In this document: in pieces, positions 1-64,000 of the stretch
Position numbering within the stretch: position 1 is the stretch's first letter
How the letters are laid out: every line of letters starts with the position of its first letter
Assembly (NCBI GenBank): GCA_963575745.1
Contig: CAUYUJ010022534.1
Coordinates: 1 to 64,000, forward strand
Source of the DNA: Prorocentrum cordatum
Taxonomy: Eukaryota > Sar > Dinophyceae > Prorocentrales > Prorocentraceae
Direction: 5' to 3'
Length of the DNA: 64,000 nucleotides
The notes under the pieces: model-generated
Database searches by the model: none
What the model was told of the DNA's origin: nothing
What the model saw: only the letters and a program-made list of their open reading frames with translations
Program-made: the position numbers and the translations under genes

Positions 1-3000
1 CGCCTTTCGGTCGCTCGGCCCCTCGGCTGGCCCCATTCCCTGGCTTTCTTTGTTTCTTTTTGTTTTCGCTTGTCCGTCGGCTGCAGTGGTCGCCTCAAAC
101 TCGCCCGCCGCCCCGCGGTCGCTCGGCCCCTCGGCCGGCCAAATGCATTGGTTGCGTTTGCTGTTGTTTGTTTTCGCTTGTCCGTCGGCTGCGCTGGTCG
201 CCCCAGGCCCGACCGCCGCCGTTCGGTCGCTCGGCCCCACGGCTGGCCCAATTCACTGGTTTTGTTTGTTTTTGTTTGATTTCGCTTGTCCGTCGGCTGC
301 ACTGGTCGCCCTGCGCACACCCGCCGCCTTTCGGGCGCTCGGCCCCCCGGCTGGCCCCATTCCCTGGCATTCTTTGTTTCTGTTTGTTTTCGCTTGTCCG
401 TCGGCTGCACTGGTCGCCTCAAGCTCGCCCGCCGCCCCGCGGTCGCTCGCCCCCTCGGCTGGCCAAATGCATTGGTTTTGTTTGATTTTGTTTGTTTTCG
501 CTTGTCCATCGGCTGCACTGGTCGCCCCAGGCTCGCCCGCCGCCCCGCGGTCGCTCGGCCCCTCGGCTGGCCAAATGCATTGGTTTTGTTTGTTGTTGCT
601 TGTTTTCGCTTGTCCGTCGGCTGCGCTGGTCGCCCCAGGCCCGCCCCCCGCCGTTAGGTCGCTCGGCCCCTCGGCTGGCCCAATTCACTGGTTTTGTTTG
701 TATTTTGTTTGTTTTCGCTTGTCTGTCGGCTGCACTGGTCGACCTGCGCACGCCCGCCGCCTTTCGGTCGCTCGGCCCCTCGGCTGGCCCCATTCCTTGG
801 CTTTCTTTGTTTATGTTTGTTTTTCGCTTGTCCGTCGGCTGCACTGGTCGCCTCGGGCCCGCCCGCCGCCCCGCGGTCGCTCGGCCCCTCGGCTGGCCAA
901 ATGCATTGGTTTTGTTTGTTTTTGTTTGTTTTCGCTTGTCCGTCGGCTGCCCTGGTCGCCCCGGGCCCGCCTGCCGCCGTTCGGTCGCTCGGCCCCTCGG
1001 CTGGCCCAATTCATTGGTTTCGTTTGTTTTTGTTTGATTCCGCCTGTCCGTCGGCTGCACTGGTCGCCCTGCGCGCGCCCGCTGCCTTTCGGTCGCTCGG
1101 CCCCTCGGCTGGCCCCACTCCCTGGCTTTCTTTGTTTATGTTCGTTTTCGCTTATCCGTCGGCTGCACTGGTCGCCCCAGGCTCGCCCGCCGCCCCGCGG
1201 CAGCTCGGCCCTTCGGCGGGCCCCATCCATGGTTTTGTTTATTTTTGTTTGTTTTTGCTTGTCCGTCGGCTGCGCTGGTCGCCCCAGGCTCGCCCGCCGC
1301 CCCGCGGTTGCTCGGCCCCTCGGCTGGCCCAATTCACTGGTTTTGCTTGTTTTTGTTTGATTTCGCTTGTCCGTCGGCTGCACTGGTCGCCCTGCGCACG
1401 CCCGCCGCCTTTCGGTCGCTCGGCCCCTCGGCTGGCCCCATTCCCTGGCTTTCTTTGTTTCTGTTTGTTTGCGCTTGTCCGTCGGCTGCAGCGGTCGCCT
1501 CAAGCTCGCCCGCCGCCCCGCGGTCGCTCGACCCCTCGGCCGGCCAAATGCATTGGTTTTGTTGGTTGTTGCTTGTTTTCGCTTGTCCGTCGGCTGCACT
1601 GGTCGCCCCAGGCCCAACCGCCGCCGTTCGGTCGCTCGGCCTCGGCCTGGCCCAATTTACTGGCGTTGTTTGTTTTTTGTTTGTGTTGCTTGATCTGTCG
1701 GCTGCGTGGGTCGCCTGCGCGCGCCGCCGCCGTCGGTCGCTCGGCCCTCGGCTGGCCCAATTCACTGGCTTTGTTTGTTTTTGTTTGCGTTCGCTTGTCC
1801 GTCGGCTGCACTGGTCGCCTCAAGCTCGCCCGCCGCCCCGCGGTCGCTCGCCCCCTCGGCTGGCCAAATGCATGGGTTTTGTTTGTTTTTTTGTTTGTTT
1901 TCGCTTGTCCGTCGGCTGCACTGGTCGCCCCAGACCCGCCCGCCGACGCTCGGTCGCTCGGCCCCTCGGCTGGCCCAATTCACTGGTTTTGTTTGTTGTT
2001 GTTTGTTTGTTTTCGCTTGTCCGTCGGCTGCGCTGGTTAGCCCTGCGCGCGCCCGCCGCCTTTCGGTCGCTCGGCCCCTCGGCTGGCCCATTTCCTTAAC
2101 TTTCTTCGTTTCTGTTTGTTTTCGCTTGTCCGTCGGCTGCGCTGGTCGCCCCAGGCTCGCCCGCCGCCCCGCGGTCGCTCGGCCCCTCGGCTGGCCAAAT
2201 GCATTGGTTGTGTTTGTTTTTGTTTGTTTTCGCATGTCCGTCGGCTGCGCTAGTCGCCTCAGGCCCGCCCGCCGCCGTTCGGTCGCTCGGCCCTCGGCTG
2301 GTCCAATTCAATGGTCTTATTTGTTTTTGTTTGTTTTCGCTTGTCCGTCGGCTGCGCCGGCCGCCCTGCGCGCGCCCGCCGCCTTTCGGTCGCTCGGCCC
2401 CATCGGCTGGCCCCATTCCATGGCTTTCTTTGTTTCTGTTTGCTTTCGCTTGTCCGTCGGCCGCGCTGGTCGCCTCAAGCTCGCCCGCCGCCCCGCGGTC
2501 GCTCGGCCCCTCGGCTGGCCAAATGCATTGGTTTTGTTTGTTTTTGTTTGTTTTCGCTTGTCCGTCGGCTGCGCTGGTCGCCCCGGGCCCGCCCGCCGCC
2601 GTTCGGTCGCTCGGCCCCTCGGCTGGCCCAATTCACTGGTTTTGTTTGTTTTGTTTGTTTTCGCTTGTCTGTCGGCTGCACTGGTCGCCCTGCGCGCGCC
2701 CGCCGCCTTTCGGTCGCTCGGCCCTTCGGCTGGCCAAATGCACTGGTTTTGTTTGCTTTTGTTTGTTTTCGCTTGTCCGTCGGCTGCACTGGTCGCCCAG
2801 GCCCGCCCGCCGCCGTTCGGTCGCTCGGCCCCTCGGCTGGCCCAATTCACTGGTTTTGTTTGTTTTTGTTTGTTTTCGCTTGTCCGTCGGCTGCGCTGGC
2901 CGCCCTGCGCGCGCCCGCCGCCTTTCGGTCGCTCGGCCCCTCGGCCGGCACCATTCCCTGGCTTTCTTTGTTTCTCTTTGTTTTCGCTTGTCCGTCGGCT

Positions 3001-5957
3001 GCGCTGGTCGCCTTAGGCTCGCCCGCAGCCCCGCGGTCGCTCGGCCCCTCGGCTGGCCAAATGCATTGGTTTTGTTTGTTTTTGTTTGTTTTCGCTTGTC
3101 CGTCGGCTGCGCTGGTCGCCCCGAGCCCGCCCGCCGCCGCTCGGTCGCTCGGCCCCTCGGCCGGCCCAATTCACTGGTTTCGTTTGTGTTTGTTTGTTTT
3201 TCGCTTGTCCGTCGGCTGCGCTGGTCGCCCTGCGCGCGCCCGCCGCCTTTCGGTCGCTCGGCCCCTCGGCTGGCCCCATTCCCTGGCTTTCTTTGTTCCT
3301 GTTTGTTTTCGCTTGTCCGTCGGCTGCACTGGTCGCCTCAGGCTCGCCCGCCGCCCCGCGGTCGCTCGGCCCCGGTTTTGCTTGTTTTTTTGTATGTTTT
3401 CGCTTGTCCGTCGGCTGCGCCGGTCGCCCCGGGCCCGCCCGCCGCCGCTCGGTCGCTCGGCTGGCCCAATTCACTGGTTTTGTTTGTTTTTGATTGTTTT
3501 CGCTTGTCCGTCGGCTGAACTGGTCGCCCTGCGCGCGCCCGCCGCCTTTCGGTCGCTCGGCCCCTCGGCTGGCCCCAGTCCCTGGCTCTCTTTGTTTCTG
3601 TTTGCTTTCGCTTGTCCGTCGGCTGCGCTGGTCGCCTCAGGCTCGCCCGCCGCCCCGCGGTCGCTCGGCCCCTCGGCTGGCCAAATGCATTGGATTTGTT
3701 TGCTTTGGTATGTTTTCGCTTGTCCGTCGGCTGCACTGGTCTGGTCGCCTCAGGCCCGCCCGCCGCCGTTCGGTCGCTCGGCCCCTCGGCTGGCCCAATT
3801 CACTGGGTTTTGTTGTTGTTTTGTTTGTTTTCGCCTGTCCGTCGGCTGCACCGGTCGCCCTGCGCACGCCCGCCGCCTTTCGGTCGCTCGGCCCCTCGGA
3901 TGGCCCCATTCCCTGGTTTTCTTTGTTTCTGGTTGTTTTCGCTTGTCCGTCGGCTGCACTGGTCGCCTCAGGCTCGCCCGCCGCCCCGCGGTCGCTCGGC
4001 CCCTCGGCTGGCCAAAAGCATCGGTTGTGTTTGTTTTTGTTTGTTTTCGCTTGTCCGTCGGCTGCACTGGTCGCCCCGGGCCCGCCCGCCGCCGTTCGGT
4101 CGCTCGGCCCCATCGGCCGGCCCAACTCACTGGTTTTGTTTGTTTTTGTTTGTTTTCGCTTGTCCGTCGGCAGCACTGGTCGCCCTGCGCACGCCCGCCG
4201 CATTTCGGTCGCTCTGCCCCTCGGCTGGCACCATTCCCTTGCTTTCTTTGTTTCTGTTTGTTTTCGCTTGTCCGTCGGCTGCACTGGCCGCCTCAGGCTC
4301 GCCCGCCGCTCCGCGGTCGCTCGGCCCCTCGGCTGGCCAAATGCATCGGTTTTGTTTGTTTTTGTTTGTTTTCGCTTGTCCGTCGGCTGCACTGGCCGCC
4401 CCAGGCCCGCCCGCAGCCGTTCGGTCGCTCGGCCCCTCGGCTGGCCAAATGCACTGGTTTTGTTTGATTTTGTTTGTTTTCGCTTGTCCGTCGGCTACAC
4501 TGGTCGCCCTGCGCACGCCCGCCGCCTTTCGGTCTCTCGGCCCCTCGGCTGGCCCCATTCCCTGGCTTTCTTTGTTTCTGTTTGTTTTCGCTTGTCCGTC
4601 GGCTGCGCTGGCCACCTCAAGCTCGCCCGCCGCCCCGCGGTCGCTCGGCCCCTCGGCTGGCCAAATGCGTTGGTTTTGTTTGTTTTTGTTTGTTTTCGCT
4701 TGTCCGTCGGCTGCACTGGTCGCCTCAGGCCCGCCCGCCGCCGTTCGGTCGCTCGGCCCCCCGGCTGGCCCAATGCATTGGTTTTGTTTGCTTTTGTTTG
4801 TTTTCGCTTGTCCGTCGGCTGCACTGGTCGCCCTGCGCGCGCCCGCCGCATTTCGGTCGCTCTGCCCCTCGGCTGGCCCCATTCCCTGGCTTTCTCTGTT
4901 TCTGTGTGTTTTCGCTTGTCCGTCGGCTGCACTGGTCGCCCCAAGCTCGCCCGCCGCCCCGCGGTCGCTCGGCCCCCCGGCTGGCCAACTGCACTGGTTT
5001 TGTTTGTTTTTGTTTGTTTTCGCTTGTCCGTTGGCTGCACTGGTCGCCCCAGGTCCGCCCGCCGCCTTTCGGTCGCTTGGCCCCTCGGCTGGTTGAATTC
5101 ACTGGTTTTGTGTGTGTTTTGTTTGTTTTCGCTTGTCCGTCGGCTGCGCTGGTCGCCCTGCGCACGCCCGCCGCCTTTCGGTCGCTCGGCCCCCCGGCTG
5201 GCCCCATTCCCTGGCTTTCTTTGTTTCTGTTTGTTTTCGCTTGTCCGTCGGCTGCACTGGTCGCCTCAGGCTCGCCCGCCGCCCCGCGGTCGCTCGGCCC
5301 CTCGGCTGGCCCAATTCATCGGTTTTGTTTGTTTTTGTTGTTTTCGCTTGCCCGTCGGCTGCGCTGGTCGCTCCAGGCCCGCCCGCCGCCGTTCGGTCGC
5401 TCGGCCCCTCGGCTGGCCAAATTCACTGGTTTTGTTTGTTTTTCTTGTCCGTCGGCTGCACTGGTCGCCCTGCGCACGCCCGCCGCCTTTCGATCGCTCG
5501 GCCCCACGGCTGGCCCCATTCCCTGTCTTTCTTTGTTTCTGTTTGTTTTCGCTTGTCCGTCGGCTGCACTGGTCGCCTCAGGCTCGCCCGCCGCCTTTCG
5601 GTCGCTCGGCCCCTCGGCTGGCCAAATGCATTGGTTTTGTTTGTTTTTGTTTGTTTTCGGTTGTCCATCGGCTGCACTGGTCGCCCCGGGCCCGCCCGCC
5701 GCCGTTCGGTCGCTCGGCCCCTCGGCTGGCCCAATTCATTGGTTTTGTTTGTTTTTGTTTGTTTTCGCTTGTCCGTCGGCTGCACTGGTCGCCCCAGGCC
5801 CGCCCGCCGCCGTTCGGTCGCTCGGCCCCTCGGCTGGCCAAATGCATCGGTTTTGTTTGTTTTTGTTTGTTTTCGCTTGTCCGTCGGCTGCACTGGTCGC
5901 CCTGCGCACGCCCGCCGCCTTTCGGTCGCTCGGAGCCCTCGGCTGGCCCCATTCCCT
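1..5957 (+). repeat. Satellite S1, forward block (trimeric higher-order array)
   Basis: About 55 head-to-tail monomers of roughly 106-110 bp. Each has a GC-rich core (CTTGTCCGTCGGCTGC, then GTCGCTCGGCCCCTCGGCTG) and a T-rich linker of TTTGT/TTTTGTTTG repeats. Three monomer types are told apart by the core-linker junction: CCAAATGCATTGG (a), CCCAATTCACTGG (b) and CCCCATTCCCTGG (c). They mostly cycle a-b-c, a trimer of about 325 bp with occasional skips (around 463-565, 1210, 1655-1757, 2736). All frames stay open over long distances because the unit lacks stop codons; I regard those ORFs as non-coding. The left end is outside the window. Confidence 0.95.
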
Positions 5958-8290
5958 ACAAGCGAAACAAACAGAAACAAAGAAAGCCAGGGAATGGGGC
6001 CAGCCGAAGGGCCGGGCGACCGAAAGGCGGCGGGCGAGCCTGGGGCGACCAGTGCAGCCGACGGACAAGCGAAAACAAACAAAAACAAACAAACCCAATG
6101 AATTTGGCGATCCGAGGGGCCGAGCGACCGGAAAGCGGCGGGAGAGGCTGGGGCGACCAGTGCAGCCGACGGACAAGCGAAAACAAACAAAACAAAGAAA
6201 ACAATTGAATTCGGCCAGCCGAGGGGCAGAGCGACCGAAACGCGGCGGGCGAGCCTGGGGCCACAAGTACAACCGACGGACAAACGAAAACAAACCAAAA
6301 CAAACAACACCACGGAAATGAGCCAGCCGAGGGGCCGAGCGACCGAAAAGCCGCGGGCGAGCCTGGAGCGACCAGCGCAGCCGACGGACAAGCGAAAACA
6401 AACAAAAACAAACAAAACTAAGCATTTGGCCAGCCGAGGGGCAGGGCAGCGCGACCGAAAGGCGGCGGGCGAGCCTGAGGCGACCAGTGCAGCCGACGGA
6501 CAAGCGAAAACAAACAGAAACCAAACGAAACCAAGGACTGGGGCCAGCCGGGGTGCCGAGCGACCGAAAGGCGGCGGGCGTGCGCAGGGCGACCAGTGCA
6601 GCCGACGGACAAGCGAAAACCAACAAAAACAAAGAAAACCAGCGAATCTGGCCAGCCGAGGGGCCGAGCGACCGCGGGGCGGCGGGCGAGCCTGGGGCGA
6701 CCATTGCAGCCGACGGACAGGCGAAAACAAACAAAAACAAACAAACCCAACGAATTGCGCCAGCCGAGGGGCCGAACGACCGCGGGGCGGCGGGCGAGCC
6801 TGGGGCGACCAGTGCAGCTGACGGACAAGCGAAAACAAACAAAAACAAACCAAACCAAATAATGGGGCCAGCCGAGAGGCCGAGCGACCGCGGGGCGGCG
6901 GGCGAGCCTGGAGCGACCAGCGCAGCCGACGGACAAGCGAAAACAAACAACAACAAACAAAACCATGAATGGGGCCCGCCGAGGGGCCGAGCGACCGCGG
7001 GGCGGCGGGCGAGCCTGGGGCGACCAGTGCAGCCGACGGACAAGCGAAAACAAACGAAACGAACAAACACACAGAAATCGACCAGCCGAGAGGCCGAGCG
7101 ACCGCAGGGCGGCGGGCGAGCCTGAGGCGACCAGTGCAGCCGACGGACAAACAAAAACAAACAAAAACAAACAAAACCAAAGAATTGGGCCAGCCGAGGG
7201 GTCGAGCGACCGAAAGGCGGCGGGCGAGCCTGTGGCGACCAGTGCAGCCGACGGACAAACGAAAACAATCAACCACAAACAAAACAAAGGAATGAGGCCA
7301 GCCGAAAGGCAGAGCGACCGCTGTGCGGCGGGCGAGCCCGGGGCGACCATTGCAGCCGACGGGCAAGCGAAAACAAGCAAAAAACAAACAAAACCAAGGA
7401 ATGGGGCCAGCCGAGGGGGCGAGCGACCGAAAGGCGGCGGGCGAGCCTGGGGCGACCAGTGCAGCCGACGGACAAGCGAACACAAACAGAAACAAACAAA
7501 ACCAAGGAATGGGGCCAGCCGAAGGGCCGAGCGACCGCGGGGCGGCGGGCGAGCCTGAGGCGACCAGTGCAGCCGACGGACAAGCGAAAACAAGCAAAAG
7601 CAAACAAAACAAAAAAATGAGCCAGCCGAGGGGCCGAGCGACCGAGACGCGGCGGGCGAACCTGTGGCAACCAGTACAGCCGAAGGACAAGCGAAAACAA
7701 ACAAAAACAAACAAAACCAGTGCATGGGGCCAGCCGAGGGGCCGAGCGACCGCGGGGCGGCGGGCGAGCCTGGGGCGACCAGTGCAGCCGACGGAGAAGC
7801 GAAAAAAAACAAAAACAAACAAAATCAAGGAATGGGGCCAGCCGAGGGGCCGAGTGACCGCGGGGCGGCGGGCGAGCCTGAGGCGACCAGTGCAGCCGAC
7901 GGACAAGCGAAAACAAACAGAAACAAACAAAACCAAGGAATGGGGCAAACTGAGGGGGCGAGCGACCGCGGGGAGGTGGGCGAGCCCGGGGCGACCAGTG
8001 CAGCCGACGGACAAGCGAAAAAAAACAAAACAAAAAAAAACAAAACCATTGCATGGGGCAAGCCGAGGGGCCGAGCGACCGCGGGGAGGTGGGCGAGCCT
8101 GGGGCGACCAGTGCAGCCGACGGGCAAGCGAAAACAAACAAAAACAAACAAAACCAAATAGTGGGGCCAGGCCGAGCGACCGCGGGGCGGCGGGCGACAC
8201 TGGGGCGACCAGTGCAGCCGACGGACAAGCGAAAACAAACAAAACAATCAAAACCAAGGAATGGGGCCAGCCGAGGGGCCGAGCGACCAG
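5958..8290 (-). repeat. Satellite S1, inverted block
   Basis: About 21 monomers of the same family in opposite orientation, with A-rich linkers (AAAACAAACAAAAACAAAC) and core GACCAGTGCAGCCGACGGACA. The switch is abrupt: the forward block ends at ATTCCCT (5951-5957) and the complementary AGGGAATGGGGCC starts at 5989, leaving a 31-nt spacer. The whole S1 array is therefore a large inverted repeat. The trimer rhythm is weaker here; most units end in GGAATGGGGCC. The block ends where element A's downstream sequence begins. Confidence 0.93.
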
Positions 8291-8609
8291 CGTCGCCCAG
8301 GGAAGTGACAACCAAACCCTAGAAGTAGATTAGGTTTGCGCCCGCCCCCAAAAAAAACAAAAAATATAGATTCTTGAAATAGGAAGGCGCTTAAAGTAGA
8401 TTGGGATCTGGGAATCCAAAAATACCTACTTTCAACGACCGGTGGGTATCCCTGTGCACCCCAGGACATCGCATCCTGGACAGACACAACCTGTGCAGAC
8501 GCGGAAGCCCAATGCACACAGGTGTGCGTGTGTGTGTGCGTGTGCGCGTGTATGCCCGCGAAGCGACAATCAATTTCGTACACGCAATTCCTCTGATTGT
8601 TTTCCACGC
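8291..8609 (-). other. Element A 3' non-coding region with GT tract
   Basis: No gene. It holds an A-rich stretch (8346-8366), a CCAGGA...TCCTGG inverted repeat near 8462-8480 with a 7-nt spacer, and a GT/GC alternating tract (about 8521-8551). The palindrome and the tract are shared with the region downstream of element F's YR (about 47784-47878), so they belong to this element subfamily. Short inverted arms around a 6-8 nt spacer are the general form of a YR core site, but that role is speculative here. Confidence 0.5.
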
Positions 8610-10105
8610 TCAGTCCTCACCAGAAGACTCCGAGAATTGTATTAAGAATTCTGTTTCCTCCAGCGTGCCGCGGGCTTTGGCCGAAGTGTACGCGAAGGCC
8701 GTCACGCCCTCCAGCCTCCCGAATAGAAAAGCGCTGCCGGCCCATTGGCCTGCGCAACTTCTGTGGCCCATCCGCGGCGGAACGCATGAGTGCCCCAGGA
8801 TCGCGCGTCGGCGAATCCTAGAGCTTGCGCAGCGAGCTTTAAGCAAGCCAGCGATTCGTTATACGAAATACTCGCGAAAGGGATCCCGCTGTCTGCCAAC
8901 CTTCGCCTCAGCATGCATGCGCCGCAGAGCGTCTTGCCCTGCAACTTGCAAATGCACCGGCGCGAGACCTCCACCGGCTCAGCGCAACATTTGCGATTGA
9001 AGAAAGTTATCCGGACAGCTTCTGTTCCCCCAGCAACAGTCTCAATGACGACTTGCGCCTGAGGACGGCCCAACTGCAAAGTTTCACCATATCTGAGACA
9101 GAAGTGCCGAGATACGACCCATGATTCACCAATGTCCTGCTGATCGTTGCTGACACACCATTGCGCCAACTTACGGGTCTGATCAGCTGTCGCACGGATT
9201 TTTATTCGCCGAATGGCTCTTCCAGATTTCTCTGCTCCACGAGCGACGCGGCTTGTGTCGAGCAGTGCCCCTAAAGGACTACGCATCCATCGCAAGATCG
9301 TTCTCAAATGCGAAAGGTATTTACCAAGTGAAGAAGCACTGCGAAAGAGAACGAAAAACGCATCCACTTGCGCATCTGCTGGGGGCCAGGGCTCAAGCTT
9401 GTGTAGAATACAACTCTGTCCGTAAAGGCGAAGCGCTGAAGCGTAGCCCGAAGCACTCGCCTTCCAGCCACAGAACTCAATCCACATCGCTTCCTCCTCG
9501 AAACTTTCCCCAGATCTGCTCTGAGACCGCCGTTCCGCTTCTGCCCGGGGCGTTTGCGCTGGCGGTGCAAGCAGCAACGCATCGACAGCAGCCATTGCGT
9601 TGATTGCGTCGGCCAGAATCTTTGGCGGAGGCAAATGTGCAGATCGCCGCGCTGCGGCGCATAAGGCCAAAGCTGCCATGGCTCTCCGCTGCTTCCCTGA
9701 ATCTTCTGGCGCCGCTGCTCGTCTGGCCGGCGGTGGACCGGCAGCCGGAATTGGCTTGGCATGCGCCCGTGCTGGCGCGGACGGTGTAGCACTGACACTC
9801 GATTGCGAACATGCCCAGAGAAATCTTTCTACAAAATCCTTGCTCCAATCCTGCAGCGGCGCTCAAATCTCAGTAGCCTCACTGACTGAAAGGCCGAGGA
9901 AATCAGAGGCATGCGCTGCGCCCTCCTGGAGCAACCTCCGCTCTAATCCCTCCAAATCGCCAGAATGACCGGAAGCCGCCGCTGCTCTGCGCAACAGAGG
10001 TGATAGCCATGTGTCTGCACGTGGACGCACACGTCTGTCTCCTACCGAGGTTCCCTGGGCAGCAGCCCGGCTGGCATCGATAAGAGAAAGCAGACCACTG
10101 CTCAT
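8610..10105 (-). pseudogene. Tyrosine recombinase of element A, frameshifted
   Basis: The start is the ATG at 10105, matching the N-termini of the other copies (a short M...LIDASRAAA-like opening). The N-terminal part runs to about 9863, continues in another frame to about 9680, then in the main frame 9679-8702, and ends in a third frame at 8610, so at least two or three frameshifts separate it from function. Catalytic-type motifs persist: RHFCLRYGETL (Arg box), WGTHAFRRGWA (HxxR), SGGW, and AFAYTSAK with the putative nucleophile Tyr. The cysteine cluster CIC-x7-CGAC is present. The tail is acidic and serine-rich. In DIRS elements this enzyme integrates a circular DNA intermediate. Confidence 0.85.
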
Positions 10106-10126
10106 GTAAAAGCTAAGCCAAACCGG

Positions 10127-10147
10127 CTTCGAGCCAGACGCTACGGA
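10127..10147 (-). promoter_or_regulatory. Spliced-leader-like motif before element A YR
   Basis: The minus strand reads TCCGTAGC, then GTC, then TGGCTCGAAG, 21 nt upstream of the YR ATG. The dinoflagellate spliced leader begins TCCGTAGCC and ends TTGGCTCAAG. Both ends match; the middle is shorter. It may be a relict leader, a trans-splice signal or a recombination site. Confidence 0.5.
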
Positions 10148-10178
10148 AATCGTCACTGCACAATCTGCCGAGCAGCAG

Positions 10179-12375
10179 TCAATCATTATTCTCTGCAGCA
10201 TTACCACACCACATGATCCTTGAACAGCGCCGGCCCCAAAGAAGGACCCCTGCAATCGATTGCAGGCCACAAACGATGGATGAGATGATGACAGCAGATG
10301 CATTTCTCGATTGCACGGCCTTGTTCAGTCGCTTTGCGAAGTCGGCACGAGACGCCTCAAAAGATTCATCTCTCGTGGGGCCGTCCGCCAAATTTAATTT
10401 TGACGGTGCGCGCACTGCGTGCAGCAGGACGCCTGCAGCGGCTACAGTGAACCAAAAGTCATTGACAATCTCGTTGTAATCCTGTTGCCGGCTCGCGCCC
10501 CGGACAAGGGTATGGAGCGCGACGTTGCTGTCAATGAACAAAATGGTCTCGCAATCCTTGAGCCCATGCTCAAGGAGGAACTGCAAACTACACACGGCCG
10601 CCACCAATTCCCACAGAGAGATCTGCGTACGGCGCGGTCGGGCCCATCGTTTTGCAACTGTGGGCACTGCGGCAGCAGACCAAACGCGCATATCCGGATG
10701 AGAAAGCACAAACGCAATCTTCCCATCGCCAGCGGCGTCGGTGTAAACGAAACACCGCTGCACCTCACGTGGATGCAGCTGGACCACGCGCGTTGGGCAG
10801 GATCCCAGAAAACGCCGCCACCACAGGAGTGCATTCCGGACGCGCCTCGGAATCCTCGCACTTCTGCTGTTTGCTTGCAAATGCAAAGCAGCTAGATAAG
10901 CTCTGGCCCCACGGCCGAATACTACCGAGCCGCCCCAGCTGAGCCGACCTGCCAAACGCTTGGCTTCAGCTGGCCGGAAGGAATTGGCTTCTAAGGCGCC
11001 ATCTATACAACTGATCCACTTCTCGAGCTTCTCACGACCGATCCAAAATGCAATTGCGCCCGGCCAAGCGCGGGCGCAGACTCCCAGCACAGTGGCGCTT
11101 GATGCATCGTCGACCGATTTCTTTTGATCCAAGTCCCAGCCTAGAAGCTTGATCACCTGGCGACTGCAATTCGCAGTACGCCTCGGCCCTGCAAATTCAT
11201 ACGAATGCTCTTCTTTGCGATCGGCCGAGAACAGATCATCGACAAAGCGGGGCGTGGCAATTAAAAACTCCTGCGCTAAGAACGCCTGGGCAAAACTGCC
11301 AAAACGATGCCAAGAATGCACCGAGCTTAAAGCCCCGAAAGGACACGCGAGCAACTGCAGTCCTGAGTTCTCAGCTGCTGCCGCTGCCCACGAGACCACT
11401 GCGAAACGCAAGTGGTCCGTGCGAAGAGGTAAACTCTTAAACGCGCTCTTGAAATCTTCCTTTCGGAAGCGAATCTCAGCGTGCTCGCCGCACCCTGCGA
11501 TTAAAGCAAACGCTAGACTTACCAGCGAATCTAGATTGTCGACTGGGAGAGCCTCCCCGACGGACGTAGCTGCATTCACATCGGAATCGCTAAAATCATC
11601 CACGAGACGCACCTTCGCGATCAAATTGCCTTCTGCGCTCTCGCGGAAACCTTCAAACACAGGAAACCCAGCCGTTATAATGGAAGCCGCCGGCGACAGT
11701 GTTGTCCACAAAGCCTTCCGCGTCTCGACTTCCTCATCGCATTTGGCATTGAAAGCGTGCGAAATCGTAGGCTCAGCCATCTCGGACCGGCGAATCCGCT
11801 CCAGTGTTGAGGGCTCTCTCCAGCAGCACTTGTGCGCTTATGCAGTCTGGCTTATAATCCACTGCAGGCGAAGTGCCACTGCGCGGAAGCTGGCCTAGCA
11901 GCGGGAATCCGTGCTGAAAGTTCTCAGCCAGCGCTGCGTCGGGCCACTCCATGGCAGACGCAATTTCAGCGAGCAAGCGGATATTCTTCTCTGAACCCAA
12001 TACCTCGCGCACATGGTACGGCAGGGTTGCGCGTTCCTGTGCCCAGGCGTGGCCCGTCACACGTTTCCGCTCGCGCCAAAATTCCAGCTTCTCTGCCCGA
12101 AACGCACACAATTCAGCAGCGCTCATTGCCGTGGAGCGCTCCACTGCGTGCGCCAGAAGCGGCGGCAGAGGTACAAAGCCAGAAACGCGAGGCAAAGAGT
12201 GGGCCCACTCGAGATGGGTCCAGGGAGTCATCGCCCCCACGCGGGGCGCATCGAACAACAATGCGTCCACCGCGTCCTTAAAAGTGGCAAAAGGCAAAAC
12301 TGCAGAAGCGGAGCGCTCCCTACTGCTTGAACGGGTACCCCAGTCCGAGTCACTATCCGGACCACCATCGCCGTC
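10179..12375 (-). pseudogene. Pol (RT-RNase H) of element A, one frameshift
   Basis: It is in frame with gag after the TGA at 12376-12378. An acidic, serine-rich linker leads into the N-terminal region (MPFATF at 12297). One frameshift at about 11775-11780 separates the N-terminal domain from the RT core. The core shows LVDDFSDSDVNAA, RKEDFKSAFKSLPL, CPFGALSSVHSWHRF and the FVDDLF catalytic box. The connection has LAGRLSWG. RNase H follows with YTDAAGDG, LWELVAA, FIDSNVAL and NLADGPTR, giving the D-E-D-D set. No methyltransferase domain is visible after RNase H, unlike DIRS1 and PAT. Confidence 0.87.
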
Positions 12376-13711
12376 TCAGCGGCGACCCCTCCAGCCACTC
12401 CAGTCGGAGCTCTTGCCGGCCCAGGTGCCGGAGCGGTGATCGCCCTTGCCGTCCTTGCCCTTGCCGCCGCGCTTGCCGGCAGCAGCCGGGGTCCTGGAGC
12501 GCTGGCGGCTGGGAGACCTGACAAGGCGCTTGTCCGCTGCAGCACCCTTCAGCCACGCCTTCCCGCTCTGACTCTGCTGTCTGGCGGCTGCGGGCGCGGA
12601 CGCAGCAGAGCTGGAGCCACGGCCACTTCCTTTCTTGCTGGCGCGGGCGAGGGCATCGCCTGCCTTGTCCCTGGCCTCGCGGACCATGTCCCGGTCCAAG
12701 TTCGTGAAATACCACTTGGCTGTGGTGTTCTCGCCGTTCTCAAAGGCACGAGCCATCTCCTTCCGCGCCAGTAGATCATATTGATATGCCGTGTTGACGC
12801 CGCCGGATTCCTCGGCCACCTTGGTGACGAGGAAGATGTACGCCAGCAGCTCAGTGGGCGTGCAGACCTCGGTGAAGCAGAGCTTCATGCCCCACGAATA
12901 CAAATGACCAATGAAGGTCGTGAATCCGTGGAACGTTGTCTTCTCCTCTGCGGCTCTGGCCTTGCGGACCTCGAAACTTGCCTTGAGGCGGTCCTCCCAA
13001 GAGCCCTCTGTGGGCATCGCCTCGATGACAGGGCTCTGGGACCAGGCGGGACGGTGGAGGAGCTGGAGATCATCTCCATCCGTGCTTCCCACGAAGGGGC
13101 GCCCGTTCTCGGCAGCCACCTTGCCGGCAGCTTCCCATTTGATCAACAGATCTTCATTGGGAAGGGCGTCCTTGGGAAAGAACTCGAGGCCGATTTCCTG
13201 AGCGCGCGTGGCGCGATCGTAGAAGAGACTCTTCTTGCCGGGCGTTTTCGCCTTGCCCTGGCTCTTCACGAACTCGTTCATGGCCTTGGTGAGGCCCTCG
13301 GCGGCGCTCGAGGCAGCGCTGCCCGTAGCCTCCTGGGAAGGTTTAGTCTCTTTGCAGCACTTGTCGTGGGCACGGAGGGCGTACACGAGCATTGCTGGTG
13401 TTACTTTCACGGCTTGCCAGCCCAAATGATTACCCTCTCCAGTGAAGGGCGTATCATTCACCTTGATGCTCGATTTCAGCAGATCACGGATGACTTCGTC
13501 CGCGAAGTCACTGGGGTGGACGCTGCTCACGGCTTCGCTCATCATGCGGGCCACAGCAGTATACCAGCGCAGATCGTGTCTGGCCTTGGGCTCTGCTTCC
13601 AAGCTGAGCACGAACTGAACCCATCTCGCGTTGCTCTGCCGAAGTGCTGTTGAAAGCACTCCGGGGCATTCCGTCGAGATCAGCCTGGATTTCCTCACGA
13701 GAGAAAGACAT
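12376..13711 (-). pseudogene. Gag-like ORF1 of element A, one frameshift
   Basis: The start ATG at 13711 gives MSFSREEI, matching the MSFS opening of element H. A frameshift around 13625-13640 moves the reading to the main frame, which runs to the TGA at 12376. Family landmarks are ARHDLRWYTAVARM near the N-terminus, GFTTFIGHLYSWGMK and EESGGVNTAYQYDLLARKEM in the C-terminal domain, then a basic Ser/Arg/Gly-rich tail suited to nucleic-acid binding. No CCHC zinc knuckle is visible. Assignment as gag rests on position and composition, not on similarity to a known capsid domain. The TGA lies in frame with pol. Confidence 0.8.
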
Positions 13712-13792
13712 GCTGACACGTGGTAGACAGAACAGCTGTTCAGAGTGGGCTGATTACCCAAGCAGTACGCAGAAGTGCACCACGAGAGGACC

Positions 13793-13811
13793 CTCAGCCG
13801 GCGGCTACGGA
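13793..13811 (-). promoter_or_regulatory. Spliced-leader-like motif upstream of element A gag
   Basis: The minus strand reads TCCGTAGCC, then GCC, then GGCTGAG, about 82 nt before the gag ATG. The first 15 bases equal those of the motif before element F's YR. From 13812 to 14159 I see nothing further. Confidence 0.4.
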
Positions 13812-14159
13812 CATGGAGCGAGAGAAACAGTAGTAGCCTGGGAGCATGGCGCTCAGAGCGGTCTTCCGCTCTCCCTGCACACAGCGATTTCACGGGCATC
13901 TTCACAAACAGGCTCGCTACAACTTCGGAAAGCGATGCCACTGAGCCCCCCAGAAGCTCGACCCCGGCCGCGCGCCCCTCGTCAGAGGCAACCCCTGGCG
14001 GCGACAAAAGATGGAGCGCCGCTTTTTCACGGCGATGATGGCAGATGCACGGGGGCTTGCGCACATCCCGTGCTAAAAAGACACGCGGCCGCCGCGCCGG
14101 AGCGCTGAGTCGCGCTCAATTTGCGAATTTGGGCGCGCCCTGGCATCAGAACGCAAAAA

Positions 14160-14451
14160 AAAAGGAGCTCAGGATGCAATTCTGGGCGCGCGGACGCCCA
14201 GGAGCGCTAATTTGCGCTTAGATTGCGAATCTGGGTGCGCCTGGCACCAAAGTGCAGAAAACGAGCACAGAATGCAATTCTGGGCATGCGGACGCCCAGA
14301 GGGGCTCAGATTGCGAATCTGGGTGCGCCTGGGCACCAGAACGCAGAAAGCAATTCTGGGCGCGCGGACGCCCAGGAGCGCGAAGTTGCGCTCAGATTGC
14401 GAACCTGGCTGCGCATGGGGACCAGAACGCAGAGAGGCGCACATAATGCAA
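14160..14451 (+). repeat. Satellite S3 (hairpin repeat), block 1
   Basis: About three diverged units of 75-100 bp, each containing GCAATTCTGGGCGCGCGGA, a CGCTCAGATTGCGAATCTG-like block and TGCGCCTGGGCACCAGAACG. The blocks AGATT-CGC-AATCT and CAGAAT-TGC-ATTCTG are short inverted repeats with 3-nt loops. The same family recurs at 35591-36175 and, reverse-oriented, at 57700-58703. Confidence 0.8.
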
Positions 14452-14592
14452 TTTCCGCTTCGCACCTTCTCTCTCTAGACTTGGCAGACGCGAAGCGTGC
14501 AGGAGAAAAACTTCAATGCCACGAAGTGTGGGGGGTGCTGCATCTGCCACAGGCCACGGCAGCGTCTCCGCAAAGGAGAGCCACCTACCCCC
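14452..14592 (+). repeat. About 140-bp direct duplication, copy 1
   Basis: It starts TTTCCGCTTCGCACCTTC and ends in AGAGCCACCTACCCC. It is nearly identical to 15645-15793, which has a few inserted bases near its middle. The two copies bracket the 985-bp duplicated block. Confidence 0.8.
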
Positions 14593-14660
14593 CCGAAGGG
14601 AAGCGGATTGCGGCCAGCACGTTCACCACGCGGGGAGGGCGGGAGGGACCGCGAGAAATG

Positions 14661-15645
14661 CAGCCCAAACCAACCCAAGCCCGCGCGCGAGAAAAATAAC
14701 GAGCAAGGAAAAGCGAGAATAAAATAGGAAGACAAGAGAAACACAGAAAGCACATCAGAATATCAGCTCCGAGCCGCTCTGCGCGAGCGGACGGCACCTG
14801 AGCGTCACAGGGTTGCCTTGTTGCGAAAAACTGAGCGCACGGTGCGCCGGCGCAGCGGCCGACCGCACACCGCGACCCAGCTCCATGCCGCTCTACGCGA
14901 GCGGGCGGCACCTGAGCGTCACAGGGTTGCTTGGTCGCGCAACTGAGCGCACGGTGCGACGGCGCGACGGCCGACCGCGCACCGCGACCCAAGATGCACA
15001 GCTCCGAGCCGCTCTGCGCGAGCGGACAGCACCTGAGCGTCACAGGGTTGCTTGGTCCCGCAACTGAGCGCACGGTGCGCCGGCGCAGCGGCCGACCGCA
15101 CACCGCGACCCAAGATGCACAGCTCCGTGCCGCTCTGCGCGAGCGGACGGCACCTGAGCGTCACAGGGTTGCTTGGTCCCGCAACTGAGCGCACGGTGCG
15201 CCGGCGCAGCGGCCGACCGCACACCGCGACCCAAGATGCATAGCTCCATGCCGCTCTGCGCGAGCGGACGGCACCTGAGCGTCACAGGGTTGCTTGGTCC
15301 CGCAACTGAGCGCACGGTGCGCCGAGAACACGGGGACTGCGTCGACAGAGGACGTGGATCTCGGCTGCGTGGGGGCGATCCGAACCCCAACCAGAGAGAC
15401 CGCGAGACGCGCGGCAGCATCCCCTGGGCCTGCGCGCAAGGAATCCGTCGATTCAAAAGCAATGGAAAAGTAACAAGAGGCAACTCTTGGACAGGCAATG
15501 ATCAGCCTGGAGAAAATCGATGCAAAGGCACTCCTGATCAGCCAATGCCAACCAACCAACCAGCCTGGAGCGAAGCAGATGGAGAACGAAGGGTGCCCGC
15601 GAAAACCTTGCTTCCCGAATGCACAGCCTCCTCAGAAGCTCCGCT
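14661..15645 (+). repeat. 985-bp segmental duplicate, copy 1 (holds S2 variant array)
   Basis: Almost identical, with the same length, to 34606-35590. It begins CAGCCCAAACCAACCC and ends AAGCTCCGCT. From about 14760 to 15325 it contains around five tandem units of about 118-121 bp (GCTCTGCGCGAGCGGACGG, then CACCTGAGCGTCACAGGGTT, then GACCGCACACCGCGACCC). These are a variant of satellite S2. No ORF here is convincing as a gene. Confidence 0.85.
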
Positions 15646-15793
15646 TTCCGCTTCGCACCTTCTCTCTCTAGACTTGGCAGACGCGAAGCGTGCAGGAGAA
15701 AAACTTCAATGCCACGAAGTGTGGCTCTTCTGGGGGTGCTGCATCTGCCACAGGCCACGGCAGCGTCTCCGCAAAGGAGAGCCACCTACCCCA
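15645..15793 (+). repeat. About 140-bp direct duplication, copy 2
   Basis: Second copy of the 14452-14592 sequence, directly abutting the end of the 985-bp block. Confidence 0.8.
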
Positions 15794-16985
15794 CAGAGGC
15801 AAAAGAAAGTTTGTGGATGCAGTATTTGAGTAGCGGCTGAAGAGCCGCTGCCGCGGGCACCATTCGAGGCAAACTGCGTCCTCTGCACTGTTCCTTCGTG
15901 CAAAGAAAGTGGGTCGAACGCTGCTTGCACGGCGCGGCGTGGTCCGCTCTCCTGCGCGAACAGGTAACTTTCGAATGAGCGTTTCACTTGCTTGATCCAG
16001 TCCGGTGTTGTGAACGGATCCTAAAAGCTTCGCATGGACAGAAACTAGTGCAAAACAAAGCGGGGGCACGCTGCGTTGGCGCGATTAGCGGCGCGGCCCG
16101 CCAGCGCGAGCTCCAAAGCAAGGAGGTTGGGCCGATCGAACGCCCGAACCCTTTGCCAAAATCGCCCGCCAGGGATGTAGGCACAAGCACGGCACCTGAC
16201 AGTAAAGCCCTCACGGAAGGCGGCCCCGCCGCACACCATCGCTCAGCAGTGGGACGCGAGGCACCTGAGCCGCAGGTTTGCACGAAATGGCGCGAAGGCC
16301 CCAAGGCCAATGGGCGTACTATTCTCGGCCACCTCAGACGAAAGCCAAATCGCTGGCAATCGCTAATCATACGCGGCGCAGGCGCGCGAATCGCGAAATC
16401 GAGAATGCGAGTCTGGACACCTCGGCGCCGGAAATCGGCGCTGAATCGATGAAGCTCGGAAGGCATTCCTGCCAGCGCCAGAAGCAGCGCAGGGGCCTGA
16501 CCACCGAATAGCAACCTGGCAACCAGCGAATGCTCTGCTGCTGCGCGCTCAACAACGACGCTGCGCCAGCAATGAAAGCACAGAGTGCAGTTTTAGCGAG
16601 CACGCGGATGCAGTAAATTGCGCTCGCGAATCTTCGGGGCACGCTGGCGCCAGAACCCAGGCCCCGCGCTGCAAATGCATTGCTGGCCGCGCAGGTGCAC
16701 CGGAAGGCGGCCGTGCGGCAACCAGGCTGGTATCTGGAGCAGCACGCGCCACCTGCGCAAGGGGGTGCAAAGGCGCCAGACGGCACAGCACCAATGGAGC
16801 GCTGCACGCGGTTGGCAACCGTGGCCAGGCGCTGCACTGCGCCAGGCAGGCGGGGTGCAGAATGACGCGCTGCCACAACCTGAGCAAGCACAGGGTGATA
16901 GGCCAAACGCTGCACTCGCGAGAGGGCTGCACTGCATGAGTTGGAATCTGAGCGCGTCAGCGCCAGAAAGGCGAAATTGACACGC
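15794..16985 (+). other. Unclassified non-coding interval
   Basis: No repeat unit, element motif or plausible gene found. Short open frames here look like those expected by chance in GC-rich DNA. Confidence 0.5.
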
Positions 16986-18330
16986 CATTGTGAGCCTGGG
17001 CGGTGGGCGCTGGGGAACCGACCTCAGAATGCAATTCTGGGCGCAGCGCCGACGGGGATTGCAGCCTGCGTCGAAAGCCCCACGCGGCGCGCAGCACCTG
17101 AGCGTGACAGGGTTGCCTGGTACATGGAACGCGGCGTGAACCCAGACTACCAAGCAGGGCGTGGCCGCCGACTGGGCGCCATGAGCCTGCTGCGTCGAAA
17201 CCTCCGCGCGGCTCTGAAGAAGAGCGCGCGGCACCTGAGTTGTTTCGAAAGAAGGTGGGCGCATGCCCCCAGACAAGAGAGCGGCCGCCGGCTGCGCGCC
17301 AGGAGCCTGCGTCGAGAGCTCCGCGCTGCTCAGACGAAGAGCGCGCGGCCCCGGGGGTGGCAGAAGCCACGCGGCGTTGCCGCAGACACCCAAGGACAGA
17401 GCGGCCGCCAACTGCACCGCGAGCGCGCGTCAAAAGCTCCGCCCTCGTCTGATGAAGAGCGCGCGGCAAAGCATGAGAAGCGCGCAGCACCTGAGGGTCA
17501 CAGAGTGCCAGGAAGAAAACGCGTGCGGCGTGGCTGCAGACCTCCAAAGCAGGGAGCGCTGCGCGAGCCTGCTGCGCGCCGCTCTGAAGAAGAGCGCGCG
17601 GCACCTGAGCTCCACAGGGCTGCTTGGCAGGAGGCGCGCGGTTTGGCTGCAGACACCGCCTTGGAGGCGACCGCCAACTATACGCCACGAAGCCTGCGTC
17701 GAGAGCTCCGCGCCGCTCAGAAGAGGAGCGAGCAGCTCGTGAGTGTCACAGGGCTGCTCGGCAGAAGGCACGCGGCGTGGGCGCAGCCCCCAGAAGCAGG
17801 GAGCGGCCGCCGCCTGTACACCACGGAGCCTGGCGCGTCGAAAGCTCTGCGCCGCTCTGAAGAAGAGCGCGCGGCACATAAGCGTGACGAAAACGCTTGG
17901 CGGAAAAGACGTGGCGCTGGGCGCTGGCGCAGACTCCAGACTGGGGGGCGCCCGCGCACTGTTCAGCATACCGAAGGAGTTGCGCCCGGCGGCGCTTGCG
18001 GGCGGGCAGAGCTGAATGAATGATTCTGGGCGCCAATGGCGAATCTGAGCGCTCGGGCGCTGAGCATGCGAATCGGGCTCAGCATGCAAGTTCACGCGCG
18101 CTGGCGTTAACGCGGAAGCATGCTCAGGATGTGATTCGTTGCGTTCTGAATGCAAGTCTGGGCCGGTCGCGCTTTCCGAACGTGGCATTCTGGGCGTGCT
18201 GGCGCCAGAAAACTGGCAGACAGCCGACAGGCTGCATTGAAACCTGCGTTGCAGGATCCAGATGCACGGCGCGCTGGCGCGAACCCCCCTGACGAGGGAG
18301 CACGAGCCGGCCGCGCACCGCAACCCGAAA
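16986..18330 (+). repeat. Degenerate S2-related repeats
   Basis: Recurrent GCGCGGCACCTGAG, GTCACAGGG(T/C)TGC and GAAGAGCGCGCGGC blocks at irregular spacing of about 100-140 bp, clearly related to satellite S2 but strongly diverged. From about 17960 the periodicity fades. Long open frames on both strands reflect the composition; no protein family is recognisable. Confidence 0.6.
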
Positions 18331-20353
18331 GCGCTAGCTCCGCGCCGCTCTGAGCGAGCGGGCGGCACCTGAGCGTCACAGGGTTGCTTGGGACATCTAG
18401 ATGGGCAGTGCGCCGGCGCAGACCCCCAGACGAGGAATCCGACCGTGCACCGCCACCCGAAAATGCAAGCTAGCCCCGCGCCGCTCTGAGCGAGCGGGCG
18501 GCGCCTGAGCGTCACAGGGTTGCTTGGGACATCTGAATGTGCAGTGTGCCGGCGCAGACCCCCAGACGAGGAATCCGACCGTGCACCGCCACCCGAAAAT
18601 GCAAGCTAGCCCCACGCCGCTCTGAGCGAGCGGGCGGCGCCTGAGCGTCACAGGGTTGCTGGGCACATCTAGGTACGGGGTGCGCTGGCGCAGACCCCCA
18701 GACGAGGGGGCCGACCGTGCACCGCCACCCGAAAGTGCTAGCTCCACGCCGCTCTGAGCGAGCGGGCGGCACCTGAGCGTCACAGGGTTGCTCGGGATGT
18801 TTGGATGCGCAGTGCGCCGGCGCAGACCCCCAGCCGAGGGAGCCGACCGTGCACCACCACCCGAAAGTGCTAGCTCCACGCCGCTCTGAACGAGCGGGCG
18901 GCGCCTGAGCGCCACAGGGCTGCTCCGGACATCTGGATGCGCAGTGCGCCGGCACGGGCCCCCAGACGAGGGAGCGCGGGCCGGCTGAAACACCGCCACC
19001 CGAAAGGGCCTCGCTCCACACCGCTCTGAGCAAGCGGGCGGCACCTGAGCGTCACAGGGTTGCTTGGGACATCTGGATGCGCAGTGCGCCGGCGCAGACC
19101 CCCAGACGAGGAATCCGACCGTGCACCGCCGCCCGAAAATGCAAGCTAGCCCCGCGCCGCTCTGAGCGAGCGGGCGGCGCCTGAGCGCCACAGGGTTGCT
19201 GGGCACATCTAGGTACGGGGTGCGCTGGCGCAGACCCCCAGACGAGGGGGCCGACCGTGCACCGCCACCCGAAAGTGCTAGCTCCACGCCGCTCTGAGCG
19301 AGCGGGCGGCACCTGAGCGTCACAGGGTTGCTCGGGATGTTTGGATGCGCAGTGCGCCGGCACAGACCCCCAGCCGAGGGAGCCGACCGTACACCACCAC
19401 CCGAAAGTGCTAGCTCCACGCCGCTCTGAACGAGCGGGCGGCGCCTGAGCGCCACAGGGCTGCGCCGGACATCTGGATGCGCAGTGCGCCGGCACGGGCC
19501 CCCAGACGAGGGAGCGCGGGCCGACTGAAACACCGCCACCCGAGAGGGCCTCGCTCCACACCGCTCTGAGCAAGCGGGCGGCGCCTGAGCGTGACAGGGT
19601 TGCTCGGGACAGCTGGGTGCGCAGTGCGCCGGCGCAGACCCCCAGCCGAGGGAGCCGACCGTACACCGCCACCCGAAAGTGCTAGCTCCAACGCTGCTCT
19701 GAGCGAGCGGGCGGCACCTGAGCGTCACAGGGTTGCTCGGGACATCTGGATGCGCAGTGCGCTGGCGCAGACTCCCAGACGAGGAATCCGACCGCGCACC
19801 GCCACCCGAAAATTCAAGCTAGCTCCACGCCGCTCTGAGCGAGCGGGCGGCAGCTGAGCGCCACGGGGTTGCGGGGCACATCTGGGCGCGCGGTGCGCTG
19901 GCGCAGACCCCCAGATGAGGGAGCCGACCGTGCACCGCCACCTGAGAGGGGCCAGCTCCACGCCGCTCTGAGCGAGCGGGCGGCATCTGAGCGTCACAGG
20001 GTTGCTCGGGATATCTGGATGCGCAGTGCGCCCCAGCCGAGGGAGCCGACCGTGCACCACCACCCGAAAGTGCTAGCTCCACGCCGCTGTGAACGAGCGG
20101 GCGACGCCTGAGCGTCACAGGGTTGCTCCGGACATCTGGACGCGCAGTGCGCCGGCACGGGCCCCCAGACGAGGGAGCGCGGGCCGACTGAAACACCGCC
20201 ACCCGAAAGTGCTTGCTCCACGCCGCTCTGAGCAAGCGGGCGGCACCTGAGCGTCACAGGGTTGCTCGGGACATCTGGGTGCGCAGTGCGCCGGCGCAGA
20301 CCCCCCGATGAGGGAGCCGACCGTGCACCGCAACCCGAAAGTGCCTGCTCCGC
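18331..20353 (+). repeat. Satellite S2, left part
   Basis: Tandem units of about 130-140 bp: CGCCGCTCTGAGCGAGCGGG, CGGCACCTGAGCGTCACAGG, GTTGCTCGGGACATCTGG, ATGCGCAGTGCGCCGGCGCA, GACCCCCAGACGAGGGAGCC, GACCGTGCACCGCCACCCGA. A block at about 18661 recurs at 19201, a higher-order period of about 540 bp (four monomers). The array stops at GCTCCGC (20353), exactly where element C begins, and resumes at 33874. Confidence 0.92.
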
Positions 20354-20665
20354 ATCATCCCTAAGCTTTGGTTCTGGGGAGGAAGATTCTCACAGGCCGC
20401 TTCTGTCCCCATTCGGGGATTCGGTGATTCGGTTGCCTTTCGGCGTCTCCGCTCCCCTTGCCGCCCGGGCCCGAGGCGGGGTAGCAAATTTCGGCCAGTG
20501 CTCCCGTGGGAGCCGCGTGGCTACGCTGCAGGCCAACGGCTGTGCAGTGTGGCCTGGGCGCGCGCGGCCTCGTCGGGGCGACGCTCTGGCGGGCCGGCGC
20601 GCCCTCCTGCGGGCCGCGGGCGTTGGTCGCCTGGGGCGTCGCTTTTGCCGGCGCGGCCGGCTTTC
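20354..20665 (+). repeat. Element C terminal repeat A1
   Basis: Direct repeat of 33398-33709 and of 45312-45623 in element D. It starts ATCATCCCTAAGC and ends GCGCGGCCGGCTTTC. Near its start GAAGATTCTC is present; in the 3' copies this pairs with GAGAATCTTC of the adjoining B1 repeat. Confidence 0.88.
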
Positions 20666-20995
20666 GAGCCCTCGAGCAGGGCCAGGACGACCAGGTCGAG
20701 GTCTTGCTGTGCAGGCTGGATCGTGACGTGCTGGAGGACGCCTCGCACAAGGTCAAGCAGCGCGCCGAGGAGGTCAACCGGGCCAACTCGAAGCAGACGA
20801 GCGGCCCGGCGTCATCGCAGGGGCACGCGCCTTCGCAAGGAGGCAAGCCGGGATCGCAGGGCAAGGGGGGCCAGAAGGGTGGCAAGCCAGACAAAGGCGG
20901 AAAGCAGAGCAAGCCCGCCAGGCCGGCCCCGACCACGCCCCAGCGCTCCAGGAGCCCGCCCAAAGGCAAGGGCGCAGCTTCTGCGCAGTGGCACA
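20666..20995 (+). pseudogene. Gag C-terminal fragment of element C
   Basis: It encodes LEQGQDDQVEVLLCRLDRD, a helical DKVKQR-like segment (here HKVKQRAEEVNR), then a Gly/Lys/Ser-rich basic tail with SRSPPKGKG. It is nearly identical to element D gag at about 41005-41335. The N-terminal two-thirds are deleted, so the fragment runs straight out of repeat A1. It stops at GTGGCACA, and its last 12 codons lie 8.3 kb away at 29331-29365 beyond nested element B. Confidence 0.88.
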
Positions 20996-21139
20996 GAAAA
21001 TCTCCTCGGCGGCCTCCGCAGTAACAGTGCCACAGAGAGGTGCCCTGCTGCGTGGTTGCGCCGCTCTTGGGGTCACGCCACCAAGCCGAGGTGCCCTGCT
21101 GCGTGGTTGCGCCGCTCTTGGGGTCACGCCACCAAGCCC
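20996..21139 (-). repeat. Element B terminal repeat B2 (with extra partial copy)
   Basis: 20996-21088 repeats B1 (21586-21679): GAAAATCTCCTCGGCGGCCT in plus orientation, ending in CACGCCACCAAGCC. A 51-bp partial copy of the same repeat follows in tandem at 21089-21139. Between 21140 and 21218 lies unclassified sequence. Confidence 0.85.
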
Positions 21140-21218
21140 GCGATCACAACCACGCGACCACCGAGAACACACACCTCCACCGAGGGCGGGAGGGCGGGGA
21201 AAACGGAAGACGGAGAAA

Positions 21219-21585
21219 CGGCCAGCGCGGGCACAGCCGCACGGAGCCCACCACCACCTGCGGCCAACAGGACTGCGCGGAGCAAGAAACCCCCAGGCCA
21301 CACAGGGGCCTCCAACGGCAACGCCGCCACGGCAGCCTGGCCGAGAGCGCCGCCGCCGGACAGGGCAGCCAGGCCCAGGACACACGACAGACACGACCAA
21401 CAGACAGACGACAGCGACCGACGGACGGCAGAGCAGCAGCAGCAACAGCCGCAGCAGCAGCAGCACGCCGCACCAGGCGGCCAGTCCGCAGCCCCCCTGG
21501 GAGGCAACCAAGACGTGAGCACCCAGACCGGGCAGCTCCAGCCCTTTCGTCAATTTTCCCACCCATGAAAGTGCTTTAGGGTTGA
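21219..21585 (-). repeat. Element B terminal repeat A2
   Basis: Direct repeat of A1 at 28957-29330. The two differ by small changes such as an ACACAC insertion near one end of A1. It contains a CAG-rich tract (about 21430-21470). Confidence 0.88.
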
Positions 21586-21679
21586 GAAAATCTCCTCGGC
21601 GGCCTCCGCAGTAACAGTGCCACAGAGAGGTGCCCTGCTGCGTGGTTGCGCCGCTCTTGGGGTCACGCCACCAAGCCCA
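21586..21679 (-). repeat. Element B terminal repeat B1
   Basis: 94 bp, directly abutting A2, repeating the outermost 93 bp of the element. In element orientation it ends GGAGATTTTC, similar to the GAGAATCTTC end of element C's B repeat and the GGAAGATTTT end of element F's. Confidence 0.87.
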
Positions 21680-21793
21680 ATGCTACCAAGAGCGTGCACA
21701 CCACCCACAAGCGGACGCGGCACAGCCTGTCCGCGCACCAGCGAGCCCAGATGGATGACGACGATGGCTTTTTGCACAGTAACCGCTGCCCCC

Positions 21794-23341
21794 TCAAGCA
21801 CTGTCTGACGAGCTGGAATAATTCGCCAACCAATTACCGGCTTCGAGCCCCCCACGGGCCCTCGCGGACGCGTAACCAAACGCTGTGAGACCACGCCAAC
21901 CGCCAGAATAAAATAGAGCTGTCGGGCCGCCCGCTTTTAAAGCGTCCGAAGCCCAGCCCCGCCGGAAAGCATGCGTACCCCAAGCTGCTGGCGATTCCAA
22001 ACCTGCAGCGGCTGCTCCCAATTTCAGGAGCGCCAGCGACTCGGAATACCTGATATGGCTGAAAGGCGGACGCACTTGCGCCTCTAATTGCTCGAGGGCG
22101 CACACGCCGCACATGCTGGGGCCGAGGACCTCGCAAATGCACTGCCTTGTAACTACCACCGGCTCTTTGTAACACTTCCGTTTCATGTACGTAATCGAAC
22201 AAGAAAGTTTGCCACGCTTTTTTCTGAACGCCACAGGCGCCAGCCCTGTGCCTATGATCAGTGTCTCGCTATATCGTAAAGTAAAATGACGAGACACAGC
22301 CCACGACATGGCCACGTCACGCTTGCCTGCGCCCACAGCCCATTCATACAACAAGCGCGTATCTTGCACAGAAGCCCGCATCCTCGGACGGCGAACACCA
22401 CGCGCTGTGGATTTCTCTGCACCACGGACCAACCGCGAGGTGTCGCTCAGAGCGCCCGCCTCACATTTGAGCCAAGCCAACACGGACCGCAAGTGCGATA
22501 AATACTTCGACAAAGAAGCACCGTTGCGAAACAACGTGGCGAAACAGTACAACGATGCCTCAGCAGGCGGCCACGGCGGCTGCGCTGTCAGAGCCGCCGC
22601 GTGGCCCCACAATTGCACAGCTGATGCGTACGCCCCTGCGCTCTTGCGCCACCCTTGGAACTCCATCCAGCAAGCCTGCTGCGCGAACTGAAAGCTAGAA
22701 GTATTGTTGTCTCTCGCCCGTGCCAATTCCTCAGTTGGCGTGCCTGCCACTGGAAGCGGCGCAGCCGCCTGCTTGCCCAGAATACGAATGGCATCTGCCA
22801 GAACCGAAGGAGCAGGCGGCCTGCGGAGTTTTGTCGCTTCACAAATCATGGCCAAAGCGGTCGCTGCAGCCTCGACAGCCGCGGCCGGACTGCCTGCGAC
22901 GCTGGCTGGCGGAGCAGGGGACGTGCATTTTGAGCGCAAGGCACATCGCGGATCACCTCTGAGATGTGCTATGGCCGCCCGATGGACAAGCTCCCGGTCG
23001 GCCACTGCCATACAAAATTTGATAAAATATTGAACGATGGCTGCGTCCAGTGTTTGCAAAGCCGACCACACTTCTGCCGCTTCACCCACGGTTAATCCGC
23101 CGAAGTCGCTCGGCGCCACGGCCCCTTCTTTCTGCAGAGATTCAGCCACGGCCCCCGCGCCAGGAGCTGGGAAAGGTCTTTTCGCGGCCAGAGCCGCCCT
23201 TTCGAGCAACGCCCGAAACTCTTCCGTAACAGAGTTATGCGGCACATTTCTCTCGGACCCTTCTGCTCCAGACGGCGCGCCAGGGACAGCATGGCGACGC
23301 TGCCATTGTTCTCTGCTCTCGTTCAGGAAACGCAGCGCCAT
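21794..23341 (-). CDS. Tyrosine recombinase of element B (intact)
   Basis: 515 residues from the ATG at 23341, chosen because MALRFLNESRE matches the starts of copies C, D and H. An open extension upstream to 23527 lacks conservation. A helical N-terminal region contains WMEFQGWRKSAGAYASAVQL and PPWPP. The catalytic domain has LRYSETL (Arg about 356), a candidate beta-hairpin Lys in MKRKCYKEPVVV, THAFRRG (His about 457, Arg about 460), SGGW (Trp about 482) and FGYASAR (Tyr about 490). Cysteines at about 401, 403, 411 and 414 form C-x-C-x7-C-x2-C, a possible metal site. The tail is Ser/Asp-rich. The role is integration of the element's circular DNA. It lies downstream of pol as a separate ORF behind a spliced-leader-like motif. 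Confidence 0.92.
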   Translation of the reverse strand: MALRFLNESREQWQRRHAVPGAPSGAEGSERNVPHNSVTEEFRALLERAALAAKRPFPAPGAGAVAESLQKEGAVAPSDFGGLTVGEAAEVWSALQTLDAAIVQYFIKFCMAVADRELVHRAAIAHLRGDPRCALRSKCTSPAPPASVAGSPAAAVEAAATALAMICEATKLRRPPAPSVLADAIRILGKQAAAPLPVAGTPTEELARARDNNTSSFQFAQQACWMEFQGWRKSAGAYASAVQLWGHAAALTAQPPWPPAEASLYCFATLFRNGASLSKYLSHLRSVLAWLKCEAGALSDTSRLVRGAEKSTARGVRRPRMRASVQDTRLLYEWAVGAGKRDVAMSWAVSRHFTLRYSETLIIGTGLAPVAFRKKRGKLSCSITYMKRKCYKEPVVVTRQCICEVLGPSMCGVCALEQLEAQVRPPFSHIRYSESLALLKLGAAAAGLESPAAWGTHAFRRGWASDALKAGGPTALFYSGGWRGLTAFGYASARARGGLEAGNWLANYSSSSDSA

Positions 23342-23369
23342 CCAAAACGAAAGCGCGCGAATGCTGGAT

Positions 23370-23388
23370 CTGAGCCAAAAGCTACGGA
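23370..23388 (-). promoter_or_regulatory. Spliced-leader-like motif before element B YR
   Basis: The minus strand reads TCCGTAGC followed directly by TTTTGGCTCAG, 28 nt before the YR ATG. It equals the dinoflagellate leader with CA missing after TCCGTAGC and one A missing near the 3' end. Confidence 0.6.
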
Positions 23389-23490
23389 CAACGCACTGGC
23401 GAACATCATGCACGCACGCATCCGCAGCAAATGCTTCAATCTCACATAACGCATGCATTTTTTTCTTCCTCGGTAGCCCGCTCGATGCAC

Positions 23491-25653
23491 TCACACAGCC
23501 CACGGGAGATTTGACGGCCATGGCCATTCTACCTGTCTGAAATGTAAACTCTCGAGCGTTGCGCGGCTCCCGCGGGCCTTGCTCGCACGGGTCGGGCCGT
23601 CCGCCAAGTTCAACGCAGATGGCACATAGTGAGCATGCATGAGAACACTCGCCCGCGCCAGCTCGAACCAGACCGACCCCAATACTGCATTAAAATCGGC
23701 CTGTCTAGAACATCCGCGCAGCAGGGTCTGCAACGCGGTAGTGTTGTCAATGAACACCACCAGCTCAGGGTGCTCCACGGCTTGCTGCAAGAAGAAATGC
23801 ACGCCACACAGCGCAGCGAGAAGTTCCCACAGCGTGACCTGCGTGCGTCGGGGCAACGCCCATGACCATGCTGCGGCCGGGACAGCCGTCGCTGCCCATA
23901 CCCGACGGGCTGGTGTCACGAGCACAAACGCAAGCTGTCCCCCGCCAGTTGCATCCGTGTATAGAATGCACCGCTGAAGGCACGGCTGCCGGAAACTAGC
24001 AAAAGCCGACGGGGTTGAGCACAAATATCGCTCCCACCACCGTAGTGCACTGCGCACCCGGTGCGTCAGCTCTGCGCGGCCGCATTTGCCGTGCCAAAAC
24101 AGCGGCGCGAGAAATACTCTCGCGCCCCTGCCAAACACTGCCGTGGCACCCCAGCTTAAACGCCCAGCCAACTTCGCCGCCCCTGCGGGGGACAACGAAT
24201 TAGCCTGCAAAGCCTGACGAATTTGAGCTAGCCACTTTTCTTTCTTATCCTCGCCGATCCAAAACCAAATGCCGTCTGGGCAAGCTTTCGCTACAACTCC
24301 TAAGACGACTGTTTGGTCGGCCTCTGTGACTGCTTTTGCGTCGTCCAACCTCCACCCAAGCAAATCGACTACGAGCTTTCGCGCCAAATTTGCAGATCCT
24401 CTAGGTCCTGCATGCGCCCCGCTGTTTGCAGTATCCAGGGCCACATCGCCTCCGAAAAGATCGTCCACGAAACGCGGGTACACGACCAAAAAGACGACAG
24501 CCAACAGGGCCTGGACAGCACTGCCAAAGCGATGCCACGCAAATACAGACGCAGCCGACCCAAACGGGCACGAGAGAAGCTGCAAACCTCTATCACTGCG
24601 CTCTGCTTCAGCCCAAGTTGCAACGGCAAATTGCAGATGCTCGCTCCGAATCGGCAGCGTTTTAAAAGCCGACTTGAAATCATCTTTCCTGAACAGGAAA
24701 GTAGCGCCAGGATGGCCACCTACACACGCCCGCGCAACGCCGACTAAAGTATCAAGCGAATCGTGGTGCATCTCCTCGGGGATCGCTGTGGCGCTGTTCA
24801 CACCGTTGTCAGTGAAATCGTCTATCAAGCGCACCTTGCGACGCTTACGGCCGCTCTGTTCCTGCCAACCTTCGTCGACAGGGAATCGGGCTGTTAAAAG
24901 ACAGCGATGGCGAGAAAGCGAAATCCAGTGAGCCTTACGCTCTGCTACTTCTTGCAAGCATTTGTTGCGGAACGCTTCTGCAAGTTCTAGGTCAAGCACT
25001 ATGGAACGACGAACCCTGTTCAAAGTGCAGGCGTTGCGTTCATCTAAATTTTGATGGAGTTCCTCCACCGTCGTTGCGGAGACACACGCAGCCCTGGCAG
25101 GCTGAATCCCGCTCGGCTGTAAATTTCCTACGATCGGGAAACCGAAAGCTAAGCTATTGACAAGCTCGGCGTCTGGCCAGCTGATATATTCTAGCATCTC
25201 CCTCAACAAGAAAAGATTCTTTTCAGGACCTAAAACGCTCTGGCATTGCAAAGGCAAACGAGAAAACGTTTGCCGCCAGAGTGGGTCCGTCACGCGCTTC
25301 CTTTCCTCCCAATGAGAGACAGCACTTGCGCGGTGTTCATGCAGTTGTGCCGGCGACATGTCGGCAGCTTTGCACAGCGCATTCTTTAAAATCACAGGCA
25401 TGCAAATGCCCGGGACGACAAGTGGCAACGCGAGCGCCCACTCAAAGTGATCAGCCGGGCACATCGTTGCACACTTGGCCTTGTCAGAATTTAAATCGCG
25501 CACCGCAGCGCAAAACTCGTAAAGGAAATCTTTACGTTCTGCGGAGCGCGCAGCAGAATCGGGAACGCCGGTCTCCAACCGGACGCGTCCATCCACCTCC
25601 GATTCGCTGTCGTCTTCCCCGGGTGCGTCGCTATCGGAGCTGTCGTGACCAGC
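23491..25653 (-). CDS. Pol (RT-RNase H) of element B, read through UGA from gag
   Basis: 720 codons open in the gag frame immediately after the TGA at 25654-25656. The first conventional ATG comes late, so expression by UGA readthrough is the simplest model. An acidic linker (SDSDAPGEDDSESE) precedes an N-terminal domain (HFEWALALP, VLGPEKNLFLL). RT motifs are VRLIDDFTDNGVN, LRKDDFKSAFKTLP, CPFGSAASVFAWHRF and the catalytic FVDDLFGGD (about 24460-24480). A LAGRLSWGATAVFGRGARV connection follows. RNase H has LYTDATGGG, LWELLAAL, VFIDNTTAL and NLADGPTR (D-E-D-D). There is no protease, DDE integrase or methyltransferase signature. The enzyme would copy element RNA to DNA in the gag particle. Confidence 0.93.
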   Translation of the reverse strand, partial: AGHDSSDSDAPGEDDSESEVDGRVRLETGVPDSAARSAERKDFLYEFCAAVRDLNSDKAKCATMCPADHFEWALALPLVVPGICMPVILKNALCKAADMSPAQLHEHRASAVSHWEERKRVTDPLWRQTFSRLPLQCQSVLGPEKNLFLLREMLEYISWPDAELVNSLAFGFPIVGNLQPSGIQPARAACVSATTVEELHQNLDERNACTLNRVRRSIVLDLELAEAFRNKCLQEVAERKAHWISLSRHRCLLTARFPVDEGWQEQSGRKRRKVRLIDDFTDNGVNSATAIPEEMHHDSLDTLVGVARACVGGHPGATFLFRKDDFKSAFKTLPIRSEHLQFAVATWAEAERSDRGLQLLSCPFGSAASVFAWHRFGSAVQALLAVVFLVVYPRFVDDLFGGDVALDTANSGAHAGPRGSANLARKLVVDLLGWRLDDAKAVTEADQTVVLGVVAKACPDGIWFWIGEDKKEKWLAQIRQALQANSLSPAGAAKLAGRLSWGATAVFGRGARVFLAPLFWHGKCGRAELTHRVRSALRWWERYLCSTPSAFASFRQPCLQRCILYTDATGGGQLAFVLVTPARRVWAATAVPAAAWSWALPRRTQVTLWELLAALCGVHFFLQQAVEHPELVVFIDNTTALQTLLRGCSRQADFNAVLGSVWFELARASVLMHAHYVPSALNLADGPTRASKARGSRATLESLHFRQVEWPWPSNLPWAV

Positions 25654-25656
25654 TCA
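25654..25656 (-). other. In-frame UGA between gag and pol of element B
   Basis: Context AAG AAG TGA GCT GGT on the minus strand. The frame is open on both sides. The corresponding single TGA is found in elements A, C, D, G and H. Confidence 0.75.
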
Positions 25657-26934
25657 CTTCTTGTACTGCTTCTTCCAGCCCTGCCACTGGCTCGACTTGC
25701 CCCAGGACGCAGTGTCATCGTCTCGCTGCCGCTTCGGGGGCCTCTGCGGCGACAGCGTGTTCCGGTTGCCCTTGGGCTCGCCCTTGTCGGCGCCCTTGGG
25801 GAACCCCGCCTTGCCGGTGCCCTTGCCGCCTTTGCCGCAGGCGCTGGAGCTGCCAGACGCAACAGACTTAGCAGTGAACTTGTTGAGTTGCTCGCCACGC
25901 TGCTTCACCTTGTCCGCTGCCTTTCGCACCATGTCGTCGTCCAGCTTGCAGAAGAAGTCGGACACGCTCTCGTCGCCCCGCTCCAAAGAGCGAGCCATGG
26001 CGCGACGCTGCATCACGTCATACTGATAGCACACTCGGACGCCGCCATGCTCCTCTGTAATGTGGGAGAGGTTGAAAATGTACGCGAGCAAGTCTGTCTG
26101 AGTGCACACTTCCATGAGCACGCACTTGATGCCCCATTGGAATATGTGACCGACAAAGGTAGCGAAGCCCATGTAATCCAACTTGAGTTCGTTTTCCCTG
26201 GCTTTCTTTTCGTCCAACACTGCTTTCAATTTATCTTCAAGAGAGCCGATTGTCGGGACGACCTGCACCACTGGCGTGCGCGACCACTCGGGCCTGTGGT
26301 GCGTTTGGAGGCATTCCCCGTCTGCACTGCCCACGTACCGCCGGCCTTTGGAAGCGGCGATTTTTCCCGCCTGCTCAAACTTCGCCAGATTCTCTTCGGA
26401 GGGCAGGCCATCTTGTGGAAAGTTCTCGAGGCCCACCTTGGCCAAGCGTTTGGCTAGGTCAAAAAAAAGACCGAGCTTCGCAGGCGGCGTGACAGCAGCT
26501 GTTTGCGCATTGACAAACTTTTCCATCGCCTGCTCCAAGCCAGAGGACGTGCCAGAGGCAGCCGGCTGCTCCTTCATGTCTTTGGCCTGACAACGCTTCT
26601 GCACACGAAGTGCCAAAGCCATCATGGCAGGTGTGAGTGTGAACTCCTTCCAGCCTTCATCTGAAAAGGGTTTGTCCCCGACTGTCAACCCGGTGCGCAG
26701 ACTGTCACGGATGAACTCGTCTGCGAAATCCTCTGTGTGCACGGATTGAACCACCTCAGCCATGGCACGCGCAACACCAGTGTAGAACCGGATGTCGTGT
26801 TTTGCCCGGGCGTTCTCGTCCACGCACGCCACGAACTCCACGAACGCGTTCCGCGAGTCCACGGACGCACCAGCGAAAGCACTTTCGGGCAATGTGGCCA
26901 GATCTGCCACGATGTCTGCAGGAGTGTACGCCAT
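25654..26934 (-). CDS. Gag-like ORF1 of element B (intact)
   Basis: 426 residues from the ATG at 26934 (MAYTPADIVADLATLPESAF), aligned with the MSFS starts of A, G and H rather than the upstream in-frame ATG at 26988. Conserved blocks are VDENARAKHDIRFYTGVARA, DFADEFIRDSL, a central PSEENLAKFEQAGKIAASKG, YVGSADGECLQ, GFATFVGHIFQWGIKCVL, EEHGGVRVCYQYDVMQRRAM and a DDMVRKAADKVKQR helix. A Gly/Lys-rich basic tail ends KKQYKK. It is probably the structural nucleocapsid protein; no zinc knuckle is seen. The stop is TGA in frame with pol. Confidence 0.85.
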   Translation of the reverse strand: MAYTPADIVADLATLPESAFAGASVDSRNAFVEFVACVDENARAKHDIRFYTGVARAMAEVVQSVHTEDFADEFIRDSLRTGLTVGDKPFSDEGWKEFTLTPAMMALALRVQKRCQAKDMKEQPAASGTSSGLEQAMEKFVNAQTAAVTPPAKLGLFFDLAKRLAKVGLENFPQDGLPSEENLAKFEQAGKIAASKGRRYVGSADGECLQTHHRPEWSRTPVVQVVPTIGSLEDKLKAVLDEKKARENELKLDYMGFATFVGHIFQWGIKCVLMEVCTQTDLLAYIFNLSHITEEHGGVRVCYQYDVMQRRAMARSLERGDESVSDFFCKLDDDMVRKAADKVKQRGEQLNKFTAKSVASGSSSACGKGGKGTGKAGFPKGADKGEPKGNRNTLSPQRPPKRQRDDDTASWGKSSQWQGWKKQYKK

Positions 26935-26998
26935 GCCGCTCTCTGGAAGAGGCAAAGAACCGCACAGACACTCAACTGGACAATGCACTGTTGCGACA

Positions 26999-27022
26999 CT
27001 CGAGCCTCAAAGGCAACAGGGA
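26999..27022 (-). promoter_or_regulatory. Weak spliced-leader-like motif upstream of element B gag
   Basis: The minus strand reads TCCCTGTTGCC then TTTGAGGCTCGAG, 65 nt before the gag start. Similarity to the leader is partial and weaker than before the YR. Confidence 0.25.
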
Positions 27023-27349
27023 CGCAAGACAGCCGCACAGCCAGTGACCGGCGCTGAGACGATGTGCTTGCTGTGTCAGGGAAATGAGCAGAAGACCCTC
27101 CCGCCTCCTATCCCCCTCTGCGGCCTGGATGCACCACCCAGGCCAGCAGACGGCGTCATAGGAAGCCGGGCTGAAACAGACTGCCCATCGAAGCGTGCGA
27201 TGCGAAAGACAGACAGAATGACATGATGGATGGAGCGCCCCATTTAGGCGACCGTGTCCATTTGGACGATCTGCGAGAGGGCTTGCGCACGTCCCTCGCT
27301 ACATGGCGATGCTGGCCGACCCCACGCTAACTGGGCAGCCTGTTCAGTC

Positions 27350-27713
27350 TGCCGACCTGAATCTCCTGCTGGGCCGAAAAACTACCGAAATCCGATGGGG
27401 CAAATTCCCATGGGAAATCCTTCCACTTGCAGCCCCAGCTGCCGAATTTTTAGCAGCCACACCAGAATTTAATTCTGAGTTCGCTGGTGAACGGGCGTCA
27501 GCATGGATATTCCGAGTACGCGCCGTTTGGGACGCAGGCCCCCCGGAGTCGGTCGAGCACGGGCGCGCTGCACAAGTGCAAAGCACGCCCGCCCTCGTTG
27601 TGTGCAGGTGGGGGGTTAGCCAATGTCCCCCCATTAAGGACTAGCTTCTGCCGCCTGCGCACATCCGACCCCGAGTGCCCAAAGTGTCCGTAGCCCCTCC
27701 TTCTGGCTCGCGG
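27350..27713 (-). repeat. Conserved 5' leader module of element B
   Basis: About 360 bp shared, in element orientation, with 39136-39511 (D) and 58704-59075 (H). Common blocks are TCGG(A)TGTGTGCAGGCGGCA, AGAAGCTAGTCCTTGATGGG, CCCCCACCTGCACACAACG, CCTGCGTCCCAAACGG, ATATCCATGCTGACGCC and TTCACCAGCGA. At its outer edge (27687-27713) the plus strand carries TCCGTAGCC...TTCTGGCTCG, a spliced-leader-like string in antisense. Sequence outside this point is not conserved between copies. It is non-coding and may be promoter or untranslated leader. Confidence 0.75.
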
Positions 27714-28956
27714 GTCCGGACTACGCGGCGGCCCGACTGCAGCCAATGTGCAGCCAGCGCGCAGATCCCAGTTTTCGCGCCCGACGACGCGAAACCAACC
27801 AACCAAACACTCCGGACTGCAACTTCCCGTAAACGGGCGGATTGCGCACATATCGCTGGTCACGAAATGCGGCCACAGGCGCGAAATCGCGCCACTTGCG
27901 AGAGACCGCGCTTTGCACCTTGCACACGCCGATTCGGCGAGGTCGCGCCACATTCGAATGTGCGTCGACACCACACGCAATCAACGATTGCGTTTTGAAC
28001 GCGCGAGACCGCGCAAGAAACGAACGCCGAACCCAAAAAGAGCGGCACCCTGCCACAACGCATGGCTTTTTGCTGAGAGCACGCGCGAATCCGCGTCCCT
28101 CTCCGCGCATGCCTGCGCGCCAGCGCACCCGAGAGCAATACTGGCCGCGCTTGCATGGAACTGCGCAGAACCACGCCCCAAATGCAATACTGAGCGCGGC
28201 CCAGAGAACGCCTCCACGCACCTGCCCCTGCCGACGAGCACCGGAGGCCTGGCAGCGGCCAGGGCACTGCAACAGGGCGGCGAGGGGCACCAACCAAAAG
28301 AACCGGCGACCCAGGCAAGGAAACGCAGACCGAGGCACACCAGCCAGCACAAAACCACACACCGGCGACGAGGAGCGGCGGCGAGCGGCCCTGGCCGGCA
28401 GACCTGCGACGAGACAGCAGCAGCCCCCGCGCAGGTGCAGAGCACTGGCCCGCAAGAGCGCGGGCTTGGGGGTGGCTTGCGCCAGAGACCCCCAGCCAGG
28501 GCACGGCCAGCGCTTGCCAAGAACCCTCCACATTGGCAACGCGCGCGAGAGCGCGCGGCCACGAGGACCGCAAGCAACCGGCAGCCTGGGACGCCAGCTT
28601 GCGACGAGAAGGCGGTGGCCAGCAAGGGCACATGCCCAGGGTTTGGCTTGCGCCAGGGACCCAGCTGTGCAAGGCACTGGCCAGCAAGGGCACGGGCCAG
28701 GGACCTGCATGCGCCAGGTACCCCAACACATTGGCGAAAGTGACGACCAAGCGCCCGCCAGTGACGAGGGAGGCGCTGGCCAGCAAGGGCACGGGCCTGG
28801 GGTTTGGCAGCAAGGCCAGGGACCCACGTTGCGCAGGGGTCATCGGCAGAGCCTGTTTGGTTGCCTCGCCCACGGCATAAGCGAGGATCACTGGCAGAGC
28901 CTAGTTGGCTGCCTCCCCCGCGCTTTGCCCCAACACGATCTTTACGGAAACAGAAC
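27714..28956 (-). other. Element B region between A1 and leader module
   Basis: No gene. 28440-28830 has loosely repeated GGCCAGCAAGGGCACGGG and TTTGGCTTGCGCCAGG(G/T)AC blocks. The rest is GC-rich and unclassified. It lies inside element B because A1 is outside it. Confidence 0.5.
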
Positions 28957-29330
28957 CGGCCAGCGCGGGCACAGCCGCACGGAGCCCACCACCACCTGCG
29001 GCCAACAGGACTGCGCGGAGCAAGAAACCCCCAGGCCACACAGGGGCCTCCAACGGCAACGCCGCCACGGCAGCCTGGCCGAGAGCGCCGCCGCCGGACA
29101 GGGCAGCCAGGCCCAGGACACACGACAGACACGACCAACAGACAGACGACAGCGACCGACGGACGGCAGAGCAGCAGCAGCAACAGCCGCAGCAGCAGCA
29201 GCACGCCGCACCAGGCGGCCAGTCCGCAGCCCCCCTGGGAGGCAACCAAGACGTGAGCACCCAGACCGGGCAGCTCCAGCCCTTTCGTCAATTTTCCCAC
29301 CCATGAAAGTGCACACACTTTAAGGGTTGA
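28957..29330 (-). repeat. Element B terminal repeat A1
   Basis: Outer 5' terminal repeat, matching A2 at 21219-21585. In element orientation it begins TCAACCCTTAAAG (A2: TCAACCCTAAAG) and contains a CAG-rich tract (about 29168-29208). It ends directly against the resumed gag of element C. Confidence 0.88.
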
Positions 29331-31499
29331 CCAAAGGCCAGGAGAAGAAGTGGTCCAGCTGGTGAAGTGAACCCGCGTCTGCCTCCAGCGAGGCGCCTTC
29401 GGGAGAGGGACAACCCCTCGGCGATGCCTCGGGCGTGTTTAGCGCCGGCGAAGGCTTCTCTGCTCTCTGTGGCGCTGTAGAGCACTTTTTAAGTGATCCT
29501 GTTAGATTAGCGGGCATGGACCCGTTTGCTCATTTAGACTGGGCGCTGCACCTGCCGCTGTGCACCGGGGAGTTTTCCATCCCTGAGGCGTCCAGAGATG
29601 CAATAAATTGGCATTCAGCCGACCCTAGCGCACTGTGCGAGTTCAGGTGGCGCCAGTTGAGATTCTGGAAACACCGCCAACAGGTGACGGCGCTAGCGTG
29701 GCGCGACCAGTACGCGCGCTTGCCGGCGCACGTCCGTGCCATATTGGGGCCTGAGAAGAACTTGGCGTTGTTTTCCGAGATGTTGGAGGCCTCGGGCTCT
29801 CCTGACACTCACCTCGCAGCATCGCTCGCGCAGGGTTTCCCTCTAGTGGGGTACATCCCCCCGAGTGGTACCATGTGCTTGAGCGACGCTGTTAGCCACA
29901 CGTCGCCAGAGGAGCTGTTGGAGGCAGCGCCAGGCGCCAACGCTAGCATCCTGCAAAGAGTCCGAAACGCACCCGCAAGGGACGGTCGCGTTGCAGAAGG
30001 CCTCGAGGCCCGCATCCGGGCGGAGGTGGCGGCTGGACAGGCCGAGTGGCGCGATTTGCCATCGGATCTCTCGGGCGTGGTGTTGTCCCCTCGGTTCGCT
30101 GTGGACGAGGGCTGGCGCTTTCGCGATGGACAGTGGTCTCTCAAGGTCCGCGCCATCGATGACCTCACAGCTTCTGAGGTCAATGGCGCGACCACGGTCT
30201 CTGAACGCGTCGCCCACGAAACTCTCGATGATTTAGTGGCGGCGGCGCAGTGCCTCGTCGCTGGTGGAGCCAGCGCAGCGGACGTCCGCTTGCGCAAGGA
30301 TGACGTCTGCGAGGCCTACAAAACTCTCCCGCTGCATAGTGGGCACCTCCCGTTTGCGGCCGCTGTGACGGCGGAGTCCGTCTCGCAGGATCAGTTCCTG
30401 CAGCTGTTCTGCTGTCCATTTGGGGGGAAGGCGAGTGTCCTTGCCTGGCAGCGCGTGGGCGCGGCTTTTCAAGCCATACTTTTGCGTTTGTTTAGCATCG
30501 TGTATCCACGTTTCGTGGACGATTTTTTCGGCATTGATGCAGAGCAAGCGCACGAATGGGGTGATAGCCCCGTAGGCGCCGCCTCTTTAGCTAGATTCGT
30601 CATCCAGGACTTGCTGGGCTGGCGTCTTGATTCACATAAAGCAGTTACGGCAGCGTTGAGTTTTGTTGCGCTGGGCGTTCGTGTGTCCGTGGACGCAACC
30701 ACAGAGTGTTTAAATTTTGTCGTGCCCAGCGACAAGTGCGCCAAGTGGCTGGCGGAAATCGCAGAGGTGCTCCGGGACCAGCGTTTAACGCCAGCGCGCG
30801 CGCAGAAGCTGGCCGGCCGGCTCAGCTGGGGGGCCACAGCAGTCTTCGGGAAGGGCGCGCGCGTCTATCTGGCGCCGCTCTTCCGGCACTCAGCCGGGAG
30901 AAGCACTCGCATCTCCAAGCGTTTGCGCTTTGCGCTCCTGTGGTGGCAGCGTTTCCTCAATTCGCAGCCAAGCAGGGCCGTCCCGCTGTCGCCATCGGTG
31001 AAGCCACGTTTGGTGGTGCACTGACGCCTCGGGAGCAGGCGTGCTGGCTTGGGTGGCAGTGCTGGCCGGGCGTAAGTTTTTCGCTTCAGCGCCAGTGCCG
31101 GGCTGGCTTGCGAGGTGGGCCTGCCCGCGTCAGCAGCAAATCCACACCTGGGAACTGGTAGCTGCAGTGTGTGCACTCTGGCAATTTTTCAGTCTGCCCG
31201 AAGGCGTAGCGGGGCTCGACGTTGTGATTTTCATCGACTCGACAGTCGCACTCGGGACGCTGCTCCGCGGGTCGTCCCGCCAGCGTGACTGGAATGCTAC
31301 GGTGGCTGGCGTGTGGTTTGCTGCAGCAGACCGTGGCCACTTTTTAAGTGCATTCCGCGTGCCTTCACATTTAAATTTGGCAGACTGGCCAACTCGTCCA
31401 GAGCAGAAGGCATCGGAGTTGGCACAGCTGGTCTCTCGCGGCTTCGCTCGCCTCGAGTGGGCTTGGCCGGCAGTGGATTTCTGGCAGCAGAGGCGGTGA
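29331..31499 (+). pseudogene. Gag tail plus Pol (RT-RNase H) of element C, one frameshift
   Basis: It starts with the last codons of gag (KGQEKKWSSW) and the TGA at 29363-29365, then pol continues in the same frame. Landmarks are HLDWALHLP, ILGPEKNLALF, VRAIDDLTASEVNGAT, LRKDDVCEAYKTLP (Tyr in place of Phe), CPFGGKASVLAWQRV, FVDDFFG and LAGRLSWGATAVFGKGARV. At about 31017 two bases present in element D (GTGTGCACTGAC) are missing, shifting the frame just before TDASGAG. RNase H motifs HTWELVAAV, IFIDSTVAL and NLADWPTR follow in the new frame to 31499. Apart from that frameshift the ORF is well preserved. Confidence 0.88.
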
Positions 31500-31593
31500 C
31501 GGGCATGCATTCGCGAGGAAGGAAAAAAGTGCAGTTGTTGATTCGTCAGCGTTTCTTGCCGCGTACTCCGGCGCACGGCCTCCCACGCAGTCA

Positions 31594-31615
31594 TCCGTAG
31601 TCAGCTTGGCCCAAC
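31594..31615 (+). promoter_or_regulatory. Spliced-leader-like motif before element C YR
   Basis: TCCGTAGTCAG then CTTGGCCCAAC immediately precedes the ATG at 31616. It is 22 nt long, the length of the dinoflagellate leader, with about 17 of 22 positions identical. Confidence 0.55.
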
Positions 31616-33165
31616 ATGGCACTTGAGTTCATCAACCGCAAACGCGCGCGGTGGGCTTTGGGCGATGGCGCTTCGGACCCTGAGCCGCCAGAAGAAGCAT
31701 GCTCCCATGATGTGGTGCCGCCTGCTCTTGCACAGTGGTTCACAGGGGTGCTTCGGCGCACGCCGCCGCGTTACCACCCGGCATCGCCTGACAATGTGTT
31801 GCGCGCTCTCGCCAGTGGCGGGGCCGTGGCCGGAGATGACTTCAACGACATGAGTGTGCAGGAACTTCGGGACGTCTGGCCGTGCCTTCGAGAGCTGGCC
31901 AGTGAATTCTTGGCCATTTTCCCTTCCGGGAAGCGCTCTCCTGTGGCGCCGCCGGCAGGGCACTCCCAGGGCAGCGGCGGCCCGAGCGGTGAGGTCGCAT
32001 CGCCTTTGGTGGAAAGCGCCGCGCCCGCAGGGCCAGAAGGGGGCGAAGCTGAAGCTGCCCTTGCTGCTCTTGGCTTCCTGGCCGCAGCCCGCTTTCGGAG
32101 GACTTTCATGGAGCCCAAGGACTTGGCCGACGCAGTGCAAACGCTGGGACGCGTTACGCCTGAAGAGCTCCAAGTGGCATGGGCTCGGCGTCACGGAGGC
32201 GCAGGGGGCAACCCGAGAGAGCGTGCTTTGCAACTGGTGGGCAATATGTCTGAGTTTGCAGCGACGCAGGAGCTTTTGAGACGAGAGCTCTGCGGGTGGC
32301 ATCGGAGTGCTTACAAGTATGCGTCCGCAGTGCGGCTTTGGGGCCAGGTAGCCAAGGGCCTCGGAGTGCCGCCGTGGCCGCCGACAGACAGCGTGCTGGG
32401 GGCCTTTGCTTTCGCAGTGCAGAACGGCAACACGCTGATGACGTACTGCACACAGGTCCGGGCGGCCCTGCGGTTGGTCCGGGTCCCTCTGGGGTGTTTG
32501 GAAGATACCTCAAGTCTGGCACGGGGGGCCGCCAAAACGGTGCCCGGCACGAGCCGCTTTCGAGCGCGGGCCAGTGCGCACGACACCCGCAGCGTTGCTG
32601 GCCACGTGCGGGAGGTGCTCCGGGATCCTCTGGTGGCGGATTCCTTCGTGGTCGCCAGACATTTCTGTCTCCGTTTCGCGTCGGAGGTGGTGCCTCTGGA
32701 GCACGACGCCGCACTCCAGGGTCGTGCTCGGTCGACGGGGGCTTGCCCAAGGCGTACATCTACTTGCACAAGCGCAAGATGCACAGAGAGACAGTGGTGG
32801 TGACGAGGCGGTGCATCTGCGTTCTCCAGTCGCGGCAGCTGTGCGGGGTGTGCGTCCTGCAGCGCCGGGCTGGGCGGGGGCGCGTCTTCCCTGGCCTGTC
32901 CTACAGGGCGGCTCTGGCCACGCTGAAAGCGTCGGCGCTGGCGCTCGGCTTCGAGCGCGCGGCCGAGTGGGGTACACATGCCTTCCGCAGAGGCTGGGCG
33001 GACGAGTGTTTAGCGGCGGGCGGCGTGCCGGCGCTCTTCCACAGTGGAGGCTGGCGTGGCGTCGCTGCGTTCGGCTACGCCTCTGCCGCCTCCAGAGACG
33101 CCATGACTGCTGCGGAGTGGCCAGTGGAGTTTTCGTCCTCGTCTGCGTCCGACGGCGCGCCGTGA
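31616..33165 (+). pseudogene. Tyrosine recombinase of element C, one frameshift
   Basis: Starts MALEFINRKRARWALG. It is open to about 32720, where a 2-base loss relative to element D (GTGCTCGGTCG versus GTGCTCTCGGTCG) shifts the frame; the C-terminal half continues to 33165. Motifs are RHFCLRFASEVV, HKRKMHRETVVV, CIC-x7-CGVC, WGTHAFRRGWA, HSGGW and AFGYASA. The tail is SSSSASD. One event separates it from an intact reading frame. Confidence 0.87.
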
Positions 33166-33273
33166 GCAGTGGAGACTGTGAAAATCATCGTCGGGTCTGT
33201 GCCATCATCAGTGCTGCTGTGCTCTCGTCGTCAGCAGTGGGGTTGGGGTCCGGGTCGCCGAGAGCCCCAGCAT

Positions 33274-33397
33274 TGGGTCTCGAGGGCTCCTTGGGGTCTC
33301 TCGTGCTCCCCTGCCCGGCTGCACGCTGTGTGTCGCCCAACGGTCCGTGCGAGCGCACAGGACCATCCCAGAGGAGAGCGGCCGCACGAGAATCTTC
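33274..33397 (+). repeat. Element C terminal repeat B1
   Basis: 124 bp, TGGGTCTCGAGGGCTCC to CACGAGAATCTTC, repeated at 33750-33873. With the start of A2 it forms an inverted repeat GAGAATCTTC/GAAGATTCTC with a 26-nt loop. Confidence 0.9.
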
Positions 33398-33709
33398 ATC
33401 ATCCCTAAGCTTTGGTTCTGGGGAGGAAGATTCTCACAGGCCGCTTCTGTCCCCATTCGGGGATTCGGTGATTCGGTTGCCTTTCGGCGTCTCCGCTCCC
33501 CTTGCCGCCCGGGCCCGAGGCGGGGTAGCAAATATCGGCCAGTGCTCCCGTGGGAGCCGCGTGGCTACGCTGCAGGCCAACGGCTGTGCAGTGTGGCCTG
33601 GGCGCGCGCGGCCTCGTCGGGGCGACGCTCTGGCGGGCCGGCGCGCCCTCCTGCGGGCCGCGGGCGTTGGTCGCCTGGGGCGTCGCTTTTGCCGGCGCGG
33701 CCGGCTTTC
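33398..33709 (+). repeat. Element C terminal repeat A2
   Basis: 312 bp, almost identical to A1 (20354-20665) and to D's 45312-45623. Its final 94 bp also occur alone at 36837-36930. Confidence 0.9.
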
Positions 33710-33749
33710 CCGCCCGCCCTCCCTGGGGTGTCTTGTGTGCTAGCCGGGC

Positions 33750-33873
33750 TGGGTCTCGAGGGCTCCTTGGGGTCTCTCGTGCTCCCCTGCCCGGCTGCGC
33801 GCTGTGTGTCGCCCAACGGTCCGTGCGAGCGCACAGGACCATCCCAGTGGAGAGCGGCCGCACGAGAATCTTC
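33750..33873 (+). repeat. Element C terminal repeat B2 (3' end)
   Basis: Second 124-bp copy of B1, 40 bp after A2. Its last base is followed directly by satellite S2 (GCCGCTCTGAGCGAGCGGG). Confidence 0.9.
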
Positions 33874-34560
33874 GCCGCTCTGAGCGAGCGGGCGGCACCT
33901 GAGCGTCACAGGGTTGCGGGGCACATCTGAGTGCGCAGTGCGTCCGCGCAGGCCCCCAGACGAGAGAGCCGACCATTCACCGCCACCCAAAAGTGCTAGC
34001 TCCAACGCCGCTCTGAGCGAGCGGGCGGGTTGCTCGGGACATCTGGATGCGCAGCGCGAGCGCAGACCCCCAGACGAGTAATCCGACCGTGCACCGCCAA
34101 CCGAAAATGCCAGCAAGCTCCACGCCGCTCTGAGCGAGCGGGCGGCACCTGAGCGTCACAGGGTTGCTGGGCACATCTGGGCGTGCGGTGCGCTGGCGCA
34201 GACCCCCAGACGAGGGGGCCGCAACCCGAAAGTGCAAGCTCCGCGCCGCTCTGAGCGAGCGGGCGGCACCTGAGCGTCACAGGGCTGCGGGGCACATCTG
34301 AGTGCGCAGTGCGTCCGCACAGGCCCGCAGACGAGGGAGCCGACCATGCACCGCCACCCAAAAGTGCTAGCTCCAACGCCGATCTGAGCGAGCGGGCGGC
34401 ATCTGAGCGTCACAGGGTTGCTCGGGACATCTGGATGCGCAGTGCGCCGGCGCAGACCCCCAGACGAGGAATCCGATCGTGCACCGCCACCCGAAAATGC
34501 TAGCTAGCTCCACGCCGCTCTGAGCGAGCGGGCGGCACCGGGGCCACAGCACCGCGCACT
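33874..34560 (+). repeat. Satellite S2, right part
   Basis: Continuation of the 18331-20353 array on the far side of element C, about five units, some shortened (around 34020-34070). Confidence 0.9.
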
Positions 34561-34605
34561 GCGCCCTCAGCTCCTGCAGAAGCGCATGCTGACGCACAGC
34601 TCCGT

Positions 34606-35590
34606 CAGCCCAAACCAACCCAAGCCCGCGCGCGAGAAAAATAACGAGCAAGGAAAAGCGAGAATTTCATAGGAAGACAAGAGAAACACAGAAAGCACAT
34701 CAGAATATCAGCTCCGAGCCGCTCTGCGCGAGCGGACGGCACCTGAGCGTCACAGGGTTGCCTTGTTGCGAAAAACTGAGCGCACGGTGCGCCGGCGCAG
34801 CGGCCGACCGCACACCGCGACCCAGCTCCATGCCGCTCTACGCGAGCGGGCGGCACCTGAGCGTCACAGGGTTGCTTGGTCGCGCAACTGAGCGCACGGT
34901 GCGACGGCGCGACGGCCGACCGCACACCGCGACCCAAGATGCACAGCTCCGAGCCGCTCTGCGCGAGCGGACGGCACCTGAGCGTCACAGGGTTGCTTGG
35001 TCCCGCAACTGAGCGCACGGTGCGCCGGCGCAGCGGCCGACCGCACACCGCGACCCAAGATGCACAGCTCCGTGCCGCTCTGCGTGAGCGGACGGCACCT
35101 GAGCGTCACAGGGTTGCTTGGTCCCGCAACTGAGCGCACGGTGCGCCGGCGCAGCGGCCGACCGCACACCGCGACCCAAGATGCATAGCTCCATTCCGCT
35201 CTGCGCGAGCGGACGGCACCTGAGCGTCACAGGGTTGCTTGGTCCCGTAACTGAGCGCACGGTGCGCCGAGAACACGGGGACTGCGTCGACAGAGGACGT
35301 GGATCTCGGCTGCGTGGGGACGATCCGAACCCCAACCAGAGAGACCGCGAGACGCGCGGCAGCATCCCCTGGGCCTGCGCGCAAGGAATCCGTCGATTCA
35401 AAAGCAATGGAAAAGTTTCAAGAGGCAACTCTTGGACAGGCAATGATCAGCCTGGAGAAAATCGATGCAAAGGCACTCCTGATCAGCCAATGCCAACCAA
35501 CCAACCAGCCTGGAGCGAAGCAGATGGAGAACGAAGGGTGCCCGCGAAAACCTTGCTTCCCGAATGCACAGCCTCCTCAGAAGCTCCGCT
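34606..35590 (+). repeat. 985-bp segmental duplicate, copy 2
   Basis: Same length as and nearly identical to 14661-15645, same orientation, including the S2-variant array (about 34700-35270). Only scattered substitutions are seen (for example AATTTCATAGG against AATAAAATAGG). Confidence 0.87.
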
Positions 35591-36175
35591 ACTGGGCGCG
35601 TGAACGCCCAGGAGCGCTAAGTCGCGCTCAGATTGCGAATCTGTGTGCGCCTGGGCACCAGAACGCAGAAGGGAGCTCAGAATGCAATTCTGGGCGCGTG
35701 GACGCCCAGAACCACTCAGGTTGCGAATCGTGGTGCGCCTGGGTACCATAACGCAGATAGGAGGCGCTCAGAATGCAATTTTGTGGCGTTCGTACGCCCA
35801 GGAGCTAATTCACGCTCAGATTGCGAATCTGGGTGCGCCTGGGCACCAGAACGCGAAAATGAGCTCAGAATGCAATTCTGGGCGCGCGGACACCATTCGC
35901 GCCTGGATGCTCACAGATCGGGAATCCTGGTACACCTAGGCACCAGAACGCAGAACGGAGTTCAGAAAGCAATTCTGGGCGCGGGACGCCCAGGAGCGCT
36001 GAGTCGCGCTCAGATTGCAAATCCGGGTGCGACGTGGCAACAAAACGGAGAAAGGAGCACATAATGCAATTGTGGGCGCGCGGACGCCCAGGAGCGCTAA
36101 GTCGCGCTTAGATTGCGAACCTCGGTGCGCCTGGGCACCGAAACGCAGAAAGGGAGCACAGAATTGCAACCCACA
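35591..36175 (+). repeat. Satellite S3 (hairpin repeat), block 2
   Basis: About six units of 75-105 bp in the orientation of block 1, with CAGATT-GCG-AATCTG and GAATGCAATTCTGGGCGCG. It starts where the 985-bp duplicate ends. Confidence 0.82.
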
Positions 36176-36239
36176 GGCAGCCGAAACTGCAGCACTCGGC
36201 GGTGCAGGATGGCGCCCAGCGGCGCCAGGAATAAACAAT

Positions 36240-36675
36240 TACCTGCAGGTGCAATTGGCCTTCAACCTTGAACAGCGTCGCACCGGCGACGAAGGGCCCA
36301 CGAGCAAGCCTTCAACCTTGAACAGCACAGCACCAGCGACGAGGGACCCACGAGCTCCCATCACCAGAGACCTTCGACGCGCCTCACGTGCCCACGAGGA
36401 GCAGACACCCAATCACAGTTCCCGCGAGCTCCCGCGGAGCCGCCAAGCGTGTGAGGCATAGCTGCTCAGGAGCACGGCGCAAGGCAGATACGCCTGCTCC
36501 CTAAGGAGAGCACCAGGCATGTGAGACAAGCCTGCCTGTCACTAATTAATCCTGTGCCACGGACGCAAACCCCAGGAGCCCCCAGAAACCAAGAGGAGAG
36601 GAGTGGATGATGACACGCTCCGTCGTCATATTTTCCTGCCCGCCAAATCGCTTCGCGATTTGGGGGCTAAGAATT
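36240..36675 (-). repeat. Orphan F-type A repeat
   Basis: A diverged third copy of the element F terminal repeat (47289-47673 and 50828-51207), sharing CCTTGAACA(A)CA, GACCCACGAGCT, CGCGAGCTCCCGCGGAGCC, TCCGTCGTCATATTTTCCTG and the hairpin AAATCGC-TTC-GCGATTT. No element ORFs are attached. It is followed by a second hairpin, AATTGCG-TT-CGCAATT (about 36671-36686). Confidence 0.7.
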
Positions 36676-36836
36676 GCGTTCGCAATTCCGCTGCGCGCAG
36701 ACGCGCACAATCGCGAAGACGAACCGGCGCGCTTGCTCGCGTAAGCGTGGAATCCCGCTTCGTGCGTCCCTGGGCGCTTGCGTCCTCGCGAACCGGTAAT
36801 GACTCCGGGCGCTGCTGGCGCCGCAACAGAGGGCAT

Positions 36837-36930
36837 CGTCGGGGCGACGCTCTGGCGGGCCGGCGCGCCCTCCTGCGAGCCGCGGGCGTTGGTCGCCTGG
36901 GGCGTCGCTTTTGCCGGCGCGGCCGGCTTT
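36837..36930 (+). repeat. Orphan 94-bp piece of C/D-type A repeat
   Basis: Matches 33615-33708 (end of A2) with one or two changes and ends at the same GGCCGGCTTT. It may be what is left of element D's A1, or an independent short insertion. Confidence 0.65.
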
Positions 36931-37560
36931 GGGCTCCTCGGCCGCGGCTCCTCGTCGCCACGCCGCCGCCCCTCGTCGCCACCCTGCTGCTCCTCGTCGC
37001 CACTCCGTGCTGGTTGCCCGCGCTCCGCGTGCTCGCTCGAGGTCCCTGCGCGGCGCGCACACCCGGGTCCCTGCGCAACGCGCATACCATACCTGCCAGT
37101 GGCTGGCCAAGCGTACCAGCCGGCAGAAGGTTCCCAACAGGGGACGGGCCTCTGCCCAACAGGGTACGCCCAGGCTGTTTGCCCATTCGGGTCCCTGCGC
37201 TACGCGCACACCCTGTGCCTTGCGGGGCCTCTGCCGGCGCTCCTCGTCGCCAACCCGCCACTTCTCGTTGTCAATCGGCGCCGCGCCCTCGTCTGCCACG
37301 GGGTTTTGCGCAACGCGCACTCCCCTGCCTGCTGGTGGCTGGCCAAGCGTACCAGCCGGCGGAAAGTTCCCAACAGGGGACGGGCCTCTTCTCAACAGGG
37401 TACGCCCAGGGTCTCTGCCCACTGGGGCGTTCCTGTTTGCGCGTAACGCGCGCTCCCTGCCGTTGGTTGGCCGTGTGTACCAGCCGGCAGGGTGTTCCCA
37501 ACAAGAACGGGCTCCTTCCTCCCAGCGGGGTTGCCCACACACAGGGGGTGTTTGCGTGAC
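36931..37560 (+). repeat. Degenerate tandem repeats
   Basis: A block of about 75 bp (CCAAGCGTACCAGCCGGC, TTCCCAACAGGGGACGGGCC, AACAGGGTACGCCCAGG) occurs near 37097, 37332 and, more diverged, 37470, separated by TCCCTGCGCAACGCGCA-like spacers. No gene. Confidence 0.65.
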
Positions 37561-39135
37561 GCGCGCACCTTGGGCTCGGTTTGCGGTGGTCCTTGTCGTG
37601 CCCGCTGCTTTTCGTTGTTCTGCGGCGGTGTTCGCGCACTTCGTCGGCGCGTGGGGTCCCAGCGCAAACCCAGGGTCGCTGCGCAACGCGCAGGCCTGTC
37701 CCTGCGTACGTGCCTGCCCGCGTGGCGCACTCGGCTTGGGCCGCTGCGCAGTGCGTGCTCTTGTGTTCTCTCCGGCGCCCTCGTCGCCTATCCGCCTTCC
37801 TCGTCGCCAATTTGCCGCCCAGCTGCGCCGCGCGCCCAGCTCGGCCAGTGGAGTGCGTTTCCATGCTCACGCACCCATAGCAGGTAGTCTGCGCGCAATT
37901 TCCCTGTTCGTGCCCAACTTGGCAAACTGGGAGCTTTTTGTGCCCAAGCAGGCCAAGTGGGTGCAATCCGCGCTCCCGCGCCCAGACGGGCAATCAGAAT
38001 GCAATTTCGCGCTCGCGCCCCACATGGGTCAACTGGATGCAATCTCGCTCTCGCGCGCCCGCGGACGGGCAATCTGGGTGCAATTTTGCGCCAGCGCGTC
38101 CAACAGGCCTATTGGTGCAATCTCGCTCGCGCGACGAATGGGTGCAGAATTGCGTTGGCGCGCCCAAACGGGCAATTCGAGTGCAAGTCGCGCTTGCGCG
38201 ACCAAACGAGCAAACTGTGCTCATTTTTGCGCTCGCGCGTCTTGAGTGGCAACCCGCGCTCGCGCACCCGACTGGGCTATCTGAGCGCAATTTCGCGCAG
38301 CGCCCTAACGGGCATTTCGAGTGCAAATCGCGCTCGCGCGCCTTAAGGGGCCATTCGAGCACAATTGTATTGGGTGCAATCGCGCGCTCGCGCGCCCAAT
38401 GAGTTATCTGACGCACCTGCGCGTTCCGCGCGCCCGGAAGGGTTTCCTGAGCTCTTTCTCCGGTCTGCGGACGAAGCGCGCCCAGAATCACAATCTCAGC
38501 GCAAATTTGCGCCCCTGGAGGTCCGCGCGCCTGGAATTGACTTCCGGGGTCAACTGTGCGATCTGCGGCCGGGGCGCACCCAGACTCGCAGTCTGGGCGC
38601 AAAGTCGCGCTCCTGGGCGCCCACGCGCCCAGAATTGCAATCTGTTCTATTCTGCGGTCTTGGGACAAGGCGCGCCCAGATATGCAATCTGAGCGTGGAG
38701 TCGCTCGCGCCTCTAGGCATCAGCGCGCCCAGGTCTGCATTCTGAGCTCTTTTCTGCGGTCTGGGACCGAGGCGCGCCCAGAGCCGCACTCTGAGCGCAA
38801 TTCCGCGTTCCTGCCCGTGCCGACCGTAGTTGCTTTCTGCGTATTCTGCGACCGAGGCGCGCCCAGATTCGCATTCTGAGTGCGACTTCGCGCGCCTGGG
38901 CGTGCGCTCAGAATGGCAGTCTGAGCTCATTTGTGCGTTCTGGCGCCGAGGCGCACCCAGATTCACAATCTAAGCGCTCGCGTCGGCGCGCCCAGAATTG
39001 CATTCTGAGCTCGTTTTTGCGTGCTGGCACTGCCCAGATTCGCAATCTGAGCGCAAATTCGCGCTCCTGGGGGCACTGGAGCATCTCAGAGGACAGCTGC
39101 ACGACAATCGTCCGGGGCGCGATTTCGCGAACCAC
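37561..39135 (+). repeat. Diverged S3-like hairpin repeats
   Basis: After about 400 bp of unclassified sequence, 37980-38400 shows 40-60 bp units built on ACGGGCAATC(T/A)G, GTGCAATTT and CGCGCTCGCGC. 38450-39080 resembles reverse-oriented S3 (CAGATTCGCAATCTGAGC, CCAGAATTGCATTCTGAGC). No credible ORF. Confidence 0.6.
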
Positions 39136-39511
39136 ACGAGCAGGAAGAGTGGCTACGGACACTCTGGGCACTCGGGGTGGGATGTGTGCAGGCGGCAGAA
39201 GCTAGTCCTTGATGGGAGGGCATTGGCTAACCCCCCACCTGCACACAACGGGGGCGGGTGTGCTTTGCAGTTGTGCAGCACGCCCGCCCTCGACCGACCC
39301 CGGGAGGCCCGCGTCCCAAACGGGCGTAGTGGGCATATCCATGCTGACGCCCATTCACCAGCGAACTCAGAATCAAATTTTGGTGTAGCTCGTGAAAATT
39401 GGGCTCTGGCCGCTGGCCATTTGGTCCGCTACGGACGGATTTCTCAGGCGCAATTTTCGGGCAGTCCGAAAAATTTCAGGGCGACGACGTCCGTCTACAA
39501 AAGCGTGGGAT
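39136..39511 (+). repeat. Conserved 5' leader module of element D
   Basis: Homologous to 27350-27713 (B, reverse) and 58704-59075 (H). Its outer edge GAGTGGCTACGGACAC contains the complement of TCCGTAGCC. From 39512 to 40099 the leader holds no gene; CCGTTGCTGTG then TTGGCTCAG at 39997-40016, 80-100 nt before the gag position, is weakly spliced-leader-like. Confidence 0.72.
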
Positions 39512-40099
39512 GTGCGGAAGCCCCCTCGCGTGCTGCCACTTGGCCAAAACAGGCCTCGGTACGCTGAAAATGACTCCTCTCACTCTGGCCCGGCGGAGGG
39601 GGAGGAGCAGGGAGACCCATGCAGTTCCCCTGGCCGCTGAGCGGTCGAAGGGGTTCGACTGGGATCGGCGTGGCACTGCTGTGCCTGGCCGCGATGGACG
39701 TCGCAGGGGGGTCGCCGGGAAGTGCAGCAGCGAGAGCTGTGCGAATTTGCGTCCAGGGAAGGCGGAGCGGAGCGGAGGACTCTCTCTTCTTCCTTCCTTC
39801 GCGCTGGGGCTCAAGCGGCCGACGTGCCGTGGTGACAGCTGTGCGCGATCAGTAAACTGGCTGCTGGACGCACGTGGGGGTGCTCGAAAGCCTGACACGG
39901 CGGTGCGCCCATGTGCCGCGGAGGGAATGGCCGTGTCAGTTGCGTTGCCAAAGGGTCCAGGCGTTGTCGACATTACCCTGTGTTTCCTACACACGCCCGT
40001 TGCTGTGTTGGCTCAGAAAGACAGGTGCTGCCGAGTTCATTCGACCCGTCCGGCCCAGCAAAGGTGCCCCAAGTATTCATTCTAAGGGCCACACTCAAT

Positions 40100-41368
40100 A
40101 TAGCTTTCGCAGACAGCGACGTCCGCGCCATGGTCTCTGCCGCAGGGCAGGGCGCTTTCGGCGGGACCCAGCAGATACTCACCCGCTCATCTTCTACGCG
40201 GGCACGGCCCGGGCGCTTGCCGAGTCCATTGGGTCAGTGGGGCCCACTGATTACGCAGAAGAGAAGATGCGTGATTTTGTCATCAGTAGCTTGCAAGTGA
40301 ACGCTGTTCCTTTCGACCAGGACCAAGATGAGCAATGGAAAAACTTCAAGCTCAAACCTGCCCACATCACCTTGGCCCTCAAGGTCCAAACGAAGGCGAT
40401 GCGTGAGTTCCCGTCGGGCTGCCGGGGCTCCAGCAGCGCCGCGGACCAGACTGCCCAGGCCATTGCAGAGTGGGCCAAGGTGCAAAACGCCAAGGCGGAG
40501 AAAGAAGCAAAGCGCGGGACGTTGAGCTTCAACTTGCAGGACAGGAGCGCTGAAGTGGGGCTCCGGTGCGTCCAAGGAGATTTACTCCCCACAGAAGAGG
40601 CTCTTCTCCGAATGGAGAATCTCCCGTCGGCGAAGATTGCCAGGGATAAGGGCCGGAAATGGGTGCGCTCCTCTGAGGGAGAAGATCTGCTTGCGAACTT
40701 CCGCCCAGGCTTTTCGAAAACGCCTAAACTGGACGTCCTCGTCGGCAGCGGGACCATCGATGACAAAGTCACGGAAGCCCGGGAAGCGAAGCGGGCCCGC
40801 ACCATGGAGGAGCGGATCGGCTTTGGGCTTCGCGAATTTTCTCGGTCACCTCCACGATTGGGGCACCAAAATGGTTCTCTCCAAGGTGATCACGCCCGTG
40901 CAGTACTGGGCGTACGAGATGCAATTGGTGCGCTTGTGCGAGGAGCGTGGCGGCACGAGGGTTGCGTTCTACTACGACTTGCTTCTCCGCCAGAAGCTGG
41001 CCCGTGCCCTCGAGCAGGGCCAGGGCGACCAGGTCGAGGTCTTGCTGTGCAGGCTGGATCGTGACGTGCTGGAGGACGCCTCGCACAAGGTCAAGCAGCG
41101 CGCCGAGGAGGTCAACCGGGCCAACTCGAAGCAGACGAGCGGCCCGGCGTCATCGCAGGGGCACGCGCCTTCGCAAGGAGGCAAGCCGGGATCGCAGGGC
41201 AAGGGGGGCCAGAAGGGTGGCAAGCCAGACAAAGGCGGAAAGCAGAGCAAGCCCGCCAGGCCAACCCCGACCACGCCCCAGCGCTCGAGGAGCCCGCCCA
41301 AAGGCAAGGGCGCAGCTTCTGCGCAGTGGCACACCAAAGGCCAGGAGAAGAAGTGGTCCAGCTGGTGA
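40100..41368 (+). pseudogene. Gag-like ORF1 of element D, start lost and frameshifted
   Basis: The position matching the gag start of other copies reads ATA (40100-40102; IAFADSDVRAMVSAA against MSFSPSDVAAMIATAA in H), so the start appears mutated. Frameshifts lie near 40170 and 40830. Conserved pieces include LIFYAGTARALAESIGS, FLGHLHDWGTKMVL, EERGGTRVAFYYDLLLRQK and a KQRAEEVNR helix. A Gly/Lys-rich basic tail ends EKKWSSW before the TGA at 41366-41368. The segment 41005-41335 matches the gag fragment of element C. Confidence 0.83.
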
Positions 41369-43480
41369 AGTGAACCGGCGTCTGCCTCCAGTGAGGCGCC
41401 TTCGGGAGAGGGACAATCCCTCGGCGATGCCTCGGGCGTGTTTAGCGCCGCCGAAGGCTTCTCTGCTCTCTGTGGCGCTGTAGAGCACTTTTTAAGTGAT
41501 CCTGTTAGATTAGCGGGCATGGACCCGTTTGCTCATTTAGACTGGGCGCTGCACCTGCCGCTGTGCACCGGGGAGTTTTCCATCCCTGAGGCGTCGAGAT
41601 GCAAAAATTGGCATTCAGCCGACCCTAGCGCACTGTGCGAGTTGAGGTGGCGCCAGTTGAGATACTGGAAACACCGCCAACAGGTGACGGCGCTAGCGTG
41701 GCGCGACCAGTACGCGCGCTTGCCGGCGCATGTCCGTGCCATGTTGGGGCCTGAGAAGAACTTGGCGTTGTTTTCCGAGATGTTGGAGGCCTCGGGCTCT
41801 CCAGACACTCACCTCGCAGCATCGCTCGCGCAGGGTTTCCCTCTAGCGGGGTACATCCCCCCGAGTGGTAGCATGTGCTTGAGCGACGCTGTTTGCCACA
41901 CATCGCCAGAGGAGCTGTTGGAGGCAGCGCCAGGCGCCAACGCTAGCATCCTGAAAAGAATCCGAAACGCACCCGCAAGGGACGGTCGCGTTGCAGAAGG
42001 CCTCGAGGCCCGCATCCGGGCGGAGGTGGCGGCTGGACAGGCCGAGTGGCGCGATTTGCCATCGGATCTCTCGGGCGTGGTGTTGTCCCCTCGTTTCGCT
42101 GTGGACGAGGGCTGGCGCTTTCGCGATGGACAGTGGTCTCTCAAGGTCCGCGCCATCGATGACCTCACAGCTTCTGGGGTCAATGGCGCGACCACGGTCT
42201 CCGAACGCGTCGCCCACGAAACTCTCGATGATTTAGTGGCGGCGGCGCAGTGCCTCGTCGCTGGTGGAGCCAGCGCAGCGGACGTCCGCTTCCGCAAGGA
42301 TGACATCTGCGAGGCCTACAAAACTCTCCCGCTGCATAGTGAGCACCTCCCGTTTGCGGCCGCTGTGACGGCGGAGTCCGTCTCGCAGGATCAGTTCCTG
42401 CAGCTGTTCTGCTGTCCATTTGGGGGGAAGGCGAGTGTCCATGCCTGGCGCGTGGGCGCGGCTTTTCAAGCCATACTTTTGCGTTTGTTTAGCATCGTGT
42501 ATCCACGTTTCGTGGACGATTTCAGTCTGCCAAATTTAAATGTGAAGGCGCGCGGAATGCACTTAAAAAGTGGCCACGGTCTGCCGCAGCAAACCACACG
42601 CCAGCCACCATAGCATTCCAGTCACGCTGGCGGGAGCACCCGCGGAGCAGCGTCCCGAGTGCGACTGTCGAGTCGATGAAAATCACAACGTCGAGCCCCG
42701 CTACGCCTTCGGGCAGACTGAAAAACTGCCAGAGTTCACACACTGCAGCTACTCCCAGGTGTGGATTTGCTGCTGACGCGGGCAGGCCCACCTCGCCAGC
42801 CAGCCCGGCACTGGCGCTGAAGCGAAAAACTTACGCCCGGCCAGCACTGCCACCCAAGCCAGCACGCCTGCTCCCGAGGCGTCAGTGCACACCACCAAAC
42901 GTGGCTTCACCTGCGACAGCGGGACGGCCCTGCTTGGCTGCGAATTGAGGAAGCGCTGCCACCACAGGAGCGCAAAGCGCAAACGCTTGGAGATGCGAGT
43001 GCTTCTCCCGGCTGAGTGCCGGAAGAGCGGCGCCAGATAGACGCGCGCCCTTCCCGAAGACTGCTGTGGCCCCCCAGCTGAGCCGGCCGGCCAGCTTCTG
43101 CGCGCGCGCTGGCGTTAAACGCTGGTCCCAGAGCACCTCTGCGATTTCCGCCAGCCACTTGGCGCACTTGTCGCTGGGCACGACAAAATTTAAACACTTT
43201 GTGGTTGCGTCCACGGACACACGAACGCCCAGCGCAACAAAACTCAACGCTGCCGTAACTGCTTTATGTGAATCAAGACGCCAGCCCAGCAAGTCCTGGA
43301 TGACGAATCTAGCTAAAGAGGCGGCGCCTACGGCGCTATCACCCCATTCGTGCGCTTGCTCTGCATCAATGCCGACGTCCAGAGCAGAAGGCATCGGAGT
43401 TGGCACAGCTGGTCTCTCGCGGCTTCGCTCGCCTCGAGTGGGCTTGGCCGGCAGTGGATTTCTGGCAGCAGAGGCGGTGA
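41369..43480 (+). pseudogene. Pol of element D, disrupted by an 853-bp inversion
   Basis: In the gag frame after the TGA, it runs through HLDWALHLP, MLGPEKNLALF, VRAIDDLTASGVN, FRKDDICEAYKTLP and CPFGGKASV up to FVDD at about 42520. There the homology to element C jumps: 42523-43375 is the reverse complement of C's 30528-31389 (thumb, connection and most of RNase H, readable on the minus strand with CTDASGAG and IFIDSTVAL). 43376-43480 resumes the normal orientation with the last codons of pol. The RT is therefore truncated directly after its catalytic box. Confidence 0.9.
42523..43375 (-). other. Inverted segment inside element D pol
   Basis: Left junction GTGGACGATTT|CAGTCTGCC, right junction AATGCCGA|CGTCCAGAG, compared with C's uninterrupted GATTTTTTCGGCATTG and GGCAGACTGGCCAACTCG. 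About 10 bases are lost at the right junction. I see no inverted repeats at the breakpoints that would explain a simple flip. Confidence 0.88.
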
Positions 43481-43574
43481 CGGGCATGCATTCGCGAGGA
43501 AGGAAAAAAGTGCAGTTGTTGATTCGTCAGCGTTTCTTGCCGCGTACTCCGGCGCACGGCCTCCCACGCAGTCA

Positions 43575-43596
43575 TCCGTAGTCAGCTTGGCCCAAC
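43575..43596 (+). promoter_or_regulatory. Spliced-leader-like motif before element D YR
   Basis: Identical to the motif in element C: TCCGTAGTCAG then CTTGGCCCAAC, directly against the ATG at 43597. Confidence 0.5.
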
Positions 43597-45079
43597 ATGG
43601 CACTTGAGTTCATCAACCGCAAACGCGCGCGGTGGGCTTTGGGCGATGGCGCTCCGGACCCTGAGCCGCCAGAAGAAGCATGCTCCCATGATGTGGTGCC
43701 GCCTGCTCTTGCACAGTGGTTCACAGGGTGCTTCGGCGCACGCCGCCGCGTTGCCACCCGGCATCGCCTGACAATGTGTTGCGCGCTCTCGCCAGTGGCG
43801 GGGCCGTGGCCGGAGATGACTTCAACGACATGAGTGTGCAGGAACTTCGGGACGTCTGGCCGTGCCTTCGAGAGCTGGCCAGTGAATTCTTGGCCATTTT
43901 CCCTTCCGGGAAACGCTCTCCTGTGGCGCCGCCGGCAGGGCACTCCCAGGGCAGCGGCGGCCCGAGCGGTGAGGTCGCATCGCCTTTGGTGGAAAGCGCC
44001 ACGCCCGCAGGGCCAGAAGGGGGCGAAGCTGAAGCTGCCCTTGCTTGGCCGACGCAGTGCAAACGCTGGGCCGCGTTACGCCTGAAGAGCTCCAAGTGGC
44101 ATGGGCTCGGCGTCACAGAGGCGCAGGGGGCAACCCGAGAGAGCGCGCTTTGCAACTGGTGGGCAATATGTCTGAGTTTGCAGCGACGCAGGAGCTTTTG
44201 AGCGAGAGCTCTGCGGGTGGCATCGGAGTGCTTACAAGTATGCGTCCGCAGTGCGGCTTTGGGGCCAGGTAGCCAAGGGCCTCGGAGTGCCGCCGTGGCC
44301 GCCGACAGACAGCGTGCTGGGGGCCTTTGCTTTCGCAGTGCAGAACGGCAACACGCTGATGACGTACTGCACACAGGTCCGGGCGGCCCTGCGGTTGGTC
44401 CGGGTCCCTCTGGGGTGTTTGGAAGATACCTCAAGTCTGGCACGGGGGGCCGCCAAAACGGTGCCCGGCACGAGCCGCTTTCGAGCGCGGGCCAGTGCGC
44501 ACGACACCCGCAGCGTTGCTGGCCACGTGCGGGAGGTGCTCCGGGATCCTCTGGTGGCGGATTCCTTCGTGGTCGCCAGACATTTCTGTCTCCGTTTCGC
44601 GTCGGAGGTGGTGCCTCGGGCCGCGCTCCAGGGTCGTGCTCTCGGTCGACGGGGGCTTGCCCAAGGCGTGCATCTACTTGCACAAGCGCAAGATGCATAC
44701 AGAGACGGTGGTGGTGACGAGGCGGTGCATCTGCATTCTCCAGTCGCGGCAGCTGTGCGGGGTGTGCGTCCTGCAGCGCCGGGCTGGGCGGGGGCGCCTC
44801 TTCCCTGGCCTGTCCTACAGGGCCGCTCTGGCCACGCTGAAAGCATCGGCGCTGGCGCTCGGCTTCGAGCGCGCGGCCGAGTGGGGCACACATGCCTTCC
44901 GCAGAGGCTGGGCGGACGAGTGTTTAGCGGCGGGCGGCGTGCCGGCGCTCTTCCACAGTGGAGGCTGGCGTGGCGTCGCTGCGTTCGGCTACGCCTCTGC
45001 CGCGTCCAGAGACGCCATGACTGCTGCGGAGTGGCCAGTGGAGTTTTCGGACTCGTCTGCGTCCGACGGCGCGCCGTGA
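43597..45079 (+). pseudogene. Tyrosine recombinase of element D, several indels
   Basis: It begins MALEFINRKRARWALG but loses frame near 43730, and a deletion of about 60 bp (relative to C) lies near 44045. More indels occur at about 44205 and 44620. The C-terminal part from 44495 to 45079 retains CIC-x7-CGVC, WGTHAFRRGWA, HSGGW and FGYASA with an acidic tail. Here GTGCTCTCGGTCG keeps the two bases missing in C. Confidence 0.86.
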
Positions 45080-45187
45080 GCAGTGGAGACTGTGAAAATC
45101 ATCGTCGGGTCTGTGCCATCATCAGTGCTGCTGTGCTCTCGTCGTCAGCAGTGGGGTTGGGGTCCGGGTCGCCGAGAGCCCCAGCAT

Positions 45188-45311
45188 TGGGTCTCGAGGG
45201 CTCCTTGGGGTCTCTCGTGCTCCCCTGCCCGGCTGCACGCTGTGTGTCGCCCAACGGTCCGTGCGAGCGCACAGGACCGTCCCAGAGGAGAGCGGCCGCA
45301 CGAGAATCTTC
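45188..45311 (+). repeat. Element D terminal repeat B1
   Basis: 124 bp, repeated at 45664-45787; ends GAGAATCTTC. Confidence 0.9.
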
Positions 45312-45623
45312 ATCGTCCCTGAGCTTTGGTTCTGGGGAGGAAGATTCTCACAGGCCGCTTCTGTCCCCATTCGGGGATTCGGTGATTCGGTTGCCTTTCG
45401 GCGTCTCCGCTCCCCTTGCCGCCCGGGCCCGAGGCGGGGTAGCAAATATCGGCCAGTGCTCCCGTGGGAACCGCGTGGCTACGCTGCAAGCCAACGGCTG
45501 TGCAGTGTGGCCTGGGCGCGCGCGGCCTCGTCGGGGCGACGCTCTGGCGGGCCGGCGCGCCCTCCTGCGGGCCGCGGGCGTTGGTCGCCTGGGGCGTCGC
45601 TTTTGCCGGCGCGGCCGGCTTTC
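45312..45623 (+). repeat. Element D terminal repeat A2
   Basis: 312 bp, near-identical to element C's A1 and A2; begins ATCGTCCCTGAGC. Confidence 0.9.
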
Positions 45624-45663
45624 CCGCCCGCCCTCCCTGGGGTGTCTTGTGTGCTACCCGGGC

Positions 45664-45787
45664 TGGGTCTCGAGGGCTCCTTGGGGTCTCTCGTGCTCCC
45701 CTGCCCGGCTGCACGCTGTGTGTCGCCCAACGGTCCGTGCGAGCGCGCAGGACCATCCCAGAGGAGAGCGGCCGCACGAGAATCTTC
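45664..45787 (+). repeat. Element D terminal repeat B2 (3' end)
   Basis: Second 124-bp copy, ending GAGAATCTTC, followed by unrelated sequence. Confidence 0.9.
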
Positions 45788-46473
45788 ACTGTTTTCCGCC
45801 CTGCGGGCGACTTCCCGACCCGCGGCGAGGAAGCCCGCCTTGCAGGTGCCCTGCCCCAGCAACCCGCCTGGCGAGCGTCTCACTTGTCTCGCCGGCGTCT
45901 CTTCGTCGTGCGGGGGCATTTTCTGAGCTGGGCGGCCCTGCGGATGCCTGCCCGTCCTGCGGGCGCCAGATCTCCACGCCTTGCGGGGCACACGACCAGC
46001 GGCAGGCGACCCGCCCGGGTAAATTGCGGGTGGCCACCAGCCCTGCGGATGCCCTGCCCGCATTGCGGGCGTCTTACCTCCACGTTTTGCATAGCCCCAA
46101 AATCGCGTAGCGGTTTGGAGGGCAGGAAAATCTTCAGGGAGGCCTTTGTAGGCTTCTTGGCTTCTGTGCCTCTGGGCTTCCTTCCTTCTCACAGCCTTGG
46201 CACCGCTGTGGTGCAGCGGAGTGGTGTCTCACAGCCTTTCGCTGCAGCGCAGCAGGCGGATGCTCACGGCCGTGCGCTGCATTGCAGCAGGTGGTTCTCA
46301 CGGGCGCGCGCTGCGTAGCAGCAGGCGGTTCCTCCTCCTTCTCCTGCCGTTGGTTGGTTGGTTGGTTGATTGGCGTGCCTTGGGCCGCGCTCCGCTGTTC
46401 CTGGGCTGGCAAGTGACGGCGGCGTCGCAGTGAAGGCTGCACGGGGGCCGGCGCGCACCGTCGTTCCCAGGCC
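45788..46473 (+). other. Unclassified interval between D and fragment E
   Basis: No gene. At 46103-46130 a diverged trace of the F-type junction occurs (AAAATCGCGTAGCGGTTTGG then AGGAAAATCTTC). Around 46210-46330 there are loose GCGCTGC(A/G)TAGCAGCAGGCGG repeats and a TTGG tract. Confidence 0.5.
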
Positions 46474-46930
46474 GTGCAGTGCAAGCGCGCCCATTGGGCT
46501 CAGCAGCGCCTGCAGCCAAACGCAGCGAAAAAGCTCGCTGGGAAACTCAGCTGGGGCTCGTCTGCAGTGTTCGGCCGTGCTGGACGGGTGCATTTGGCCC
46601 CGCTCTTTTACCGCGCGTCGCGCTGCAGTTCGTCTTTGTCTGGCCGCGTGGAGCGCGCGCTGCGCTGGTGGCTCTGCTTTCTGGTGTGCGTGCCCCAGCG
46701 AATGGTTCCCTGCGCCAGTCCACTCGCTAGAACTCGGTGCATCGTCTATTCCGACGCAACAGGGCATGGCAACGTGGCGTGGGCCATCTGTCTGCCTAAT
46801 GCGCGGTTTTGGGCGGCTTCCCAGGTGCCTAAAGCTGTGTGGCGCTGGGCGTGCTTCAGAAAAACACAAATTGCTACGTGGGAGTTGCTGCAGTGGCTTC
46901 TGGGGCAAGGCCTCGGGGACCTCGATGTGC
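46474..46930 (+). pseudogene. Fragment E: RNase H piece of a G-type pol
   Basis: It encodes the connection and early RNase H: KKLAGKLSWGSSAVFGRAGR, VHLAPLF, RVERALRWWL, IVYSDATGHG and ATWELLQW. It is closest to element G pol but has lost the LAAICA stretch after the glutamate motif. It breaks off at GLGDLDVP, before the third aspartate. It has no RT domain. It lies about 27 nt before the gag start of element G, so it may mark a deletion or recombination that replaced G's leader. Confidence 0.83.
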
Positions 46931-46957
46931 CGCCAACTGTCCTTCGGCTTCTCGGCG

Positions 46958-47027
46958 ATGTCCTTTGAGCAGTCTGAAGTGTCTGCGTTCGTCCAGGCTC
47001 TCCCCCAGCACGCCTTCAACGGGGCCG
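46958..47027 (+). pseudogene. Gag N-terminus of element G, cut by element F
   Basis: Starts MSFEQSEVSAFVQALP and reaches HAFNGAG, closely matching the openings of H and A (MSFS..., GAFNGAG, SAFNST). The reading continues without base loss at 51208 (K-A-A-A-E-E-W), showing that F inserted between two bases of one glycine codon with no target duplication. Confidence 0.87.
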
Positions 47028-47138
47028 GAAAATCTTCCTCCATCTCTCCAATGGGTTTGCGCCCTTGTGCGTACACAGGGCAAACACTAATCGCACGTCT
47101 GGCCGGCGATGCCTTGGGGCGAAAGCCACCAGTATCCC
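47028..47138 (-). repeat. Element F terminal repeat B2 (3' end)
   Basis: About 111 bp, AAAATCTTCCTCCATCTC to GCCACCAGTATCCC in plus orientation, matching B1 at 47674-47783 with a few substitutions. 47139-47288 is intervening sequence with one unit of the GGTGCGAGAATGGCGCTCAG repeat. Confidence 0.88.
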
Positions 47139-47288
47139 GGCCAGAGAGCGCAAAAACCCAGAGGGCGGGAGGGCGGGGAACAAAGACGCACCCCACATGC
47201 AGCCGCAACTGGAACACTCGGCGGTGCGAGAATGGCGCTCAGCGGCGCCTGACAAAGACAATCTGCGGCTACAATTTGGGCGCCAACC

Positions 47289-47673
47289 TTGAACAACAAC
47301 ACAGCAGCAATGACGGGGGACCCACGAGCTGGCCTTCGAACTTGAACAACACAGAGCACCCAGCACCAGACGCTCGAGAGGCAAACCCCCGACCTCCAGC
47401 ATCGAGCCCCGCCAGCTCCCGCGGAGCCACCAAGTGTGCGAGACGGGGCCACCTGCTCTCTCGGGAGAGCACGACGCGCATAAGGCAGAGCCGCTGGCCC
47501 TCTCAGGAAGGCACCAAGCATATGAAACAAGAGTGCCTGTCCATTATGGCACCTGGGCCCCAGTGCGCAAACCAAAGCCCCCCCCAGAGGCCAAGAGGAT
47601 AAGAGTGGATGACGATACGCTCCGTCGTCATATTTTCCTGCCTCACAAATCGCTTCGCGATTTGGAGGCTAAG
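47289..47673 (-). repeat. Element F terminal repeat A2
   Basis: About 385 bp, direct repeat of A1 (50828-51207). It contains ATGACGA...TCGTCAT and the hairpin AAATCGC-TTC-GCGATTT (about 47647-47663), which A1 has partly lost. Confidence 0.9.
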
Positions 47674-47783
47674 AAAATCTTCCTCCATCTCTCCAATGGG
47701 TTTGCGCCCTTGTGCGTACACAGGGCAAACACAAATCGCACGTCTGGCAAGCGATGTCTTGGGGCGAAAGCCACCAGTATCCC
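47674..47783 (-). repeat. Element F terminal repeat B1
   Basis: 110 bp, abutting A2. In element orientation it ends GGAAGATTTT. A CCAGGACATCCTGG near-palindrome and a GT tract (about 47846-47878) lie between it and the YR. Confidence 0.88.
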
Positions 47784-47847
47784 TGTGCACCCCAGGACAT
47801 CCTGGACAGACACATCCTGTGCAAACGTAGAACCCCAATGCACACAG

Positions 47848-47878
<31 letters not shown>

Positions 47879-47935
47879 GGAGTGTTGTATGCCGCAAGTA
47901 CATGTTCAACCTGCTATTTTTTTTTTCTTCTTCCG

Positions 47936-49418
47936 TCAGTCCTCGCCTGAAGAATCAGAGAACTCTATTAAGAATTCCGCTTCAACTAGCGTCCCACGGG
48001 CCTTGGCCGAGGCGTGCGCGAAGGCGGTGACTCCCCGCCAGCCGCCCGAGTAGAAAAGGGCAGCCGGGCCATTCGCCTGCACGACCTCCGTGGCCCAACC
48101 GCGGCGAAACGCATGGCTTCGGCGAATCCCAGAGCCTGCGCCGCAAGCTTCAAGCAAACCAAGGATTCGTTATATGAGATCCCCGAAAAGGGAGTGTTGC
48201 TGTCAGTCAATCTCCGCCTCAAGACGCATGTGCCGCATAGCGTCTTCCCTTGCAGTGCACAAATGCAACGACGAGACACTTCGACAGGTCCAGAGCAGCA
48301 CTTGCGATTTGTGAAAAAGTAATCCGGATGGCCTTGGTGCCTCCGGCGGTCGCCTCAAGCACAACCCGCGCCCGAGATTGACCCAATTGCAGCACCTCTC
48401 CGAAACGAAGGCAATAATGCCGTGCCACGACCCATGAATCGCCAATCTCTTCGTGGCCATTTTTGTAGCACCACTGCGCCAGTTTCCGAGTCTGATCGGC
48501 TGTCGCACGGATTTTGAAACGACGAATTGCTCTTCCAGATTTCTCTGCTCCACGTACCACACGTCCTGTGTCAAGCAGCGCCCCGACAGGTGTCCGCGTC
48601 CACCGCAGGATAGTCCTCAAATGGGACAGATACTTGCCGAGAGAAGAAGCACTGCGAAAAAGGACCACGAACGCGTCCACCTTTGCCTCCGACGGCGGCC
48701 AAGGATCGAATCCGTGCAGAGAGCAACTTTGGCCATACAATCGAAGCGCCGAGGCGTGACCCCTCGCACTGGCCTTCCAGCCACAGAATTCGATCCACAT
48801 AGCTTCTCTTTCGAAATCCATTTCTGCAGTGCTTCCCGAGCGCCGTGTCGCTTCTGCCCGGGGCGTCTGCTCTGGAGGTGCCAACATCAACGTATCGACA
48901 GCCGCCATTGCGACAATCGCGTCGGCCAGTATGTCTGGCGAAGGCAATTGCGCAGACAGTCGTATCATGGTTCAAACTCCCAGCGCAGCCATTGCCCGTC
49001 TCTGCTTCGCAGCATCATGAGCAACACATGTACCTGCAATCTTTGGAACAGCAGCCGGAAGTGGTGCTCTAGCTTGCACGGGGCTCCCGGGGTTGGCATT
49101 GCAAGTGCCGGTTTGCGCGCAGATGGCTAGAAATTGCTTCACAAATGATACTGGCCAACGCTGAAGAGGAACCCAAATCATGCAAGCCTCTTCCGCCGAG
49201 ATGCCTTTGAAGTCGGAAGGACCCGTGGCGCCTTCGTCGAGCAATTCCCGTTCAAGAATATCGATCTCGGCCGACTCGCCAGAAACAGCACTGGCGCGGC
49301 GCAACAGAGGTGCAAGCCATGATTCCGTACGTGGACGAACATTTCTGCTCCGCTCAGCTGTGCCGCTGAGAGCGGCAGCCCGGCTAGAATCCAGAAAATT
49401 TTGCAAACCGCGATTCAT
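47936..49418 (-). pseudogene. Tyrosine recombinase of element F, frameshifted, nucleophile lost
   Basis: The ATG at 49418 opens MNRGLQNFLDSSRAAAL. Frames change near 48970, 48280 and 48130. Arg box RHYCLRFGEVL, cluster CIC-x7-CGTC, SHAFRRGWA and SGGW remain. The block corresponding to AFAYTSAK in element A reads AFAHASAK, so the putative nucleophile Tyr is His. With three frameshifts and this change the copy cannot encode an active recombinase. Confidence 0.86.
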
Positions 49419-49431
49419 CGCGGGCTGAAAA

Positions 49432-49448
49432 GAGCCGGCGGCTACGGA
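49432..49448 (-). promoter_or_regulatory. Spliced-leader-like motif before element F YR
   Basis: The minus strand reads TCCGTAGCCGCCGGCTC, 13 nt before the ATG. It matches the leader's first nine bases and its GGCTC, with a short altered centre. Confidence 0.45.
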
Positions 49449-49719
49449 AACGAAAACACGATGAATTCCGGTGTCAATCGCACGGAGGAAGAACTCAAAA
49501 GTTTTCGCTTGAGTATCGCGCTCCTTTGCGCTCTGCGCCGAACTGCCGCCGAAACCTGTTCCTCGAAACTTTGGCCTGAAGGCGTCTGCCCCGGCCACGC
49601 CGACAGGTGATGGAGATGATCTCTTTTCCGCTGCGCTCCGCTGCATTCTGTCAGTCTCCCTTCCATGGCACGGCAGCTGGCCACTGCCGCGGGATCTGCC
49701 GGAATCCGCGCTCTGCGAG

Positions 49720-50589
49720 TTAAGCGGCGGACGCTGCAAAAGACTCGCCCCTGGTAGGGCCGTCTGCCAAATTCAATTTGGGCGGTAATCATCCTGGCGG
49801 CTCGCGCCCCGGACGAGAGTATGAAGCGCGACGTTGCTATCAATGAATAAAATGGTTTCGCAATCCTTGAGCCCGTGCTCAATTAGGACTTGCACACTGC
49901 AGATGGCGGCCACAAGCTCCCATAGAGAGATCTGCGTACGGCGCTGCTGAGCCCAGCGCTTCGCCGCCGCAGGCACTGAAAAGCAGCGGACCACGACACA
50001 GCGCTGCACCTCGCGGGGGTGGAGATTCACGACTTGAGTCGGACAGGAGCCAAGAAAACGTCGCCACCACAAGAGCGCGTTCCGCACGCGCCTCGGAATT
50101 CTTGCGCTCCTGCAATTGGCTTGCCAGTGAGCAGCCAGATAAGCTCTGGCCCCGCGGCCGAAAACTACGGAACCGCCCCAGCTGAGCCGACCTGCCAAAC
50201 GTTTAGCTTCAGCTGGCCGGAGAGAATTGGCCTCTAAAGAGCAATCTATGCACCGGATCCACTTCTCGAGTTTCTCCCGACCAATCCAAAATGCAATGGC
50301 GCCTGGCCAAGCGCGGGCGCAAACTCCGAGCACAGTTGCGCTGGATGCATCGTCGACCGATTTCTTTTGGTCCAACTCCCATCCCAGGAGCTTTATCACC
50401 TGGCGGGTGCAGTTTGCAGTACCCCTCGGCCCTGCAACTTCGTATGAATCCTCTTCTGTACGATCTGCGGCAAACAGGTCGTCGACAAAGCGAGGCGAGG
50501 CAACTAAAAATTGCTGCGCTAAGAACGCCTGGACAAAACTGCCAAAACGATGCCAAGAATGCACCGAGCTTAAAGCCCCGAAAGGACAC
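49720..50589 (-). pseudogene. Pol remnant of element F
   Basis: It begins inside the RT at CPFGALSSVHSWHRF and keeps FVDDLFAAD, LLGWELDQKKSV and LAGRLSWGGSVVFGRGAR. The first RNase H aspartate block (YTDAxG) is deleted. LWELVAAI and LFIDSNVAL remain, then a gap removes the segment before KLNLADGPTRGES. The remnant ends with a TAA at 49720-49722. It is very similar to element A pol. The upstream break at 50589 falls directly after AAAGGACAC. Confidence 0.88.
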
Positions 50590-50827
50590 AGCCGCACCAG
50601 AAATGCACTCAGCGGTGCGAGAATGGCGCTCAGCGGCACCAAAAAAAGCACTCAGCGGTGCGAGAATGGCGCTCAGCGGCACCAGAAATGCACTCAGCCG
50701 TGCGAGAATGGCGCTCAGCGGCACCAGAAATGCAGTCAGCGGTGCGAACATGGCGCTCAGCGGCACCAGAAATGCACATGGCGCTCAGTGGCACCAAAAA
50801 TGCACTCGGCGGTGCGAGAATGGCGCT
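50590..50827 (-). repeat. 42-bp tandem repeat at element F deletion joint
   Basis: About 5.5 copies of a 42-bp unit, AGCGGTGCGAGAATGGCGCT then CAGCGGCACCAGAAATGCACTC, in plus orientation, with small indels. Single related units occur at about 36183-36220 and 47215-47260, next to other copies of the same A repeat, and reversed at about 57549-57590. Confidence 0.85.
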
Positions 50828-51207
50828 CTTGAACAACAACACAGCAGCAGTGACGGGGGACCCACGAGCTGGCCTTCGAACTTGAACAACACAGAGCACC
50901 CAGCACCAGAGGCTCGAGAGGCAAACCCCCAACCTCCAGCATCGGGCCCCGCCAGCTCCCGCGGAGCCACCAAGTGTGCGAGACGGGGCCACCTGCTCTC
51001 TCGGGAGAGCACGACGCGCATGAGGCAGAGCCGCTGGCCCTCTCAGGAAGGCACCAAGCATATGAAACAAGAGTGCCTGTCCATTATGGCACCTGGGCCC
51101 CAGTACGCAAACCAAAGCCCCCAGACGCCAAGAGGATAAGAGTGGATGACGATACGCTCCGTCGTCATATTTTCCTGCCTCCCAAACTTCGCGATTTGGA
51201 AGCTAAG
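50828..51207 (-). repeat. Element F terminal repeat A1 (5' end)
   Basis: 380 bp, direct repeat of 47289-47673. Its outer end AAGCTAAG abuts the resumed gag of element G. Confidence 0.9.
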
Positions 51208-52404
51208 CAAGGCGGCAGCGGAGGAATGGTGTTCCCTCCTGGTCGGCGTCGATCCGGCACCCAAGGCGCGCCACGACTTGTTTTGGTACTTGTCCGTGGG
51301 CCGCCTCCTCGCGGAGACTATGGGGACCACATCCCCGCTGGATTTCGCAGAGCCGGTCATGCGTGATATGATCACGACGGCCATCAAGCCTGGCGAAAAG
51401 CCGTATAGCGGCACCGATGGGGAGAGCAGTGATTTCCGGGGGTGGGCAGTGGCGCCAGCCCAGGTCGCCTTCGCGCTCCGCGTGCAGGAGAAATGTGGCA
51501 AGATGACGCCGCTTGCGCCGACCCCAGAAGCTACCCTCGCGTCCACGATGAGGGACTACCTTGAAGCACAAGCGGCCTCGCAGAAACGTTCAGCGAAGGC
51601 CTTGTCCTTCAAATTGGCGGACCGGGTCGCCGAGCTCGGCTTGCAGGACTTTCCAGAAGACGGGCTCCCTTCGGAGGAGAACTTGGCTGTCTTCGAGTCC
51701 GCTGGCCGGGTGGCCAGAGAGAAAGGGCGTCTCTACGTCGGGAGCGCCGAGGGGAAGGACTTGCAAAAGCACTTCCGGCCCCCTTGGTCCAAGCTTCCCC
51801 GGGTCGACGTACCAGTAGGAGGCGGCAGCGTCCCGGAGCGGCACCGCCAGATGGCGGAGTTCAAGAAGGCCAAGAGGGCGAGCGAGCTGGACTACCCCTC
51901 GTACGCTTGCTTCCAGTCGCACCTCCTCGATTGGAGCTCGTGCTGATGAAGGTCGTCACACCCGTGAACGTCCTGGGCTACACCCTGTTGCTCAGCAAGC
52001 TCTCAGAGGAGGGCGGCGGCGTGCGGACGCCGTACCAATACGACATACTCGCTGGGAGGTCCATGGCGAAAGCTTTGGAGAAGGGCGACGACCAGTGGAA
52101 GCGGTTCATGCGCAAGCTTGACACCGACCTGGTCCGCGACGCCAAAGACAAGGTCAAGGATCGGGCTTCCGAGGCGGCCAAGGCGAGCATCGGCAGGGGC
52201 GGCAGCGGCAAGGCCAGCGGCGGCAAGGGGAAGCTGGACGGCTCTTCGAAGGGCTCTTCCGGGGCAGCTGTGCCGGGCCCGCGGTCGCTGTCCCCGGTGG
52301 CGCCGCCGCGCTCGCGCAGCCCGTGGCCCCGCAAGCAGGGCGGCTGGGGCCAGCAGGACGGCTGGCAACAGCGCGGCGGCTGGGCACAGTCCAAAAAGAA
52401 GTGA
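51208..52404 (+). pseudogene. Gag-like ORF1 of element G, main part, one frameshift
   Basis: It continues from 47027 with AAAEEWCSLLVGVDPAPKAR, HDLFWYLSVGRLLAET, DFAEPVMRDM, a central PSEENLAVFESAGRVARE, YVGSAEGKDLQ and LDYPSYACFQSHLLDW. A frameshift near 51930 leads to VLMKVVTPVNVLGYTL, GGGVRTPYQYDILAGRSM and DLVRDAKDKVKDR. A Gly/Ser/Arg tail (SRSPWPRK, GGWGQQ) follows, ending SKKK before the TGA at 52402-52404, which is in frame with pol. Confidence 0.86.
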
Positions 52405-54575
52405 GCGGAGCAGCGCGGCAGCAGCAGCCCTTGCGGGTCTAGTTCGGAGGTCTCCCGCTTTGATGGGGAATCCGAGCCCTCTCACGCTCTCGGCGGCCAG
52501 CCTTGCCAGGCGGCGCCAGGTTTAAATGGGGAAATCCATGTTGAATACCCCGACTGTGCTGGGCTGTCCAGGCTGCGGGGTCTTGTAGATAGTTTCTTGC
52601 TCAGTGCAGGCGTGGGCGATTAAAGCCCTTTGGAGCACCTAGAGTGGGCACTTGCTTTGCCTCCGTGCGAGGATGCACCCGCGCCGCCGTCTGACGTGGC
52701 GGAGTGGCTCGAGAGAGAGCTGGCGCTGGACGGCGCTTCTCTGGCGCAGGCACGTTTTGACAGCTTGCAGTATTGGCGCGATCGTAAGCGAGTGCTGGGC
52801 CCGCTCTGGGCGGAACTGGCATCCTTGCCAGAGCACGTCCAAAGTGTTCTTGGTCCTAAGAAGAATCTGCTTGTGCTCGAAGAAATGCTGCAAGCCATAG
52901 GTTGGCCTGACCAGCGATTGGTGGTCGATTTAAAGCAAGGGTTCCCGCTGATCGGCGCACTTCCGCGAAGCGGGGTGCTGCCCAGCATTCCTTTTAGAAA
53001 GTGCTTGGAGAGCGCAGCTAGTTTAAGAGCGCAAGCTCAAGCGATTTACCAAGCCACCCTTTACCGTGTCCAGCGCCCAGTCGAGCTGGACCCCGCGGTC
53101 AGCCAGATTTTCGAAGCGAAATGCGAACGGGAAATAGCCGAAGGGCATGCCCGTTGGCGTTCTCTCCAGGACAGCTGCGTCCTGAGCGCCCGGTTCCCTG
53201 CGGGCGAAGGTTGGAAAGAGCGTGCGGGGACCTGGTCGCGCAGCGCGCGTTGTATAGACGATTTTTCTGCTTCCAAAGTTAACGAGGCTGTCTCTCCTGG
53301 CGAGACGGTGCAGCACGGCACTCTCGATAAGTTTCTGGCTGTGGTGCGCCAGGTCATGCTGGCCAGCGTCGGCGGAGCCGCGCTGCGCAAGGAGGATTTT
53401 GCCAATGCGTTTAAAACGCTGCCACTCGCAAGCTCGCACTTGCAATTTGCAGTTGTCACTTGGGCTTCTGCCGCAGCTCGTGGGCAATGCCTGCAGCTTT
53501 TCGCCTGCCCGTTTGGGGCCACGGCGTCAGTTTACAGCTGGGGGCGCTTTGGCGCTGCCATTCGTGCTTTCCTGGCGGAACTCTTCTGGGTATTTTTTCT
53601 CCGCTACGTAGACGATTTGTTCGGAGCGGACCGTGCCTTGGCAGGTGCCCCGTACCTAGCGACGCCTGCTGGCGCAACGGACGTCGCGCGGGCAGTTCTG
53701 ACTGATCTGCTCGGCTGGGAATTGGACAGTGGAAAAAAGGTGTCGGAGGCATCCTCTGCGCATGTCCTCGGTGTCAACGTGGAGCTCGACCAAGTGGCCA
53801 AAGAGCTCCATTTGACAATTCCTGCGGCAAAAGTCGAGCCGTGGTCAAGGCAAATTCGGCATTTTCTTTCCCTGGGGGCCATTTTGCCGAGTGAGGCGAG
53901 AAAACTCGCAGGTGAGCTCAGCTGGGGTGCAGCGGCCGCTTACGGACGAGCAGCACGGGTGCATTTGGCCCCTCTGTTCCGCCATGCGTCGGGGCGGAAT
54001 TCAAAAATGCCAGGGCGCGTCGAGCGTGCTCTGTGCTGGTGGCTTCGCTTTCTCAGCTGCGTGCCCCTGCGAGTGGTGCGTTGCGCACAGCCGTCTGCCC
54101 GGACCCGCTGCGTCGTCTACTCGGACGCAACGGGGCATGGAGACGTGGCGTGGGCCATTTGTCTGCCGGGGCGACTAGTTCCCGGTGCTGTGCGGCGCTG
54201 GGCGTCGTACAGGAAGACCCAGGTAGCCACGTGGGAGCTGCTCGCCGCGATATGCGCGTTACAGTGGCTCCTGGGTCTAGGCCTCGGCGATCTTGAGGTG
54301 CTTCTGTTCGTTGACAACAAGACGGCCCTGGGCGCCCTCATTCGAGGGTCGTCCAGGCAAGCAGACTGGAATGCACTTATCGGCGATCTGTGGCTCCGCG
54401 TCGCCAGCTCGGCAACACTTCTCTCTCTTGCTTTTACGTCCCCAATCATTTGAATCTCGCAGATGCGCCGACTAGGCCGCGAGAGAAGGCTGCAGCGCTC
54501 GGGGCTTTTCCCGTGTGCCGTGGATCACACCGCCAGACGCACCGTGGCTACAGTGAACCAGAGAAGCTGGCATAG
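52405..54575 (+). pseudogene. Pol (RT-RNase H) of element G, premature stop and late frameshift
   Basis: Open in the gag frame after TGA except for a TAA at 52621-52623, just before LEHLEWALALP. Motifs are RCIDDFSASKVNEA, LRKEDFANAFKTLP, CPFGATASVYSWGRF, YVDDLFGAD (Tyr form of the catalytic box), LLGWELDSGKKV and LAGELSWGAAAAYGRAARV. RNase H has VVYSDATGHG, ATWELLAAI and LFVDNKTAL. A frameshift near 54435 separates the last motif NLADAPTR, which ends at 54575. Confidence 0.88.
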
Positions 54576-54793
54576 CAGGGAGCAAGGAAAAGAGCGCAGC
54601 AAAATGGTCTCTGCATCGATCGTCGCAGTCATTCTCTGCTCTCCCATCGTTTGGAGGAACGTGCCGGCGTCATGCGCCTCGATGCGCGTTCTGGGTGCCT
54701 GTGCGAATCTTGGCAAGATCAGCGAAATCGCGCTCGGATGAGCAATCTGGGCACAGCAGCGCCTTCAGTGACATGTGCGCCCCAGAACCCCGG

Positions 54794-54814
54794 TCCGTAG
54801 CCGCTTTGGCCCAG
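54794..54814 (+). promoter_or_regulatory. Spliced-leader-like motif before element G YR (best match)
   Basis: TCCGTAGCCGC then TTTGGCCCAG, directly against the ATG at 54815. Compared with the dinoflagellate leader it has three substitutions and one missing A. Confidence 0.6.
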
Positions 54815-56364
54815 ATGCTCGATCTGATCGCAGAGAGCGCCGGGCGCGGAAAGCGGCATCCGCTCAGGCGGATGCGGGCGCGCGTGGGCAGCCAGTTCTG
54901 CCAGAAGCCGCTGACTGGCCGCATCTGCCGCAGACGGTGGCGGGTTTGATCCGCCAATCGGCGAGCGTGCACTCCCCTGGCCCCTCACTGGACGACCTGT
55001 GCGGCGAGCTCGCTCTCCTCGGCGCCGCCGATCCTTTGGATTTCGCTGGTTTGGAGACTGGGACGGCCCAGGTGGTCTGGGCGCCATTGGCACGCTGCTC
55101 GGTTCCCTTCGTGACTAGATTTCTTCAATTGTGCGGAAATGCTACGAGCATCGCTGCGCATCAGGCCCGATTGCCAGAACAGTCCGGCCCAGTGCGTGCT
55201 GGTTCCGCGGGCTCGGGCCTAGGCGAGCCAACGAGTTCGCAGGCGACGTCAGCGGATGCAGCCAGCTCGGGCGAGGGGCCCAACGACAGGGGCATGACTG
55301 CACTGGCGATGGTGGCGAGGGCCAGGCGGGAGCAGACAGCCTTGCCGCCAAACGTGCTGGCGAGTGCGTTGCGTGACATGTCCCGGCTGCCTGACCATCC
55401 CTTTGGAGAGCTGGAGGTCGGCCCGAGGGCCATGGCCAAACGCGCACGGACAGAGGGCATTGGAGCAGACAGTTTCGAATGCCACGCGACCTGGACGGAG
55501 TTTGCAGGCTGGAAGCGCAGCGCGAGGCAGTACGCCAGCGCCGTGCAGCTGTGGGGCGAGGCTGCGGCGCTCGCCAGCGTGCCCCCGTGGCCGCCCTCGC
55601 ACGCAGCGGTGAACGCCTTCTGCACGCTCTTCCGCAGCAGCGCCTCGCTGGGGCGTTATTTTTCACACATCCGCTCCGTGCTAGCGCTCTTGCGCGTTCC
55701 GGCGGGCGAGCTGGCGGACACAGCGCGCCTGGTGCGAGGAGCAGAGAAAGCAGCAGTCGGTCAGCTCCGTCCTCGGGTTTGGGCGTCGACGGCGCAGACG
55801 AGGGCCCTGGTCAAGTGGGCAGTGATTGCAGGGCGTCAAGATCTGGCCCATTCGTGGACAGTGGCGCGTCATTTCTGTTTGCGCTATTCGGAGACATTGG
55901 CCTTGGGAACGGCCGCTGCCCCGTTTCGGTTTGCGCGGAGCGGTTCCGAATGCATTCTTACATTCATGCGAAGGAAATCCTACAAAACGCCAGTGGAGGT
56001 CACGAGAAGGTGCTTGTGCGCAGACGGTGCACACCCGCTCTGCGGCGTCTGCGCGCTCGCTGAAGCAGCCAAGGCAGACGCGGAGCCATTCTCGCACATC
56101 AGTTACGCAGAGGCGCTGGGTTTTCTTAAGGCTGGCGCCGCGGCGCTCGCCTTCCCCCAGGCGCCGCACTGGGGAACCCATGCATTCAGACGTGGTTTTG
56201 CGAACGATGCACTACGGGCCGGTGGGCCCTCTGCTTTATTCTGGTCGTGCGGATGGAGGGGGCTCGCCGCTTTTGGCTACGCGACGGCCCAATCCAGAGG
56301 CGAGGTAGCAGCCGCCCAGTGGCTCGCCGATTTCTCCGATTCGAGCTGCGACAACGAAGGTTAG
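54815..56364 (+). pseudogene. Tyrosine recombinase of element G, N-terminal frameshift
   Basis: The ATG at 54815 gives MLDLIAESAGRGKR, matching other YR openings. A frameshift between about 54860 and 54950 moves to the frame that stays open to 56364, so the catalytic domain is intact: WTEFAGWKRSARQYASAVQL, PPWPP, RHFCLRYSETL, MRRKSYKTPVEV, CLC-x7-CGVC, WGTHAFRRGFA, SCGW and AFGYATA. The tail is DFSDSSCDNE. An alternative start in the main frame cannot be excluded. Confidence 0.86.
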
Positions 56365-57020
56365 GCACACTCGGATGCAGTGGGCGAGCTAAAAATGGGT
56401 CCGATTGTGCGTATTGGTTGCGCCTGCGCGGCCGTCCCGCCGTCCTGGCTGCGCGAGTTTGGCGAGGCCAGGTGGCCCACCCTGGATGCATTGGGCTCCT
56501 GGTGGATTTCCAGTCTGGGCCAGCCTGGCGGCGCCAAATTGTTCCACTCGCCCATAGACGGCGCGGGAACCCCGCCCACGCAACCGGCACACGGCCGGGC
56601 CAACGAGATTTTCATGAAGCGTAAACTCGTTTCCGGCACAGGAAAATCATGTGGAGCAGGCTCAAGCGTGTTCGCCTCACCTCCTCTGCTCCATCTCACA
56701 CGCCTCTGCGCCTGCTTCGCGGGCAAGCGGTTCCTGGCGGGCCGGCTTGCGTTTTCGGAGGCGGAAGTATTCTCGGTGCTAGTCTCTTGGGTCAGCCGTT
56801 CTGGTCGCCCCACAGGAGGCGCTCTCGGTCTCTGCGGGGAGCAGGGCCAAGCCAGGCCAAAGCACGAGCGACGGCCTGGTGCGCTGTGGCACTGCCCGCT
56901 CCCTCGCAGGCACGTGCCTGAGAGCTTGTCGGCAGGGGCCGCCTTCTCAGGCTCTCTGACCGAACGCTCTCCGCGTGGGACGGCGCCCGCAGGGCGGGCA
57001 GCAGCCGCCTGGCGGCGGTT
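56365..57020 (+). other. Element G 3' region, unclassified
   Basis: No gene. CGAGATTTTC at 56605-56614 resembles B-repeat ends. I found no matching A1 upstream of element G. Confidence 0.4.
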
Positions 57021-57450
57021 TTGGTTCTGCCTTCGCGGGCACGTTCAGGGTCCCTGCCTTCTCGCGGGCAAACCCAGGGTCCCTGCCTTCTCGCGGGCAC
57101 ACCCAGAGTCCCTGCCTTCTCGCGGGCAAACTCAGGCCACCGTGTTTCTCATTCTCTGGTTCCGCCTGAGCGGGCAAGTTCAGGGTCCCTGCCTTCTCGC
57201 GGGCAAACCCAGGGTCCCTGCCTTCTCGCGGGCACACCCAGAGTCCCTGCCTTCTCGCGGGCAAACTCAGGCCGCACGTCTCCCGGGCTCTGCCGGGTAC
57301 CGCGTGGCATGCTGCGTGCAGGTTACCTCGCTGCCTTCTCGCGGGCAAAGCCCTGTCGCGGGCACCCAGAAGTCACTTTGAGGTCGCTGCCTTCTCGCGG
57401 GCTTTACCTCGTGCGACGTGGAGGTCCCCTGCCTCCTCGCGAGCGGCAAA
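57021..57450 (+). repeat. 31-bp minisatellite
   Basis: Units of about 30-31 bp, GGGTCCCTGCCTTCTCGCG then GGCAAACCCA. A block of three units with its flanks (57034-57154) is itself repeated at about 57167-57290. It decays into scattered CTGCCTTCTCGCGGGC copies to about 57450. 57451-57699 holds one reversed unit of the 42-bp repeat and nothing else recognised. Confidence 0.85.
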
Positions 57451-57699
57451 CCCAGGTCTGTCGAGCCACGCTCTCTGGCCCTCTTCGCCAGAGGACGGGG
57501 CGTCCCGGGGCGCAGGCTCCTTGTTGGTTTCCAGTGGGTGCGGTCCTCAGTGCATTTCTGATGCCGCTGAGCGCCATTCTCGCACCCCGCCGTGAGGGCT
57601 ACTCTCTCGCTGGTCCTTGCCGCCTGTGGTGAAATGTAAAGTGCGTCGTTGCTCCCCCGTGGGCGCCGTGCTCTCTCTCTGGCCAGTATTGCACTCTAT

Positions 57700-58703
57700 G
57701 CTCCTACCTTTTTGCGTTCTGGTGCCCAGGCGCATCCAGATTCGCAGTCTGAGCGCGACTTTGCGCTCGTGGGCGTCCGCGTGCCCAAAAATTGCATTTT
57801 GTGCTCCTTTCGGCGTTCTGGTGCCGAGGCGCACCCAGTTTTGCAGTCTGTGCGCGATTTCGCGCTCCTGGGCCCCGCGCCCACAGAATTGCATTCTGAG
57901 CTCCTTTCTGCGTTCTGGTGGCCAGGCGCACCAAAATTCGCAGTCTGAGGGCGTCCGCGTGCCAGAATTGCATTCTGAGCCTTTCGGCAGCCTGGTACCC
58001 AGGCGCACGGGGCTTTGCAATCTGAGCGTGACTTTGCGTTGTTGGGCGTCCGCGCGCCCAGAATTGCATTCTGAGCTTCTTTCTACGTTCTGGTGGCCAG
58101 GCGCACCAATATTCGCAGTCTGAAGGTTTCTGGGCATCCGCGCGCCCAGAATTGCATGCTGAGCTCCTCTCTGCGTTCTGGTGCCCAGGCGCACCCGGGC
58201 TCGCAATCTGAGCGTGACTTAGCGCTCCTGGGTGTTCGCGCGCCCAAAAAATTGCATCCTGAGCGCCTTTCTGGGTTTTTTTGATTCCAGGCGCACCCAC
58301 GTTTGCAATCTGAGCGCTTGTGGCGTCCGCGCGCCCAGAATTGCACTCTGTGTCCCTTCTCCGTTCTGGAGCGCAGGCGCGCCCAGATTCGCAATCTCAG
58401 CGCAGCAAAGCGCTCCTCAGCGTTCGCGCGCCCAGAATTGCATTCTGAACGCCTTTCTGCGTTCTACTGCGCTGGCGCCCTGATTCGCAAGCTTAGCGCA
58501 CATTAGCGCTCGTGGGCGTCCGCGCGAAATTGCATTGTGAGTTCCCCCTTTTGCTTTCTGGTGCCCTTGCGCACCCAGATTCGCAACCTGAGTGCGACTT
58601 AGTGCTCCTGGGCGTTCGCGCGCCAGAATATCGCATTCTTAGTTCCTTTCTGCATTATGGTGCCCAGGCGCGCCAAAATGCAGTGGCCTGGCCGTCTCGA
58701 CCG
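57700..58703 (-). repeat. Satellite S3 (hairpin repeat), block 3, reverse orientation
   Basis: About ten units of 75-105 bp in reverse orientation to blocks 1 and 2: TTCTGCGTTCTGGTGCCCAG, GCGCACCCAGATTCGCAATC, TGAGCGCGACTTAGCGCTCC, TGGGCGTCCGCGCGCCCAG, AATTGCATTCTGAGC. It ends where the element H leader module begins; in D, too, the module follows S3-like DNA. Confidence 0.85.
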
Positions 58704-59075
58704 CGCGAGCCAGAAGCAGGGGCTACAGACACACTCTGGGGCACTCGGGGTCGGATGTGTGCAGGCGGCAGAAGCTAGTCCTTGATGGGGGAGCATTTGC
58801 TAATCCCCCACCTGCACACAACGGGGGCGGGGTGCTTTGCATTTGTGCAGCACGCCCGTCCTCGACCGACCCCGGGGGGCCTGCGTCCCAAACGGCGCGT
58901 AATCGGAATATCCATGCTGACGCCCTTTCACCAGCGAGCTCAGAATTAAATTCTGGTGTGGCTGCTGAAAATACGGCGGCTGAGATTGCAACTGGACGGA
59001 TTTCCCATGGGAACTCGGCCCATCGGATTTCGGAAGATTTTCGGCCCCAAAATGGGTGCCAAAGAAGCGTGGGTC
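58704..59075 (+). repeat. Conserved 5' leader module of element H
   Basis: Homologous to the modules of B and D. The outer edge reads CGCGAGCCAGAAGCAGGGGC then TACAGACAC, the complement of a spliced-leader-like string. Confidence 0.75.
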
Positions 59076-60103
59076 GGAAGCGCCTCAGCAAGCAGTTCCT
59101 TGGCTGCGTTTCCTGTTGCCTTAGCTCCGAGGCGAAGCTGACATTCGCGTCGTTGCAATAGCGCGCAGTCGAGCTGCGCACGCCCTCTAGCGAGTCGCCT
59201 TGGCGGCGTTGCCCGCCAAGACGGCGCGCCTCACATAAAGAATGGGGTCACCCAGACCACCCACCAGGAAAGAAACCGTTTGGAGACGGATTCGCCTGCT
59301 ACGCGGCGACGCGCAGCATTCTATCGCGAAGGGCGAGCGTAAGCCCCTTCGCGCCGCGTCCAGGCGGACGCGCTCGCCCCAAAGATGGGCGCTCACTCAT
59401 CCATCTCATCATTCAAATCTGCTCTGTGTCCTCTGGCGGCGGCGGTGACAAAGTTGAATCGCGTCGGCGGCGTGGTGGCGTCAGGGGAATCCTTTCTCTG
59501 ACGGCAGCCCAGCGCCGTCAAGCTGCAGGGAGCCAGCGCGGCAAGGCAGGTTCTCCACCGGGGCAGCATCGCACGCAGCGCTCGGCAGGCGCGCTTACGA
59601 CGCCCTCCGGAGGCCTGGGTGGTGCACTCAGGCTGCGGAGGGGGATAAGCATCGCAATCAGCGCTGGCTACGTTTTGCCCCGCAGTGCAGGCCGCGCCTG
59701 AGCAGGTTGTCGTCTCTTGTCTCGTGCGTTGTGCCGCACTAGCTCAGACGAGCACGCTCAGGCAATCTGCCCTCTCACAGCTCAGACCTTGCCCAGCCTC
59801 TCACAGGTTGCTGTCGCGTGTTTTGGCGGCGGCAGCAGGCGGCGTCAGAACTGATTTTGCGAAGGGAAGTCTTTGGAGGGGCTGCCTGCCTGCATGTTTG
59901 AGGAATCGGAAATACGGTTGCTCTCACCATGCCTGAGGCCACTCTCCTCTTTGTCTCGTCGGAAGAGAGGCCAGGTATCCGCCTGCGGGGGGAGATCCTT
60001 CAGCTGTCCACTGTAACCGTGATGGCTCGGACAAGGTGTCTGAATTGCAGATTTGTGTCCTAGCACGCAGAGCAATCTGATTCTACGCGTCGTCCGAGGG
60101 AAG
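59076..60103 (+). other. Element H gag leader region
   Basis: No gene. It has GC-rich unclassified sequence. ACCGTGATGGCTCGG (60016-60030), about 75-85 nt before the gag ATG, is a weak spliced-leader-like string at the same distance as in elements A and D. Confidence 0.4.
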
Positions 60104-61423
60104 ATGTCTTTCTCTCCGAGTGACGTCGCGGCGATGATCGCCACCGCCGCCAGTGGAGCCTTCAACGGCGCAGGTGCAGATCAGGTGCGTGAGTGGGTGG
60201 ACTTCGTCATCAATGTCGACGTCGACCCCGCCAAGAAGCACGATCTCTTCCACTACGTGTCTGTCGCGCGGCTGCTGGCCGAGACGGGAGGCAGCATCGC
60301 GCCAGCCGACTTCGAAGACCCTCACATGCGGGACATGATCAAGGCGAGCATTCCCGTTCACGCCACCCCGTATGCCACCGAACAGGACGACCCGTGGAAG
60401 AGCTGGAAAGTTTCGCCGGCACAGATTGTCTTGGCACTCAAGGTGCAGGGGGCGCGCGCGAAGAAAGCCTCGCCAGGACCATCGGTGCCACCAGAGGTGG
60501 CCCACAACAACAAAGAGCTTTCGGGCATGGCTGAAGCAGTGAAGCAATTTGCGGAACTTCAGTCGCAGGCGCTGCAGAAAGGGAAGCCGAAAGGACTCAG
60601 TTTCAAGTTGCAGGACCGGAAACTCGAGCTGGGCATGCAGCATTTCGCCAAGGATGCACTCCCGTCAGAGGAGGTCCTCGCGAAGTTCGAGGCGGCGGGG
60701 AAGATCGCGCACGACAAAGGCAGGCCGTGGGTCGGGTCCGCCGAGGGCGAGGATCTGCGCGATCACCACCGCCCAACTTGGAGCCGGACTCCTATGATCG
60801 ACGCTGTCGTGGGGGACGGCTCTTACGAGGAGCGGGTGAAGCAGAGCGCTGCCGCCAAGCGGAACATGGCGTGGATGGACAAAGTCGACTACGCTGGCTT
60901 TGCCACGTTCATGGGCCACCTGCACGAGTGGGGATTCAAGGTAATCCTCACCAAGGCATGCAGCATCGCTGACTTCCTTGCGTACGCCCACAACATCGTG
61001 CGAATCGCCGAGGAACACGGTGGAGTCAGGACAGCTTATCAATACGATGTTCTCCAGAGGAGGGCCATGGCCAGGGCTCTGGAGGAAGACGTCGTAGATT
61101 TGGCGCCTTACTTTGCCAAGATCGATCGTGAAAACCTAGCTGACGCCAAAGACAAAGTGAACAAAAGCTTCACGGAGGCTGGCCGGGCTGTGACAGCTAA
61201 GGGGCAGCAGTCGAAGGGTCAGCCCAAAGGCTGCGCCAAGGGCGTCGCCGACAAGGGCGGCAAGGGGAGCAAGAAGAGTTCCGACGGCACAGAGGCTGAC
61301 AACCGGCCTGTCCGGTCGCCGGCCAAGCGCCCCAAGGGCACGGCGGGCACCGATTATCAGCACAGGTCTCGCAGCCCCCGCTCCGGCAATCAGCAGTACA
61401 ACAGTTGGGGAAACAAGTGGTGA
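60104..61423 (+). CDS. Gag-like ORF1 of element H (intact)
   Basis: 439 residues from the ATG at 60104 (MSFSPSDVAAMIATAASGAF). Blocks in order: VREWVDFVINVDVDPAKKHD, LFHYVSVARLLAETGGS and DFEDPHMRDMI (N-terminal third). A middle LSFKLQDRKLELGMQHFAKD, PSEEVLAKFEAAGKIAHDKG and WVGSAEGEDL follow. The C-terminal domain has DYAGFATFMGHLHEWGFKVI, EEHGGVRTAYQYDVLQRRAM and NLADAKDKVNKSF. A basic tail with RSPAKRPKG and RSRSPRS ends NKW. There is no zinc knuckle. It is probably the particle and RNA-binding protein. It ends with TGA in frame with pol. Confidence 0.86.
   Translation: MSFSPSDVAAMIATAASGAFNGAGADQVREWVDFVINVDVDPAKKHDLFHYVSVARLLAETGGSIAPADFEDPHMRDMIKASIPVHATPYATEQDDPWKSWKVSPAQIVLALKVQGARAKKASPGPSVPPEVAHNNKELSGMAEAVKQFAELQSQALQKGKPKGLSFKLQDRKLELGMQHFAKDALPSEEVLAKFEAAGKIAHDKGRPWVGSAEGEDLRDHHRPTWSRTPMIDAVVGDGSYEERVKQSAAAKRNMAWMDKVDYAGFATFMGHLHEWGFKVILTKACSIADFLAYAHNIVRIAEEHGGVRTAYQYDVLQRRAMARALEEDVVDLAPYFAKIDRENLADAKDKVNKSFTEAGRAVTAKGQQSKGQPKGCAKGVADKGGKGSKKSSDGTEADNRPVRSPAKRPKGTAGTDYQHRSRSPRSGNQQYNSWGNKW
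61421..61423 (+). other. In-frame UGA between gag and pol of element H
   Basis: Context AAG TGG TGA GTG GGC. The pol frame is the gag frame. No other stop occurs from 60104 to the end of pol at 63574. Confidence 0.75.
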
Positions 61424-63574
61424 GTGGGCCAAGCACCACTAGTCGAGGGCGCCGGGAGTGATATCTCGGAGGAAGCATCAGACGACACGGAAGCGTCGCC
61501 GCTTCCAGGTACCAGTTCAAGGTCAAGTGAGTCAGCAAATTCTCCACTCGAAGCTGTCCAGGCAGCTTTCTCTGCATTTAGCGCCCGCGAGGATTTGCAT
61601 AGCCTGGGTCCGAGCGACCACTTGCGCTGGGCCAGCGGCTTGCCAGAAGCCGACGATAGCCCGCGCGTGCCAACATTTTTAAACGGCCATTTTGCGAGAT
61701 CGGTTTCAATGTCGGTTGCCGAGCTGCAAACCGCTCGCCAGTCTGCTCTTGCTTTTTGGAAGCATCGGAAGCTAGTGACGGACCCACAGTGGCAGACTAT
61801 CTTTAGAAGTTTGCCAGCTCACTGTCAGTCAGTGCTGGGTCCGGAGAAGAACCTTCTGCTGCTGAAAGAGATGCTCGAGGCTATAGCATGGCCAGATAAT
61901 ACCTTGTTTCACAACCTCTGCCATGGCTTCCCTTTGGTGGGGCGCCTGCCTGCTAGTGGCATCCATGCGCCCGCTGCCACGTCTCCGGAACCAGCCGAGA
62001 CTTTGCGGTCGCTTTTAGCACATCCGCGCGAGCGGAATGAGGCGACTCTCGGTAGAATCGCCGCGGAAAAGGGCGGCGATACGAGGGTTAGGACTCAATT
62101 TTTATCGGCCTGCTCAAAAGAGGTCGAAGATGGCAAGGCCCGCTTCCGTAACCTAGACGTAGATTCTTGTGTTTTAACAGCTCGCTTCCCTATCGTGCAG
62201 GGGGAGAAAGACGGAATGCCAAAAATTCGTTGCATAGACGATTTCACTGCGTCTGCGGTGAATGGCGCGGTTGTACATAGTGAAAGAACATGTCCAGACA
62301 CGCTGGACACTTTGGTGGCATTAGTGCGCCACGCAGCAGCAGGCAAGCAACACATTGCCATGAGGTGGAGGAAAGATGACTTCCGGCACGCTTTTAAGAC
62401 ACTGCCGATTTGCAGCGGCCACTTGCCGCTAGCAGTGACAGCTTGGCCAGAAACAGTGGCAGACGGTAAAGCGTTACAGTTGCTGTGCCTACCATTTGGC
62501 TCTTCCGCATCAGTGTCCGGTTGGGATCGTTTCGGTCTCGCCATTCAAGGCATTTTGGCAGCTCTGTTTCACTTGTTATATTTGCGTTTTGTCGACGATA
62601 TGTTCGCCGGCGATTCGGCCCTGGAGGGGCGCGATATTGGCAGTGACTGCTTAATCGGCCCCGCCGGCTCTGCGCGCCTGGCAAGAGCAGTCGTGTCAGA
62701 ACTGCTGGGCTGGGATCTCGACGCCGGCAAAGCCGTCACGGAGGCCACTAAGACCGTAATCCTCGGAGTCTGCGTAGAATTTGACGACCACAACCAGCTG
62801 ATCCAGTTTTCTCTCGAAGCAGAGAGGTTGGAAAAATGGACCGCAGAAATTCGTGAGGCTCTGCGGCGAAGATCGCTCTCGCCTGCGCGGGCTTTAAAAT
62901 TAGCAGGCAAATTGAGCTGGGGTGCGACCGCCGTCTTCGGCCGAGGCGCGCGCGTTTACCTTGCTGCCATTTACCACCACGGCTCAGGCAACCAGAGCCG
63001 GCTGTCCCAGCGCACCAAATTGTGTCTGCGTTGGTGGCTGCGGTTCTTACAGGAACCGCCATCGAGGAGCGTCCCGGTGATGCGTCGCCAGAAGAAGCGT
63101 TGCATCCTTTACACCGACGCCACAGGCCAGGGACGGATGGCATGGGTCATCCAGACTCCCTGTTTAAAGGCTTGGGCTGCTGCTGATGTCCCAGCAAAGG
63201 CGAGGCAGTGGGTGCTTCATCGGAAGAATCAGATCGGCACTTGGGAGCTCATGGCGGCTCTCTGCGCGCTTAAGTTTTTGCTGGGTTATCTGCCTGGCGA
63301 GTTTGAAATCCTCGCCTTCGTGGATAACACAAGCGCGCTGGGTGCACTTTTACGCGGCTGTTCCAGGCAATTTGATTGGAACGAGCTCATAGGCGAGCTT
63401 TGGTTTGCAGTCGCGCAGCGTGGTCATTATTTGCACCTTTGGCACGTGCCATCGCATTTAAATTTGGCCGACGCTCCGACCCGGCCAGAAGCCAAGTCAG
63501 AGCAGCTGCGTAAGTTAGCCGCCGACGGGTTTCAAGAAATGCCGTGGTCCTTCCCAGCCGACGCGCCCTGGTGA
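61424..63574 (+). CDS. Pol (RT-RNase H) of element H (intact), read through UGA
   Basis: 716 codons in the gag frame directly after the TGA. A Ser/Asp/Glu-rich linker (residues 1-45) leads to an N-terminal domain with HLRWASGLPEA and VLGPEKNLLLL. RT shows IRCIDDFTASAVNGAV, WRKDDFRHAFKTLP, LPFGSSASVSGWDRF and FVDDMFAGD (about residues 389-397). It continues with LLGWDLDAGKAVTEA and LAGKLSWGATAVFGRGARV. RNase H has LYTDATGQG (about 562), TWELMAAL (about 607), AFVDNTSAL (about 632) and NLADAPTR (about 680), all four acidic positions present. There is no protease, integrase or methyltransferase. The first ATG comes late, so translation probably depends on readthrough from gag. Confidence 0.93.
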   Translation: MGQAPLVEGAGSDISEEASDDTEASPLPGTSSRSSESANSPLEAVQAAFSAFSAREDLHSLGPSDHLRWASGLPEADDSPRVPTFLNGHFARSVSMSVAELQTARQSALAFWKHRKLVTDPQWQTIFRSLPAHCQSVLGPEKNLLLLKEMLEAIAWPDNTLFHNLCHGFPLVGRLPASGIHAPAATSPEPAETLRSLLAHPRERNEATLGRIAAEKGGDTRVRTQFLSACSKEVEDGKARFRNLDVDSCVLTARFPIVQGEKDGMPKIRCIDDFTASAVNGAVVHSERTCPDTLDTLVALVRHAAAGKQHIAMRWRKDDFRHAFKTLPICSGHLPLAVTAWPETVADGKALQLLCLPFGSSASVSGWDRFGLAIQGILAALFHLLYLRFVDDMFAGDSALEGRDIGSDCLIGPAGSARLARAVVSELLGWDLDAGKAVTEATKTVILGVCVEFDDHNQLIQFSLEAERLEKWTAEIREALRRRSLSPARALKLAGKLSWGATAVFGRGARVYLAAIYHHGSGNQSRLSQRTKLCLRWWLRFLQEPPSRSVPVMRRQKKRCILYTDATGQGRMAWVIQTPCLKAWAAADVPAKARQWVLHRKNQIGTWELMAALCALKFLLGYLPGEFEILAFVDNTSALGALLRGCSRQFDWNELIGELWFAVAQRGHYLHLWHVPSHLNLADAPTRPEAKSEQLRKLAADGFQEMPWSFPADAPW

Positions 63575-63693
63575 TTCGGAGACAGTGAGCGGCAAAGGGG
63601 AAAAACATCATCGTAATCCTGTGTTGAGGTCATATCACGTGAGAATCGGTTGTCCATGCAGCTACTTGTGCGCACATTCTCTGTGTCTTCTGT

Positions 63694-63712
63694 TCCGGAG
63701 CTCTGGCCCAGC
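63694..63712 (+). promoter_or_regulatory. Spliced-leader-like motif before element H YR
   Basis: TCCGGAGCTC then TGGCCCAGC, directly against the ATG at 63713. It is the most diverged of the seven but at the same position. Confidence 0.4.
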
Positions 63713-64000
63713 ATGGCTTTGAGATTCATCGACAAAAGCCGTGCCGCTAAGTACTCGCATCCGCCAGCTGCCAGCGATGAGGTCGCGGAGGTCCGCGTCG
63801 AGGTGGAAGCGTCCCCTCTGGCGGCCGTCGTCCGCGGCGTCGCGGCGCAGGCAGAGCCAGGGCACCACGTCACGGGCTTGATCGCTGCGTTGACAGAATC
63901 GGGCTTCAAACACATGTCGGATCTGAGCGACATTGGAGCCGACGACTTCGCAGAGCTCGTGCCGGCATTCGCCGCTTGCAACAGCAGCTTCGTCAAAGCC
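63713..64000 (+). CDS. Tyrosine recombinase of element H, N-terminal part
   Basis: 96 codons visible from the ATG at 63713 (MALRFIDKSRAAKY), matching the openings of B, C and G. The visible part covers only the variable N-terminus (MSDLSDIGADDFAELVPAFA resembles DFNDMSVQELRDVWPCLREL in C). Catalytic motifs lie beyond the window end. Confidence 0.85.
   Translation, partial: MALRFIDKSRAAKYSHPPAASDEVAEVRVEVEASPLAAVVRGVAAQAEPGHHVTGLIAALTESGFKHMSDLSDIGADDFAELVPAFAACNSSFVKA

Follow-up and report, generated by a model that had tools for sequence, protein, structure and literature searches.

Relics of the 22-nt dinoflagellate spliced leader (DinoSL) in the genome, termed DinoRL, were described from dinoflagellate retrogenes by Slamovits and Keeling in 2008 (as reported in PMC12014239, PMC6050394, and PMC3229502). 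As in the window analysed here (the whole 64,000-nt stretch), the retrogenes carry degenerate genomic leader copies upstream of ORFs and keep the AG at nt 6-7 of the relic, a re-used acceptor (PMC3229502). Their tandem of full and truncated leader, which has a counterpart in one element here (A), is described together with the DinoRL sequence in PMC12014239 and is a published mark of recycled trans-spliced cDNA in dinoflagellates (PMC12014239, PMC3229502). In retrogenes the tag precedes a retroposed gene, whereas here it stands, often close beside the AUG, ahead of the internal tyrosine recombinase (YR) cistron of retrotransposons, and its recurrence over diverged families is a feature of the present elements. 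SymbioDIRS and DIRS elements of Symbiodinium share with ours a separate YR ORF, A-coding-B-A-B repeats, and a divergent RT that aligns poorly to Pfam; they differ in that some families carry Dnmt3, whereas here gag-UGA-RT is followed by YR with a leader copy (PMC5890265). VIPER of kinetoplastids, another trans-splicing lineage, is also a YR retrotransposon with split direct repeats (A1, B1, A2, B2), a likeness of description and not of sequence (PMC6681497). The term "spliced leader" is absent from the main text of both of these reports. Cer1 has an SL1-trans-spliced subgenomic mRNA, as we propose here, but is of Gypsy/Ty3 type, and the account in PMC3315495 does not describe a DNA-encoded leader copy. 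dinoRNAV, with a 5′ dinoSL and endogenous copies, is likewise a dinoflagellate parasite carrying the host leader, but it is an RNA virus with the leader at its 5′ end or flanking RdRp rather than before a YR cistron (PMC10235124). That leader relics are common in dinoflagellates is already known; apparently new is their placement inside YR retrotransposons, and we found no report of such a relic before YR in the literature searched.

The elements and their parts are as follows.

20996-29329, minus strand: complete 8.3-kb YR retrotransposon B, nested in C, with split direct repeats A1 (28952-29312), B1 (21585-21678), A2 (21214-21574), and B2 (20995-21139)
25657-26934, minus strand: gag of B, with 42% and 48% amino acid identity to gag of H and A, respectively, over the matched parts
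23491-25596, minus strand: RT/RNase H of B, in frame with gag via one TGA (25656-25654)
23458-23471, minus strand: polypurine tract of B, between RT stop and YR
21794-23341, minus strand: YR of B, with the invariant R, HxxR, GW, and Y columns of 27 aligned rows
29435-31484, plus strand: RT/RNase H of C, frameshifted near 31020
31616-33150, plus strand: YR of C, frameshifted near 32700
33274-33873, plus strand: repeats B1 (33274-33397), A2, and B2 (33750-33873) of C
40100-45067, plus strand: coding region of D, comprising gag with frameshifts, RT, and a broken YR from 43597
8705-13711, minus strand: coding region of A, comprising gag, RT, and YR from 10105, with breaks in gag and YR
47028-51210, minus strand: element F, with A1 (50778-51210), RT, YR from 49418, B1 (47673-47783), and B2 (47028-47138)
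51161-56364, plus strand: coding region of G, comprising gag, RT, and YR
60104-64000, plus strand: coding region of H, comprising gag (60104-61423), RT (61424-63574), and YR from 63713, truncated where the window ends

Judging from sequence, we take these to be DIRS-order (YR) retrotransposons, PAT/Ngaro-like with split direct repeats. The full set, in the order A1...B1-A2-B2, is present in B; C, D, and F also have B1-A2-B2, accompanied by an A1 copy for C (20353-20671) and one for F; in A no such set was seen. C and D are near-identical copies, the RT of D contains an inverted piece (42513-43375), and no gag match was found in F. Polypurine tracts like that of B occur in C (31515), D (43496), and H (63594). 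B interrupts C between GGCACA and CCAAAG, and D holds an uninterrupted copy of the site near 41333; no target-site duplication is visible beyond a base at this single insertion.

Tyrosine recombinases share the residue pattern R...HxxR...H/W...Y. In the YR proteins R351, R356, H457, R460, W482, and Y490 are invariant over 27 aligned rows (P0007, P0018, and P0028 being left out), and one relative, P0039, is named "Tyr recombinase domain-containing protein"; a Pfam search of YR gave no recombinase match. P0014 starts with the same residues as the YR of H and was taken as that protein. The tentative assignment of RT in B comes from motif and homology: R.VDD (RFVDD in B) is invariant in 5/5 aligned ORFs, Pfam RVT_1 and RVT_3 matches are sub-threshold only (RT of G and C), and no PDB relative of RT/RNase H was found. 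Annotated relatives of YR come from Prorocentrum cordatum and Polarella glacialis, on which basis the host is probably of a trans-splicing lineage.

In B, D, and H one reading frame runs through gag and RT, interrupted by a single TGA; YR follows a non-coding spacer and has its own AUG. A Met lies directly before the conserved RT region at codon 64 (B, its first Met past the TGA) or 51 (C/D) after the UGA, so RT may be initiated separately; the RT starts scored for a leader were those of G and A.

We ranked 1098 ATGs of the window (left-hand satellite excluded) by their best DinoSL match within 40 nt upstream, and used the same 22-nt query for a whole-leader scan. The matches at and around YR starts are these.

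23370-23388, minus strand: DinoSL-like motif of B, score 13, 28 nt upstream of the YR ATG
54794-54814, plus strand: DinoSL-like motif of G, score 13, adjoining ATG 54815
31594-31615, plus strand: DinoSL-like motif of C, score 12, adjoining ATG 31616
43575-43596, plus strand: DinoSL-like motif of D, adjoining ATG 43597, not independent of C
10127-10147, minus strand: DinoSL-like motif of A, score 10, 21 nt before ATG 10105
10113-10126, minus strand: truncated second leader of A, CCGGTTTGGCTTAG (compare DinoRL CCATTTTGGCTCAAG), directly after the first
49432-49448, minus strand: weak DinoSL-like motif of F, score 4 (p 0.13), with exact TCCGTAGC and a pyrimidine tract before AG
63694-63712, plus strand: weak DinoSL-like motif of H, TCCGGAGC...TGGCCCAGC before ATG 63713, score 4 (p 0.13)

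The strings lie exactly where an earlier note on this DNA had placed them, and the two that it judged nearest to DinoSL, those of G and B, are the top two of the 1098. The YR ATGs of G, B, D, C, and A take ranks 1-5; the note's claim of a motif at all seven YR starts holds for these five but is weak for F and H, neither of which is significant singly. Since C and D are near-identical and A and F form one family, the seven starts count as five lineages, over which the combined probability of the leader match is ~2e-12 (Fisher; 1.5e-11 with a 50-nt window). The four best matches of the whole-leader scan are the motifs of B, G, D, and C, with fifth place tied between that of A and a site at 24606 in the RT coding region of B. 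Ten control sites were flat (p 0.40-0.98). No site in the window lies within three mismatches of DinoSL, so the strings are diverged copies. ATG 54815 of G does not share the frame of the long YR ORF (54775-56364), so G is probably frameshifted.

Chance or a generic start-codon context would seem a negligible explanation. The final bases of the motif, CCCAACATGG, do resemble what we take to be a common eukaryotic start context, but the observed sum was reached by 0/20,000 permuted leaders and 0/4862 22-mers from the window, and the 5′ half of the leader is enriched on its own, as is the other half (P 2e-6 and 7e-6). Scored in antisense, the same 50-nt windows likewise yielded low p values for C (0.003) and H (0.042), and 0.073 for G, probably because of the palindromic (T)TGGCCCA(A).

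Exact TCCGTAGC occurs eight times on both strands, precisely the number counted by eye earlier, against 0.82 expected; shuffled controls gave no equal matches (0/100 reach eight). Four lie at YR starts (A, B, F, and G, 4/7), C/D carrying TCCGTAGT and H TCCGGAGC in its place, and one lies 100 nt before the gag ATG of A. The other three, all antisense to their own element, are in the left non-coding region of D and in copies of repeat R upstream of gag in B and D. The earlier assertion that seven of the eight sit at element boundaries or before element ORFs thus stands for the five before YR or gag, but the mapped element ends (left and right in B, C, and F, and the right one in D) are all free of the exact string. 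That the motif is a recognition site of YR which happens to look like the leader, one of three readings offered at the outset, is very improbable: the two copies in repeat R might be read that way, but complete element B lacks the motif at both ends, and DIRS1-like elements are described as integrating via the terminal-repeat junction (PMC3266345).

Weaker leader-like matches precede four gag starts (joint P 6e-4).

26999-27020, minus strand: DinoSL-like motif, gag of B, 64 nt before the gag ATG, score 8 (p 0.012)
39996-40016, plus strand: DinoSL-like motif, gag of D, score 9 (p 0.0055)
13792-13811, minus strand: weak DinoSL-like motif, gag of A, 80 nt before the ATG, score 6 (p 0.10), with exact TCCGTAGC
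60009-60030, plus strand: weak DinoSL-like string, gag of H, 73 nt before the gag ATG, score 5 (p 0.17)

Gag of D has ATA (40100) where the aligned gag sequences of the other elements start; its motif precedes this codon by 83 nt and the first in-frame ATG (40130) by 113 nt.

TCCG.AG is kept in 7/7 YR motifs, including the AG that known DinoSL relics re-use as acceptor; in H both AG and pyrimidine tract are retained. The pyrimidine fraction of the 20 nt before AG is 0.55-0.75, versus 0.49 for all AGs (six starts, D excluded), in a test region that overlaps the motif itself. Taken singly, p falls below 0.05 for F and H only, whose similarity to the leader is weakest. It has been proposed for dinoflagellate retrogenes that a TTT(G) element from the leader copy acts as promoter (PMC6050394, PMC12014239), and TTTTGG is kept in B and CTTTGG in G. 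As the start of YR transcription here this is nonetheless quite unlikely, since TTTG is missing from F, H, and C/D and present in A only in the second copy, and a transcript begun 0-1 nt ahead of the ATG would have no room for an acceptor further down.

In C, D, G, and H no more than 1 nt separates motif and ATG, which would suit an element-encoded, leader-like signal for translation or RNA handling without trans-splicing; such mimicry has been speculated on for a dinoflagellate RNA virus among described dinoRNAV sequences with dinoSL (PMC10235124). This too is improbable, as anything from 0 to 28 nt can lie between motif and AUG, and A resembles stacked relics rather than one fixed signal. 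In A, the one element so tested, the full leader and truncated relic in tandem have p 0.0003 at the exact position, or ~0.0015 allowing five anchors. By eye, the TTTTGG before the ATG in B may also be a remnant.

The arrangement recurs across diverged families. The motif adjoins the AUG on either side of the deepest split of the midpoint-rooted YR tree, while between lineages far apart in that tree the preceding 40 nt are only 26% identical; the motif itself is 90% identical over 8 nt, a figure inflated by its use as alignment anchor. Back-translated P0005 has a strong motif by its ATG, and P0006 a similar one that is not significant. N-terminal extensions of seven metagenome YR proteins, picked by eye and with P0038 added late, jointly fit DinoSL better than controls (Fisher 9e-5, 2e-4), with 2/7 singly significant versus other segments. 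Retroposed trans-spliced YR messages could have left DinoSL tags now without function: tags are reported upstream of >20% of dinoflagellate genes and are thus ordinary there (PMC11453091, PMC6050394), and the F and H motifs have decayed. We consider such dead relics unlikely, since a tag without selection should have vanished from the same position in distant lineages unless renewed.

Our best reading, held with moderate confidence, is that the motifs are DinoSL relics kept or renewed as the trans-splice acceptor of a separate YR mRNA. A trans-spliced YR mRNA would have been reverse-transcribed in an ancestor and joined back into the element, leaving a DNA copy of the host leader. Because this copy opens the YR cistron, it would since have been retained, or renewed time and again from the leader of the host. 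One primary transcript would cover gag-RT-YR; gag and RT would be made as one product by read-through of the in-frame UGA, and YR, with its own AUG, would be served by a separate capped mRNA onto which the leader is trans-spliced, with TCCGTAG probably supplying the AG used as acceptor. Upstream of gag, the similar but weaker relic would show where the main mRNA begins. We infer all of these steps from the sequence. Two readings that the earlier note had kept apart, capture from a trans-spliced mRNA and an own start signal for a separate YR mRNA, are in part supported together, the former by the tandem leader in A and the latter by the own AUG of YR against the gag-UGA-RT frame. Precedent comes from Cer1 of C. 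elegans, whose spliced 2.4-kb mRNA exists with and without SL1, while the 8-kb RNA receives no leader at that site (PMC3315495). Dinoflagellate 5′ UTRs are given as 50-100 nt (PMC6050394), longer than the 0-28 nt between motif and YR ATG, which counts against this reading; processing of polycistronic transcripts in dinoflagellates is disputed (PMC6027434). More tentatively, the leader copy may be a self-renewing exon: re-used as acceptor, it would split the transcript into gag-RT and YR mRNAs, and each round of reverse transcription and recombination of the YR message would rewrite the host leader before YR.

A leader copy before the recombinase gene suggests that YR gets its own leader-capped message. 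If the YR cistron is opened by trans-splicing, leader addition would act as an internal switch in a selfish element, a role proposed earlier for multi-gene transcripts. Where an element reverse-transcribes its own RNA, leader relics would also allow cDNA recycling to be traced, and they would make YR elements one candidate for the machinery that generates dinoflagellate retrogenes; the element type responsible is called unknown in PMC6050394.

The 64-kb window has a G+C content of ~62% and holds a satellite-like array (1 to ~8300) together with several gag-RT-YR retroelements (YR, the tyrosine recombinase gene). By tblastn mapping of reference ORFs, A, B and F are minus-strand elements, and C, D, G and H are plus-strand elements. 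Element B is complete, measures ~8.3 kb and is nested in C; its insertion point in C-family sequence falls between GGCACA and CCAAAG, and the same site is unbroken in D. The A1 and A2 copies of B are accompanied by B1 and B2 pieces, giving split direct repeats, and the order B1-A2-B2 is also present in C, D and F. RT and YR are separated by 131–267 nt (B, C, G, H), after which YR opens with its own ATG. In B, C, D and H a polypurine tract, for example GAGGAAGGAAAAAAG, stands between the RT stop and YR, and it may be an internal plus-strand primer site. A 0.86-kb RT piece of D (42513-43375) is inverted relative to C. Upstream of gag, B, D and H share a repeat of ~89% identity, while the gag proteins there are only ~40% identical; this repeat contains a string resembling the leader, in antisense orientation relative to the elements. 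Both outer ends of C adjoin a tandem array, as if C had inserted into it. The array at 1-8300 has ~108 bp units and a very strong AT skew (~-0.7) whose sign flips near 6 kb, i.e., at an inverted junction within the array. Of four diverged arrays, three flank A, D and H on their gag sides.

Repeats, tracts and fragments in the window
18256-20351 and 33873-34549: tandem array flanking C, mostly 120-140 bp units
14093-14454, 35592-36169, 38412-39071 and 57683-58674: diverged arrays, ~90-100 bp units
28952-29312: A1 of B, 99.7% identical to A2 over 361 nt
21214-21574: A2 of B, 99.7% identical to A1 over 361 nt
27371-27716, 39137-39404 and 58699-59047: gag-upstream repeat of B, D and H
23458-23471 (minus strand, B), 31515-31529 (C), 43496-43510 (D) and 63594-63605 (H): polypurine tracts, ~100-130 nt before the YR ATG
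46450-46884: RT fragment, from tblastn with reference ORFs

The proteins of the window gave zero Pfam matches above the cut-offs, consistent with the poor alignment to Pfam described for Symbiodinium DIRS RTs (PMC5890265). Protein searches with YR found relatives in metagenomes and in records under the names Prorocentrum cordatum and Polarella glacialis, so the host is very probably a dinoflagellate; one relative is named "Tyr recombinase domain-containing protein", and a third search added only P0058 and P0059. Nothing useful came from Rfam and tRNA scans of the window, from tblastn against phages and plasmids, or from PDB profile searches, and YR scans of viral contigs and of genome contigs found no relative.

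Just upstream of the YR ATG stands a diverged string resembling DinoSL, the 22-nt dinoflagellate trans-spliced leader. A DinoSL scan of the whole window places B, G, D and C on top, with A tying for fifth with a site in the RT of B. Shuffled windows contain on average 0.15 matches of score at least 12 (maximum two in 60 shuffles), as against four observed. Among 1,098 ATGs, the five best-ranked are those that open YR in G, B, D, C and A, and for the 40 nt upstream of YR the p-value is 7e-5 in B, C, D and G, 4e-4 in A, and 0.13 in H and F. An earlier note had placed the motif at all seven YR starts, which is too strong: it stands for G, B, D, C and A and is weak in F and H. Nor are the seven copies independent cases, as C is related to D and A to F; leaving out D and F on that ground, the combined Fisher P over lineages A, B, C, G and H is 2e-12 (40 nt) or 1.5e-11 (50 nt). 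Ten control sites (eight ORF stops and two RT starts) are flat, with p from 0.40 to 0.98. Both halves of DinoSL add to the signal, and antisense leader scores are elevated in C and H. The same note's count of eight occurrences of TCCGTAGC in the window is borne out (0.82 expected), and with the ranking of the YR ATGs (top five of 1,098) this rejects a chance origin. A coding explanation is likewise rejected, as the reading frame through the motif varies among elements. The note's proposal of a recombinase site is disfavored, since TCCGTAGC is absent from both ends of B, a complete element.

The structure of the motif in A resembles that of a leader relic. Here the first leader (10147-10127) is directly followed by CCGGTTTGGCTTAG, a match to the truncated relic CCATTTTGGCTCAAG (p 0.0003 for this exact position, ~0.0015 with five anchors). 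A full leader in tandem with a truncated one is described as the signature of recycled trans-spliced cDNAs, in which splicing joins a new leader to the older one at its AG, nt 6-7 (PMC12014239, PMC3229502). This AG is kept at all seven YR starts. In the six starts tested, the pyrimidine fraction of the 20 nt before it, to which the motif's own bases contribute, is 0.55–0.75 (mean of all AGs, 0.49; enrichment individually <0.05 only in F and H), which fits a working acceptor.

Leader-like strings stand before gag as well as YR; RT was scored at its starts in G and A, with no signal, and RT starts were dropped as a third leader site. Scoring of gag covered A, B, D and H, since a gag start is missing from its place in C and F and is ambiguous in G. 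Within the 130 nt scanned, the best scores are 9 in D (p 0.0055), 8 in B (p 0.012, 64 nt from the ATG), 6 in A (p 0.10, 80 nt) and 5 in H (p 0.17, 73 nt), for a combined Fisher P of 6e-4 over the four starts. For D, scoring began at 40130, where the first in-frame ATG lies 113 nt from the motif; in alignment, the other gag starts correspond to an ATA codon of D at 40100, which is 83 nt away from it. These distances are similar to the 50–100 nt given for dinoflagellate 5' UTRs (PMC6050394).

In B, D and H, the end of gag reads in frame with RT across a single TGA, with no stop in the next 120 codons, which suggests that gag-RT would be made by UGA read-through. C has the same TGA, at 29363. It is present in G too, where an additional TAA and a frameshift upstream interrupt the frame.

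The gag-RT TGA
25654-25656 (minus strand): B
41366-41368: D
52402-52404: G
61421-61423: H

Counting from the TGA, the RT frame reaches its first Met at codon 96 in H, codon 64 in B and codon 51 in C and D. In B, C and D this Met directly adjoins the start of the conserved region, so RT may have its own start there, and the idea of an RT without a start codon was dropped.

In a midpoint-rooted tree of 30 YR sequences, C is distant from G, H, B, A and F. The form of the motif lying 0-1 nt from the ATG occurs in C/D, G and H, thus on either side of the deepest split, while the 40 nt of spacer upstream of it are only 26% identical between lineages. We infer that a single unselected relic would not last across such divergence, and that selection or renewal would be needed. 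Metagenome relatives carry N-terminal extensions whose back-translations can be compared with the leader: that of P0005 (TVAVFAQ, then M) fits the ATG-adjacent form, as does that of P0006 (SVVGLAQ, then M), though not significantly. Extensions were picked by eye from 56 of the 59 matched proteins (without P0050, P0054 and P0055), leaving out proteins with an ambiguous start or no stretch before the conserved YR Met. Seven extensions jointly fit DinoSL better than shuffled sequences (P 9e-5) and other segments (P 2e-4), a set that P0038 entered only for the second test, after its resemblance was noticed. In this second, local test two of the seven are individually strong and the other five are not below 0.05 against other segments; in the first, end-to-end test three of six (P0006, P0009, P0023) are not below 0.05 by the same comparison. 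P0003 passed the end-to-end test, but not the local one.

A full-text literature search returned no paper on a dinoflagellate DIRS retrotransposon with a spliced leader. Leader copies inside YR elements were not found among the publications listed, a set that covers little of the subscription literature, so that descriptions of them may exist elsewhere. Related arrangements are known: Cer1 of Caenorhabditis elegans is described as a retroelement with one leader-trans-spliced mRNA among its mRNAs (PMC3315495), and dinoSL has been recorded in an RNA virus of dinoflagellates (PMC10235124). We consider a derivation of the motif from DinoSL highly likely; a promoter role and mimicry of the leader are possible readings. 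With somewhat less assurance, lowered very slightly by the possibility that RT in B and C/D has a Met of its own, we lean toward the full model, in which YR would be expressed from a separate trans-spliced mRNA and the motif would for that reason have been kept or renewed.
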